Positions 1 through 64,000 of a DNA stretch of 64,000 bases are shown piece after piece. The first letter of the stretch is position 1; every line of letters starts with the position of its first letter. Below the pieces are notes generated by a model. The model ran no database searches. It was given only the letters and a program-made list of their open reading frames with translations, and was not told the DNA's origin. Position numbers and translations under genes: made by a program. This DNA is from Undaria pinnatifida (taxonomy: Eukaryota; Sar; Phaeophyceae; Laminariales; Alariaceae). The stretch is taken from NCBI GenBank assembly GCA_012845835.1, contig JABAKD010000025.1, positions 3,269,819 to 3,333,818 of the forward strand. Reading direction: 5' to 3'.

Positions 1-380
1 GGCATTCGGCAAGTCTCCCGCGGCAAGAGCAGGCGAAGGAATCGCCACCCGCGGCCGAGGTCAGTACCCGTGTTGTTGGCTACTTGGCCCAGCTTCAACA
101 TGGTTGATGTTGATAAATCACACTGACTGGTCAGAGCATCTTCATTTTACGATGAATTTCCCATACGGTTGGGTTTCGCGCTAGGCGTAAGGTTTGTTCG
201 AGTCTCCATTGGAAGAGCAGGCGGAGAACGCGCTCCAGGTGGCCGGGATAAGTAGTGTCTACGACCTGGCCCAGCTGCGACAAAATGGTTGGTAGACCAC
301 ACTAGGGAACTTCTAATGACATGTTCATTTTCCGAGAATAATCGCAGGCTGTCGGAGTTCGGGTTAGGGTGTGAAGTCCT
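1..380 (+). repeat. Tandem duplication over the exon 1 donor of the NAPE-PLD-like gene
   Basis: Two decayed copies of a unit of about 187 bp. The first holds the end of putative exon 1 (donor GT at 60-61) and the intron start. The second (from about 190) repeats the stretch from AGTCTCC through TGGCCCAGCT, but its donor is mutated. The reading frame of exon 1 (phase 0) fits the phase 0 start of exon 2. Confidence 0.5.
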
Positions 381-3300
381 AACTCCTCGTTGCATCTTCG
401 CCCCGAAAATTTTCCCGATCGGTCTAACTTGAGGTCAGATTCATGTTTTTTAAAGTTATTTATCGTTTATCGACGCTGGGCCAAGTGTCCTTATATGATG
501 GTACGTGATGCGATGGGATGGGAGCTTATGTTATATGGTGTGGTATGGTGTGGCTTGTTCCCTCCCCTGTTTTGTTCTGCTTTGCGCACGCAGGTGGAGT
601 TGGAGGAGATCGCGGGGCACTGCAAGGATGATCCCATGCGCGTAACGTGGATAGGACACGCCACCATTTTAGTACAGGTAAATATGCTCGTGCAAATATA
701 GATTTATTGACACCATTGAGTAGATATTTTGGTGGTGGGAGACGGGGGGAGGGGTAAGACAGGAACAAAGGCGGGGGGATTGGGGGGAGGGGGGGGCAAG
801 GGGGGCGAGGTACTGAGGGTGCAGTGCTGGACTTGTTGCGGGCGGTTGTGCGTCGCGCTATGTGACGGAGTGAGTTGCCGGCACCCGCTAAACGTCGATT
901 ACGTCGACCTTGTCTCCAGGCGCGTCTTGAGTCTTTGTCCGGGCAAACCTTTCACTTGCATGCGCGAGGGATGAGCTCAATGATCCAAGCCAATTGAAGG
1001 TTAACTTTCAACCTTCTTGGGACACATTTGTAGCGACCAAAACAACGTCATTCGCGATCAAAACAAGTGCCTAGGAAGACCGTGCAGCAGTACTACTACG
1101 ATGATATCCCCATGCTGCACGCGTCGTACAGCTCGTTACGTGGCAGTCGGACCCCTACCCCAGTGACCCGGCCGCTCCGTGTAGTCCATGTTGTAGTCAT
1201 CAGTTTTTTTTGCCGGTAGCGTTTTTCCACTCTGAAGCCCCGAAACGGTGAAGCACTGTCCGACTGTATTGTTTGTATGCTACCCCCAGACAAGCATGGT
1301 TAGCGGGGCATCCTGCGCGTTGCAGGGTTGGATTGACAGATTGCAGTGTGCATGTTGTAGGTCATATCGCTGGTTGCTGTTGTTTCACGGGATGGTTGCT
1401 GGTGGTTAGCTTTCCAGGGTCCGGTCGTTGGTCGTTAGGCGTTTCACGGCCTGGTCGCTAGGTTTTGACGTTAATCAACGCACTTTGCCAGTGATGATGT
1501 GATCATGCTGTCTTTTGCTGGTGAAAGCTGAGGGTATGCCCCTCTCGCTTTCAATGTCCATCGGTCCGCCGCCCCACAAGGGCAGTCGTGACGCGTTGTG
1601 TGCAAGCGAATTATTGAAATTTTCCCTTGTGAGTGTGCTCCCCCCGCCTCCCCCAGTCCCAACCCCGCGCTCCCCCCCTCCCTTCCTACTTCCCCCGTCC
1701 CCACACCGTTACGCCAATCCCAACCCCAACGCAACCCCTTCCCCAATCCACCCCCAACCTTCGCTCCAACCCAACCCCCATCCCGCCCCAACCTCACCCC
1801 AGGTCTCACTCTAACCCCAACCCCAACGCTAAAACACCGCGTCCTAACCCCCACCCTATTCCCATCGCCAACCCTAGAACACCGCACCCGAACCCACACC
1901 CCAACCCACAGCCTAACCCACACCCCCCGTGTGCGCTACTTACGAACGTGCTTGGCGAAACTCTATCATAAAAAATAATGGATTGACGGATGGGATGTTT
2001 TGATAACTCCCATGTTCTCGGACAGGGTGTCCGCCGACCAAATGGTTGGCTCGCCCCGCCAACCTTGTCCATGCACGAATCCCACCCCCCACCACCCCAA
2101 CCCGTAACCACCACCTTATCCCCAATCCCGACCCCAACACCCACCCTAACAAAACCCCCGACCCCATCCCCTACCCCCCGTGCGTGCGGATGCGTTCTTT
2201 ATTTGCGTTTATGGCTTCTCACAAAAACGTAACGCTAAAACCACCAAAATACCAAAAACACCCACAGATTGACGGGCTGAACGTATTGACAGACCCGATG
2301 TTCTCGGACAGGGCGTCCGCAAATCAGATGGTTGGGCCGAAACGGTTCACCCCGCCGGCTATGTCCGTGGCCGATCTGCCCCCGATTGACGTGGTGCTGC
2401 TGAGCCACAACCACTACGACCACCTGGACTCTGGATCCGTGAAGGCCGTTGGAGATTCCCCTCTTTGGATCGTGCCGTCCGGATTGAAGGGGTGAGGACG
2501 TTTTTTTTGTGGCAACCCCATGAGGGTGTTGTATTGATGTATGTATACAGGAAGCGGTTTTCATAAACGGGGCTCGGGGCTGTTTGGGGATTGTGCCGTC
2601 CGGACTGAACGGGTAAGAGTGCGTGTTTTTGGAAACCCCTTGAGGGTGTAGTATGGATGTACAGGATGTACATATCAGGAAGCGTTTTTGCATACTCAGG
2701 GTCCGGGGTTGTTTGGAGATGGTGCCGTCCGGATTTAGGAGGTGAGATTGCGTGTTTATAAACGCCATGAGTTTATATATGCGTATACTTCGAAGTATAC
2801 CAAGAAGCGTTTTCGTGAGTGGGGCCCGGGGGCGGTTGGGCGGACTTCGCTTGATGTTTTTTATTCGTTTTTGGACCGTGCCGTCCGGGCTGAAGGGGTA
2901 AGCGCGTGTTTTTGGAAACCTCCATGACGGTGTTGTAGGCTGCGGCAGGATTTTTGTAAGGGAGTCTCCGGAAGGATTGGGTCGGTTGGGATGTGGTGTT
3001 GGTAATGGGCTTGGTAGTGGTAGTGGTGGTGGGGGGTATTGTTGGTGTTGGTGTTGGTGTTGATGTTGGCGGTGATGGTGGTGGTGTTGGCGGTGGTGTT
3101 GGCGGTGTATGTGGTCATGGTGTTGTTGGTGTTGCTGGTGCTGTTGGTGACGGTGCGGTGGGAATGGGGGTGGAGGCGGAGGTTTTGGTGATAGTACTGC
3201 TTTCGTTTATGTTTATGCTGTTGGCGGTGTTGGTGTTGATGGTACAGGTCTTTGAGCTGGTATTGGTGAGGGCGGTGGTGGCAGCGTTGGGGGACGTACT

Positions 3301-6300
3301 CGTTTAGTTGCTTGTCGTAGTCATTTGGCCCTTGACCACGCATCCCTTTCGAGACGGAGCACCGTTCCCACTCCTAACAGAGACACCTCCAACATTTGGG
3401 CGCTCATTACGCTTTTTCCATATACTACATAGAAACTGGTTGCTTATCCCATCCCCTTCCTGTCTCGCCGTCTGTGGCCACCATCCATCTCCTAGAATAG
3501 CGATCGTTTTCTCGCTAGTCTTTTAGTCTACAAACTCCTCCATGTCACATTCGTCTAATTTCCTCATCTCCAACACACCCCGTTCCTCCTTGTATATTGC
3601 ACATTCTCCTACTATGTGAGTCCTACTCAGTATTATTAACGCCACACGGGCACACAACTGCATCCACGTCCTCCTCCTCCCGACTACTGCTGTACTTCGT
3701 ATATCTTATTTCTGGTAGGTCGAGGTCCCTTACACGAAAATGCAGTTTGGGCTTTTTCGCGTAGTCCATTGGGCCGTGCAAACACGGTTTCATTCCAATA
3801 CCTTCCCTCAACCCCCCTGTATATCTCTTGTGTGTTTCTCCTCTTTCACCTTTGGCAGCGTTGGGGGGGAGGGGTTGCGTCACGCCTTCCCTCCAATCGC
3901 TACGCCTCCGCATATTAAACTCCAATAAACGCTTGGTACGTTCTCTGCGTGCGATAGTGCTGTGAATTGATTGCCTATAAGTTGCCGACTAAATCTTAGT
4001 TGGCTACGAGGTACGTCGTATTATAGCTATTTACGTGCGACATTTTGCGGAGTTCTGCATCATTGTATCTGGCTGGCGTGTTCGTGGCTCGAAACATGGT
4101 TTTGCTTAATAACGACTGTACGTGGTTAGTTGGGCAACTTCGCTACGCAACAAGGGCATTAATTATTGAGCTGATGCGCGCACGCAACTTTTTTGGCCGG
4201 AATTGCTGTTTTGCGCAACAGACGCCGAAGGCGTGTTGCGCTGCGTTTCTGGTTTTTGAGGCGCCTTTTTTATGTTCGCCGTAGGCGCGGAAAACTGTTT
4301 GAAGGCGTCAAACACACGTGGTCAAGTGGTTTTCGGGCGTGTATTCACGTGTGTATCTCGAAAACAATGTTTTGGCGTCTAAAGGCACTTGGCCAGTCAA
4401 GTGCTTTTCGGGAGTATATTATATTCACGAGTCTATCGCAACCCTTTGCCTCCGGTGCCCCTGCGGTGGCACGCCAGCCTCTCGTGTTGCGCTACGCTCG
4501 ACAGATGCCAAAGCCCTAATCTATGCCCTGTACCCAACTGTTAATAGCAACTAGACCCAAGTTGCTACTGTAGTACTTGGTTGGCTTAGTTGGCTTAGTT
4601 GGCTTAGTTGGCTTAGTTCACCACCCAACTAATACCTAGCCTTGACGTCCAGCCACCTCGCACCCCTTCGAGCGTGCTTTTTTTTTCTTGCCGTGAAAAA
4701 CAATCCGTTTTATTTGTTCATTGAGTTCGACCACCGACCCACCAATGTTGGCCTGACAGGGTTTTGGGGAAGATGGGTCCAGCCACCTCGCATCCCTTCG
4801 AGCGTGCCTTTTTTGTTCTTGCCGTGAAAAACAATCCGTTTTATTTTGTTCATTGAGTTCAACCACCGACCCACCAATGTTGGCCTGACAAGGTTTTGGG
4901 GAAGATGGGTCCGGCCACCTCGCATCCCTTCGAGCGTGCCTTTTTTTTCCTTGCCGTGAAAACAATCCGTTTTATTTTGTTCATTGAGTTCAACCACCGA
5001 CCCACCAATGTTGGCCTGACAGGGTTTTGGGGAAGATGGGGGCGAAGCACTGCGTGGAGCTGTCGTGGTGGGAAGAGGTCGAGGTAGAGGGTTTCCTAGG
5101 CGCGGTAAGGTTCGCCAGCACTCCGGCGCAGCACTGGTCCACTAGACTCGTGTGGGACCGAAATACAAGGTGGGTTACAACAACAACCAACAAAAGAGGC
5201 ATGTACCGGTAGGGGGAGTACTCGGTTACAACAACAACCAACAAAGAGGTATGTACCGCTAGGGGGAGTACTCAATATCACACTTGGCCGCAGCCCCTCG
5301 CTTCCCTACAATGAGAGCGGGCGGGGTCTGGGACCGAAATACAAGGTGGTGAACAACAACAAACACAAGAGGCATGCATCGCTGGGGGGGGGTGGGGATG
5401 GGGGGGGGTAGTGTTTGAGGGATAATCACTGGTCCACCAGGCTCGTCTAGGACCGAAGTACGAGGCAAAAGTACTGTAGCAATCAGTAAATGGAAACTTC
5501 TACCGCTAGCGGGGGAGAGGGGGGGGGTTCGGGACTGAAGTGGAAGGTGATCAATAACAACCAATGGTGGAGGCATGCATTGCTAGCGGTGGCGAGGGGG
5601 GATCTGGGACCGAGATACAAGGTGACGGACAAAAGCAGTATAGGGGGCATGCATCGCCACGGGAGATATTAATAGTGTTTATGGAACAATCACTGGTCCA
5701 CCAGGCTCGTCTGGGACCGAAGTACAAGGTGATGAACACCAACCACTTGAGGAAGCTTGTACCGTTAAGGGGGGCGGGAGGGTGCGGGGCCGGAATGCAA
5801 GGAGACCGACAACTATCAATAAAATGAGGCATTAGTTGCTAGGGCGGGAGAGATGAGGGGGGTTGGGACCGAAATACTAGGTGATGGACAACAACAGATC
5901 ATGGAGGCATGTATCACTAAGGGGGGGCAGGGGGGGGGGGGGGGGGGTGCTTATGGTATAGTCCACCCGGAATCGTCGCGAGGGAAGATGCCTTATCGTA
6001 TTTTTTACCTGGCCTCGAGCTTGGACGGGATCAAGGGTGTGAGCAATCCCATGGCCTAAACGTGTAACGTTTTGTATTGATTACAAGTTTATTCCAGCGA
6101 TATTGGATAGCAGGTAGTCCCTAGGGAACCTCGTCACGCACAAATAGTTTCGCTTCAAAGTGCTATCTATCCCTGTCATAGTCGAACGCTTCTCCATCGC
6201 GCCGCATGGCATCGCATCGCATCGCTTCGCATTGCATCGCATCGCATCGCAATCGCATCGCATCGCATCGCATCGCATCGCATCGCATCGCATCGCATCG

Positions 6301-9300
6301 CGTCGCATCGCATCGCTTCGCATCGCATCGCATCGCATCGGATCGCATCGCATCGCATCGCATCGCATCGCATCGCATCGCATCGCATCGCATCGCGTGA
6401 CGTCGAACCGCGTTGCAGCGCCCCGCATCACGTCCCATTGCGTCGCATCGCATCGCATCGCATCTCACCGCTTATCACTGCATACCACCTCGCTGCATCA
6501 CATCCAAGCACACCCAACCGCACCCGACAGCATATCACCTCATCGCATGGCATCTCCTCGCTTTTCTCTTCTGAACTCACGCCCGAACGTAACCCGATGC
6601 TTCGTTCAATCCATCATTATGGCACCGCCGCCGCCGCCCTCTTGTGTCTGTCAGTCTGTGGTGCGGGTTTGCGGTTGCTGGAAGCCGCGAGCGGTTCTAC
6701 TTCGCCGGTGACACGGCCTATTGTCCTGTTTTCGGGAAGATTGGGGAGCGGTACGGACCGTTCGATCTCGGTAAGCAAAGCCCGCAACCTTCATGATTGT
6801 ACTTTCAGGGAATGTGTACAGTATATTAATAGAAAACATGTTTTTGGCTCTCAAAACTGAATTATTGGCCAAATGTATACCTTTTTTACTCCTCTGGACT
6901 GTCGAAAACACGGATACACTCCTCAAGATCCACCCCGTATTTTTCGGAGGGCTTTCTGGAGCAGATTTCCGTTTCTATAGGGTCCCATTTTGATTTTTGG
7001 CGCAATTATTCAGTTTTCAGAGATGATTTTTTTCTTTGTGAGAACTGGGGCCAAGAATAATGGATGTTTGAGGAATTTTGGCTAAAAATCGTCATGCCGT
7101 CAGAACTGGCAAATTGGACGAACAGTCAAAGTACGACTCTGGAGGAACGTAAAATTACACCAGGAAGCTCTAAGAAAACTACGGGGAGCATCCTGACGAT
7201 TCTACAGGTGCTTTTGGCCGTCTCGCCGAGTAAATCGCGTACTATCGGCCTTAAATCGCAGTTCTGAGGGCTGAATTTCTCCCCCCCCACAGTAGTTGAC
7301 CTTGTACAGTAACGATGCATGCTTGTTAGTACAGATACGATAATGTTGGCGGTGTGCCATGCGCGCTCCTCAGCTTTTCTTGGACATATTTCCAAGCTTT
7401 TGCCGCGCTAACTTTCGATAAGGATCACCCCTTGGTCCAAAACTCCCTCATCATCGTGCTCCCCCACCCCGGCCGTGTCGGGAGCGGCCTCGGGGGTGCT
7501 TGCGCCGTGCGCCCTGGCTGCGGGCTGGCCGGGTGTGCTGTACCCGTACTTTTTGTATAAATACGTTAGCTGTTAATTCGCACCACATCTTCGCAGAAAA
7601 TTTGAGGTTCGTACGCTAACGTAAGGTCGCGAAACGAGCGTTGCGAGCCTCTGCGGCTAGTGCGCCCGGTGGATAAACGGGCTCCATGAGGCGGAGGGGG
7701 CAGGGTCCTTGGTTCAGACCGAATTGGATGAACCTACGCCTTGCGAGGAGTGGTGCCGTGGTGGAGGTTTTTAACGTTGTGTTCGACGTTTACTTTGGAG
7801 CAATACAGTATCATCACGTGAAGCATGATGCTTCGGTTGCATTGTGAAGGCGTGTTTCGTTTTTTTAATGAAACCGCCAAGAAAAAGTAATTTACGTACG
7901 AGCATGTCTACCAAGTACGATGGTGTATCGTATGATACATACGAGGGCTCCGCACCGCGGGCGGCTGACACCGCCCGCTACCCCCGCGCAAGGAAAGTAC
8001 AACACAACGTGAAGGGGGCGAAAAGAAGAGGCCCATCATTTGGTGCAACAAGCAATTTGAGAATGCCAAGAGCAACGTGTGCAGAGCTGGTTGCCCTGCG
8101 CTGTGCCACGTGCTTGCTGGCGATGTCACGTTCTGATCGGCACAGTACTGATGTAGTTAGAAACAAAACTGAAGAGGACCGAGAGAGGACAGTCAGCGAA
8201 AAAAGCAACAAGACGAGTACACAACGGCAGTACACACGTACATACCGATACATAATATGAGGGCTGAGTGCGCTGTGCTGTTCTGTCTTTGTGATACATG
8301 CTCGACGGCAACGTGCTACTTCTGTTGTAGCTCTAAGAGCTGAAGATGGGTGTGTATTTATTGTGATTTGAGCAGAAGCAGTCGCGAAATAAATGTGTAC
8401 TTGTAGACTACAAGCAACGTGCGGCCGAAAAGTTTTCCGTGAGGAGGGTTCTCCGAAAGGAGGGTTTAGGCAGGCGTATTCCGGGTGGGAGCGCTGAGAG
8501 CGAAGCAGGACCTTATAATCAATTGATTCCAGGACGAATTACTTGACGAGATATTTGTGAGTATGTCTATGTACTAGTACTCGTATATTTTCTATATAAG
8601 TACTTGTATATACGTTTGTAGGAGAGAAGACACAAGACATGCCCAGGTACATGGTTGGACTGAAGAACGTGGTGGCACACCAGTAGCAACTCGTTCGAGG
8701 TTTGACGTGGTTCGGCGATGATTGCTTTTGCTGCCGCTGTGGTGGCATTAATAGAGACTACAACGTAACATGCTATACCTTGGTCGGGAGATGATCCAAG
8801 GCCTAGTACTGGAGCTAGGCCTCATTCGGCAAGAAATCATAGTATATCGTTGTTATTTATACCAGAAATAGTAATTCCGCTGTAAAAAAGACGAAACAAT
8901 TTTTTGGTCAAAAAGTTATTTGCTTAAATATTCAGGGTAACGTCGCTATGGGGTACGATTAATTTTTTTTTTTTTGGCTCTTTTCCTGGTCATGCAGCCC
9001 AGTTTGGTCAAGTTGTCAATTTTTCATCAAGCCTTGATCAACATTGTCCACCAAACACGATTGACCTTTGATCTCGAGATAGAGACAACCCGCGATCACC
9101 CCTCTTCGTTCCGGACAAGGTCACATGAGGGTAGGCGATAGCGCTGAAGAGTTCATCTTGATCCGTGCCCTAGGGCGTGAGAGGTAGCCTGTGTTGTCGT
9201 GTGGTCTTCCGTCAAATCCGCTCAAAGTTCAATTATTTTCCCGTTGAGAGACGATAGAGTGTTTGCCTCAGTTTTCTGCACACCAGCCGCCAAGTTTGTT

Positions 9301-11485
9301 TTAACAGAAGCCTGATTGGCGCCCGCCACAAATCACCGGCGGTAGAGTGAACACTGTACACCAAGGGGGGGTCGGAGCCCCTAACGAGCTCGCCACGTTC
9401 AGAGTTCACGACGCTGTTGTTGATTTCGTCGAACGAAGTGCGTGGAACACACGAAATCGCGCCGCGTCTCATCCAAGATTTGCTAGAGAATTTCTCAAGC
9501 AGATGTTGGCCAAGATCGCCGCGAGAAATCATTTTTTTCTGGAAAAAAGAACAAACTCTACAAAATTGGGCCTAAAGGCGACCGTCCAGGCAAAGTTTGG
9601 CTGGGATCTTGGGGAAGTTCAAACTTTTGGCCTTCCATTGTCACCGGTCTAAGTGCTATTTTTTCTGCTTTTGACCGAAGGGACTCAGGGTTTGCCAGGT
9701 CCAGTATGAAGTACTGTCGTCCAGTACAGTAGTGGCGTTGCCTTGTTGTGGACGGATTGCGTCCGCCGCTTGTCCTTCTCGCGTGTTCGCTCCCTTCCTA
9801 TGTACCCGTTAAAAGGCATTCTCGTGGTCGGCCACTACTGCATTCGGGCGTTTATACCGCTCGCCTCGTCAACTTGAGACCCTTCCGGCTTTATCTGACT
9901 TCGACGATTTTGCCGCTGCAAGAATGATCCAACTCTACATCCAAGTAGTTTGTTGGTAATGTTGAAAGTATTTTTACTGTCGACAGTAGACTATCCTGTT
10001 GCCTCTCACGGGTGATTTATATGTTTTCTCTCCGCTTTATTTTTTGTTTTTGTTTGTGCAGCCGCGTTTCCTGTAAGATCTCACGAGCCCGCTTGGTTTA
10101 ATGTACCGATATCGTTTCACTTATTTGTGCAGCCGCGTTTCCTGTAAGATCTCACGAGCCCGCTTGGTTTAATGTACCGATATCGTTTTACTTATTTGTG
10201 CAGCCGCGTTTCCTGTAAGATCTCATGAACCCGCTTGGTCTGATGTACCGATATCGTTTTACTACGTTATTGTTTTGCGCTGCCGCCGATCGTTCAACGT
10301 AAGCCTCGGATAGAGTGATCGGCACATGCACCCATTTTTATAGTGGTCTGCACCATATCCTGAAACAGTTTTTTGTCCCAAATATCAAATGTGGCTTCGG
10401 CTGATCAAGGCCCTGGTTTTAACGTTTGCCTTTATTTTTTCGTTTTTTTCTCTTTTGTGTGCGTTTTGTGCAGCCGCGCTTCCTATAGGAGCTCACGAGC
10501 CCGCGTGGTTCATGAAGGATCAGCACTGCTCTCCCGACGAGGCGGTGAAAATTCACCAGGACTTAGGGGCCAAGCGATCGTTTGCGGTGCACTGGGTGAG
10601 TTGCTTGAACGGCCGCAGTGCAGTGTGGGTGTTGATGTACGATGATAGAGGGTTCCCAATAGTACGCGATGAAGAGCGCCACCGCCCTCTATAGTGCCGG
10701 TAGAATCGTTTGTCACGATTGAAACCCTCAATAGTAGCCCTGTTCGCAATTGATAGGGATGGGAAGCGGCTGGACTTGACGTCTACCACGTACTTGTTGG
10801 TTGGGCGGCAACGTAAGCCATGTCAACCATCGACTCTGGATTTGAGTCTTGCTCGATATGTAAAACTCACTTCGAGCCACAAACACACCCGTCGGGTTGT
10901 ACGCAAGAATGCGGAACTCCGCACATTACCGCAAGGGACTGTTGTTGATAACGGTGTAAAAGGCAACGAATAACTAGTCGGCGATTACAGTCAGCCAAAT
11001 TGTAGCACAAGTTGTCACAGCAGCGGCAATACGCCAGCATGATCTCCGCCCCATGACTACCCCCCCCGCCCCGCCCCGTGGTTAACCCCCTTGCACCCCC
11101 TCCATCCCCTTCACGGTGGCTGAATCTTCGAGCAATGGTGCCTGATGCTCGTAACAGTGATGCCTGATGCTCTAACAATGATGCTTGATCCTCCTGACGA
11201 TTGTGTCTGATGCTTCTAACACTGGCGTTTAATGCTCCTAACAGTCGAACCCCCCGATAAATTGCCATGCAGGGCACTTTTCCGTTAGCGGCTGACCGGT
11301 ATGCCGACGCCCCGCGAGAGCTCGTGGAGGCGTGTCGAGCACGGGGCATCAAGAGTTCGGAGTTCACCTTAATCAGGTATAGGTAGACCACGCCACGGTA
11401 GGGTTGCACGTTTTTTTTCTGAAGGTTCCTTGCTTCGCTTGGGGAGTTCTATACCTCGCCGAATACTGACTTTGAGCAAAAATGA
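3..11485 (+). CDS. NAPEPLD: NAPE-PLD-like N-acyl-phosphatidylethanolamine phospholipase D, 5' partial, 8 exons
   Basis: Zinc-dependent metallo-beta-lactamase-fold hydrolase. The family cleaves N-acylphosphatidylethanolamine to N-acylethanolamine and phosphatidate at membranes. Exons: <3-59, 594-677, 2268-2491, 5023-5169, 6655-6770, 10474-10595, 11273-11376 and 11425-11485. All introns are GT-AG and all phases join, giving 304 residues plus TGA. Counting from the first codon seen: RVTWIGHAT in exon 2; [16 protein letters not shown] and the metal motif SHNHYDHLD in exon 3 (H94, H96, D98, H99); ELSWWEE and TPAQHW in exon 4 (H159); [13 protein letters not shown] in exon 5 (D190); [12 protein letters not shown] and AVHW in exon 6 (H249); GTFPLA in exon 7. 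The gaps 159-190 and 190-249 equal those between the ligands of human NAPE-PLD (253-284-343). Exon 1 and the 48-nt last intron are the least certain parts; the alternative is a stop at 11384. The true start lies upstream of the window. Confidence 0.92.
678..1970. other. Intron 2 body: G-rich tract and C-rich imperfect repeats
   Basis: No coding signal. A G-rich run sits at 740-810. From about 1640 to 1930 the + strand is an irregular array of CCCCAAC and CCCTAACC-like words; a second block of the same type lies at 2085-2185. These look like degenerate simple sequence and not true telomeric DNA. Confidence 0.6.
1971..2267 (+). repeat. Decayed upstream copy of the exon 3 acceptor and exon head (NAPE-PLD-like)
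   Basis: Positions 1978-2055 match the first 80 nt of exon 3 (ATTGACGG..., ATGTTCTCGGACAGGG..., ATGGTTGG) but have lost the frame. C-rich repeats lie upstream of both the copy and the true exon, so a unit of about 290 bp containing the 3' splice site was duplicated. The true exon begins at 2268. Confidence 0.75.
2460..2905 (+). repeat. Four tandem copies of the exon 3 donor (NAPE-PLD-like)
   Basis: The exon end GTGCCGTCCGGATTGAAGGG plus GTGAGG (true donor 2492) recurs at about 2592-2617, 2721-2748 and 2877-2903, each followed by a GTGAG or GTAAG donor. Between the copies lies related sequence (GGAAACCCC.TGAGGGTGT, CAGGAAGCG). Units are about 120-155 bp. The downstream copies are potential decoy donors. 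Confidence 0.85.
3005..3300 (+). repeat. GGTGTT-type degenerate simple repeat
   Basis: About 290 bp of GGTGTTGGTG-like hexamer and trinucleotide sequence inside intron 3. It yields open frames rich in Gly and Val, or Asn, Thr and His, that are not genes. Confidence 0.85.
3305..3925 (-). pseudogene. Non-LTR retrotransposon (LINE-like) reverse transcriptase C-terminal relic
   Basis: Reading the - strand from 3925 gives a broken protein. It holds a Cys-Pro-Cys-Gly, then His and Cys pattern (CPCG ... THIVGEC) like the zinc knuckle at the C terminus of LINE reverse transcriptases. [11 protein letters not shown] and [10 protein letters not shown] follow, then a stop near 3307 and a C-rich tail. 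It carries in-frame stops. A second copy with the same C terminus lies at 63233-63640 and short tails lie near 21.4 and 22.4 kb, so it is a dispersed element. The LINE assignment is an inference from the motif and the dispersal. Confidence 0.55.
4580..4620 (+). repeat. TTGGCTTAG tandem repeat, about 4 units
   Basis: A perfect short tandem array in intron 3, just upstream of the acceptor-copy array. Confidence 0.85.
4641..5042 (+). repeat. Three 130-bp units carrying the exon 4 acceptor (NAPE-PLD-like)
   Basis: Units begin at about 4649, 4779 and 4911. Each runs through CCACCTCGCA, a T-rich tract, CCGACCCACCAATGTTGG and CCTGACAG plus GGTTTTGGGGAAGATGGG, which is the acceptor and first codons of exon 4. 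The last copy is fused to the rest of exon 4 (start 5023). Upstream acceptors at about 4759 (intact CAG) and 4891 (ACAAG) are possible decoys. Confidence 0.9.
5140..5912 (+). repeat. About eight decayed copies of the exon 4 donor (NAPE-PLD-like)
   Basis: The exon tail CTGGGACCGAAATACAAG plus GTGRTG, then ACAACAACC and GAGGCATG, recurs after the true donor (5170) near 5327, 5450, 5532, 5606, 5715, 5793 and 5866. Two copies, at about 5429 and 5692, also keep the further upstream exon words CACTGGTCCA. Poly-G tracts separate several copies. Most copies keep GGTGA at the donor position. Confidence 0.88.
6200..6475 (+). repeat. (GCATC)n pentanucleotide satellite
   Basis: About 270 bp of nearly pure GCATC pentamer in intron 4. 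It is open in several frames on both strands only because a pentamer repeat without stops has no stops in any frame. Confidence 0.95.
6771..10049. other. Intron 5 body, no recognisable gene
   Basis: A 3.7-kb intron. I see A/T-rich stretches (8860-9000) and open frames of about 100 codons on both strands around 9233-9652, but no domain, no codon pattern and no splice-phase support. Confidence 0.55.
10050..10270 (+). repeat. Three 71-bp units carrying the exon 6 acceptor (NAPE-PLD-like)
   Basis: TTTGTGCAG plus CCGCGTTTCCTGTAAGATC and CACGAGCCCGCTTGGTTTA recurs with exon-like starts at 10062, 10133 and 10204. This is the acceptor and first 40 nt of exon 6, whose true start is 10474. The copies are nearly identical to each other, so the amplification is recent. 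All three AGs are intact. Confidence 0.93.
11117..11246 (+). repeat. 22-bp minisatellite with CTAACAG units before the exon 7 acceptor
   Basis: About five or six units of GATGCTCCTAACAGTGATGCCT type end 30 bp before the true acceptor (11271-11272). Many units hold CTAAC followed by AG, which resembles a branch point plus acceptor. Confidence 0.8.
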
Positions 11486-11778
11486 GAGGGCAAACACGCC
11501 ATGGCGGATGCTGTCATCGTCGCTTTTTGGCTTTGCGTCTTCCCTCTGCAGTCGTAGAAGTGGGGCTGTGAGCTGGCTTACTACAAGCCGCCGACTGTTT
11601 TAGCTGGCTGGGGAGTTCTATACCTCGCCGAATACTGACTTTGAGCAAAAATGAGAGGGCAAACACGCCATGGCGGATGCTGTCATCGTCGCTTTTTGGC
11701 TTTGCGTCTTTCCTCTGCAGTCGTAGAAGTGGGGCTGTGAGCTGGCTTACTACAAGCCGCCGACTGTTTTAGCTGGCT
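11441..11778 (+). repeat. 169-bp perfect-type tandem duplication of the gene end (NAPE-PLD-like)
   Basis: Copies at 11441-11609 and 11610-11778 differ at about one base. The first holds the last codons and stop of the gene (11485) plus 3' flank. The second repeats that C-terminal coding stretch downstream of the stop. Confidence 0.93.
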
Positions 11779-11805
11779 AGGTATTGCAGTTACGTGCGTG
11801 CGGTA

Positions 11806-11905
11806 GAGTTGGTTTTGTTTTGGTTGTTGCGCTACCTTAACTCATCATCTCCATAACCAAGTTTGTGACCGCAGGTCAGGCTCCAGTCACTCTCGGAGAA
11901 CATAG
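11806..11905 (-). repeat. Diverged copy of the CAA-tailed SINE-like family
   Basis: The - strand reads GAGAGTGACTGGAGCCTGAC, then a GGTCACAAACTTGG stretch and a CAACAACCAAAACAAAACC tail. This matches the 3' part of the copies at 42386 and 52226. Confidence 0.55.
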
Positions 11906-12772
11906 AATAAATAAAACCAAAGGTGTATCTTACACGTGCGTCTTGTTTTGCTCGCGACGTATTTTTCTATCGAGAAATACTAAAAAGGAAACTACTGTAC
12001 CGTAGGGTGGTTGCCTTAGTTCGCCACCCAACTAACAAGTCTATATATCCAACTCACAGGCCCACCGAAAATGATTACTCCAAAGCGTGGGCGTCAGTAG
12101 CTGTTGCACCCAAGAGCAGCGGACTCCTCACTAACTCCAACCCCCGCCCCCCTCCCCGCGCGCGCGCCGCCGCCGCCGCCACCACTGCCGCCGCCACCAT
12201 GTGCTTTTTTTTGTCACGTCTTCGCTCTATACCACAATCACGTCTTTAAAAGGGCGGTTCATAGTGGCTCTTGGTACCAGGATATTTGCTGACTTCAGCC
12301 CTACCCCCCCCGTCCCCTGCCGCCACCGCTGCCGCCGCTGCCGTCACCCCTGCTTCGCCGCTTCCCGCTTTCCTCCCATGCGTGCGTTTGCTTATTTTTT
12401 TGTTTGGTATGGCATGCGTCATGACCGGCATCGCGGCAGGCACGGCGAGAGTATAGTCAACGACGGCTCGGGCAGGCGTTACAAGTGCCTCTTCGGCGGG
12501 GACGACGTTAACCCTGACTTTAGTGCTACTGAAAAAATAGCCCAGCTCTAATTACAGCTACTGTAGTGTGTTTTCAATTATCGGCGACAGTGCTGTTAGT
12601 CCTGTGTTGCTGCTGAAGGAATGGCGCAGCCCTAATTCCAGTTACTAGTAACAATGGTTTGTTTCCAAGGCCGGCGACGTTCCTGTTTTAGTGCGCATTC
12701 AAAATCTTATCGTTATAGCTTGTTTCCAAACCGTGGGCACACACGATTAACTCCCTTCAGACGCCAGAGAGA

Positions 12773-13035
12773 AGTTTACATGGGACAGATCAGGTCCCTG
12801 TTAACCAGCTGTCTGTCAGGGCGGATGGATCCCTGTTCTATACAATCTGCATGGCCTATATATATCATGCTACCGGGTGATGAGAAAGTCGGATGATCTG
12901 GATGATTTAGCTCATGATTCCTGGTTATGATCTGTACTACGGAGATACTGCACAGCATGTACCATGACGACAGATGTAGGATCTAGGTGATCTATATGAT
13001 CTAGATGGTGACCTGTCCGATGTGTGAACTTTTGC
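12773..13035 (+). repeat. Dispersed repeat, inverted relative to 15030-15305
   Basis: Shared words in order: GACAGATCAGGTC, GATCCCTG, ATCTGCATGGCCTA, a GATCTAGATGATCTAGATC-type palindromic cluster, then TGTCCGATGTGTGA. The other copy runs in the opposite direction. Part of the cluster is also seen at 32690-32775. Confidence 0.6.
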
Positions 13036-15029
13036 CAAGCACCGGGGCAGTTATAGATGGCTCTTGTTTCATCCGTCGCGCGTTCTCTTTTAGGAAGGAG
13101 CGCCGTTGATGTTGTCGATGCTGGGTGGGTCTACGGTGGATGGCTGGCTGGCTGGCTAGGCGGGTGGATGAGTGCGCATGTTTGTGTCGGGTTTGCCCTG
13201 TGATGGTTTTTTGTGTCTGTTCTACGTTCGTCCGGCGATATCGAGATTGAAGTTGAAGGCTTGGTGTGGCTTTGTAGTATGGTTGGTGTGTTGTCAGCAC
13301 CTGTCGTGTGTCCATAGGCTAGATTGTGACGATGGTGCATTGATGTGAGGATAACAACAACCAGCATACACGACAGCAACACGGAAAATCCATGCTTTGT
13401 GCATGTCGGAGATCTTCTTGCATGGTGCGTAGCTCGGGTAGTGTCGGCCAGGCGCCCGTTTTCTCAAACACAAGTCCCCTCTATTAATAGCATGACACTG
13501 CCCAAGTTTTCGATGTTGTTGCGTGAAACGATCTCGATTCATTGACCCCCGTCAGGCTTAGAAGTATCGATAGCCGGAACACGGACGGTCGACCTGCACC
13601 AATTCCGACCTTCTAGGGTACGCCATATGTGTGAGCACCACGATTTGGCTCACAACCCGTTTTCCAAAGAGTTTTTGTGAGGCTTTTCTACCTCAAGTAC
13701 TCTGCGAGGATCCCGTATGACCGATCACCACTATAGTTCTGCGAGCAGCAACCAACCGCCGGGTATGTAGTCGTGCACACATGCAGCCGTCGGTAAACGA
13801 CCGTCTTTGACTGGTGACATAATTCATCGTGCGTTTGCCAGCCATTATGGATTGATTATATCAATGTCCATCGCAATCAGACCATTGATTGGTGGACTCA
13901 TCGTAATACGATCTACAATGCCGTCATTATTGAATTCGATTGACTGGTCGCAGTATACATCAAGGCGGTCCATAATGCCATCATTGAAATGGATTGCTCG
14001 TAACACGATTCATATTGTCGAAATCATTGAATTTTATTGATTGGCTGATCGAAAATGTATCCGTACGGTCATCGTCATTTGAACTTTGATTAATCATACC
14101 ATCCATCAAGGTATCATCTTGGATCGATCGCGTTCTTGTCCTGCAGTTCCTGAGTTACACGCCGTGTGGTGCTTTTTGTCACTATGCTTGTCTTGTAGAG
14201 AGCGGTTTATTTGTTCAGGCAACGAAAGAAGCCTAGTGCAGATGATATATTACACGAAACTGGGCAACAAACAGAAACCAAAACGGTGGGTTTGTATTTT
14301 TCGTTTGTTTCAAGTGCATAGATAAAACAAAACACCGAGGGATGGGTCGTGCGTCCACGAATCTGATACACCGACTCGTCCTTTTCCCTGGAGCTTCTGC
14401 AGCTTTCCGTTTGCCATGGCCGCAAGGAGTACAGCATACATACAGGGATGAAAAATGCTCGTATAACATCGCAAGGGTGCGTGGCACCAATTTATATATG
14501 CAGCAGCAACAGTTAGCGAGGACGCGCAAGCACAGGATGCACGCGGCAGCGAAGGCGCGAGTGGTCCAAGCGGCGCTGGGACCCAGGCAGGAATAGTGGC
14601 ACAGGGGGGAGGACAGCATTTGATTGTGGAGATACAGCATTTGCTCGTGATCACAGATGGACTCAAAAACGCAAGACACTCACTCGTAGCTAGTATTCTT
14701 GGTGATTTGAGTGCTGCGTACGGGTCGATTATTGCTCGGAAAAGTGAGCCTTGCTCGGAAAATAAGTCGTGAAGGTTCGCATTGCCGACTCTTACCACAA
14801 CTAGACACAGGCGACACCAAAAGAGCTGAAACTTCGTGAGGGTCAACAAGGTAATGACATATGGCCAATGGGGTAGATAGATTCATGCATCGCAGATTTT
14901 GACAGGACTGAGAATCGAACGCCGAGAACCGAAAATACAAAGAGGTCCGCCGTGCGAATGAACTAAAGCGGACAGTAAAGGACGAAACGAACGGACATGT
15001 TTTGGGGATACTGGTCCGTACGATGCTTT

Positions 15030-15305
15030 TCATACATAGGACAGATCGCGATCTAGATCATCTAGATACTGTATACTGTCGACATGGTACGTTGTGCAGG
15101 GTCTTTGTGGCCCAGGTCCAACTCCGGAAACATGTACCAGTATGTGCTATGATAGGTCATTCATATCATCCGGCTTCAACATATGTAACATTTAACATGG
15201 TAGGCCACGCAGATCATGTGGACCAGGGATCTGTCTTCTCTGAAAGGCAGATCGTAAAAAATGACCTGATCTGTCGGATGTGTGATACCTTTGCCGGGAC
15301 TGTCT
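15030..15305 (-). repeat. Dispersed repeat, inverted partner of 12773-13035
   Basis: The reverse complement shows GACAGATCAGGTC, AGACAGATCCCTGG, ATCTGCGTGGCCTA and the GATCTAGATGATC cluster in the same order as the copy at 12.8 kb, with many substitutions. Family unknown. Confidence 0.6.
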
Positions 15306-15714
15306 TCTAATAATTAAAGGAATGCCATCACCATTGCCTGATCGTAACTTCGTTCTTAATGCCACCATTGAATGTGATTGGTAATAACGTCATCCCCACC
15401 TAGTCATCACTCATTGTTTGACCGAGGCGTTTTGTCAGCCACGCCCGCGACCACCGCCAGCCGCATCCACTCGCACTACAGCAGAAATAACAAGATTGAG
15501 CGGGATCAGATCGACGGACAAAGAACATCACACCTCCAAAACAGCGACTCCAGTTGACAGTGAGGAAAAATAAAATTAATCCGTAGGTACCGGTACGCTC
15601 ACGTACAGTAGCAGTAGATACACAGGAGGTCAATTTCTTGTACCTCGCACAAATATATTTCGCTGTTTAGTACCACGTCATTGAACGCCCGTTGCACTCT
15701 GCTCTTTCTTCAAC

Positions 15715-15790
15715 CTTTCGAGTACCTTCTACCCCACGAGTACCTTGTACCCTACGAGTACCTTGCACCCTCCGAGTACCTTTCTCTCTT
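15715..15790 (+). repeat. About 20-bp CGAGTACCTT minisatellite
   Basis: Four imperfect units of CGAGTACCTTGTACCCTA type. Confidence 0.85.
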
Positions 15791-18128
15791 CCCGCAGCTT
15801 TTTGCCACCCCCTGTCGACTTCACAGCCGAAGTTACACGCTAACACAAATAGCAGTGCCTCACGTTTGGGCAACCGCCCGGGGGGACAAACTACTAGGAA
15901 AATTAGCGTGGGATAACATTTGCACCAGTGAAGGGGAAGAGCGAACCTCTACAGGAAGTACCACTACAACTAACAACTTTTACGTATACCAGGCACCAGG
16001 TATGCCATAACGGCCTACGTGATGTATAGCAAATGACCCATGACCATAAAACGCGAAACGGCGTGTCGATCCCTACATAGCACGCCTGGCCGCGTGCGAT
16101 AGATCCATGCGGCATGCAGCATCCCTCGGCTTGCCAGAAGGATGAGCTCTACCAGGTAGTCTGTTATAGATGTAGCTGTGATACGGACTCGCACTATAGC
16201 AGTAGTAGCTCGTGAGTGGGTGTTCCGCACGACGAAAACACCGGGGAAAGCGGAGAGCTCATATTATATCCGAAACATACAAGCCAGCTGAGATGTTATG
16301 TACCTGCAGCAGTAGTTCGACGTATCTTCTGGTACACCTCCGGTGTGCGTATCGCTCTCCGTATAGTCTACGCGCAAAATAAAACACAACGCATACACGA
16401 GATGAGCTAAATGCTCCCTCTCTGTCATAACGCAACGGCAGCAACAACAAAATAGCGATTTAGACGCCAATGAGCTGCCGAGCAATAGTGATACAACGTG
16501 ACTGGCTGTCATACCTATGCCGTCGAACCGAGGATACCCCTCCATGACTCTCCCACTACAATAACGCCCATCTGCTTTTGGAATTATCACAATCAACCAT
16601 CGTCAGTACTGCATCAGATCCAAGCACAATGAACACCTAACCATGAAACAGGTATTGCACAGACAAGCATAATATGCGCATCCGCACTGCATAAATATTT
16701 GAATGTGCCAACAAGCTAACAAATGAAGTTACACACAGAACACACAAAAATAACTTGCACACTATTAATAGGTATACCACAATCATTTTTCGTCAGGCAA
16801 GGTTGATTGCACGCACCCGCAAGACTGGCCGCACCGTGAATCCTCTTGTCTCGCAGAATGACAAACGCACAAAAGCAAAAGCCATACAACAAGCCAACAA
16901 CAAGCCAACAACGGGGGCGTGACGGGGGGGGGGGGGGGGGGGGGGGGTACGTCGCCACGAAAAAAAAGGTACCCCCCCACAAATTCCCTGTACTTTGCCC
17001 CCAGAAATGCGGGTGCAGATCTAAGAGAGGTACGGGAGGACCCATAATGTTACTTCCTCGTACATGGGGCAGGAGTGGGCGCGACGCTTCCACTTCCACT
17101 TCCATTCAGGTGCCTACCGAAAGCCCCGCTCCCCCTTCCTCTCCATACCCAGTACAAGCTCAGTAACACGAACGGACACATTTTCTGGGTACGAAACCCG
17201 AATCATGTGAACCCGACGACTTATTGATACATACAAAGAAAAAAAGAGAGAAGAGAGGGGTCAATAGAAACAAGAAACATATTTCCACACGCCAGAAATA
17301 AAAAAATCTACCAACTACCTTATTCTTTTACATAGCGGACAGAGGGTACTCCACTATGTAACGCTATCGCCACCCCCCCCCTACCCTTTTGTCTGTACAT
17401 CAAACGACAACACTACAAATCTTAAAGGAGTCACTGCCACAGCCACCGACCCACTTAGCCACGCGTGCGCTCAAACGCCCACTCGAGGGTGGGCAATCAA
17501 CCAGCGACACATGCTACCATAGATCCAGGTTCTTGCCCTGCAAGGTTCTCGGCTTGAGGAGCTCTCTATCAAAAATACCTCACCCACAAACTGATTTTCA
17601 GTAACGTAAAAGTGCAATCCGGCGAAAAGAGAATATCCCATGGCCTGGCTATACGAAAAAAAATTCGATTGAAAAACGAGAATGGGCCTTCCGACGGAGA
17701 ACCGTCATTCAGGAGCCAAACAGTAAAAAACTTCCACCTGTATCCCATCACGCGTCCAACGTGAAAGACAAGGGCATACATTAGACTGCAGTCAGGTTTT
17801 TCGTTGGCATCGCTGTACCGGATCGCCAATTCAGCCGTGCCCCCACCACAGACTGTCATGGTCTCGGGAAACACTCTAAACTGGGGATGCTTCGTGTCAT
17901 TCTACGGTCATTAGCCAATGACCGCTGCCGACGGACAAGGTGCGTACTCAGCGGTGGAGTTCTCCTGTACAGACAAATAGAACTGAACGACCCCGGTATA
18001 CCGTTTTCTGTCCTTATGGCAAAAATACAGCAAACAGCTTCCAACATAGACTCTAGGTTTGCACGTGCCGTATCGTAGACTCATCAAGGCTGCCTTTCTA
18101 ACGAGATAGGGTGGGGGGTTCGTGGTTA

Positions 18129-21100
18129 TTACGGCTTCATTTCATTCTTGATCCTCCCGCAAAACCTGCGCAGCTCGTAGACCGCCTTCACGTGCGTTTC
18201 TTGCTTCAGCTTGAATTTTCGCGCCGCGTCCACTTCGTCGGAATACACGTCGGCCTTCCACCTGCGGCGCAAATAAATTACGGTGCGATGAAAGGTGCGG
18301 TGTGATTGAAGTTGCGGTTGCCATCAAACATGCGGCGTGATTGAGAGTGAGGCATGAGGTACAATGAAAGATGAAAGGCGCGGCGTGATCAAGGATGCGG
18401 CGTGATTAATACTGCATCACGACGGAACGTGCCTTTGACTAAATACGCCGCTACTGTAAATCACGGCGTGATTAAGGTCGCGGCATGACTTTAAGAGTGC
18501 GGAATGGTTACATGGCTAAAGTTGTGGCGTCATCAAGGCGCGACCTAATTATTGGTAAAATTTCGCGGCATCAACGGTGCAGCGTGATTAAAATTGCGGC
18601 GTGATGAGGGCACGGCATGGTCAAGGGCGCGGCGCGCGGCGGGATTAAGATGCGGCATGAACAAGGACACGGAGTGGCTAAGACTAAGGGTGCAGCCCGT
18701 TTAGACCTGCGCCCACGTTTGGGAGAACTACTGTGGAATTAGTATGGGTTGATTTTTTGCAGTGGTTAAATGGGTTAAGAACAGTACGCTACAAGCCTCG
18801 ACAGCAATGCGCACGACACACAACAAATGTCCAAGTCTCACGCCTCCCCGCTCTCCGTCCTACTATGCTGTACCAGGTACGTGTTTCATGACGAATACCG
18901 TGGGCGTGGATTAAGGACAGCGTAGCCTGACCATAATCGGCCGCTCCCCTTCTATTTTCCGCGAAATCAACCGACCGACTCACCTGCACAGATCCGGGGA
19001 TTCGTCGGTAGTGTATATTTCGCGGAAAATGTACCACACCAGCGCTGTTTATAGGAGGAGGAATTACCAACAATGGAGAGCGATGAGGGGGGCGGGGGGG
19101 GGGGGGGGGTGGGGGGGAAGGATCAGCGAGGGAGGGAAAGAGGGGAAGCGAGAGAGACGGGTAGAGAGAACGAGAAGGAGATATATGGAGATACTGAGAG
19201 ACTCACGTCGCTTCGCGCGTGGTGGAAACAATATCTGCCTGGCCCGTGTAAACCCGACGTTCTCCGTTAAGGGTGCGAGGGTCGATGGTCTTAAAACTAC
19301 GGCCATACCAGATACCAGGTACGTGATAGTGAGTACACCCCCCTTCCCTTCAGCTCTGCGAACCCAACCCAACATACACTAGATACCCCCCACACCAAGA
19401 CACCCCTCCCACCCTCACAAGCAATGCCCGCCAGGCCGGTGAAAGCCCAACGTGCTCCGACATGGCATTGTAGGCATGCGAGGGTCTATGGTCGGACAAA
19501 CTAGGACCATGCACGACAACGGTCAAACACACCCGCCGCGAGAACCTCCCCTCATGTCCTGCGAACCGCTATTGAACTCACGATGTACCGCGCGGTAGTC
19601 CCTTAGCTTCTGGAGACTCGGCTTGAGGGTCAGGTCGGGGCGGGCCGCCATCCCCCCGTTGCGGGCACTGGCAGTCGCCGCGTACTTCACCAACATTGCT
19701 GGATAACAGGCAAGAGGGTGGGTGGGTAGGTAGGTGGCGGGAGAGTGAGGCGAGGACGACTGATTTCGATAAAGCCGAGAAGCGAAAATGAAAATGACGC
19801 TATGTACGGAATAGTCACGAGGGACCAAATTCATGGGGTACGGACAAAATCGAGAACTCCGGCGACACCAACACCAACACACCACTGAAGTCACAACCAC
19901 CAACAGCATCTTCACCAAAGCCAGCACTTGCCACAACCGTCACTCCCACAACCCCCCAAAAGACAAAAAAACAAAACCCACCACCACTCTTTACTCCTCT
20001 AACATATCCGGCCCACAACCCCCCCCCTCACCTACCCCCCCTCCCTCCCCCCCTCCCTCCCCCTCCCATCCACACCCAAACCTCACCACCACTGCCACAC
20101 CCACTTTCCTCCCCACAACCATCACCACTACCCTCCCCCACAACCACCACCATCCCCCTCCTCCATCACACCAACCACCACCACCCTCCTCTCCACAAAC
20201 ACCACCCCCATCACCACTACCACCACCACCTCCTCCAACATGACCAGACCCTATGCCCAAAAAACACGCCCGTGTCGCCTCACATTCTCGGCGAGCAGAG
20301 GACTCGGCGTTGTTCTGGTTGTACAGGTTGATATTAGAAATGGGCCCCGGCGGGCCCGTCTTGCCCAACACGAACTCCACCCACTTCGTCATCCAGCCCG
20401 CGTCGATGAAAAACCAGAACTCGCCCACGTGCGTGTTGATGTCCAGCCTGCGAGCCACGCATCGATTTGCCCGGCCTAAGGATGGGTGCGATAGAAACTA
20501 CGACTGCTTATGTTTGATACATACCTGGTACGGTACAGCAGCATAACACTTCGTTAATGCCAAACGAAGCTGGAGCCACCAGGAATCACGCATCGTGGGA
20601 AGAAAACAACGAAAACATCTACAACAGGACCCAAAGGGTGAAAACAACAAACACGCATTACATAAAACGCAACTCCCGTAGTTCAATCGGGTACACACGA
20701 CAAAGTGGCAAGTCTAGGAACACCAGAAAACTAGTAATTATTACTCTAATAAGAATAAAAAGCAGCATGAGCCGGGAGGTCATCCCCATCAGTTCTCTTC
20801 ACATTTCGAGCCATCCATGCAAGTCGTTCCTTTTCAATATACAGGGGGGGGTACGATTTAAGAGAGGCGTGTGTCAGGCCAGCTACACCTCTCTTACACC
20901 GGTACTTCTCTTGAATCGGAATGGGTATCACGTACCTGGAAGATTTCAGCATGCCCGAACCTAGCCGCTTTACTCCTCTTAACCGAAATACGATACGAAC
21001 TACGAGTACAGCACTACCAATGGAAACAGCAGGACTATTAATAGGAACCATTGATAGAGTGTTAACCCATTTCCAACTCCAAAGATGATCCTAGTCTAAT

Positions 21101-24100
21101 TCCAAATGTTTTATTCCCCTGTCGGGAGTGCGGTGTTAAACTGCTAAACTGCTGCGGTGTTAAACTGCTAAACTGCTAAAACGATTAATAGGAAAATTGC
21201 ACGGCGTTTCACCTGTCGAATCTCTGGATGATTTCCACCTCGAACCCCCTCCTGGTAGTCGTGAAGTCCAGACCCCGAAAAAAGAAGAGAGAGAACGCGC
21301 CGTCCGCAGTTTGACCGGGTTTCCAAAAAAACGACAAAACACATCGAGGCGCGTGGATGGGGGGGGGAGGGGGGGAGGGGGGGGGGACGTACTCGTTTGT
21401 TTTTTGTCTTAGTCATTTCGCCTGTGTTGCTCTGCCCACAAAAATGAGATACAACCTAAAACGTCAAAAATTCTTGAAACCGGGGTTTGGTCAAAAACTT
21501 CCCCGCATTGGGTCATTGAGCGTTCTGCGCCCTTTCACCGGCGCCGTGCTCCCCACTGAAGCCTTCGAATGACACATGACGCCCGTAGGAACCCCACCAA
21601 GGCACGATATAGTCTGATCTGTAGCTGGTGTGGCCTTTGCCGTGTTACAAGTGGAGAAATCCGGTGCGCCGCGGCCATGTAGTGTTTCGTTTGCGCAGGT
21701 GCCGTCTATGGTCCCAGCAGTCGCGCAGCCAGTTTGGGCATTTTTCACCGTCACTGTCGCGGTGGTAAAGGTTACCGAAATCGCATAAAATTCGCCGTGT
21801 GCTCGTGTATACAGGGAGGGAAGGTATTCCAGGGTGGCGGAATTTCTGATTCAAGTCACCGACGCCGCATTCGCTGGAGACGTGCGCCTCAAAAAGCAAC
21901 AAAATGTGGACAAAAAAGCACTGCGTTGTAGCATTTCAGCGCTAGATAACAGAAAAACGTTGTTTTCAAAAACTGCACGCATATACGTACTGGCACTGAT
22001 CATCGCTACAGCAGCAAAAAAATAACTTGGCCACTACAGTATTAAGAAAGAAAAAAAAATCCAACGACCTGAAACCACATTGTCAAACTTCAGCGACACT
22101 GCCGCGGTGCTTACTTGGCACCAAAACTGCTGCCGCTTTGCCACGCTGTAGAGAGAGCACCTGAGACCCCATCGCAGGGTGGCGCGTTTTCTGATTAGCT
22201 GTGACGCCGGAGTTATGCAGAACTGCGGATTATTGTGCACAAATATTGCAAAGATGAGTATTGACCTGAAATTCGTCGAACTCACGGTCTGACGTCCTTG
22301 AAATATTAATATATAAAATATTACAGTGGCAGAGGTGGTTCCAGATCTGCATTTCGGCATAGTTCGACCCAAAATTTTGTTTTTTTTGGTGGGCAGAGCA
22401 ACGCAGGTGAGTTGACCGTTCACCATGCTGCTCTTTCGAGACGGAGCACCGTTCCTACTCACAGCAGGGGGAAGGGTAGGGGGAGTGGTAGGGGTAGGGG
22501 TAGGGGTAGGGGTGGGGGGAGGGGTAGGGGGGGGGGGGGGGGGGGGGGGGGGTATTCCTAACAGAGAAAATTGAGGACCGGGGGGGTACGGGTTGGACAA
22601 ACACGAGGAAATGTTCAGGGCTTTTCGTGGGTCGGATCGCTTCTCGTGGTTCGGTTCGGTTCGGTTCGGTTCGGTTCGGTTCGGTTCGGTTCGGTTCGGT
22701 TCGGTTCGGTTCGGTTCGGTTCGGTTCGGTTCGGTTCGGTTCGGTTCGGGTCGGGTCGGGTAGGGTCGGCGTCAGGGTGACCCAACCGGACCCGTGAGAG
22801 TTGAAAACCTCGCTGATCCGACCCGAGAGATTCGAACACATCCTGGCCCGACGCGACCCGTCCCGTGATATTCCAAACACCTTCTGACCCGAGCCGCAGG
22901 TCGCGTCGAGTCGGGTCGGTTAGGAGGGTTTCAAATCTCACGGGACGGGTCGGGTCGGAGTGACCCGACTCGACTCGCGAAAAGCAACAAGATTTCTGAA
23001 AAGCCTGGAATTTTTGGGCATACTTATACATTGTTACAACATGGAGGTACCAAGTTGACTTTGTGAGGGCATTTCTACGCTTTTCTCTGGAGCCCGTGGG
23101 TCTTTTCTCGCGCTTCTGGCTGCGGGACACGCACGTGGGCCGCTACTTTTTACGACGCACGTTTGGGCCCCTGCCGAGCCCCGTGGCACGTGCTGTGGAC
23201 GCTCAAATTAGTGAAGCTGGCTCTTTTTCAAGGGATTGCGTCCCGCCTCGCCGAGCCGCGCAGGAACTGCGAAAACCCACAAAAAGCAATTAAATATACT
23301 TTTGTCGGTGTGTTGCCTACAGCTCTACATATATCACACCTCGCTTGAAGACAGCAGCAGCACATCAGACATACACGTTGAAGTTTCACTTGAGCGATCA
23401 GGAAGCATTCACCATTCGGCCTGCGGGGGTCTCCGTAAGCACGCCACAATTCTCGAAATTGGCCCCCTCCCCACCTCCACCCCTACTGACCTGTTCCGGA
23501 AGGGGTAGTCTAACAGGACAGACGCTTCCGTCCGCCCCCGCCCCCCCGCCCCCCCCCTGACTCTACCCCCACGCCTCCCCCTGCTTCTACGCCCCCCCGC
23601 CCCCGCACCTGTGCTGACCTCTAAAGAACGGGCAGCCCGACGGGGAAACGCTTCCTTTTCCCCCGCTTCCCAAGCCTACCTCCACTCCCGACCCCTACTC
23701 CCCCCCCCCCCCCCCCCCCCCCCGACCCCGAATGCCTCCTCTTCAGCCGTACTGACCTTTTGGCGAGAGGTAGTCCGATAGGGAAAACGCTTCCTTTCCC
23801 CTCGCTTGCCAAGGGTTGCGAGAACCGCTGCGAGGTAGTCGTGGACCTTCCGTTGATGTTTTGAAGTGTGCGGGAAGATATGTTTTGTGACATCCATCTT
23901 TGCGCCGCCTTCGCCTGTGAGGTAGCAAGACAATGAATGAGAAACGATTACCACAAATAAGAAACGATGATCAAGAAACATCAGACGTAACAAAATAAGA
24001 AACAATATAAGACGAAAAAAAATAAGAAACGATGCGTACGAAACAGTAAACGATACTCAACACATAGGAAAGAGTGGGCAACAAACATGTTTCTTATTTT

Positions 24101-25851
24101 TTTCGATGCGTGAGAAACAGTTAACGATACTAAGGCATGGGGAAGAGTGGGCAAAAAACATGGATGCCTTGGAGTGTGATGGATGCCTTGAAGTGTGCGG
24201 GGAAGATTACTTTGGAAATGCCCATCGTTGCACTCCCTTCGCCGGGATAGAAGGCAAAATAAACACCAGGTAAATACTTCAAAAAATAAATTTAATAAAC
24301 ACGAAACAACAAAGTAAGAAAATGGCAACGCTTCGAAGTGTGCGGGAAGGTTTTTTTGTGACACTCATCGCTGCGCCACCTCCCGCCTGTACAGCAAGAA
24401 ACATCTGATAAAAAAAAAACAAGGAATACCAAGAAAACACATAATTACTAAAAGTGAGAAGTATGAAACGCTGACAATGAAAATACCTCTGTATGTGGAT
24501 GAAGATATGTTTTCGTGACACCCATCGCGCCGCCGACAACTTGGTGCTGTTTCCTGCGGTCATGTAGTTCTGCTACACCGAGCCAAATTACAGTACTACT
24601 GATATCTGGCATCTTGTGTCAACTGTCGCCGGCGCTCGCAGCCTTCACAGAGAGACTTGCGGCTGTGATCTTGCATTCCAGCCTCCCTCCTTCCTACCCT
24701 CCTGCCTTCACCCCTCCCTCCTCTCCCGCCCCTCCTTCTCTTTTTTCTTTTTTCTCCAAAATTTTCAAAATTTCCAAAGATAATTTCCGTTGTGTTCAAA
24801 AAGTTTGTTATTCTTTTTCTCATCGACGGGTGCTGCAGGAGCTGCACCAGTTGCTCGTTTTTCGTCTTCAAGTCCCCCCCCCCCCCGCGACATTCCCGCT
24901 CCCCGCAACCCACACCGCTACCACCACCATGTCCATTGTCAAACTGACCAATTTCCCCCTTCCAAGTGTTCATCGCTGCTAATGGACGCCCTTCGAGGGT
25001 TTCTTTGCCAAACCAAATAAATAAATAAAAGCTAAAACTCCAAATTTTCAATTTTTCCAAACAACAATTTCCAAAATTCCCCCCAAAAAAGTCTCCGACG
25101 GCTGCTTCGGGAGCTGCATCAGCTGCTGGGTTCTCGCCTTCAACCCCCCCCCACTCCGCGCCACTCCACCCCCCCCACCCACCACTACCGCCAACTTTTA
25201 TCATTCTCCTCCTCGTTTCCCTCGTCGCTGCTAATGGATACTCGTATGCTCTTAAGGGTTTCTTTTGACACGATATTTTCATTTTTTCCAAATCAAAAAC
25301 ACACCCACCAGGGGAGCACGCAAAAATAAAAAAAAGGGGCCACACTCCTAGGGAGGTCAAAACGAAAAAAAAACGGAGCGATGTGATTCCTCTGCGATAA
25401 CTGAGAAAACGGCGTTTTCTTTCCATTTCACTTTTTACTTGGTTTTAGGAACCCTCCCCTCCGCCCCCCCCCCTCTCTGGCTCCTTCCTTAAAAAGAAAG
25501 TGTAAAGTGTAGGTAACTTTTTTTTTGTGCTCCCCTGCACAAACAACAAAATCCCAAATTCCAATTTGTTTTCAACAATCAACTCACCGACGTGCGATTC
25601 GGGAGATGTATCAGCTGCTGAGTCCTCGCCTTCAACCCCCCACTCCACGTTCCAGCCCCCTTCCATCCACCACCACCACCACCACCACTATGCCCATTGG
25701 CAAACTGATCGTTTTGCTCCTTCTCGTGCTCCTCGCTGCTAACGGAGGCCCTTCGAGCGTTGGGGGCCGTAGCCGCGAGCCCGCTCTGTCGGGCGGGGCC
25801 CTCGAGGGCTTCAACGCCCTTCGGACCCGAGTCTCCGAAAACCGTCGCCAT
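18129..25851 (-). CDS. DUSP-domain protein, complete, 5 exons, 259 aa
   Basis: Exons on the - strand: 25851-25588 (ATG at 25851, context ATCATGG), 23914-23757, 20447-20284, 19044-18984 and 18261-18129 (TAA). Every intron is GT-AG and every split codon joins; the total is 780 nt. Residues 1-88 are Ser- and Gly-rich (RRASVSSEEHEKE). Residues 142-216 are a DUSP-like domain: LDINTHVGEFWFFIDAGWM, KWVEFV, PPGPISN, then VWYIFREIY. DUSP domains mainly occur in ubiquitin-specific proteases, where they help in protein binding. No USP catalytic Cys or His box is present, so this is a stand-alone DUSP protein and a ligase or scaffold role is only a guess. The tail (KFKLKQETHVKAVYELRRF) is basic and helical-looking. 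The function is unknown. A further tiny exon in the 3.3-kb intron cannot be excluded. Confidence 0.85.
18270..18700. repeat. Degenerate GCGGCGTGATTAAGG-type minisatellite filling intron 4 of the DUSP gene
   Basis: More than fifteen loose repeats of AAGG(T/C)GCGGCGTGATTA lie between the last two exons. The spacing is irregular and the copies strongly diverged. Confidence 0.75.
19195..19320 (+). repeat. Dispersed 110-bp repeat, copy 1
   Basis: Shared words TCGCTTCGCGCGTGGTG, CTGCC.GGCC, AACCCGACGTTCTC, GGGTGCGAGGGTCGATGGTC and CTACGGCCAT recur at 19410-19520 and 44160-44305. It lies in intron 3 of the DUSP gene. Family unknown. Confidence 0.65.
19410..19520 (+). repeat. Dispersed 110-bp repeat, copy 2
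   Basis: AAGCAATGCCCGCCAGGCCG, AACGTGCTCCGACATGG and GCATGCGAGGGTCTATGGTC match the other two copies. Confidence 0.65.
19985..20240 (+). repeat. CCA/CCT-rich low-complexity tract in DUSP intron 3
   Basis: About 250 bp of CCACCACC and CCCTCC sequence sits just downstream of the exon 3 donor on the - strand (G-rich there). Confidence 0.8.
21365..21450 (-). pseudogene. LINE-like element 3' tail fragment
   Basis: On the - strand a diverged version of the element end seen at 3305 (GACTAAGACAAAAAACAAACG) is followed by AGTACGT and a long C-rich tract. Only the 3' end is present. Confidence 0.45.
22365..22465 (-). pseudogene. LINE-like element C-terminal fragment, variant end
   Basis: The - strand encodes SRNGAPSRKSSMVNGQLT followed by VALPTKK. 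The first part matches the C terminus at 63.3 kb; the second part matches the 21430 fragment. Confidence 0.45.
22643..22750 (+). repeat. (GGTTC)n pentanucleotide satellite
   Basis: About 100 bp of pure GGTTC pentamer, continuing as decayed GGGTCG-type sequence to about 22980, all inside DUSP intron 2. Confidence 0.95.
23475..23790 (-). repeat. Copies of the exon 2 donor (DUSP gene)
   Basis: On the - strand the exon end (GGAAGCGTTT..., CGGACTACC, ending in AG) plus GTCAGTA is at 23756-23755. It recurs with donors at 23618-23617 and 23490-23489. Poly-C/G tracts separate the units (about 128-138 bp). Confidence 0.82.
24180..24560 (-). repeat. Copies of the exon 2 acceptor (DUSP gene)
   Basis: On the - strand the acceptor and exon head (GGCGGCGCAAAGATGGATGT, then CACAAAACATATCTTCCCGC) start at 23914. 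They are repeated with decay at about 24245, 24388 and 24540, upstream of the real exon. Runs of CAGAYGTTTCTTG-like and GAAACGAT-like sequence lie between. Confidence 0.82.
24825..25600 (-). repeat. Three-copy block of the exon 1 tail and donor (DUSP gene)
   Basis: The true exon 1 tail occupies 25588-25760. Copies lie at about 25095-25265 and 24828-25005. Each holds TCCRTTAGCAGCGA, a G-rich centre and GAAGRCGARNAC..CAGCAG. The protein frame stays readable (LKARTQQLIHL, LKARTQQLMQL, LKTKNEQLVQL). The donor GTGAGT is intact only in the true copy; the others read GAGACT and ATGAGA. Confidence 0.85.
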
Positions 25852-27334
25852 GATATTTCCTGAAACGGGATTTATTCGTTCGGGGTTTCGGTTCGCCGCG
25901 TGTGCGCGAGTGAGCGTGAATGATGCATTCAGGAGCGAGCAACCACCGAGAACACGGAGAGAGGAGGATGGGGGTAGTGGGTGAGGGCAGGGGGTGTCAC
26001 GAGAAGCAGCCGAGTTGATTCCACTCCTCGTTGTTGGTTTGCTTTTTCATTCGCGGCTGCATTGCAATCCCATGCACCCAAGAATTATTTACATGCCTCG
26101 TACGACAAGTTCACGCAGCTCACATGACTTACACCGGTAAACGTAGATACAGTAGGGGGGGGGGGGGTCCCCCAATAGTGCGGTATCCCTATATAAGGCG
26201 GTATCCTGATACAAGGCGGTCAAAATCGCTTGGTGCGACTGGGGAACACCACTCAAAAACTGGAAGGAATAAGGCGGCTTTCCTCTATAAGGCGGTCATA
26301 TTGCCTCTCGCACGCCACCGCCTCACTGCCCCCCCCCCCCCCCCCCGCTGTCGGGCTATATTACGAAAAAGAGGGCGAGATGCCGTCGTTTCCCCCGCAT
26401 GCAGGATACGCATTACGTTACGCCAGAACTTAGACACAGCTGTCACACATACAGCAGAGCGGTGGTGGTGCCGCTCCTCCTTGCTCCTGGTGAAGCGAAC
26501 GTTGCCTTCCCTACCCCCCCCCCCCGGCCTCTCTCCCTCCCTCTCTCTTTCTCGCTATTGGAAAGGGTTGTGATGTCGATTGTCTCGCGTAGGCGGTACA
26601 GCAGCAGCGGCACCAGGATGGATCCCATGAAGCAGCATATATACAGTGCTACTCGCTCGATATATCAACGTTCGTGAAATACAACGAGCATCACCACAAC
26701 CACTTGTATGTTCGGTTGGTTTAGCAGCAGCAGCAGCAACCCGCCCAGCGCACCCGCGAAACGAATATGTCCATGTTAAGATATTCATGCTCATGAATGC
26801 TACGACATGACATACGCATATGTGGTCCTCAACACATTGATGCACATTAATGGTGAATCGTCATATTATAGAACCAACTCCACCTTTCCTGCTGACGAGA
26901 CGTGAAGAGGAGGTCAATGCAAATCATGCAAGCAAACTAAGCTCTAACGTAACATACGAGAACGATAATACCTTCCTTCTTTTAGCTCCCCTCGGGTTTT
27001 GTTCTTAATACGAGCCATGAGCGATCGGTCACCGCATCGGATAAAGCGCAAATCGAATCGAAGGTAATCGAAGATGCTTGAGCTGGACATATTCTGTACC
27101 TGGTATTACCGACGGACAATAAAAAAATACCTGGTACAGGTGTGTGTTCTTCACATTGCACTGACCTTTCCACCCATCTGCATAGTGACACCAGAAATAA
27201 CTTTCTAGGAAATTGCCAAGTCGGGTTGTTTACGCCGACGCTTTCGGAAATTCTCCCGTTCTATATGATAGCAGCTGTTCTATTTAGCACGCAATATTGC
27301 ATATGACTTTTTTGTAACATGACTTCATATTTGG
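25852..27334. other. Upstream region of the DUSP gene and intergenic sequence
   Basis: It holds poly-G/C runs (26155-26168, 26327-26345), TATAAGGCGGT words repeated three or four times (26190-26310), and TACCTGGTA motifs at 27097 and 27128. No gene is supported. Confidence 0.5.
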
Positions 27335-27595
27335 AAAATATGAGAAAATACACCTCAGCTGTAACAAGATCGGTCAAGAATTATTTTTGGCATCAAAAAT
27401 CAGCTTTGCAAGCTCTGTGTGATACTTCGATCGCGCGTGTTCCGGGGTGTGCGCGTATACCCTCTTGGAGGATACAGGTCGGTGACTCCCCTGCTAATGC
27501 CAGGGTCCACAGGACTAAGACGCCCAGCCTTTTGTTCTGCGCACGGGAAACTGTATAACCTGCATCAAGGGGGGCAAAACCTATACCAGGTATTG
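27335..27595 (+). repeat. Dispersed repeat R1, copy 1
   Basis: R1 is about 230 bp: AAAATACACYYCAGCTGTRA, GATCG.CRAGAA, CAGCTTTGCAAGCTGTGTGTG, GGATACAGGTCGGTGACTCC, CAGGGTC.ACAGGA and GCGCGGAAACTATAAAACC. Other copies lie at 34115, 38845/39664, 53210 and 56912, with a reversed fragment at 29165. Family unknown. Confidence 0.8.
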
Positions 27596-27724
27596 TAGTA
27601 GTAGCAGCACTGTCTGGCAAGTTTCCCACCCAGTCACTACAAAATTGTCGTCATGTTGGGCAGTGCTGCGTCGAATGTTCAACGTTATGGTCTGAAGGGT
27701 TTGTAGATTCCGGCCGGGTAAGGG

Positions 27725-28205
27725 TACGGGAGTCTTACAGAACTTCCAGAAGTTTCGGGTACGGGTATGGAAGTGTTAACAGAACTTCCAGAAGTTCCGG
27801 GTCGTGTGGCACGTGCGTACAGAACTCACAGAAATTCCGGGCGGGTACAAAAAGTGTTGTACCCGTACCCCCCCCCCCGGGTATTGTGGCGTGGGGCGTA
27901 CAGAACTTACATAATTCCGGGTATGGGTATGAATGTCCTACATAACTCAAACCGCACTTCCGGGTGCGGGTATCAAATTCTTACAGAACTTCCAGAAGTT
28001 CCGGGTACTGTGGCACGGGCGTACAGAACTTCCAGAAGTTCCGGGCAGGTAAAAAAATGCTGTACCCGTACCCCGGGTATCTGTGGCGCTGGCGTACAGA
28101 ACTTACAAAAGTTCCGGGTACGGGTATGAAAGTCGTATAGAACTTACAGAAGTTCCGGGTACGGGTATGAACGTCCTACAGAACTTACATACATTCCGGG
28201 TACGG
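27725..28205 (+). repeat. Minisatellite of palindromic GAACTTCCAGAAGTTC units
   Basis: About nine units of TACAGAACTTCCAGAAGTTC plus CGGGTACGGGTAT, with variants of 33-60 bp. GAACTTC and GAAGTTC form an inverted repeat inside each unit. Confidence 0.9.
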
Positions 28206-29924
28206 GTAATACCCGGGGAAATGCACCTCCTGGGGGGGAGGTTCGATTTGAAGTGGAGGATTTCATCCCACTTGCATGACATGTTCACACTGGGCCAACG
28301 TCTCCGAGGCAATATGTCGTAGCTGTGAGGGCCTTATCGACAAAACCACCACCGAGGCGATAAATCGTGAACCTCACAACGAGTGGCGACCGCGACAACA
28401 GCCTCGCTCACGGCTACTGATCTGTAACAGATCATAACATAGCGTACCGCGGCTGTGGCGCCTCAAGAAATCTATGACGAATGGCGGTCGCAAGGCCAGT
28501 TTTGCCACCAGCTCGATAAGCCAAGTGCCACGACAAAGAAGCGAAGCTACCTACAACACAGAGGATAGTTCAAGTCTTCGATGATATCTACATTGGCGTC
28601 GCTGTTTCATGCGTGTCGTATTAGGGCTTCCTCCGCCTCACCCAGGAGAGGGTGAGAGTAACAGCTTCCTAGGCTACCGCCGCCAAACAAAACGGAGGCA
28701 TGCGCTGTTGCCGGCTACGATGCTCTTTTTTTTTTCATCTACATCGTTTTTAGAGCATTTAACAGACTGTACGTTGTTGTAGTATCTGTGCTCGCCAGCG
28801 CTGGTTTTCATTTAGCTTTTCTGCATGGAAATGAAAAATAAAATAAATGAAATAAAAACATGTTTTTCAAAGTTTTCGCTCAGTTTTTTTGGCTGAACAA
28901 GACCGATTTTGATGGCGCATTTGGGACCAATTTTGATGGAAAATGAAGCGAAAATGCTCAATTCTCCTGCCTCCGGCGGCGCCTCCAGCGGGGCCCCCTC
29001 GCCAGCCGGGGGGGGGGGGGCGTTGGGGCTCACACAGCGAGCTTCCGCGGCTTCGCGCGTCAGCTCCGCTGTGCTCGCCGGCTCGCTTTCGCCGACATTT
29101 TTGCGGTATATCGGCTGCGCCGATCTACGATATATACTACGTAATTAGTTTCGACAAAATCTTTGATCTCACAGCCGGAGTGTATTTTTATCTTTTTACT
29201 ATACTAATACGCGCGATCGGAGTATCACACACAGCTTGCAAAGATGAGCTTCGATGGAATCTTCGATCTCACACACAGCTGGAGTGTGTTTGTATTTTTA
29301 TAATAATATAAAAATAAAATATAGTATCGTTAAATGCTACCGATACACAGCCCTAGCGATTACAGCAATCATACCACGATAAAAGAAAATAACGTAATCC
29401 TACTGGTAGCAAGCCTAAAAGCTTAGCTTTGGGTCAGCGGCAGACTTCCGTCATCCTTTCTGGCGATTGTGCGGGGGGGTTCGAAACTCGGCTCGTTCGT
29501 GTGTTTTAAGCACAGGACTTGTCTCTTGGCCTTCTCCCGTCGGCGAAAGCGAGAATGTGAGTGAGGTGGGAAAATCGAGAATGTGAGTGAGGTGGGAAAA
29601 TTCATTGGCAAATCGACCAGCAGCGGGAATACTGACCCTCTGTGCAACGGAAATATAAAAACGAAGACGCGTACTATATGTATCAGGGGGGAGAACGAAT
29701 GCCACCTGTGGCACGGCCTGTCCACAAGTCCCCTGAGTGTCAAACCCAAGACCTCCTCTTATATACCTGGTATACAACTTGATGAGCCAGAGAGTAAAAC
29801 TGCAATATATAGCACCCGCAGAGTGGTGTCAAGTAGGATGCATTTAATGTGTGTGGTTGCCTGCTGCCGCTGCTGTGCTGGCATGACAAAAATAAATACG
29901 CACTCTGCCATGATACAATATGCG
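28206..29924. other. Intergenic sequence without recognisable gene
   Basis: GC-rich stretch at 28970-29090, A/T-rich at 29290-29340, and a 26-bp direct duplication (GAGAATGTGAGTGAGGTGGG) at 29550-29601. Nothing else is recognised except an R1 fragment at 29165-29310. Confidence 0.5.
29165..29310 (-). repeat. R1 fragment, reverse orientation
   Basis: GAGTATCACACACAGCTTGC, AAAGATGAGCTTCGA, GATCTCACACACAGCTGGAG and TGTGTTTGTATTTTTATA match the reverse complement of the first half of R1 (as at 53215). Confidence 0.65.
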
Positions 29925-30165
29925 CCTTACATCAAGAGCAGAAGAGAGATCACTTCGAAGCAGTAGCGATCGACGTCCACCGCATGTTCCATCATGATTC
30001 GACAGCAAAAAACTCGACCATCAGGCCTGGGCTGGACCTCCGCTGGCCTGCCACATAACATACACACAGGGAGTACACAGGAAGTGCCGTACAAGCCCGG
30101 TAGACCCAAGTAGCCCACTGCAAGAGTTGACTCACACTGTTAACACTTACTGTTTCATCCATACT
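29925..30165 (-). repeat. Dispersed repeat R6, inverted partner of 34505-34735
   Basis: The reverse complement shares long words with 34.5 kb: CTGTGTACTCCCTGT, GGCAGGCCAGCGGAGGTCC, CATGATGG.ACATGCGGTGG and GAAGTGATCTCTT. About 230 bp and not recognised. Confidence 0.75.
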
Positions 30166-30194
30166 GAATTGTACAGATGATATCTGGTTTTTCC

Positions 30195-30917
30195 CCTGGA
30201 CTTTTTTTTCGACTGGATTCTTCTGGTCCTTCTTATCGTCAGTCGAGTCGTGTTTATAGTTTTTGTGCTCTTCCTAGAGGCGGTTGGTGTGAGGGAGTGA
30301 GGATTGCTGTGCAGCAGTCAAAATCGGTTGGCAGCTCTGTGATTCGCGCTTTCTTCGCGAGCAACGGCTCGACGAACCAGCGAGTTTGTGGCTTTGGGCT
30401 TAGGCGGAAGCCGCCTAAGCTACGTTCGTGGAGTTGCACTCAGCCGAGAGCCGCCAAAGCTACAGCAGCCGCAGCCGTTGTTGGCAGCATGGGATCGAGA
30501 CCGCCCGCAGCTGCCGTCGTGTGATACACGCTGTTGGCGAGCAAAAAAACTAGGAATGCGCCACGCTGACTTGCTGCGAGAAGCAATAGCAGGGATAGCC
30601 AAGCCAGCGTCAGCGCCCTGTATGATACTGCAGTGTGGTACCCGGTATGGTTGTGTGGCCGTGTGGGTGTGTGTTTGGTGGTGGGATGAGCGATGCGATC
30701 GGTTCAAAAAACACGTGAAAAACTTTTTCGACTGAGTTTTTCGACTGGAGGATCCAGGCGAAAAAGTCAAGTTTTTCGACTGGATCCGCCAGTCGGAATT
30801 CTCAGTCGAAAAAAGTTGAGCCGAAAAAGCCCCTTTTCGACTGCATAAAAAACCCTCTCTGGGCTTCAGCCGAAAAAGGCCGTTTTCGACTGGCAAATCC
30901 GACTGCATAAGAAATGA
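30195..30917 (+). mobile_element. Non-autonomous DNA transposon A, 5'-truncated copy
   Basis: About 720 bp closely matching the complete copy at 38877-39663, including clustered TTTTTCGACTG subterminal words and the right terminal inverted repeat (AATCCGACTGCATAAGAAAT). The left terminus is missing; homology begins at about 30195. No transposase is encoded. Confidence 0.82.
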
Positions 30918-32137
30918 CCTTGCAAGTATCTGTTCTCTGCTTTCTGTTCTCTGTTCGAACCCCCCTGCTACCTCTTTTCACCGCTCTATACAGTAGCAGG
31001 TGCGGCGCAGCGGATCACTGCCTGAGGCATAAACAATCACTATGCCTACAAACGACTTACTTAGCCGGAAGAACTTTCCAAGAAAGCTCAGGCTTCCCAC
31101 GAAATACTTTACTCACCATTAGCATTAATGTGAGGAAGCAAAGCGTGCTCGGCAGTTCGGAGATCGTGGTCGAAGATCGAAACGATTCAAATAGAATCGA
31201 AAGCGGCACAGCTGTGAACTTCGTATGACTTGGTATGTGATACCTACCAGCCTACGCAAGTGCTACTCATTCCCGGACCACCACGTACTGCTGTCTCCGG
31301 TGGACCAACATGGATCCTCACCTATATCGTGACCTGTTAATGAGGATCCTGCATCATGCCACTTTACCGGTAAGATACAGCTCATCTGCCACCTGGTTGA
31401 CAGCTTAAACGCTGGCGGAGTGTGCCGCTCGCCATGGCCTCCCTTCCCCGTACTCCCGCTTCTGTTTGAGTAGTATAGAACACGCTCAGACTACTCCCTT
31501 CTTCCACTAGCTTCGACGCAAGGAAATATTGTGCGAGACGGGCCCACCATATGGTTTTCCCATGCGGTGAGGCCTTATTCTGTCGGGTGCAGGTGTCATC
31601 ATTGCCCTTGAACGCAGCTATGATGCAAACCCACGTTCTCTCTCACGACCTCGTTCAAGGAATGCCTTGGCGGGGGGGGCGGGGGGGTGGCTCGGCACCG
31701 CCTCGTCAGCGCTTCGTGCCTTGCCTTTTGCCGGTGCGTTGAGCCTTGACGACATTTGTAATATTCCCTTTGTGGCAAACCCATGCCACCTCAGTAGTGT
31801 CGCGACTTCATTGCGGCTGCACCTCTATTCTTCTAGCTTGCGTACACTTCAAGCATCCCTTACTTACGTGACACGCACTGACATCCTTTAGTCTTGTTCA
31901 TGACCACACCAGACCGTCGCAACACAGCCGCGTTTCTCGCACGTTTTTCGCCGGCTTCGGGTCCACAGCAACCGGGGCTAAGGGTTCGTGCTAAGTGATA
32001 CACACATGGCTTACTCTGGGCTGTAGGCAATCAATGGGTGAACTTTTTACCAGTGGTCAAACGGAATAATACCTCCTAATCCCTCAACCAAGGGCGTCCA
32101 CGGCAGGCTCTCCCAGGGCAATACCACAACATTACGG
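30918..32137. other. Intergenic sequence, nothing recognised
   Basis: Only a poly-G stretch at 31672-31688 and scattered short open frames. Confidence 0.45.
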
Positions 32138-32330
32138 TTAATGCCTTTACAAATGGAAACCCGTTTTTTGGGGGAAAAATACTTGAAATTCGCATAGGAA
32201 GGGGCTTGGGGGCTGTAAAGGGGTTAAGGGGTTGGGTTGGGCCTACGCCCGTGTCTCGATTCCGTCAACGGAAATGCTTTCTACGGGTTGGGTCTACGCC
32301 CGTGCCTTGATTCCATAATCGGAAACGCTT
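32138..32330 (+). repeat. Short MITE-like repeat followed by a tandem duplication
   Basis: 32138-32226 matches 59485-59570 (ACAA.TGGAAACCCGTTTTT, AATTACTTG, AGGGAGGGG, TAAAGGGGTT). Immediately after, GGGTTGGGYCTACGCCCGTG with YTCGATTCCRT is present twice (32232-32280 and 32283-32330). Confidence 0.6.
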
Positions 32331-32789
32331 CCTATTAATATCCTATCAATATTAATAGCGCCAACAATCTTGGCAAAATCCGTGACCCGCCAATCCCAGG
32401 AAGATCCATCCAAAAAATTGTGAAAAAAAAAAAATGTTGTAGTAGGAAGATGGCGGGGCGTGGCGGGGCGGCCGCGATAGAGCCAGTCGTGCGTGCACAA
32501 GTCGCCCCACCTCCCCCCTATTATTCGTGTATCATACGATATCGTACGAGTGGGGATGACATGCTTCCGCTTATTCCAAATAGCTACGTATAATACAGGA
32601 TTTTTCTTCAAAACAAGGGTCAGGGCTAGTGAAGGTTGTAATAGCACCAGGAGGGAGAAGGAGGAAACATGCTTGCGGAGTTGAGTCTGTACTCCACGTA
32701 TGCAGATCCGGCACAACAGTTACGGCAGCTGTGGGATCTACTGTATGTAGATGATCTAGATTATCTAGATCGCGACTTGGGTATTAGAA

Positions 32790-33420
32790 ATCTTGTGTAC
32801 AGCGAGTACTCGGAGTATTTTGCCAGTACTGATGACCAAAATACTGGGAGTATTGGGAGTACGGGCATTGCTGATGGTCGAAAAACTGCCAGTACCGTGA
32901 ATATAAGCAGCCCAAAACCGCCAGTATAAGCAGTACTCGAAGTACAAGCATCGTAATTACGTAAATACTGCACGTACTCAAAAGCATGACCGGTATTGAA
33001 CACCGAAATACTGCAGTATAGTATACGGGTAAAATACTCCGAGTATTATTGCCACCTGCAGTACCTCGCAGTACGAAACCCTGAAATCCTCCAAGTAATA
33101 CTCCACCTCCTAGCACTAAACGGTGAAATACTGCGAGAGTTGGAAGTATGAGCAGCACTACACTAGCAGTCGAAATGCCGAAAGTATCATGAGCATGACA
33201 AGTGTAGAACCCAAACATACTTGAAGAACTCGAAGTAGTCCAAATTATCCAACCCCAAAATACTTCATTTTCCGGGAGTATACCCAGTCCTAAGTACGTC
33301 AAGTACTGGGAGTATCTCAAGTACCGAACCCCGAGTTACTGCGAGAACTTGCAGCTAGTTTCGCAACACACCATAAATACTGCGAGTACACGAAGTACTT
33401 CTGTGACAGTACTCCGAGTG
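32790..33420. repeat. Degenerate GAGTACT/ATACTGCGAGTA repeat field
   Basis: About 630 bp dense in GAGTACT, GAAGTACT, CGAGTATT and ATACTGCGAG words with no fixed period. Confidence 0.75.
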
Positions 33421-33814
33421 GGAAATGCGTTGTTGGTCGGTGTTGGGAAGCGTGCCCCTCATGGGTTCCGGTGTCTTCGGTTGGTCTCTCCTCATGGCTC
33501 GCTGGATAGACTCAAAGTTTTTATGCATTATTTCCCTAAATATGCTCAAAGACAGACATAACAGGGCTAGGCAGGGTAGGGCAGGGTAGCGCAAGGTAAG
33601 GCAGGGTAGTGAGATGAAGGACGTCCTGCTTGTCCCATCATCGTCACCTACATTTTCGCCCATTCATGATGGCCTAGACGCGAGTGTAACATCTGATATC
33701 ACGTGTTTTCACCTCAACAATGGCACGGTTTCACGTCCAATCTATAAACTATCCTCTACCGTACATTATACTGCTGTACCTCGTATTAAACTGTGTATGT
33801 ATACAGCAGTGTAC

Positions 33815-33965
33815 AACTCGACGCGAGTCGACGAGGCAAGAAAAATGCCGAACTCTTCTCGCGATAAAAATGAAGGCGCTTACTGTAGTGGGGAGGGGGG
33901 AGAAGGGCCTGCTATGTGGCCCCGGATCTGAGTTACTACTGGGAGGGAGCACGAGAGTAGCGCGA
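33815..33965 (+). repeat. Dispersed repeat R9, copy 1
   Basis: CGAYGCGAGTCGACGAGG, ATGAAG.CGCKTAC, GTAGYGGGGA, CCCCGGATCTGAGTT and GGGAGGGAG match 46715-46865. Confidence 0.65.
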
Positions 33966-34114
33966 GGATCACCAACGGCATGCAAAAAGATGAAATAAAA
34001 CGTATACGAAGGACCACAAAGTTTGTATCTCTCCAACACATCAGAACGGACTCTGGGTGTACTGATGTCGTTGGGTAGAAAGAACGAAAGACAACACACG
34101 CACATGATGTATGG

Positions 34115-34370
34115 TATTAGAAAAGATGAAAAAATACACTTGAGCTGTATAAGATCGACCAAAAATGTTTTTTTGATCAAAACTCAGCTTTGCAAGCTGC
34201 GTGTGATAGTTCGATCGCGCCTGTTACGGGGTATGTATACCCTCGTGAAGGATACAGGTCGGTGACTCCCCTGCTAACGCCAGGGTCAACAGGACTTGGA
34301 CGTTCAGCCTTGTTCTGCGCACGGAAACTCCACAACACATTGGAGGACAAAACCAGACATCCGTAGAATT
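34115..34370 (+). repeat. Dispersed repeat R1, copy 2
   Basis: A full-length match to R1: AAAATACACTTGAGCTGTA, GATCGACCAAAAATG, AAACTCAGCTTTGCAAGCTG, GGATACAGGTCGGTGACTCC. It is the intact form that shows the empty site for the transposon insertion at 38877. Confidence 0.8.
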
Positions 34371-34392
34371 CAGTATGCATGCAACAGTAGTT

Positions 34393-34488
34393 GAGTTAAA
34401 TCGACACACGACGCGCATGAAAATACGTGGAAGTGTGGTGAGCTAAAGCTTTATTTTTCCCCATCCGCCGGAGGATAAAAAAAACAAG
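34393..34488 (+). repeat. Poly(A)-tailed SINE-like repeat R2, copy 1
   Basis: GAGTTAAATCGACACACGA, TGAAAATACGTGGAAGTGTG, GTGAGCTAAAGCTTTA and CCCCATCCGCCGGAGGAT end in an A run. Other copies at 38082 (+), 40716 (+, diverged), 44026 (-) and 58164 (-) end in the same place, as expected of retroposons. Confidence 0.75.
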
Positions 34489-34504
34489 AAAAAAAAAAGC
34501 ATGA

Positions 34505-34735
34505 AACAATAAGTGTTATAGTGTGAGTTAGCTGTTGGAGTGGGCTACTTTAGTCTACCGGGTTTGTACGCAAGTTCCTGTGTACTCCCTGTATATGTAT
34601 CGTGTGGCAGGCCAGCGGAGGTCCAGCCCAGGCCCGATGCTCGGGGTCTTTCGCTGTCGAGTCATGATGGGACATGCGGTGGAAGTAGATCGCTTCTGCT
34701 CCGAAGTGATCTCTTTTTTGCTCTTGATGTGATCC
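34505..34735 (+). repeat. Dispersed repeat R6, copy 2
   Basis: See 29925-30165; opposite orientation. It holds GGCAGGCCAGCGGAGGTCC and GTGATCTCTTTTTTGCTCTT. Confidence 0.75.
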
Positions 34736-37424
34736 AAAGGCAAACTACTCTCACACACCTGTATTGCTCGACTGAAGACCGACGAGTGAAATCTAGCGTT
34801 CTGCATCAGGCGTCGGCGGTGCACACTTGATCCTAAACCTCTTCGAGCGCCCATCTCAAACACAACCAGGGAATACACAAACTAAGGCGTGGATCCAAAA
34901 CGCCAGATTCCTGCATTCTCTAGTCTGCAGATAGAAGCTCTGGCGCTAAAACAGAATTGGTCGAAAGTGCGTCACCGTATCCGATTGTTTAACACATGTA
35001 TATACCAGGTACACACTATGTACCAGTACTTGGTACGGCGGTAGAGTCGTACCTGGTATGAACTACCTGACACGTGTTATGCCCGAACGCAAAATAGGTG
35101 GTCCGCGTTGCGACTGCTGTGCCAAAAACCAGCAGTCTCCACTCCAGACAATCACCCATAATAGCTCAGAATATGTCTGTTCAAATCGTATGATATCGGC
35201 GCTGCTGTGCCTGCCTGCGCAATGCTGCTCCCGCTGTGTGCTTAGAGCGTCCCAGTTACCTGGTACACGAGAAGCCCATTTTACGAACATTTTGCTCGCT
35301 GTCGTAGTACAGCAGTAGTATTAATAGCAAGTGTTATATTCGCGATATGATAACACCAACGACGTTGATTTACGGCAAGAAGGGCGAAAATTATGAGAAG
35401 ACACTCCCAAGAAGCAAGTGCGCCCTGTACACGTACGTATGTATTCAGAACCTGCCGGCAGCTACCCGGCAGCAGCTATGGCAAGCACCGCTTTCATTAG
35501 ACTGACCGGCGTCGCTGAAACTGGCTCTTCTTCTGCCGCTGCTGCTGCTGTCTGAAAGTACGTCCTCGCTGCTGACTGGAACTATCCTGCGCCGCGACAT
35601 CGCCCCGGCGCGACGACCTCAAGCAAACCCAAACTAGAGTCCAATCCCACGACAAGATGATGATAGTCAAATCACGAGACCAACCACCCACCAAGCAAGC
35701 TGGAAGAGGATAGCTCTCGCGTTCTACAACGTGCGACTAGCATATTATAATAAAAAAGGGTTTTTGCCTAAATCAGGTATACCTGGTCACTTCCAGGCCA
35801 AAATCAGTTACGAACAAAAAACAAGTACAAATCACACGCCAGGAACCCTCCTATTGGCGGCCAGCCTCACATCGCACCTGATTTTGGCTTGAAATGGCCA
35901 GGTACACCTGGCTCCGTCTACTCTGCCTAGCTTTCAACTGATATTGCCGTATACAGCACAATGGACACAGACTGCAGCAGTCCGTCTGCCCCACCCCGCG
36001 TCGAGGTCGGCTCAGTTTCTATTACGAGTATAATATACGTGCAGCAGTAGTACAGCAAAGGAACTTCGTGCCACCGTGTGCAAGCGGCTCCTCGAGGATA
36101 GTCGAGGCTTTTAATCTGGCAACGGGGGGGGCGCCGTTGTAACTACTCTTGCCGTGAAGCACGGGCTACTATAATGTAGTATGTACACGTGCTGCGCCTC
36201 TTCCCAATGATCATAGTTGGGATATTTCACTGGCATGAGGCTACTCGTACGAGGTCTCCTCCCGCTTCCCGCCATCAAATACTTGCCACAGCTTCTTGCT
36301 GAAATGGTCGTACGGAAAGTGAGAAGTTCAATCTCAAACTAATCTCCATGACATTTGTTTAATTCGTTCGAGTATGTGCTATCGATGTGGCAACTATATC
36401 GCGAACTATTTTTTTACTCTCCAGCTTCTGGACAAGCCATGGTCACAGGTGTCGTCCCTTCTCCCCCCCGGTTCTTGCCTTCAATCTTTATCGCGCATAG
36501 GGTTCAGCAATCCCACTGCTCGTCAATTTTTCATCGAGTGTTGCTAACTCACGCTCTCGCGCTTTCCGCAAGTCGATTTGTGCACACAAAAAAGTCCCCA
36601 CGAATTTATACGAGTTATGCACTCGGGGGTATTCGAACTCACGAAACTGACCTATACCAGGGTCGAGGATAACCTGATACGCCACCGGGGCGACCGGCTA
36701 TATACATACCTGGTGCAACAGTAGTGGAAGGAGTAACAGCAGTGAGTGTGATCACGAAAACAGTCTGAGCACACAGATACGAATACAAAAAAACCCACAC
36801 AAGAACTATCAATATTTTGGAGGACGCACATTCTCTTATCATTTCGTTGCTCAGGCAACTACCCCCAACAAATACCTACAAAAACATTGACATGTGTGTA
36901 GAGAAACTTTTCAAAACATGTTATGATTTCTCATGGTAAAAAAATCCTGAAAAACACCGCTCGACGCGTGCGTTTTTTATCAGAATGTACCCGATTTTGG
37001 CTCAAAGTGACAAGGTATAACTGATTCTGGCTTCAGCCAATTAAAAAAACACTGGTAAAGCGGCAGTCAGCAGCAGTAGAATTTCTACTGGTATAATCGT
37101 GAAGATGACGAATGGTTGTGTTAATATTAACATAAAACAAGACAAAAAAAATAATCTGCTGCTGTGTACTGGTACCACGAGAAAATGCAGGAAAGCACAC
37201 AAAAAAGAGAAAACGGAGCGACCGACTCCTATCTAGCAAGGCCAAAGCCAAAACCAAAAAAAAAAGGAGCGTTGTGATTTCTGTGTGAATCGAGAAAACG
37301 TAAAAACACGATCTGTCGCAGCATGGAGTTTGGCGGAACAGAGAGAAACATATCGCAAGGATTGGTGGTGGTTGCAGTAGGGAGAAACTCGGTTTGGGTG
37401 CCAAGGGCATTGCACATCTGCACG
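34736..37424. other. Intergenic sequence, no gene recognised
   Basis: Rich in TACCAGGTA/TACCTGGTA words (35003, 35050, 35258) and GCAGCAGTAGTAC-type words; one CTATTAATAG-type word at 35318. No repeat family matched by eye. Confidence 0.45.
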
Positions 37425-37863
37425 TACTTCCGTTCCCCTTGCCGCCTGGGTAAGATATGCTGCGAGGCATGCCCTAGCAGGCTTGTGGCGAGTGGGGGGG
37501 GTCTTTCTGGCGGGTGTAAGGCCTCCAGACAGCAGGCGCGTTCGTCTGTGCTCACGATTTCCGTGCGGTTCGTACGGTGCAGGCGGCCCAACCGCTGTGG
37601 TTTGTTGCAGCGAGTTGGTTAGTTGTGGGAACGGGGGAACTCTCGTACGCCGTTGAGTGGATACCCGCGGCCATGTGAGTTAAGCTTGCACATTGGATCA
37701 TTTCACCTGTGCGCCTTCTTCTTCGTATCTTTCGTTTTTAGGCGGGATTAAAGCGTAGTATTTCCAGGACGAATTTTGATTTCATTTATTTTTGTTCGGA
37801 TATTCCTAGGGCTCCAGCACCTTTGTGACGACAGACCCTAGATGTTCGACAAAAGTTAATGAG

Positions 37864-37923
<60 letters not shown>
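37425..37923 (+). repeat. CAA-tailed SINE-like element R3, long copy 1
   Basis: About 440 bp: GCGAGGCATGCCCTAGCAGG, CTCCAGACAGCAGGCGCGTT, CGGTTCGTACGGTGCAGGCG, GGATACCCGCGGCCATGTGA, GGGCTCCAGCACCTTTGTG, then a pure (CAA)n run of about 60 bp at 37864-37923. Other copies end in the same way (42573, 48827, 47838 reversed). Confidence 0.8.
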
Positions 37924-38081
37924 CGTACATACGACTGGGCAGGAAATTGCACAGATACACAATATTGTGTTTTTTCAACTATTTCACCCCCGTGACGTCA
38001 TCAAGAGGCAGTCATATAGTGTATTCCGTATAGGTTACGAGGGTTAGGGTGGAACTCGTAGCGTTGGGCTGCGAAAGCAAC

Positions 38082-38180
38082 TGAGTTAAATCGACACACG
38101 AAGCGTATGAAAATACGTGGAAGTGTGGTGAGCTAAAGCTTTACTTTTCCCCATCCGCCGGAGGATAAAAAAAAAAGAGG
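38082..38180 (+). repeat. Poly(A)-tailed SINE-like repeat R2, copy 2
   Basis: Nearly identical to 34393-34488, ending in GGAGGAT plus A10. Confidence 0.8.
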
Positions 38181-38844
38181 AAAAAAAGAGTTATTCCATC
38201 CATGGTGAAAAACACAATAATGATGTAAGACACCCAGGAATTCGCAGCGACAGATGCAGCAACGTCGGCCCAGCAGTGGCAACAGCAACAGCAGCAGCAG
38301 CAGCGCAGGAGCAGCAGCAGCAGTGGCAGAGAGTCGACCACTGGAGCATCAGGGATACAACGCGTACGGTAGCGGCATTGATCGCAATCTACCGGACGGA
38401 GCGTTGTGGTTTCTGTGCGAATCGGGAAAATGGAAAATTCAGTTTTAACCAAGCATTTTTTACTCGGTTTTTAGTAAGTATACCCCCCTGCTGTCTGGCT
38501 TTTAGCACCGCAGTCCCGACGTGGGGACAAAACACTTGGAGTTAAACTGGGGTAAATTTAGGAGTTGGAAAAGGGTTAAAAACAGGTGTTGGTAAGATTT
38601 TATTTTGTTGTGCGCCCGTTGAATTTGACACAAGTGTGTTGTGTGTGGATGGTGGTGGTGGTTATTAATAGCTAGATATCATAATGTTTGTATACATTCT
38701 CCGTGGTGGTTGGTTCTTCAACACGAATAGTCGAAATACTGTACTCCAACGACCAGGGCATATTCGCATTTTCGTGCGGTTGATGTAAATCGTACTTACT
38801 TGTACAGAACAGTAATGAATACTATTGATAGTACCAGTGCAACT

Positions 38845-39835
38845 GCTGAGGAATGAAAAATACACTTCAGCTGTGAGGCCATTTCTTATGCAGTCGGATT
38901 CCCCCAGTCGAAAACGGCCCTTTTCGACTGGACTTTTTTTCGACTGGATTCTTCTGGTCCTTCTTTTTATCGTCAGTCGAGTCGTTTTTATAGTTTTTTT
39001 GCTTTTCCTAGAGGCGGTTGGTGTGAGGGAGTACTGCTGTACAGCAGGCAAAATCGGTTGGCAGCTCTGTGCTTCGCGCTGTCTCCGCGAGCAACGGCTC
39101 GACGAACCTTCGTCCCAGCGAGTTGGTGGCTTTGGGCTTAGCCGAAAGCCGCCAAAACTACGTTCGTGGAGTTGCACTCAGCCGAGAGCCGCCAAAGCTA
39201 CAGCAGCCGCAGCCGTTGTTGGCAGCATGGGATCGAGACCGCGCGCTGCTGCCGTCGTGTGATGCACGCTGCTGGCGAGCGGAACTAGGAATGCGCCACG
39301 CTGACTTGCTGCGAGAAGCAATAGCAGGGATAGCCAAGCCAGCGTCAGCGCCTTGTATGATACTGCAGTGTGGTACCTGGTATGGGTGTGTGGCCGTGTG
39401 GCCGTGTGGGTGTGTGTTCGGTGGTGGGATGGGTGATGCGATCGGTTCAAAAAACACGTGCAACACTTTTTCGACTGAGTTTTTCGACTGAAGGATCCAG
39501 TCGAAAAAGTCGAGTTTTTCGACTGGATCCGCCAGTCGGAATTCTCAGTCGAAAAAAGTTTAGTCAAAAAAGCCCTTGTTCGACTGCGTAAGAAAGCCCA
39601 ATTTGGGCTTGAGTCGAAAAAGGCCGTTTTCGACTGACAAATCCGACTGCATAAGAAATGGCCTGAGCTCGACCAAGAACGTTTTTTTGGTCAAAACTCA
39701 GCTTTGCAAGGTGCGTGTGATCCAGCAGCACTTCGATTGCACCTGCTACCGGGGGGGTGTATACTATTAATATTAATAGCTAGTGTATACCCTCGTGAAG
39801 GATACAGGTCGGTGACTCCCCTGCTAATGCCATTT
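38845..39835 (+). repeat. Dispersed repeat R1, copy 3, split by transposon A
   Basis: The left part (to 38876, AAAATACACTTCAGCTGTGA) and right part (from 39664, TGAGCTCGACCAAGAACG) join into one R1 after removing 38877-39663. The later part also carries a CTATTAATATTAATAG insertion at 39764-39779. Confidence 0.85.
38877..39663 (+). mobile_element. Non-autonomous DNA transposon A, complete copy (PIF/Harbinger-like)
   Basis: 787 bp with terminal inverted repeats GGCCATTTCTTATGCAGTCG and its complement, many internal TTTCGACTG words, and a 3-bp target duplication TGA on both sides (38874-38876 and 39664-39666). The host is an R1 repeat that is intact elsewhere, which confirms the ends. The 3-bp target and GGCC terminus fit PIF/Harbinger MITEs; the assignment is an inference. 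No transposase is present. Confidence 0.87.
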
Positions 39836-40289
39836 ATCACATATTATACGAGAACCTTTCCTAGAGAAATACAAGGCGCTTTTACGTGCGGTAGCTGGAA
39901 ACTACGGAGTATCGCACGACCAGGCACCACGGCGGTATTATTGTTAAAATAACCAACTTCAACTTTGCTGTGCATTCCTTTTACCCCCTCCCCTGCACAA
40001 AACAAATGATCCCACACACACGCAACACAACAACACATTCTCCAAGTAGCGGTCGTTAGTCCCGTAAAACGTTGGTGCGCTTCTTGGGAATAATCGCGGA
40101 CAAAGCTCATTATCTTTCTCCCATCATCCATATTTCTTACTCTATGATATGATAATTCGCATTTTTTTATAATAACTCGCGCACAGGTCTAAATCACGCG
40201 AGAGAGCGGCCTATCCGTCGCGTGGGACAGCATTATTATTACATTTACTTCATCTCTCAAGTTTTGTTTTAAACTTTTTCGCCAAGGGG

Positions 40290-40375
40290 TACTACTCCAC
40301 TCCAGCGTGACTGGAGCCTGTGCTGTGACCCTGGACTTGGTGATGCAAGGTAATTTGACAACAACAACGGCGGAG
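40290..40375 (+). repeat. CAA-tailed element R3, short diverged copy
   Basis: CCAGCGTGACTGGAGCCTGT, GACTTGGTGATGC and TTTGACAACAACAAC match the ends of 42386-42568. Confidence 0.65.
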
Positions 40376-40715
40376 GGCCAACGGCGGAGGACCAATGCCC
40401 GAGTGGAGAGGGCGGACCGTAACTGGACCAAGTCCGGCGGAATGCTGTTTTTGGCGCGCGGGAGGGGGGGTTGGTGGGCGAGCTTGCGCAAGTCTCACAC
40501 TACCCGGACGGGTGACTTTCCGGGTGGCTATCTCCACCGATCCTGATCCCCAGGGATCAAGTCGGGTCGTGATACTCACGCATCCGTATACAACGGCAGC
40601 TTGCGCTGCCTTGGCAGCAAGAGCGACCGTTGGTAGGGCAGCTCGTTCGTGTTGTCGTCGCCACGGGAACTGAAGGACAAACCAGCTTAATTAGCACTAG
40701 ATTGCGAATAAAATT

Positions 40716-40808
40716 GAGTTAGAAAGACACACAACATGAATGAAAATAAGTGGAAGTGTGGTGTTTTACACTTCCCGATCCGCCTTGAGTAAGCATAAAG
40801 AAACAACG

Positions 40809-40839
<31 letters not shown>

Positions 40840-40842
40840 CGA
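40716..40842 (+). repeat. R2-like element with CAA tail
   Basis: AGTTAGAAAGACACACAACA, AAATAAGTGGAAGTGTGGTG and CCGATCCGCCTTGAGTA are a diverged R2. It is followed by (CAA)n and not poly(A). Confidence 0.6.
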
Positions 40843-41837
40843 ACGGCATACAGGTATACTTGATACATACATGTCGGGTATACCGCCGCGTAGAACACGC
40901 AAGAGCAACAAGATAACACGACCAAAACCCCCTCGGGTGATTTGCCAAGTTGATCTTCTCGGCCACGGGAGGAGAGCGCCAACAATGCCGAGCGATGCAT
41001 CCATTCACAGACACCGCTGGTGGTTGGTGCTGGATGTAGACGGGTGGAAGCATCAGGTAGAAACACCACTTCAATGTGCCAGAAAACACGTAGGACACGC
41101 TTATTATCTCGGGACGCGCAGTCCCAGGCTGATATTCAACAAACTAGGAGAGCGCCAACAACGCCAAGCGATGCACCTATCGATAAATAACGTATCTCGA
41201 AGAGATGTGTCCCTACACATCGAGTGTTTTCGACTGCCGTGTGCGCCCCCCACATATGTTTCTTGTTTTATGGTGGTATAAAATAGAAACCCGCCAAGTC
41301 ATCCCAGAGGGTTGTGTGTTATGGCATCATGTACACGGCACATACCGGTGTGATAGCAGCAGCAGTAAGCACGGCACATGCAGTATGGATCCTCCCGGGG
41401 GCACGGAGGGAGGGGTAGGCGGCGCTGGGTAGCTGTCTCCTCACGATTCGTGGTGTTATGGTAGCATCATATGCATGCGGCTGTACTGGTACGAGTCGGA
41501 TCAGGGGTATTTCGTTGGTTCAACCACAAGCCACATAATAACCAGGAGTAAAGGGGCTCCCGTGAAATTGCACGTAAGTGCAAGGTTTTTTAGATTTGCA
41601 CGTAAATTCAATAGCGATTTATGTATAGCGGCTCTTTATGTCCAGGTCCGCACAAAACGACGGTTACGCTGCCCAGACCAACCCGACCCCAGACCCGACC
41701 CCATACCTGACCCCAACCCTAACCCAACACTTTGGGGGGATCGAGGTCTGCTCTCGAGGTCGGCAGGGGCTGTACTGAGTTTACCTACAATCCTAAAAAC
41801 CTTGCACGTACGTAGGTGCAATTAAACGCCTGGTGGA

Positions 41838-41950
41838 AGTAAACTTATCATACTGCGTTGCTGTAGTTGCAGGTTCTCACATCGTGTACGAGTAAAGTTA
41901 TCATACTTAGTGTTGCTGTAGTTGCAGGTTCTCACATCGTGTACGAGTAT
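41838..41950 (+). repeat. Two-copy 57-bp tandem repeat
   Basis: AGTAAA.TTATCATACT, GTTGCTGTAGTTGCAGGTTC and TCACATCGTGTACG are present twice in direct succession. Confidence 0.88.
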
Positions 41951-42385
41951 ACACGTACATACCAGTGGAACATACATACCATACGTACGTCTCCTCAAAC
42001 TTACGGCGGGGTCCAATTCACGAAAAACGCGCACCACTCGAGCCATAATAATGTTTCTTCTTTTTTCCTTGCCTTGCTTCCTCTTCTTGTCTTGTCTTTT
42101 CTTGCTTTTCTAGTCTTCTTCTCTTTTCTCGCCTTCTTCGTTTTTGTTTCGTTTTCTTTTCTTTCCTTTCCTTTCCTTTATCTTTTTTTCTTTCCTTTGC
42201 TACTTTTTCCCCAATTGACTTACGCCTGTCGTGCGTATGCGTAGTGATGGATACTACGCGTAATACCTGGTATATACGTGGTAGTCTTCCTCGGGTGGCA
42301 ATCGGAATAGTTGGTTTCTCCAGGTGTGAGTAATGAGACGTATGCAGAGGCATTGACCTGGCACATCGAGGACTGACTCCCGATT

Positions 42386-42568
42386 TCACTTTTATATGTT
42401 TCTGGTGGAGGCATGAATTGCGTCAGCTGTGATATACATGTATATGCGTGTACCACCTTGGGTTGTGTGTTATTCCCTGGGGTATTCCTCAGCTCCAGAG
42501 TGACTGGAGCCTGTCTGTGACCACGGACTTGATTATGCGAGTTAATGTGAGAACAACAATAACAATGT
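42386..42568 (+). repeat. R3 short variant, copy 1
   Basis: Nearly identical over about 170 bp to 52226-52399: CTTTTATATGTTTCTGGTGG, GCGTGTACCACCTTGGGTTG, CTCCAGAGTGACTGGAGCCT and CGAGTTAATGTGAGAACAAC. Confidence 0.8.
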
Positions 42569-42572
42569 AGTA

Positions 42573-42975
42573 AGGCGGGGCGATCATTGATATTTGTTTT
42601 GTGGTTTTTGGTTCGATAGCTCTTGTTTCACTGCATGCCCGCGGCTCGTCACTCTGACAGCACTCCAGACAGCAGGCGCGTTCGTCTGTGCTCACGATTA
42701 CCGTGCGGTTCGTACGGTGCAGACAGCCCAACCGCTGTAGTTCGTATATGCCGTAGTTGAGTGGATACCCGCGGCCATGTGAGTTCAGTTTGCACGTTGG
42801 ATCTTTTTACTAAATGCGCCTTCGCATCGTCGTTTTTAGGCCGGAAAGCGTAGTATTCACCGGACGAATTTTGATTTCATTTGGTTTTTCGGATCTTCCT
42901 AGGGCTCCAGCACTTTTGTGTGACCACGGACCACTCTCGTAGATGTTTGAGAAAACAACAACAACAACAACAAAG
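42573..42975 (+). repeat. CAA-tailed element R3, long copy 2
   Basis: Starts GGCGATCATTGATATTTG and includes CACTCCAGACAGCAGGCGCG, CGGTTCGTACGGTGCAGACA and GGATACCCGCGGCCATGTGA. It ends in (CAA)n at 42955-42973. Confidence 0.8.
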
Positions 42976-44021
42976 TCGTAGTGCAAACAAACGATACTTC
43001 GTATATACTATATTGTGAGACGATGGTCCCTTCGCAGGTTTCTCTTTCTTAAATGGTGTTATTAATAGTGTGGAGACACGCCACGAGGTGGGTTATGTGC
43101 GCAACCGCACGCTCGAGGGTCAACGATGAGGAAACACCTCAGAGTCTGCCTCGAGGAGCCAGGATGATATTGAAGAACTATAACCATAAGGAGGCGGTAC
43201 AATCTAGGGAATAGGGACTGGTATCCACAAAATATATACTACTTTTAACATACTACTGTTATTCCTTCCTGCTGGGTACGTGCTTCTTCCTTGCCCCCCT
43301 GCAGAAACTCAGGTTTCCCTCTCTCTGTCTTTCCGAAATACCTCCTTTTCGTTTTCTCTTGCTCCATATTCTTCTCTTTTATTGTTGTATTTTTTTCCGT
43401 GTGCATAGCCTGGTGTACTGGCTTGCACATGTTTTGCCCCTTTATCCACTGCGGTTGGCATTTTTCATGGCCAAATCACCTTGCTGTATTATGCGTGTCT
43501 CTGTCTTGTAGTTTTGTGACCACAAAGAGACCACAAAGAGAGCTCGTCTCACTATCAATAGGAAGCATCGGCACGGACACTGCTTGTAATGGATGTGGAT
43601 GGGTTGAAACAACAGCATAATAATGCGAGGACCCCCCCCCCTTGACATATATAATATTATTAGTTGGCCTCGGTTGGCACCGACGCTGTAAACATTATGT
43701 GTCTACGATTAGGGTTGGCGTTGGTTGCAACGACGCTGTAAAACATGCCAGCCACTGCGTTGGTTAGACAACCAGGGTAGGTGCCATTATATATAGACTA
43801 CTCGTACATATATTTTTTTTGCGGTCACCATGATGGTTATCGAGTTAGATCACATTGTGCGGGGTGAGAACCCTAACTCCGCACAAGGGGAATGATCGCA
43901 TCACGTAGTGTGAATATGGTAAGGCACCCACGAGGCAGTTACGCAGCAATACCCATTGCTGTCTCTGGAGTGGCCACACCAGAAAACAAAGTATAACTCA
44001 TTGGCGCTGTCATCCACAAGC

Positions 44022-44025
<4 letters not shown>

Positions 44026-44058
<33 letters not shown>

Positions 44059-44098
44059 CCTCCGGCGGATGGGGAAAAATAAAGCATCCACAAGCAAG
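44026..44098 (-). repeat. R2 3' fragment with a 31-nt A tail
   Basis: On the - strand GCTTTATTTTTCCCCATCCG plus CCGGAGGAT is followed by 31 A (T run 44026-44056). This is the longest A tail of the family here, so perhaps a young insertion. Confidence 0.75.
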
Positions 44099-44159
44099 AA
44101 AGTAGGCACAAGGTGCCGAAGTCCGTCTTACGAGCGCTTCTTGGAAGAATGCAAATGCA

Positions 44160-44305
44160 TGCGACTCACCGAACACCTCACGGCGCTTCGCCCTTGGTGC
44201 AAGCAGTGTCTGCCGGGTTGGTGAAAACCCAACGTGCTCGGTCCCCGCATAGTAGGGATGCGAGGGTCTATGGTCATACGACTACAGCCATGCACAAACT
44301 GAGTA
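44160..44305 (+). repeat. Dispersed 110-bp repeat, copy 3
   Basis: ACGGCGCTTCGCCCTTGGTG, AACCCAACGTGCTCGG and GGATGCGAGGGTCTATGGTC match 19195 and 19410. Confidence 0.7.
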
Positions 44306-44496
44306 CCCCCCCCCCCCCCGCTCCCCCGCCCGAATGATACAATACGGATACATACTCGTATTATTAGTGCCAGGTACTTGTTATAAGTACCTAAAGTAAG
44401 ATAGGTGGTGCGGACCAACCCAGGGACCAACACCCAACGATGTGGGCCAACAACCAGACAGACCCGAAACCCTCTCACACGCCGGACGGATCAGCT

Positions 44497-44975
44497 CACC
44501 GTAGCTCGAGCTGACTATTGTCGACGGTAGCTCACCGGTGAGCTACATGATGAGCTGCATATGTTTTTCCCGCCTTAGGCTACGGGAGGATAGCTCATCT
44601 GCACATGTTTTCCTGGCTTGAGCTACGGGAGGATAGCTCATCTGCACATGTTTTGGAAGGATGAGCTATTGCCGATAGTTCGTCAGCACATGTCTGCCCG
44701 GGGTGAGCTACGTACGTATACGAGCTACATGAGCTACCTCATTTGGCACCGGATGAGCTATAAAAAAGAGCTACACGAGCTGCACATGTTTTCAAAGGGT
44801 GAGCTATATAGTCGATAGCTCATCTGCGCATGTTTTCAAAGCTTGAGCTATAGACGATAGCTCATCTGCACAAGTTTTCAACGCTTGAGCTATAGAGGAT
44901 AGCTCATCTGCACGTGTTCTGAAGCCGTGAATTATCAACGATACACGAGCTAGCTCACCTAGTTCACGAGCTGCT
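44497..44975. repeat. GAGCTA/TAGCTC inverted-unit array, block 1
   Basis: Repeated GAYAGCTCATCTGCACATGT plus TTTCAAAGCTTGAGCTATAG units of about 46 bp, with GAGCTA and TAGCTC facing each other. Blocks 2 and 3 are at 46090-46700 and 46890-47390. Confidence 0.88.
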
Positions 44976-45274
44976 GCTCGTCACAGGTACGAGAACATAC
45001 ACGCCGTACCATGACAACACGTGCCTGAACGACATCAACGAAAACATCCATACATGATTTATATAATACCTGGTATACTCGTAAGGAGAATCGGAGATGT
45101 TTCAGTCCTTAATATGCGCGACAGATAGACAGACAACCCGGTGGATTAGATATTTCGGCACAACCATGCCCATGCAACTGACCAAGCACAACTCAACCCA
45201 CCTCAACCGGGGCACCGGCCACCCACAAACAACAGCTCGCACGCATACACATAACACCACACAACACGCCTAGC

Positions 45275-45613
45275 ATGTGCACCACCCGGGGAAGCAGCTC
45301 TAACGGTGCTTCGGCTGCCGGCAGCAAGCAAGAAGCGGGCGACACAGAGATGGTCATGTTCCTCAACGGAAACCAAGAACATGTCCCGATTGAAGCGCCA
45401 GCCCTGTCAACATAGCAGGCGCTCCAGGTGATACCTCGCCGGCTTTCCAGCTCTAAGGCAGAGGTGGCCGCCCGTTCTGCGGGCGAGGCGGGGTCTGCGG
45501 GCGAAGCGGGCGTGGGCGCCGCCTGCGACGAATACTCACGGGAGGCGGGGTCTGCGGGCGAAGAGGGCGTTAACGCCGGCCGTGGCGACTCCGCAGGGGA
45601 AGGCTCGGACTAG
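45275..45613 (+). pseudogene. Unrecognised reading frame with one in-frame TAG
   Basis: ATG at 45275 after a CA-rich leader opens 46 codons (MCTTRGSSSNGAS...) to TAG at 45413. The same frame continues 65 codons with repeated SAGEAGSAGEAG units to a TAG at 45611. It lies in a 1.1-kb stretch separating two GAGCTA blocks, so it may be part of an inserted element. No homology is recognised, and it could be chance. Confidence 0.25.
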
Positions 45614-46089
45614 AAGCCTTGGGGATGAATTGGGGGCAGCGGCAGATATTCTGTGCTGTCGTTATGTATCTGCTTGTTCATCTCTTGTTTGCTTATTTTT
45701 TGGGCGATGGAGACGATTTTTTCATGTCTGCCTGTTTTGTTTTATTTTGCATGTTGTGGTCAGCTACCCGAAGCCGTGTTGGAGGGATGGGGATGCACGG
45801 ATTTCAAATGCTGCTGCGTATCAATATAATCGCATTGATTACTACTGCTGTTGTTTGTTCCATGGAGCTAAATGCCATGGTATGCGTAAGAAGTACGGTC
45901 TTGATTGCAATACACCAGGGATTAATATCAGCTACAGTATACGAGGAATACCTTTGTCGACGTTGAGAGGGAGTACGATGCTGTCGCACGTACCGACGTT
46001 GAAGTTTCGCCTGGATGGTGGCTACATTCGCACTCGTCCCAGGAGCCAGGTTTGTTCATCTACACGCCTAAGCACACGCATGTCTTGCC

Positions 46090-46700
46090 CTGAAAGAGCT
46101 ACAATGAACCACGTACATGAGCTAGTTCATTTGTCCCGGGATGAGCTATATATAGAGGATAGCTCATCTGCACACATGTTTTCAACGCGTGAGCCATGGA
46201 GGATAGGTCATTTGCACATGTTTTGCCGGCTTAAGCTGTAGAGGATAGTTCATCCGCACATTCCCGACTTGAGCTATAGGCGGTGGTTCATCTGCACATA
46301 TTTTCAAAGCTGGAGCTATACAGGACAGCTCATCAGCACATAATTGACCAAGGTGAGCTATAAGAGCTACATGAGCTATAGCTCATTTGTCCCGGAATAA
46401 GCTATACGAGCTACATGAGCTGCACCTGTTTTCAGCGCTTGAGCTATAGGCGATAGCTCATCTGCACATGTTTTAATAAAAGGGTGAGCTATCATCGATA
46501 GCTCATCTGCACATGTTTCCAAAACTTGAGCAATACGAGCTACATGAGCTGGCTCATTTGACTATGGATGAGCTATAAGCGCTACGTGAGCTGCACAGGT
46601 TTTCAACGCTTGAGCTAGTATCATAGGCGACAGCTCATCTGCACATGTTTTGAACGCGTGAGCTATACACCATGGATGAGCTAGTTCATGAGCTGTCCGG
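46090..46700. repeat. GAGCTA/TAGCTC array, block 2
   Basis: About a dozen units of AGCTCATCTGCACATGTTTT with GAGCTATAG.CGATAGCTC; some variants read GAGCTACATGAGCT. Confidence 0.88.
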
Positions 46701-46714
46701 GGTGTGACTTTCTA

Positions 46715-46865
46715 TTCGATGCGAGTCGACGAGGGAAGAACTTGCTGGAGTCTACTCGAGGTGCAAATGAAGACGCGTACCGTAGCGGGGATAAGGGCTT
46801 TTGGTTAGTGACCCCGGATCTGAGTTTTACGCCATGGGAGGGAGAAAGAGAAATAAAAAGTGGGA
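46715..46865 (+). repeat. Dispersed repeat R9, copy 2
   Basis: Matches 33815-33965 (GCGAGTCGACGAGG, CCCCGGATCTGAGTT). It is inserted in the GAGCTA array between blocks 2 and 3. Confidence 0.65.
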
Positions 46866-46889
46866 AGATGATAGAAGGGACGAACATGT

Positions 46890-47390
46890 AGCTCGTATCA
46901 TAGCTCATACATACCATAGCTCATACCATAGCTCATCAGTGAGCTACCCTCGAAAAGAGCTAGCTCGATCGAGCTACGGTGAGCTGTGTGGTCCGGGGTT
47001 TAGAGTAGTAGCAGTGAAGAGCATTCCGCACGCCCTGTGAGGTATGTTTGCCAATTGTCCACCAAATGAATACCCAAACGTACTACCTCCTGCTCATCGA
47101 CAAGCAGACATTTGCAGCTCAGTAGCTAGCTCATGTATCATGTATAATTCGTAGCTCACGCGTTTGCAGACGAGCTGCCTCCTCTTCTATGCAGCTAGCT
47201 ACGTACAGCAGCTCAAGGTTTGAAAACACGTGCACATGAGCTACGCCCTATAACAGCTCAAGCCCGGAACATGAGTTGTTGTAGCTCGTCATTTAGCTCG
47301 CATCGCTCACCCGTGAGCTATGATACCCTCGAAATGAGCTACCTGGTATTAATAGCTCGAGGTACGGTGAGCTGATCTGTCCGGGGTGAA
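46890..47390. repeat. GAGCTA/TAGCTC array, degenerate block 3
   Basis: GTAGCTCGTATCATAGCTC, CGAGCTACGGTGAGCTG and similar words continue with lower regularity. Confidence 0.75.
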
Positions 47391-47837
47391 GCTTGAAGAT
47401 TACACCAACTATTACGGAAAAAAATTGAGCAATTATTTCTGGCGATTATTTTTGTAGTCTTGAGGCTCCAAAAACAACTGCACGAGGAATGAGGGGCGTC
47501 CAGTATGGCTTCTGATTTTTGGAAAGTGGTTTTATGTTGAATTGGTAGGTCTTGTTTTGCCGTTTGCCTTTACTGTTGAAGATCTGGCACGTACACACTA
47601 CTGTCGCCCGCGACGTTATGTCACCACCGCCTCTGCTGTTGTCTCTGCTGCTGTGGTGCTGGTGTGGTGCTGCTATGGTGGTTTTCATGGTGATGGTGCT
47701 GCTGCTGTCGCGTTTGTGTGAGGGCGAAGCTCTGTCTCGCACACAACAAGCGCGGTGTGCTGTCGTTTATGTGTTTGTGATCCTTCGTTGTGGGGGATGG
47801 GTGACGTGTACAGCAGACAGGTATCATACCAGGTACA

Positions 47838-47985
47838 GAGTTGTTGTTGTCTCACATTAACTCTTGTCAAACGTCTAGAGTCCGTGGTCACACAAAGGTG
47901 CTGGAGCCGTAGAGAGTTCCGAAAAACCAGATGAAATCAAAACTCGTCCAGGAATAATACGCTTTCCCGCCCAGTAGGCAGTGGT
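47838..47985 (-). repeat. R3 3' fragment, reverse orientation
   Basis: Reads GTTGTTGTTGTCTCACATTA, then the complement of GGACTCTAGACGTTTGACAA and GGTGCTGGAGCC. It is 5'-truncated, as retroposon copies often are. Confidence 0.75.
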
Positions 47986-48826
47986 GACATGAGATACTTG
48001 GTACGAGGCAGTATCCGTTTCCCTTGTCGCCTCGGTAAGGCGTGCTGCGAGGCATGCCCTAGCAGGCTTGTAGCGAGTGGGGGGGGTCTTCTGGCAGGTG
48101 TAAGGCCGGACTCACCGTCAAGGAGTGATACCTTCTTGCTGCGTGTGGCCGCAAGGCTTAGGCGTGGCGGTAGCGTTGGGTCGTACGCGGTGCGTTAGGC
48201 ATGGTCACCTACGATTCGCGCGTCTTTTTAGGCAGCAGCGGCGGAGCAGCAATGCTTAATCGGGATGCTCGTGCGCGGAGGCAGGCGCCACCACGAGCCA
48301 CACTACGGCGCAGTCTTGGTTTGAGTGGAGGGAACTGCGCCGGCAGGAGGCTGGATTTGACGACCAAGGAGGGGGGCGACTAAGCGTCGATTGGCGGGGG
48401 AGAGACGGATTGAACTCTCCCTGAACGAGAACTTTTGTTCTTCAGATCAGCACCGCAAGCTGCGAGGAGCATTTTGTTTTTCGGGACGGGGGAGAAGAGG
48501 AACCGATTGGAATTGAGCGTCAACGAGAGCAAGTGCGAATGAGCGGGCCGAGTGAGCTAAGGCGATGAGGCGGCCATGGACATCCACAGCAGGAGGATGG
48601 CACACGGAGACCCACCACCCGCACGCACACCATCATCACGAGTGCAGCGATCGCCTTTTTTAAGGGGTTTTTTACCAGGCGGTAGTACAACATGTTACTC
48701 ACGTCACTGGTTTTTGTAGAGTTGGTGGAGTTGTTTACCCTTCATGGGGAACGATCCCCCGCAATTTTCAATTTTCAGGCACGGGCGTAGTATCTGCGCT
48801 GCAACCTGTCGGATAACCCGGGAAGA

Positions 48827-49423
48827 CGGGGTGATCGTTGATATTTGTATGGTGGTTTTTGGTTCGATTGCTCTTTTTCCACTGCATGCCCGCGGGTCGT
48901 CACTCTGACAGCACTCCAGACAGCAGGCGCGTTCGTCTGTGCTCACGATTACCGTGCGGTTCGTACGGTGCAGGCAGCCCAACCGCTAGTTTGTCGCCGC
49001 GAGTGGTTAGTTGTGGGAACGGGGGAACTCTACGCCGTAGTTGAGTGGATACCCGCGGCCATGTGAGTTCAGTTTGCACATTGGATCAGTTCACTTGTGC
49101 GCCTTCTTCGTATCGTGCGTTTTTAGGCGGGAAAGCGTAGTATTTCCCGGACGAATTTTGATTTCATTTGGTTTTTCGGATCTTCGTAGGGCTCCAGCAC
49201 CTTTGTGTGACCACGGACTCTAGATGTTTGACAAGAGTTAATGTGACAGCAACAACAACAGCAGCAACAACAACAACGATAACAAGAACAAGAACAAGAA
49301 CAAGAACAAGAACAAGAACAAGAACAAGAACAAGAACAAGAACAAGAACAAGAACAAGAACAAGAACAAGAACAAGAACCAGAAAACAAGAACAAGAACA
49401 CGAACAAGAACAAGAACAAAAAC

Positions 49424-49478
<55 letters not shown>

Positions 49479-49480
49479 GC
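48827..49480 (+). repeat. CAA-tailed element R3, long copy 3, with expanded tail
   Basis: The body runs to about 49245 (GGCTCCAGCACCTTTGTGTG, AGAGTTAATGTGACAGC). The tail is an expanded mixture of (CAA)n and (AAGAAC)n to 49480, producing long Arg/Thr, Ser/Cys or Leu/Val reading frames that are not genes. Confidence 0.8.
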
Positions 49481-49527
49481 AGCCTAAAGTCAAATAATCC
49501 CAGTTCTGAGAGGTTGGAAGAGCTGTT

Positions 49528-51230
49528 AGGGCCCAGATTAACGAAGAGCACGGAAAATCGTAATTAGATTCTTTTTTTTTAATTTCATGAAAAATACACG
49601 AAAAATTCAACTTTGGTTCTTAGGGCCCGAATTAACGAGGAACTTGCCAAATCGAATTCCGATTTTTTTTTTTTGATTTCATGAAAAATACACGAAAAAT
49701 TCAGCTTTGGTTCTTATCAAGGAACGGCGCAGTGCGTTCTAGGAAATAAAAAAAATCAAAAACGCAAAAGGGTCAACGAAGACCCGTGGGCAACGACCGA
49801 GGCGAGCGATGGCTCGCGTCCTCCCCGGAGCGCCGCGGCTAGCGGCAGATTCTTTTGGCCGGCAGCGGCTTGGAGGCTATGGCTCTAGGCGTCTCTTGGA
49901 TGGGCTGGCGCCACCCCGCCGCCCGACAAGGGCAGCAGCGACGGGGATATAGCGGTCGAACTTCTGAGCGAAGTCATCATGTGGTGGTTGGTCGTGTAAC
50001 TTTCGAGGTGCAGGGCGACGAAAAACTGGGTTTGCGGCGGCTTTGGTTGTTTTCGAAGCGTCGCAGGCGGTCTACGCTGTGCTAAGGACCTTCGGAGGCC
50101 GCGCTGCGGCTGCTCCGGTGGTCCTACCTCTCGCAATGGTGGCTTCTCGCCTCTCAATCAGCCGACGACATGGCACCAATTCGCGTGGAGGCTTCGGTTA
50201 CACAGAACAAGCCATGTCTAGGTGGACAAACTCCCTAAATTCAATTTCGATTTTCGACTAAATTCGACCGAGAAAGTCTTTTTTTACTTCTTTGTTGAAT
50301 TTGATTTTTCGTAATAATTCTGAGAATGCCTGCTTGGTGATTCATTTCTTGACCAATCAGATGCAAATTAAATTAAATTCTATAAAAAAAAATCGAAACT
50401 CGATTTGGCAAGTTCCTCGTTAATCTGGGCCCTTATCAAGGAACGGCGTAGTGCGTTCTAGGAAATTAAAAAATTAAAAAAACGCAAAAGGGTCAACGAA
50501 CATCCGTGAGCAACGACCGAGGAGAGCGATGGCTCGCGTCCTCCCCGGAGCGCCGCGGCTAGCGGTAGATTCTTTTTGCCAGCAGCGGCTTGGAGGCTAT
50601 GGCTCTAGGCGTCTCTTGGATGGGCTGGCGCCACCCCGCCGCCCAACACGGACAGCAGCGACGGGGATATAGCGGTCGAACTACTGAGCGAAGTCATCAT
50701 GTGGTAGTTGGTCGTGTAACTTTCGAGTTGCAGGGCGACGAAAAACTGGGTTTGCGGCGGTCTCGATTGTTTTCGAAGCGTCGCAGGCGGTCTACGCTGT
50801 GCTAAGGACCTTCGGAGGCCGCGCTGCGGCTGCTCCGGTGGTCCTACCTCTCGCAATGGTGGCTTCTCGCCTCTCAATCAGCCGACGACATGGCACCAAT
50901 ACGCGTGACCGGCTTCGGTTACACAGAACAATCCATGTCTGGGTGGACAAACTCCCCAAATTGAATTTCGATTTTCGACTAAATTCGACCGAGAAAGTAT
51001 TTTTTACTTCTTTGTTGAATTTGATTTTTCGTAGTAATTCTGAGAATGCCTGCTTGGTGATTCATTCTTTTATGACAAATTTTCAAGGACGTCAGCCGTG
51101 AGTTTGTCGAATTTCTGGTCAATACTCATCTTTGCAAGCTGTCTTTGACCAATCAGATGCAAATTAAATTCAATTCTAAAAAAAAAATAGAAACTCGATT
51201 TAGCAAGTTCCTCGTTAATTCGGGCCCTTA
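49528..51230. mobile_element. Tandem dimer of non-autonomous transposon B (Harbinger-like TIRs)
   Basis: Left termini at 49528 and 49621 read TTAGGGCCC.RATTAACGA, then AACTTGCCAAATCGA. The inverted form ends at about 50432 and 51230 (CGTTAATYYGGGCCCTTA). Between them an internal segment is present twice (49717-50435 and 50436-51230); the two share a right terminus. TTA next to GGGCCC suggests a TTA target site, as in PIF/Harbinger elements. Copy 2 carries an extra insert of about 76 bp near 51070-51145 that resembles R1. No transposase is recognised. Confidence 0.78.
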
Positions 51231-52225
51231 CTTCTGGGCTCGGAAATCACGAGATCCGCTGATTTTTGGCTTCGACTATTTCTGAATCCGGAAATAACGA
51301 TGATTTCTGATCCCATAAATAGTGGATGGTTTTCATTTTGGCGTCGGAGATGAATAATCGCTTAAAATATTTCCCACAATAGGGGTCTTGCAAAAGACGA
51401 AAACTCGATGCCACACCTTGTACTAAGTACACGAATCTGGGCCAGACGAAAAACACAATTATTCACAGTACGACGTACATGCCAGTTCCGTTTTCCGGTT
51501 TCGCCTCCCGTACGAGTCGGTCTCACGCAGAATGCATCTAGAAACGCGCGACCCATCCATTTTCACCGACAGCTTGCAACGTTAAAGTTAAGTACGAGTA
51601 CCACGGTGACCGACGCTGCTCGGAAGAAATCACAGATCTAGATCTCACACGTGTCAAGCCGTATCGTATTGTTCTGGGTTTTACTCCACCACTCCTATTA
51701 TACTACTCTAGTGTTGGCAAAAGACAGATAAAATGACTTTTGCCTTCCATTTTCGATTGACAAGTAAGTGCAGTACAGGTACGATACCGGTGTTTTATCA
51801 GTTATTGTCGATGTTTTCGTCCATCTGGATCGGATGCATTACCCGGGCCTCAAAAAGGGTCTCCGGCAGTCCAACACTACTGCTGTAAATACACTACTGC
51901 TGTTGCTGTTCTGTACCCATGGTATATTACGTACCAGGCATTGTACAGGCCACGAGTTTCGAAATCTCAACCATAATATACCCACCATCCCCTCTCTGCT
52001 GTGTGGTGTGCGACCGGAAATGGCTGCCTCTCGAGCAACAGGGGCAGGCGCGGAAACTTCAACAGCACCAATCTAGTGAGCACCGATACATGCCAGCCGG
52101 AAACACATTCAGCACCACAGCGGCAACCGGCAATACACCGCATGTTGTCACTACTCGTACTCGTTGTTCCCATCTGTCCCGATCGACACCCCAGGCACTT
52201 AAAGCGGGCAGCCAGCACGCCTTAC

Positions 52226-52399
52226 ACTTTTATATGTTTCTGGTGGAGGCATGATTTGCGTCAGCTGTGATATATGCGTGTACCACCTTGGGTTGTGTGT
52301 GTTTTTTCCTGGGGTATTCCTCAGCTCCAGAGTGACAGGAGCCTGTCCTGTGACCACGGACTTGATTATGCGAGTTAATGTGAGAACAACAACAACAAG
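52226..52399 (+). repeat. R3 short variant, copy 2
   Basis: Nearly identical to 42386-42568, ending in (CAA)n at 52386-52397. Confidence 0.8.
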
Positions 52400-53209
52400 G
52401 GGACCACTACTACTACCAGGTACTGCTGTAAGCCCGCTGTAAGTTGAGCCGCAGGCACACGCACTTACTTATGAGTCCTGGTATGATGGAAGATAGAACC
52501 CGATGGACCAGGCCCAGGAGACAGCAGCAATACAGGAACGGCGGAGAGGAGGATGGGGCTCGTCGATGATTCTCTCTTCCGCTCGTTTGGCCAACGCAGC
52601 AATAATGTAGCTACGGAGGAAGGAGTAGCTACAGCGTGCTTCAGGTGTTCACTGGTTTCATTTTTATTTCATTTTTATTTCATTTTTATTTCTTGTTTCG
52701 CGCGAGTAGACCCCTGTCTAAAACAGGCGAAAAAAAAATTGAAATCCTTCGGAAACACATTTTTTTTAGAAATTGAGAAACGTCAGCTGCGAGTACAACC
52801 GATTGAGTGGTTGACACTCGACTTTTCCAAGCTGCGTGATACATGTATGTCTCACTAATATACTATTAATAGTAGTTGCACAAAATTTACCGAAAGTCGT
52901 TCGCACGTGTCACTACGATAGTTGTTTTTGCTGCGCCACATTTTTTGTCTACTTTCCTTACAATGGCGTCGCAGGCAGGCCGTGAGGTTTTGAAGAAGTA
53001 GAGGTTGTTGTTGTGGGTTCGATTTTCACTCCCCCAACAACTAGCCCAACCACTAACTAGGGGGTGAATCAGGGTGAACGAAGAAAAAAAAAGCAGAAAC
53101 TTAACTTGCAGAGCTTCATTCACCAAGAAGAGCTCACACAAAAAAACACAACAAGACAAGGAGCCAGATGGAACGATGAGAGCAACGCGATCATCCTATG
53201 GCATATTAT

Positions 53210-53445
53210 TATAAAAATTAAAATACACTCCAGCTGTGAGATCGAAGATTTCGTCGAAACTCATCTTTGCAAGCTGTGTGTGATACTCCGATCGCGCGCA
53301 TTACGAGTTGTGTGTCCTCATTAAGGATATAGGTCGGCGACTCCCCTTACAACTACAGTGTAGCTATCAGGGTCAACAGGATGATTTTAGTCAGTCTGTG
53401 CGCGGAAACTATAAAACCCGTTTCTGAGGGGGACAAAATCTAACA
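53210..53445 (+). repeat. Dispersed repeat R1, copy 4
   Basis: AAAATACACTCCAGCTGTGA, ATCTTTGCAAGCTGTGTGTG and GGTCGGCGACTCCCCTTA, ending GCGCGGAAACTATAAAACCC. Confidence 0.85.
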
Positions 53446-53789
53446 GCTGTGAAGGGAAAGGGGGGCCTGGTTTTGATCAAAAGCGAGCGGGTTTGGAGGG
53501 GGGCGGGGGGGGGGGGGGGGAAGGGGCAATTTGTGCATGTAAGCTATAAATCCTTTCGAGGGGATAAATCTGACGGTTATTATATACTATTACAAGTACG
53601 AGTATTATTGTTTCCATTGATATCGAAACAGAGTCGGAGGGAAAATTGGCGCAATCTCATTATTACTCATACTATGGGGGTTCCTGACACAGTCCGAGAT
53701 AAAAAAGTCACAGGTTCGTTTCGGGGAAAAAAAAAAGTGTGGCTAAAATCGATTATATACTTGTATAATAGAAAAAGGCCTGTTGTAAG

Positions 53790-53890
53790 GTTATATAGGT
53801 GGGGACACAGAGTGCGCCCTGCAGGTTTGCCAATCATTTGAGCAGGTCCTCGGAGAGTGCTCACTTTCTTTTCCTTCGTAGAGACGTTGC
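53790..53890 (-). repeat. Left arm of a fold-back structure
   Basis: The reverse complement (CTACGAAGGAAAAGAAAGTG, CTCTCCGAGGACCTGCTCAA, CCTGCAGGGCGCACTCTGTG) matches 55595-55695 and 56229-56330 read forward. Confidence 0.78.
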
Positions 53891-54236
53891 TTTGTTCGAT
53901 TCCACCAGAGCCCGGATAGCTTCTGAGATCGGAGGCACGTGCCTCCGATCTATTTCCTGTAAATTTCCCGAATATAAAACGCCAACCTTATATCATACAA
54001 ACCCATCCACATGATCTCAAATTCGGATAATTGCAGGTCTTTCGAGGCCGTATCTTAACACTAGCCCACCCTGATGAGTCATATATTGCAGAAATATGGG
54101 AGATTCGGGGAAACTCCGGTTCTACGAACTGGACCATGAGTCGAAGATGCGGCTCCTCAAAACCCACTCCCACACCTCTAACGGTTTGGCTATGGAGCCA
54201 GGAACACGCGAAGAAAAGCAGTTAAAAAAAACGATT
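53891..54236 (+). repeat. Repeat B, copy 1, with a perfect 26-bp palindrome
   Basis: 53926-53951 is a perfect palindrome centred on CACGTG. The rest (CGAATATAAAACGCCAACCT, CCACCCTGATGAGTC, GGGGAAACTCCGG, GGTTTGGCTATGGAGCCAGG) recurs inverted at 55906-56228 and direct at 56331-56509. The second palindrome copy (56172-56197) has one central mismatch. Confidence 0.82.
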
Positions 54237-54330
54237 TGTTAAGGAATTAGTGGGGTATTATTTATAGTCCGTTTGACCACTTGCGAAAGGTTAACCTATA
54301 TATAGCTTACCCAAACTAAGCCTTATAACA
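54237..54330 (-). repeat. Solo-like LTR of the TRIM family
   Basis: Starts TGTTAAGGAATTAGTGGGG and ends CCTTATAACA. It is followed by a CTCTTCCCCCC purine tract (on the other strand) and CTGAAACGGCGGGATAGCAG as in the complete copies, then passes into the reverse-transcriptase relic. Confidence 0.7.
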
Positions 54331-54499
54331 CTCTTCCCCCCTGAAACGGCGGGATAGCAGGTCGGCCAAAGCGCAGCATAGACTGGGTAAACTGGTAAAC
54401 CGAGTACGTTATGAGAGGTACGTCTCTTCGCTGGACCAGCTCCCCGAGACGAGGCCCCAGCAAGACACAAGCGAATCTCGAGGCGAGAAGGAGACACGA

Positions 54500-55380
54500 G
54501 ACTTGGCCAGGGCCCGGCAACGGAGTCAACCGGGATCAGGGGCTACCGCCTTCCTAAAGGCGAGACCTGTAGACCCAGCTAGAACCATCCTTGCATCAGA
54601 GTTCGTGACTCCGGGGAAGAGATTTCTGGGGATAGAGAAATTCCTCGCGGCGAGATGCCCATGCTGCGGTGAAGCGGAGGTTAATACGCGGCATGCGCGA
54701 TTGTTTCACCGAGCGGGCGCGCAAGTGAACCAGCACCAACCTCTCGTGCACGCGCCCTCCCGCACCCTTAAGAGTATGTCCGTCCGCCACCAGGTGGAAA
54801 GCGGAGCCCCGTTCTGCGCAGACAGGGATTTGTGAATGGACATCGTGATTGAGGCAGGTGGACGAAGAGGTGCTACGGCACCGGAGTATCGCGACAAGTC
54901 GATACTCCTCGGCGTGACGTATGCGGACCCACAAGCAGGGGTCCACATGCGGGCAGGAAGCGCGGATCGAAACGGATCAGCGGCTTCCACTTCCGAGGCG
55001 CGGAAGCGCAACCACTACGCTCATCCGGGACAGGTGTCCTTCGACGAACGCAGCTACAAACTCGCCACCCTCGCGGTGGAAAGCTTTGGGCGTCTCGGTA
55101 AAGAAGGCAGCGACCTGATAGATCAGGTGGCGGCAAGCATCGTTGGAGGGACGGACGCATCGTCCCTAGCGCGGAAAGGCGTGTGCAAGGAGCGACTATA
55201 TCAAATCATTTCTGTGACCACTCAGGTCGCGATTTTCGCGCAGAGTTCATCGATATAGACTATCTCTGAGGGGTCGTCAGGCCGCGAGGGGAAGGGAGGA
55301 AGAATCGGGAGGACTACGGCCACTGGCCTGGGGTCGCAATGTTGATGAGGATTAAGGTAGACTCTCAGCTATAACACACC
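54500..55380 (+). pseudogene. LINE-type reverse transcriptase C-terminal relic with zinc knuckle
   Basis: Frame 54503-54835 holds RFLGIEKFLAARCPCCGEAE and H-x-R pattern residues of a CCHC-type knuckle; the expected last Cys reads Phe. After a TGA at 54835 the same frame continues from 54836 (MDIVIEAGGRRG, DKSILLGVTYADPQ, LATLAVESFGRLG). It then needs a frameshift near 55235 to reach GRQAARGREEESG and PLAWG. The second part resembles a PD-(D/E)XK restriction-like endonuclease region of site-specific LINEs; that is an inference from spacing only. It is broken by one stop and one shift. Confidence 0.55.
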
Positions 55381-55594
55381 AGGTATATATAGGGAAAGGA
55401 AACAGTAGATAAAAGGAGAAGATGTGGGGAAAAGAAATGGGCAAATGGTTGGCGGAATATACCACTGCATTTTGTTGCGATCATTCGACTTCATATTAGG
55501 TGCTTCTGCTGCTTTAAGGAAGGATATTCGATTTATATCGGAAAGGCATCTACGCTACATTGTCGGAGGGCAAAAATAATAATAATAATTAAGC

Positions 55595-55695
55595 TACGTC
55601 TCTACGAAGGAAACGAAAGTGAGTACTCTCCGAGGACCTGCTCAATTGGCAGACCTGCAGGGGGCACTGTGTGCCCCCACCCATAATTTAACATG
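55595..55695 (+). repeat. Right arm of the fold-back structure
   Basis: Inverted match to 53790-53890 and direct match to 56229-56330. It is preceded by an (AAT)n tract at 55576-55588, a possible LINE tail. Confidence 0.75.
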
Positions 55696-55763
55696 TGGCG
55701 TCGACGGCAGGACAGAAAGACACGTCACCTTAGCACCTTTTCTTTGGTTGGTTTGCCGTAGAG

Positions 55764-55860
55764 CTTTTCCTGCCCCCCCCCCGCCACACCGGCGGCATGC
55801 GGCAGGTTCTAGAGCCTTTTCTGCCCCCCCCCGCCACACCGGCGGCACGCGGCAGGTTTT
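55764..55860 (+). repeat. Two-copy GC-rich tandem repeat with hairpin potential
   Basis: CCGCCACACCGGCGGCAYGC plus GGCAGGTT is present twice (about 50-bp period). CCGCC and GGCGG pair across CACA. Confidence 0.8.
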
Positions 55861-55905
55861 GATGGGTGACTTCTGCCTTGTTGTAGGGTCTGCGTTTATT
55901 TCAAC

Positions 55906-56509
55906 TGCTTTTCTTCGCGTGTTCTTGGCTCCGTAGCCAGACCGTTAGAGCTGTGGGAGTGGGTTTTGAGGAGCCGCATCTTCGACTCATGGTCTAGTTC
56001 GTACAACCGGAGTTTCCCCGGATCTCCCATATTTTTTGCATATGCGACTCATCAGGGTGGGCTAGTGTTAAGATACGGCCTCGAAAGGCCTGTAGTTATC
56101 CGAATATGAGATCATTTGGATGGGCTTCGTATGATAAGGTTGGCGTTTTATATTCGGGAAAGTTAGGAAATAGATCGGAGGCACGAGCCTCCGATCTCAG
56201 AAGCTATCCGAGGCTCTGGTGGAAACGATGAAAGCTACGTCTCTACGAAGGAAACGAAAGTGAGTACTCTCCGAGGACCTGCTCAATTGGCAGACCTGCA
56301 GGGGGCACTCTGTGGCCCCACCCATAATTTAACACTAGCCCACCCTGATGAGTCGCACATGCAGAAATATGGGAGATTCGGGGAAACTCCGGTTGTACGA
56401 ACTAGACCATGAGTCGAAGATGCGGCTCCTTAAAACCCATTCCCACACCTCTAACGGTTTGGCTATGAAGCCAGGAACACGCGAAGAAAAGCAGTTGACA
56501 GAAACGATT
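55906..56509. repeat. Repeat B copies 2 (inverted) and 3 (direct) around a third fold-back arm
   Basis: 55906-56228 is repeat B reversed, 56229-56330 is the arm sequence, and 56331-56509 is repeat B direct and truncated. Repeat B joins the TRIM LTR at the same base in copies 1 and 3 (CGATT then TGTTAAGG), so B and the LTR may belong to one larger element. Confidence 0.72.
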
Positions 56510-56888
56510 TGTTAAGGAATTAGTGGGGTATTATTGATAGCCCGTTTGGCCACTTGCAAAAGGTTAACCGATGGCTTACCCAAACTAAGCCTCATAACAC
56601 TCTCCCCCCCTGAAACGACGGGATGGCAGGTCGGCCGGATATACGGGCGGACCTGTCATTTATCCAAGCGGTTTCATTTCCTGGGGATATCGGGGAGAGC
56701 GTTTTTCAAGTTGGACATGGGGAAAGTCTGAAAAGGTTCATTATGGTGGATGTGGGATTCGAACCCACGACCCAAAAAACCCATGGTCTGTCGACGACGT
56801 CATTTTTTAAGGAATTAGTGGGGTATTAGCCCGTTTGACCACTGGCAAAAAGTTAACCAATAGCTTACCCAAACTGAGCCTTATCACA
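56510..56888 (-). mobile_element. TRIM-like LTR element, complete (379 bp)
   Basis: Terminal direct repeats of 90 bp (56510-56599, TG...CA) and 83 bp (56806-56888). Read on the - strand, the 5' LTR is followed within about 2 nt by a TGACGTCGTCGACAGACC primer-site candidate, and the 3' LTR is preceded by a GGGGGGGAGAG polypurine tract. The 200-bp interior carries a tRNA T-arm-like stretch ending in CCACCA (GTGGGTTCGAATCCCAC at 56750-56766). It encodes no protein. Confidence 0.72.
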
Positions 56889-56911
56889 CTATACCTGCTC
56901 GTATTAAATTA

Positions 56912-57145
56912 TTAAGATAAAAATACACTCCAGCTGTGAGATCGAAGATTTTGTCGAAACTCATCTTGGCAAGCTGTGTGTGATACTCCAATCGCGCGCA
57001 TTACGGATTGTGTGTCCTCATTAAGGATTTAGGTCGGCGACTCTCCTTGAAACTACAGCATAGCTATCAGGGTCAACAGGGTGATGTTAGTCAGTTTGTG
57101 CGCGGAAACTATAAAACACGTTTTAGAGGGGGGGAAATGTTGACA
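56912..57145 (+). repeat. Dispersed repeat R1, copy 5
   Basis: Nearly the same as 53210-53445: AAAATACACTCCAGCTGTGA, TTGGCAAGCTGTGTGTGATA and GCGCGGAAACTATAAAACAC. Confidence 0.85.
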
Positions 57146-57850
57146 GCTGTGGAAGCAAATGCATCAGTTTATCAAGTGAATCCTGTACTTCGAATAAACG
57201 GTGAGGAGAGGGCGGAGTTTTTAAGGACGTGAGGGGCTGGGTTTGATCAAGAGGGAGCCAGGGGGGGGGGATCAAGAGGGAGCCGGGGGGGGGGGGGGGG
57301 GGCAGCTCAATCTGTGCGTAGAAATTATAGATCCTTTAAGGGGATAAATCTGACGGTTTTGGAAAGAATGCACCGGTTTATCATGTATATCCTGTAAGTC
57401 GTATAATACAACCGGTGTGAGTAGAGGGCGGAGTGTTCGAGGGGGTGGCGGGGGGGGGCGAAAGGGGTTTTTTAAACAGCTTTAGGTTGCATAGAGATGT
57501 AGGGGTTTGCTATGCGCGTGGTGCTAGGTCTAGGCGATGGTGCGGGTGGTGGGGAAGGAGGGGGCGTTGGGTGTGTGGGGGGGTGAATTGAAGCAGCGGC
57601 ATATGTGGCTCTAGAAAGATAATGAGGTGATATCGAGTGCGTGGAAGTGTTTATTACTTTGTTTGGCAGATTTCGATGTTAGGTGGGGCGTTTGAGCAAG
57701 AGGGAGCGAAAACAAAAAGAGTAAAAAAGGGGGGGGGCGGGGGCGGGGGCGGGCGGGACACTTCAATATGTGCGCGGAAACTATAAATCCCTCAAGGGGA
57801 CAAATTTGACGGTTGTAGCAAGAATACATCCCTTTATATCACCTGCCTGG
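57146..57850 (+). repeat. Further copies of the R1 3' end separated by poly-G
   Basis: TGTGCGYRGAAAYTATARAT, CC.TYAAGGGGAYAAATYTGA and CGGTT recur at about 57312 and 57767. GGGATCAAGAGGGAGCC-like and pure G tracts lie at 57260-57302 and 57727-57760. Confidence 0.7.
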
Positions 57851-58163
57851 TATTACTCGTATTATTTTTTTATTCTAGCAGATTTGATGTTATTAATAGG
57901 TGTGGTATACAACACACTCTTTAGGTGTGGTGAACAACGTGTTAAAGCCTCATAATTTGTTATTGTGCATGGATCGTAAGATAGATAGAATATTGCAATC
58001 GATAGGTACAACCATGTAGTTACCATGATTTTACCGTGCCGGTGTGGGGCTCTGACGTCGCTAATAATAAGAAAGATATACATCTTGCAAAATACAACAG
58101 TCGAGGCGATTTGGTCATCATGCAATGTACACATCACCATTGAGCACGAGGGGGAGAAGTGCA

Positions 58164-58240
58164 AATCATTACTTTTTTTTTTTATCCTCCGGCGGATGGG
58201 GAAAAATAAAGCTTTAGCTCACCACAAACACCCTACGTAA
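58164..58240 (-). repeat. Poly(A)-tailed SINE-like repeat R2, reverse copy
   Basis: T run, ATCCTCCGGCGGATGGGGAA, AAATAAAGCTTTAGCTCACC: the reverse complement of R2. Confidence 0.78.
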
Positions 58241-58264
58241 TAGGTTGGTAGTAGTGTGGTCTAC

Positions 58265-58915
58265 TGTTATAAGGCTTAGTTTGGGTAAGCTATCGACCCA
58301 AGCTACGGTAGGGGGGTCCCCTTTTGGGCCTTTTTTTTTAGTGGCTAGGGGTCACTCGCGCGAGTAACCCCTTTGTTCCTATGGAATCTTACGTTTTCTT
58401 TGTGTTTTACATTGTTGACGAAATCAATCCGCAATGCAAAGGTGATCTAAGCTGCGCCAAACCAAGTGCCTAAACCATCTTCATCCGTAGGGTACACAGC
58501 TACTCGTGCGAGTGGCTCAAACACACCAGTGAAAATAGGGGTACCCCCCCTACCGTAGCCTTGGTCTAATCGGGTAACCTTTGGCAAGTGGTCAAACGGA
58601 CTAATACCCCACTAATACCGTAACAAATGGCGTCGTCTACTGACCATGTTTTTCTTTGGGTCGTGGGTTCGACCCCCACATCCACCATAATAAACTTTTT
58701 CAGACTTTCCCCATGTCGAACTTGAAAAATACTCTCCCCGGGTATCCCCAGGAAATGAAACGGCTTGGATATTGACAGGTCCGCCCGTAAATAGGGCCGA
58801 CCTGCTATCCCGCCGTTTCAGGGGAGGAGAGTGTTATAAATCTGAGTTTGGGTAAGCTATCGGTTAACCTTTTGCAAGTGGTCAAATGGACTAATACCCC
58901 ACTAATACCTTAACA
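58265..58915 (+). mobile_element. TRIM-like LTR element with an interrupted left LTR
   Basis: The left LTR is 58265-58625 (TGTTATAAGGCTTAG ... CGTAACA) split by a 272-bp insert; the right LTR is 58832-58915. The primer-site candidate TGGCGTCGTCTACTGACC follows the left LTR, and GGGGAGGAGAG precedes the right LTR. The T-arm-like GTGGGTTCGACCCCCAC lies at 58660-58676. Orientation is opposite to the copy at 56510. Confidence 0.75.
58295..58566. mobile_element. MITE inserted in a TRIM LTR
   Basis: Compared with the intact LTRs, 272 bp are inserted. The ends are inverted repeats: GACC.AAG.CTACGGTAGGG and its complement. Inside, 58348-58371 is a 24-bp near-palindrome around CGCGCG, and GCTACTCGTGCGAGTGGC near 58500 is another. 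The target duplication is not clean (TATC and TAATC). Confidence 0.75.
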
Positions 58916-59204
58916 CTACCGCAATTTTAACATATTAATATCTGCCTGTCCTTCATTTTCACATTATTATTAGCTCACGATTTTACGCCCATGATTTTTA
59001 CCGTGCCGATGTGGGGCTCTGAGGTCGCCAATTCTAAGACAGATACATATTACAATTAGATTATTATGCAATGTCACCACTATTGAACACGAGGGGGAGA
59101 GGTGCAAGTCGTCATTGTTTCGAAAGGAACGCTTGATGTGCCCGCGCTCAATGACTTTACTTCGTTAGGCATATATATGCTACTGCGTTTAGTAGAGGTT
59201 GTCA

Positions 59205-59386
59205 GGCGATCATTGAGATGGCAAGTAGGATCATTGTGGATGGTGGAACTTGAACCCACGACCCCGAACAAAAAAACATGGTCTGTCGACGACGCCATTT
59301 GTTAAGGTATTTTAGTGAGGTATTAGTCCGTTTGACCACTTGCAAAAAAGGTTAACCAATAGCTTACCGACTCTAACCCTTATAAC
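59205..59386 (-). mobile_element. Partial TRIM-like element (one LTR plus primer-site side)
   Basis: The LTR at 59300-59386 (TGTTAAGG ... TTATAACA) is preceded by the complement of TGGCGTCGTCGACAGACC and by the T-arm-like region (GGAACTTGAACCCACGACC). Confidence 0.7.
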
Positions 59387-59484
59387 AGTCGCACAAGAAA
59401 CTGAGATGGTCGAGGAAATATCATTTGGTAGCAGTTTTATACTAGAAAAATTGTGTACCAGTTAGTGTGGAAGACCCCGCTCTT

Positions 59485-59570
59485 AACCCCTTTACAACTG
59501 GAAACCCGTTTTTGGGGACAAAATTACTTGGATTTAGTGTAGGGAGGGGTTCGGGGGCTCTAAAGGGGTT
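59485..59570. mobile_element. 86-bp MITE-like element
   Basis: Ends AACCCCTTTA and TAAAGGGGTT are perfect inverted repeats. The interior matches 32138-32226. No clear target duplication. Confidence 0.55.
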
Positions 59571-61674
59571 TCATAAGAAATCTATCCTCGGGCCGGTATC
59601 ACAGGTGCTTATTTTAGGGCCGGCACTGCTGTGTACTCTGTATCCCTTTGCCCCCGCCATTTTTTCGTGCCACATTGTCATAGCATATATTTGCGCAAGA
59701 TTGAGAGCCCCACAGCAAGGCGAGAGGCGCCACAAGTAGTACGCGGATGTTTTTTCTTGATGTAATGATAATGTTTCGGCCACACACGATAATATGCTGT
59801 ATGGTCACACCCGTCCCGACTGTTTGTAGTTTGGTAAACCACGGACCACAGGCTAACATATTGAGGGGGGGAAACACGCAAAAAAATGTGAGAAGGCCAT
59901 CATCACCATCATTACGACGAGTATTACAAGACAAAAGCTGTAGACACAAGACAGACAGTGCAGCTGTGCGGGTTCACCTACTACAGCCAGTGAGTAGTAG
60001 TACGTACGGATTCTGTTATTTGAGCTGCTGAGTGTAGTACAGCAGTAGATCACATGTTTTGGGGCCCAGATGTACTCGTAGCTTCCAAAAAGTAGGTTTG
60101 TTGTTACCAACTACCAACAGTCTATGGCAAGGGGGTGCGCAACAGAGCAGTACCCTCGAAGTACTATCATACCGGTAGTAAATGCGATTATAATAGCATC
60201 ATGCGGCGTGCGTGTCGGAGATAGATGTCCCTGCATGCTTGTAGCTCGGGTGTACGCTCCCTACCGTAGAAGACCGGGCGGCATCGCGTGACCGCTGTCG
60301 CTGTACGGTACAGGGCAGGAGGAGATGACAGAGCGCCGAACAACAAACAGGGTATAGTAATAAGAAAGCCAGGCTGAGATTTGGAGGAAAATAAGAAACT
60401 CGGCAGCGCTGTTATACTATATTTAGTGAAGAACGCACTCATTTTCAACTAAGAAAACCAGCCTGAGTCAGAACTCCTGTTTTTTCTCATTACGTGTTCT
60501 ATAATGTTGTAATCGGCGCGTGTTTTCAACATTGTTCCTCCTTAAATCCCCAAGGCCAAAGACGTTATAGGTTATCAGCTATCAGCGGCAGTCAGTAATC
60601 ACATCTCGATTGTCGTCATGGGCTATCCCAACAATGATGCCAGCATGATTCTACGACAAGTCGCAAACGGGACGTGATAAACCACGCAGCCGCACAGGGT
60701 GAACAGTGTACATCTGTGTTCCACCGCGACGAAAACGCGTGATCTCGAAGAAGAACGACAAAAAAAAATCAAGGGCTACTATCATTAATAGCAGCAGCAA
60801 AGCACGGGCAGAACTACAGACTCGGTTCAATGGCCGCACAGCTACCTAAATATTGCTACAGCAGAGGGCTCCATAAAAGACAGGTCACCGAATCCTTTTT
60901 CGCGACACAACGTAGTACCGTCCACCACCCGGACACCCACTCGATGAAAAACAGGACATCCAGGCTGCAGCCCGCCCACTGCGTCTATTCCCGGTGCGAG
61001 ACAAAAACGCGCAATACTCGCGCACAGTCCGCCAAAACACATGAAGCACCAACAAAAAAAAAATGACCAGTGCGCAGCACCGCCAATATTCACAACAGAC
61101 AGTGCTGCCTCCCCCGCACTCCACTCAAACACGCGCACAAGAGACGGGAGAATTTTGACAAAACGTCAACAATATCCTCAACCCCCCCTTCCCCCCTGCC
61201 TCCATTTCTTCAAAACACTACTCACTATTGATACTATGAATAAGTACTAGTACGAGGTACACTTCGTACACTTCAAACCATCGCGACAAACGCTCCCCCC
61301 TACTGGTGGGCCCCACCAGCAAATACACTACAGTGGTACTCTCCTTGTAGTGCCAGTAAGTGCCAGCCAGCTGTATCGGCAGTATACCGGACGCCGGCAA
61401 CATTGCGTATAGTACCGACACGGGTACCAATATACCTGGTAGCAGCTTCCAGCTGTGCCAAGCGATTTAACCGGCACTATACCGGCAACAGGCGCTACTC
61501 AACAGGCACTATAGGGGGACCCCGGCTGCATTCATAGGAGACCGCATGTTTTAGGCGTGTCAAGACCTCTTCAGGCCTTAGCCCGTTTAGAACTCCACCT
61601 ACGGTTTGGGGACGTAATAGAGTAGAATCATTTTGCACTAGTACAAGGGTTACCATCCTGGTGTCAAATGTAGG
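59571..61674. other. Intergenic sequence, no gene recognised
   Basis: Scattered short frames on both strands without domains. TACCTGGTA occurs at 61433. A GCTTGTAGCTCGGG-type word near 60240 is loosely shared with 13430. Confidence 0.45.
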
Positions 61675-61790
61675 GTGACGGTCGGTCAAGGGGTCAAATC
61701 GCGGTCCCCCAGCATCCTAACGCCAGTGCCGGACAGTCAAGGAGCAAACCGCGGCCTCCCAGCATACCGCCTTGGTCTTGCCACAGCCAG
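61675..61790 (+). repeat. 55-bp two-copy tandem repeat
   Basis: GTCAAGGRGYMAA.CGCGG, CCYCCCAGCATMC and GCC recur at about 61684 and 61737. Confidence 0.75.
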
Positions 61791-62209
61791 GCGCGCACAA
61801 CCCCACCGCAACCTAAAACCTCATCGCTTGACAACTTTTACGCGGTCCCACCCCCGGCGAGAGGATCAGCAGGCCTTACACACGCATGCAAACGCCGCCA
61901 AATCTGAAGCGAAAGTTATTACACAAACTCAGACAAGGGGGGGTAGAGGGAGCGCGGGGAGGGGGGGCACGTACGTGCCGATCGAAGAACGCCACCAAAC
62001 CCTCCAAAAGAAACGCAACCATATATCTTGTGAGCGCCAAAACGCGACGACAGAAGAAGCAGCAGCAGCAACCAGTCGCGCAACTCAACGCCAGGTAAGG
62101 CAAGGCAACGAAAGGATAAATAAATCCTCCGAGGCGACCCTCCTCGGCGCGCAAAGCGCTGTGATCCGACGCTCGACGTGTCGTCACGGACCAAACCACA
62201 CCAGAACAG

Positions 62210-62262
62210 GCCAGACCAGACCAGACCAAACCAGACCAGACCGGACCGGACCGGACCAAACC
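62210..62262 (+). repeat. (GACCA)n pentanucleotide repeat
   Basis: CCAGACCAGACCAAACCAGA and CCGGACCGGACC units, about 50 bp. Confidence 0.85.
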
Positions 62263-62427
62263 AGTGCTGGACCAAACGAAGAAAAACGGCAACGCAACAA
62301 CGCGAGGCACTACCAACCTACAGACGATACCAGTCCCGCCAGAGGCCAAACCATATTCCGGGTGGAAACCACCTCAACCACCACCACCGCAAACACACAT
62401 ACCGACGCGACCCGACCCGTCCCGTCA

Positions 62428-63000
62428 TGCCCAGCGCTCGTTGTAACACCGGACGCGGAGGGGGTTCGAAAGTGGCATCAATTTCGTGAGCGCCACGCAG
62501 ATCCTAAACACCCTCTCCTCCGCCGACCTCCGCGTGGGGAACTCCGAGGAGCTCTCCTCGGCCCACGCCTGCACCACCTCATCGGTACCATCGAAACCCT
62601 TTCCGGCCCGAACCGCCGCCGCCGCCGCCGCCACAGCCGACGCCAACGAATATGTACCACCACCCGCACCCCCAGCACCGCCAACCCCACCAACGCCGTC
62701 GCCAACCCCACCAACGCTTTCTACGGCCCCCTTATCCGCCTCTAGCGGTAGCGGGGTGGAGGGAGGGTTGGCGGGCGCAGCTGGGGCTACGCCCGCAGTA
62801 GGAAAGTCTTCGTCCATGTGGGACATGGGGTCCTCCACACCCACGATGAGAGCACGCGTGATGTGGTCGAGGACGGAGGTAGGGTGTAATGGAAGGGTGG
62901 TGTCGCTTCGCATCGCGTTGATGTTCATAAACCCGTGTCGGACGCAGCCCGCCATTAAGCCTAGATCGTGGATCCAAGGGCACCACCACATTGGTAATCC
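62428..63000 (-). CDS. Internal exon of a large gene, possibly a CHD-type chromatin remodeller (partial)
   Basis: On the - strand an acceptor (TTTCATCAG, AG at 63002-63001) opens a frame from 63000 to a stop at 62425. It reads WCPWIHDLGLMAGCVRHGF, then NINAMRSDTTLPL near the start. A Gly/Ala-rich low-complexity stretch follows, then EFPTRRSAEERVFRICVALT. HDLxLxxGxxxHGFxxxxAMRxD followed later by a WP/FP...R...RI..A segment resembles the C-terminal SANT/SLIDE-like region of CHD ATPases; this is a loose pattern match. The donor is not resolved; a candidate is GTGTTA near 62444. An alternative start is the ATG at 62955. No ATPase or chromodomain lies in the window. Confidence 0.42.
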
Positions 63001-63180
63001 CTGATGAAACCGTCAAAACCAAAACCCGGAAAGGCGTTATCAAGAGTTGAAGGGGGAGGGAGGAAGGGAAGGTGAGGGGGGGAGAGGGAGGGTCAATATC
63101 GAGTAGCGTATCCGACTTGGAATCCAGGGACACCACCGCATCGGTAATTCCTAATGAAATTGTCGAGCGTACCACTAGAA
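62920..63180 (-). repeat. Tandem copy of the acceptor and exon head of the 62.4-63.0 kb gene
   Basis: TTTCATYAG, GRATTACCRATGYGGTGGTG, YCCYTGGATYC is present at 63003-62965 (true) and again at about 63160-63115, with related AAAGGC.TTAT..AA and G-rich sequence after each. Confidence 0.78.
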
Positions 63181-63232
63181 AGGCATTATTGGAAAATTAA
63201 TGAGGGAAGGGGGGGGGAGGGGGGGGGGGGTA

Positions 63233-63640
63233 CTCATTTGTTGCTTGCCTTAGTCATTTGACCATTGGCCACGCATCCCTTTCGAGACGGAGCACCGTTC
63301 CTACACCTAATAGAGACACCTCCAACGTTTGGGCGCTCATTACGATTCTTCCTTGTATTACATGAAAACTGTTTGCTTATCCTATCCCCGTCCTGTTTCG
63401 CCGTCTGTGGCCACCATCTATCTCCTAGGATAGCCATCATTTTCGCAGCACTCTCTAGTCTACCAAGCTCTTCCATGTCACATTCGTCTAATTTCCTCCT
63501 ATCTTCCTCTAACGCATCCCGTTCCTCCTTGTTGTTTCACAATATCCTACTACGTGAGTCCTACTCTCTATTGTTGTGCCACACGGGCACATATGTGCAT
63601 CCACGTCCTCCTCCCGACTACTGGTGGTGGGGGGGGGCGT
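63233..63640 (-). pseudogene. LINE-like reverse transcriptase C-terminal relic, second copy
   Basis: Reads AHMCPCGTTIESRTHVVGYC, then after a frameshift [57 protein letters not shown] and TGA, followed by GTAC and a long C tract. Closely similar to 3305-3925. The intact last 80 codons make this the best-preserved 3' end. Confidence 0.58.
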
Positions 63641-64000
63641 CAAAATCGACATCGTTCAAGAAGGCATCTGGGTGATGGGTGAGAGTGGGGAGGAGGGGGG
63701 GGGGTCGTCAAAGGTGGTGACACCATCATACAGTAGTGGTTCCTCTGCAGTCCCGTATGTGCTATTAATAGCCGGAAACATCGGCACCTTAGCGGCAACC
63801 GGCACTACTCTGCACACTGCCAATAGTGTTTTCCCTCGTACGTCCCAAGCGCACTATAGCGGGCAATCGGCAATACTCAATCGACATTATGGAGGGACGA
63901 CTACTGATAGTACATTCTCACCTTGAGCGGGAGGAGTCGGTATTAAAACGTGTAGACGGAGGTGCTCCCTCTGACACGCAACTCTGCTGGATTCGTTTCC

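Follow-up and report, generated by a model that had tools for sequence, protein, structure and literature searches.

The window, by which we mean the whole 64,000-nucleotide stretch of an Undaria pinnatifida contig analysed here (JABAKD010000025.1, positions 3,269,819 to 3,333,818), holds three genes: one for NAPE-PLD on the plus strand (gene 1), one for a DUSP-domain protein on the minus strand (gene 2), and one, likewise on the minus strand, for a conserved brown-algal protein, of which the window includes the last exon (gene 3). Its GC content is 50.0%. For the published Undaria assembly, the available part of the report gives 50.14% GC and 54.0% repeats, with unclassified repeats making up 36.1% of the genome (PMC7058681). 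Rfam and tRNA scans of the window returned no matches. The exons and the duplicated segments associated with them are collected in Table 1.

The borders of gene 1 are exact, as they rest on an identical protein. Its spliced model of six exons (E1 to E6) encodes 266 amino acids that match part of P0001 (425 amino acids) from end to end without a difference, and the last exon is identical to the C terminus of the same protein. P0001 carries the label jgi/Undpi1 HiC_scaffold_25. The gene 1 protein matches the solved NAPE-PLD structure 4qn9 (E 1e-87) and PF12706. Gene 2 extends from 25851 to 18135 in seven exons, encodes the DUSP domain PF06337, and has the homologues P0121-P0127. We placed its exons by tblastn with P0121-P0124 and P0126, and took as borders the nearest phase-compatible AG/GT at the ends of homology. 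The donor of its first coding exon, e1, is a probable assignment, set at an in-phase GTGAGT about 110 bases past the clear homology, and the 39-base exon e3 has weak homology matches (E 0.007-0.11) in the correct order and phase. For gene 3, the last exon has a 99% identical counterpart in P0128, and the protein ends in VRCYNERWA with its own stop; its named relatives are from Hapterophycus, Scytosiphon, Ectocarpus, Laminaria, and Choristocarpus. Support for the acceptor at 63000/63001 comes from P0130 and P0147, both of which extend past this border, at KE-GLP. A CHD1-type HTH match of this protein was sub-threshold (E 0.031; 14.7 bits, cut-off 27), and we left the protein unnamed.

Table 1 Exons, junction-spanning copies, and a stop-codon copy in the window (positions are those of the window).
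Feature	Position	Strand	Basis or remark
Two putative donor-side copies (exon tail and intron head) of a NAPE-PLD exon left of the window	10..363	+	Similarity, translations
Gene 1 exon E1	594..677	+	Identity to P0001; without junction copies
Acceptor-side copy of E2 (intron tail and exon head)	1935..2040	+	Score 181; exon 44/59 and intron 29/47 identical; AG lost
Gene 1 exon E2	2268..2491	+	Identity to P0001
Three donor-side copies, E2 border	2580..2937	+	GT kept in all
Three 131-base units over the E3 acceptor	4647..5040	+	TRF, 95% matches; real acceptor in third unit
Gene 1 exon E3	5023..5169	+	Identity to P0001
Seven donor-side copies, E3 border	5326..5926	+	Sites 73-119 bases apart; GT kept in 5
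Gene 1 exon E4	6655..6770	+	Without junction copies
Three acceptor-side copies, E5 border	10000..10263	+	71-base x3 array ~200 bases ahead of the real border
Gene 1 exon E5	10474..10595	+	Identity to P0001; only the acceptor has copies
Gene 1 exon E6	11273..11376	+	Without junction copies
Gene 1 last coding exon E7	12440..12551	+	Acceptor without copies
Duplication spanning the gene 1 stop codon	12518..12687	+	12518-12597 copied to 12602-12687; score 168
Gene 2 last exon e7	18135..18261	-	Homology to P0121-P0124 and P0126; acceptor without copies
Gene 2 exons e6, e5, e4, e3	18984-19044, 19582-19698, 20284-20447, 21213-21251	-	Without junction copies
Two donor-side copies, e2 border	23471..23674	-	Both keep GT
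Gene 2 exon e2	23757..23914	-	Copies at both ends
Two acceptor-side spanning copies of e2 and an exon-only fragment (24494-24534)	24182..24534	-	AG kept in one
Two donor-side copies of e1	24740..25225	-	24740-24962 and 25058-25225; GT lost in both
Gene 2 first coding exon e1	25588..25851	-	Start and first part by homology; donor inferred
Gene 3 last exon	62425..63000	-	ORF and homology
Acceptor-side copy, gene 3 border	63116..63210	-	Score 186; AG kept

To detect junction-spanning copies, we took the 40 bases on either side of each border and aligned this segment to 2.5 kb of the intron side; only direct copies were considered, and a junction counted as spanned when at least 12 bases aligned on each side. 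As controls, we used 26 wrong-side alignments and 26 reversed intron-side alignments. Spanning copies were present on the intron side of nine of the 26 in-window junctions, with scores of 119-283, and on the wrong side of none of the 26. The other 17 junctions scored at most 86 and both control sets at most 87, a separation on which we rejected chance similarity. The nine borders are the acceptors and donors of E2, E3, and e2, the acceptors of E5 and of the gene 3 exon, and the donor of e1. The donor of the NAPE-PLD exon just to the left of the window, a border that itself lies outside it, is probably a tenth case: segments 10-180 and 199-363 align to each other (score 251), and their translations match the tail of this exon in P0001 with scores of 43 and 42 (at least 40 was reached by 3 of 2000 random pieces). 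With this border included, the total is 10 of 27.

These results agree with most of an initial annotation of the window, which had described junction-spanning copies in three genes on both strands, with donor copies downstream, acceptor copies upstream, and the exon body single. The direct intron-side copies bear out the genes, the strands, and the direction, and the exon body is indeed single, though copies may be long (about 116 bases into a 224-base exon). The annotation had counted about ten copied borders among roughly 17, of which the ten stand (nine in the window and the probable one at its left) while the denominator becomes 27; in place of its one to eight copies per junction, we found one to seven at in-window junctions. 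Its claim that introns grew by tandem duplication across splice junctions is supported within this window.

Iterative alignment resolved 23 copies at the nine in-window borders: in the order of Table 1, there were one, three, two, seven, and three at the borders of gene 1, two at each of the three borders of gene 2, and one in gene 3. This number takes in some thin copies (two E5 copies with 9 aligned intron bases and one e1 copy with 5) and leaves out a weak match to the E3 acceptor (4159, score 106), two matches confined to intron sequence (5230 and 23984), and the exon-only fragment at 24494. Overall copy identity was at least 0.85 in 6, 0.70-0.85 in 15, and lower in 2 of the 23. The youngest copies, those formed by the 131-base units across the E3 acceptor, are perfectly tandem; AG is kept in one of the two E3 acceptor copies and lost in the other, where a different AG sits one base on. 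Across the seven E3 donor copies, intron-side identity ranged from 63 to 83%. At E5, the 71-base array stands apart from the border, and therefore a copy was itself amplified. TRF established contiguity for these 131-base and 71-base arrays, rather than for every copy.

The arrays are local. When the window was compared with itself in both orientations, seven of them (both E2 arrays, both E3 arrays, the E5 acceptor, the e1 donor, and the e2 acceptor) matched only themselves, nearby and in direct orientation; the arrays at the e2 donor and in gene 3 did not reach the threshold of this comparison. No copy serves as an exon in the gene 1 model. Copies of exon interiors, found for 37 of 161 interior centres and all in E2, e1, and e2, were always next to a junction that had itself been copied. 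In e1, which has 264 coding bases, copied sequence covers about 170, a figure that may be pieced together from both copies. Arrays away from junctions are present as well, such as a young one of two 169-base units at 11440-11778. Among the three stop codons of the gene models, that of gene 1 lies in a copied family, and the scan of the window found no such family at the stop codons of genes 2 and 3. The gene 1 stop is a border without splicing, so this copy, a single case, counts against a splicing-linked cause.

Relative to the functional borders, the 23 copies were identical at 704 of 862 positions on the exon side (82%) and at 733 of 977 on the intron side (75%). The higher exon-side identity fits a frozen exon with the remainder drifting. 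The splice dinucleotide (GT or AG) was kept in 16 of the 23 copies, against 15.3 expected from 0.817 squared, an expectation that is if anything high, given that the identities come from trimmed local alignments; splice signals in the copies are thus no better conserved than the rest of the unit. This is best explained by decay through neutral mutation, in which splice dinucleotides would be lost at about the neutral rate.

We consider it probable that the pattern is what can still be seen of tandem duplications that happen often and locally in this kelp genome, which is rich in repeats; the process would be an ordinary one and would leave mRNAs unchanged. The duplications themselves may arise by slippage, unequal exchange, or repair. 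A duplication within an exon, or of a whole exon, would alter the protein, and the variant would presumably be lost through selection. A duplication across a donor or an acceptor would leave the outermost splice site beside the exon body; if, as seems likely, the outermost sites are the ones used in RNA, the mRNA would stay the same and the extra copy would lie silent in the intron. Some copies could be amplified again in a minisatellite-like manner, and copies would then decay neutrally.

The direction of the copies and the single exon body follow from the same logic, because a tandem duplication over a splice site with an intact mRNA must look this way. At a donor, body-tail-head becomes body-tail-head-tail-head; since the first donor adjoins the body of the exon, whatever follows it, including the second unit, counts as intron, and acceptors mirror this arrangement. 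The direction rule is therefore no separate biological fact: it is the geometry of tandem duplication combined with an unchanged mRNA. We simulated random duplications neutrally, rejecting those inside or covering an exon, and obtained, at three rates, copies on the intron side of 36, 78, and 106 of 448 junctions and on the wrong side of 3, 2, and 4, respectively, compared with 9 and 0 of 26 in the real window. These simulations use random sequence, draw unit lengths log-uniformly from 30-350 bases, and discard all duplications of whole exons; they serve as a yardstick, not a fit. The agreement in one-sidedness counts for the neutral reading, as do the confinement of exon-interior copies to copied junctions, the stop-codon copy, and the arrays away from junctions. 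Two observations count against it: the number of copies at junctions exceeds the neutral prediction, and the background outside the arrays is low.

Whether junctions are enriched depends on the background chosen, and every enrichment figure is affected by the fact that the window was selected for this very pattern. The tests cover genes 1 and 2 only, with 25 junctions, 8 of which had copies at score 100 (at the two highest of six thresholds, the count drops to 7 and 5). A one-sided copy was found at 18% of the non-simple intron positions of these genes, with 3-4% in reversed controls. Against this all-intron rate, the binomial P was 0.07 at score 100 (0.017-0.146 over the six thresholds), and a rotation test within introns gave P = 0.13, with a mean of 5.4 against the 8 observed; this comparison is conservative, since the junction arrays themselves fill the background. 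Against introns outside junction arrays (8%), P was 0.0007 at score 100 and below 0.005 at all six thresholds, a comparison that is liberal and biased upward, given that its background lacks the arrays and that the window owes its selection to the pattern. With intergenic sequence as background (11%), P was 0.005 at score 100 and ranged from 0.001 to 0.036 across the six thresholds. When the probable e1 donor was left out, the 7 of 24 junctions yielded P values of 0.13 (all introns), 0.003 (outside arrays), and 0.014 (intergenic).

The neutral simulations were also run with 25 junctions representing those of genes 1 and 2, at a background of 0.16 compared with the observed 0.18, of which about 0.035 is explained by the reversed controls. 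On average, 3.2 of 25 junctions acquired copies, and at least 8 did so in 2 of 120 runs; when copies came in bursts, the mean was 2.35 of 25, and at least 8 was reached in 0 of 120. By the simulation criterion, 21 copies were observed against means of 3.5 and 3.2, and 21 was reached in 0 of 240 runs. The junction excess, about two-fold, is suggestive and unproven. The initial annotation had proposed comparing junction-spanning units with random intron positions; within the window, the rotation result and the result against introns outside arrays neither clearly refute its idea nor clearly uphold it.

The same figures bear on the possibility that tandem duplication in kelp has true hot spots at exon-intron borders, where a border-tied mutational bias (through transcription, R-loops, a nucleosome edge, or spliceosome-bound RNA) seeds arrays and introns grow outward from the exon edges. 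The excess over introns outside arrays, which persists without the e1 donor, is what this explanation would predict, as is the rarity in neutral runs of eight copied junctions and of so many copies. However, with the arrays kept in the background, the rotation test shows no clear excess, and neither do the 7 of 24 junctions in the same comparison; the selection of the window, the stop-codon copy, and the arrays away from junctions weigh further against it, and we regard border hot spots as rather unlikely. Also unlikely, in our judgement, is the proposition that exon edges are permanent seeds of intron growth in kelps, whereby duplications would start preferentially at borders, each would leave a decaying junction copy, and introns would grow longer from their ends outward, so that each comes to preserve a fossil record of its splice sites.

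The near-neutral retention of splice dinucleotides speaks against a function of the copies as decoy or alternative sites under selection to tune splicing. Some copies do equal or surpass the real donor when compared with the consensus by eye (GTAAGA and GTAAGC against the real GTGAGG at E2), but both e1 donor copies have lost GT, and scoring of 15 kept sites (all but one e2 acceptor copy) showed that the use of any of them would put a stop codon in the added sequence, which makes such a function very unlikely. Decayed remnants of whole-exon tandem duplications, from ancestral duplicated or mutually exclusive exons, are extremely unlikely: no copy was found with both borders of an exon, and the middle of e2 (about 23814-23854) is without a copy though both of its ends are copied, even if some copies do carry at least 116 exon bases. 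Introner elements are dispersed and alike between genes; they resemble the present case in that repetitive sequence is associated with introns, and several borders in different genes are affected here, but the kelp arrays compared are private to each border within the window (the seven of nine reported by the self-comparison have none in common between different borders), and insertion of such mobile intron-like or other dispersed elements at splice sites is scarcely credible.

Tandem duplication across a splice border, the process in the reading we favour, is known from other organisms, as far as the available portions of the respective papers describe them. In the RdRp gene of potato, a tandem genomic duplication across an intron-exon boundary created a new intron (PMC4974935); there too the duplicated segment extends over an exon border and takes its splice signals with it, but the product is a new intron, whereas in Undaria the copies lie within an old intron, are often multiple, and affect many borders within a single region. 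In Drosophila, novel introns came from tandemly duplicated coding segments with an AG/GY proto-splice site (PMC2891723). That case shares with the present one a local tandem duplication that includes splice motifs and is tolerated since the extra copy is spliced out; in Drosophila, coding segments become new introns, whereas here existing introns lengthen. Human genes in segmental duplications have internal tandem repeats at exon-intron boundaries (PMC2812944), which likewise change gene structure, but those are recent and RNA-supported, whereas 17 of the 23 kelp copies are less than 85% identical to their source and lie inside introns. Among the literature matches listed, which cover few subscription papers, no title or opening of an abstract dealt with such duplications in brown algae or with copies of exon edges as a mode of intron growth. 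The window is a dense new example of a known process.

Kelp introns are long, averaging 1,057 bases in Saccharina compared with 703 in Ectocarpus according to the available text (PMC4421812), and the lengthening of introns is rarely visible. Copies that include exon sequence provide internal markers of this process, since the exon is frozen and the age of a copy can thus be read. Should the enrichment of junctions hold genome-wide, introns would be shown to grow by a new route, and the copies would offer a natural way to test how splicing passes over decoys that are almost perfect. Otherwise, the same data would measure the neutral rate of tandem duplication in introns.

Repeated sequence in the window also occurs in dispersed form. 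Two 90% identical copies of a repeat of about 740 bases (30189-30920 and 38921-39664) contain inverted TTTTTCGACTG-rich parts, and this repeat may be a non-autonomous mobile element. A shorter element around CCATCCGCCGGAGGATAAAAAA, A-rich at one end, is found on both strands (34434-34498, 38124-38187, 44035-44085, and 58169-58226). We also observed a direct duplication of 636 bases (95% identity, spacing 719 bases) at 49713-50346 and 50432-51066.

On the forward strand, two adjacent ORFs (54329-55258), in frame with each other and flanked on both sides by dispersed repeats, are possibly a decayed mobile element. Neither matched a Pfam family, nor did the two predicted reverse-strand ORFs listed in the table below.

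Pentanucleotide arrays and predicted ORFs without a Pfam match
Feature	Position	Strand	Location
CATCG x54 array	6195-6464		
GGTTC x22 array	22648-22759		
Predicted ORF, 110 aa	17569-17901	-	
Predicted ORF, 119 aa	21491-21850	-	Intron of gene 2 (DUSP-domain protein)

Beyond the pentanucleotide arrays, a 42-base unit forms two clusters at 44555-46670; its core appears palindromic by eye, like GAGCTATAG..CGATAGCTC, and this minisatellite may be capable of hairpin formation. Units of about 41 bases around ACAGAACTTCCAGAAGTTCCGGGTACGGGTA, likewise partly palindromic by eye, lie at 27714-28208.

Within the NAPE-PLD gene, the end of the coding sequence, including the stop codon, was copied once immediately downstream (12518-12687). 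The last intron holds a 169-base unit in two copies (11440-11778, 99% identity) that touches no exon-intron junction. This array is a very young tandem duplication and a useful control.
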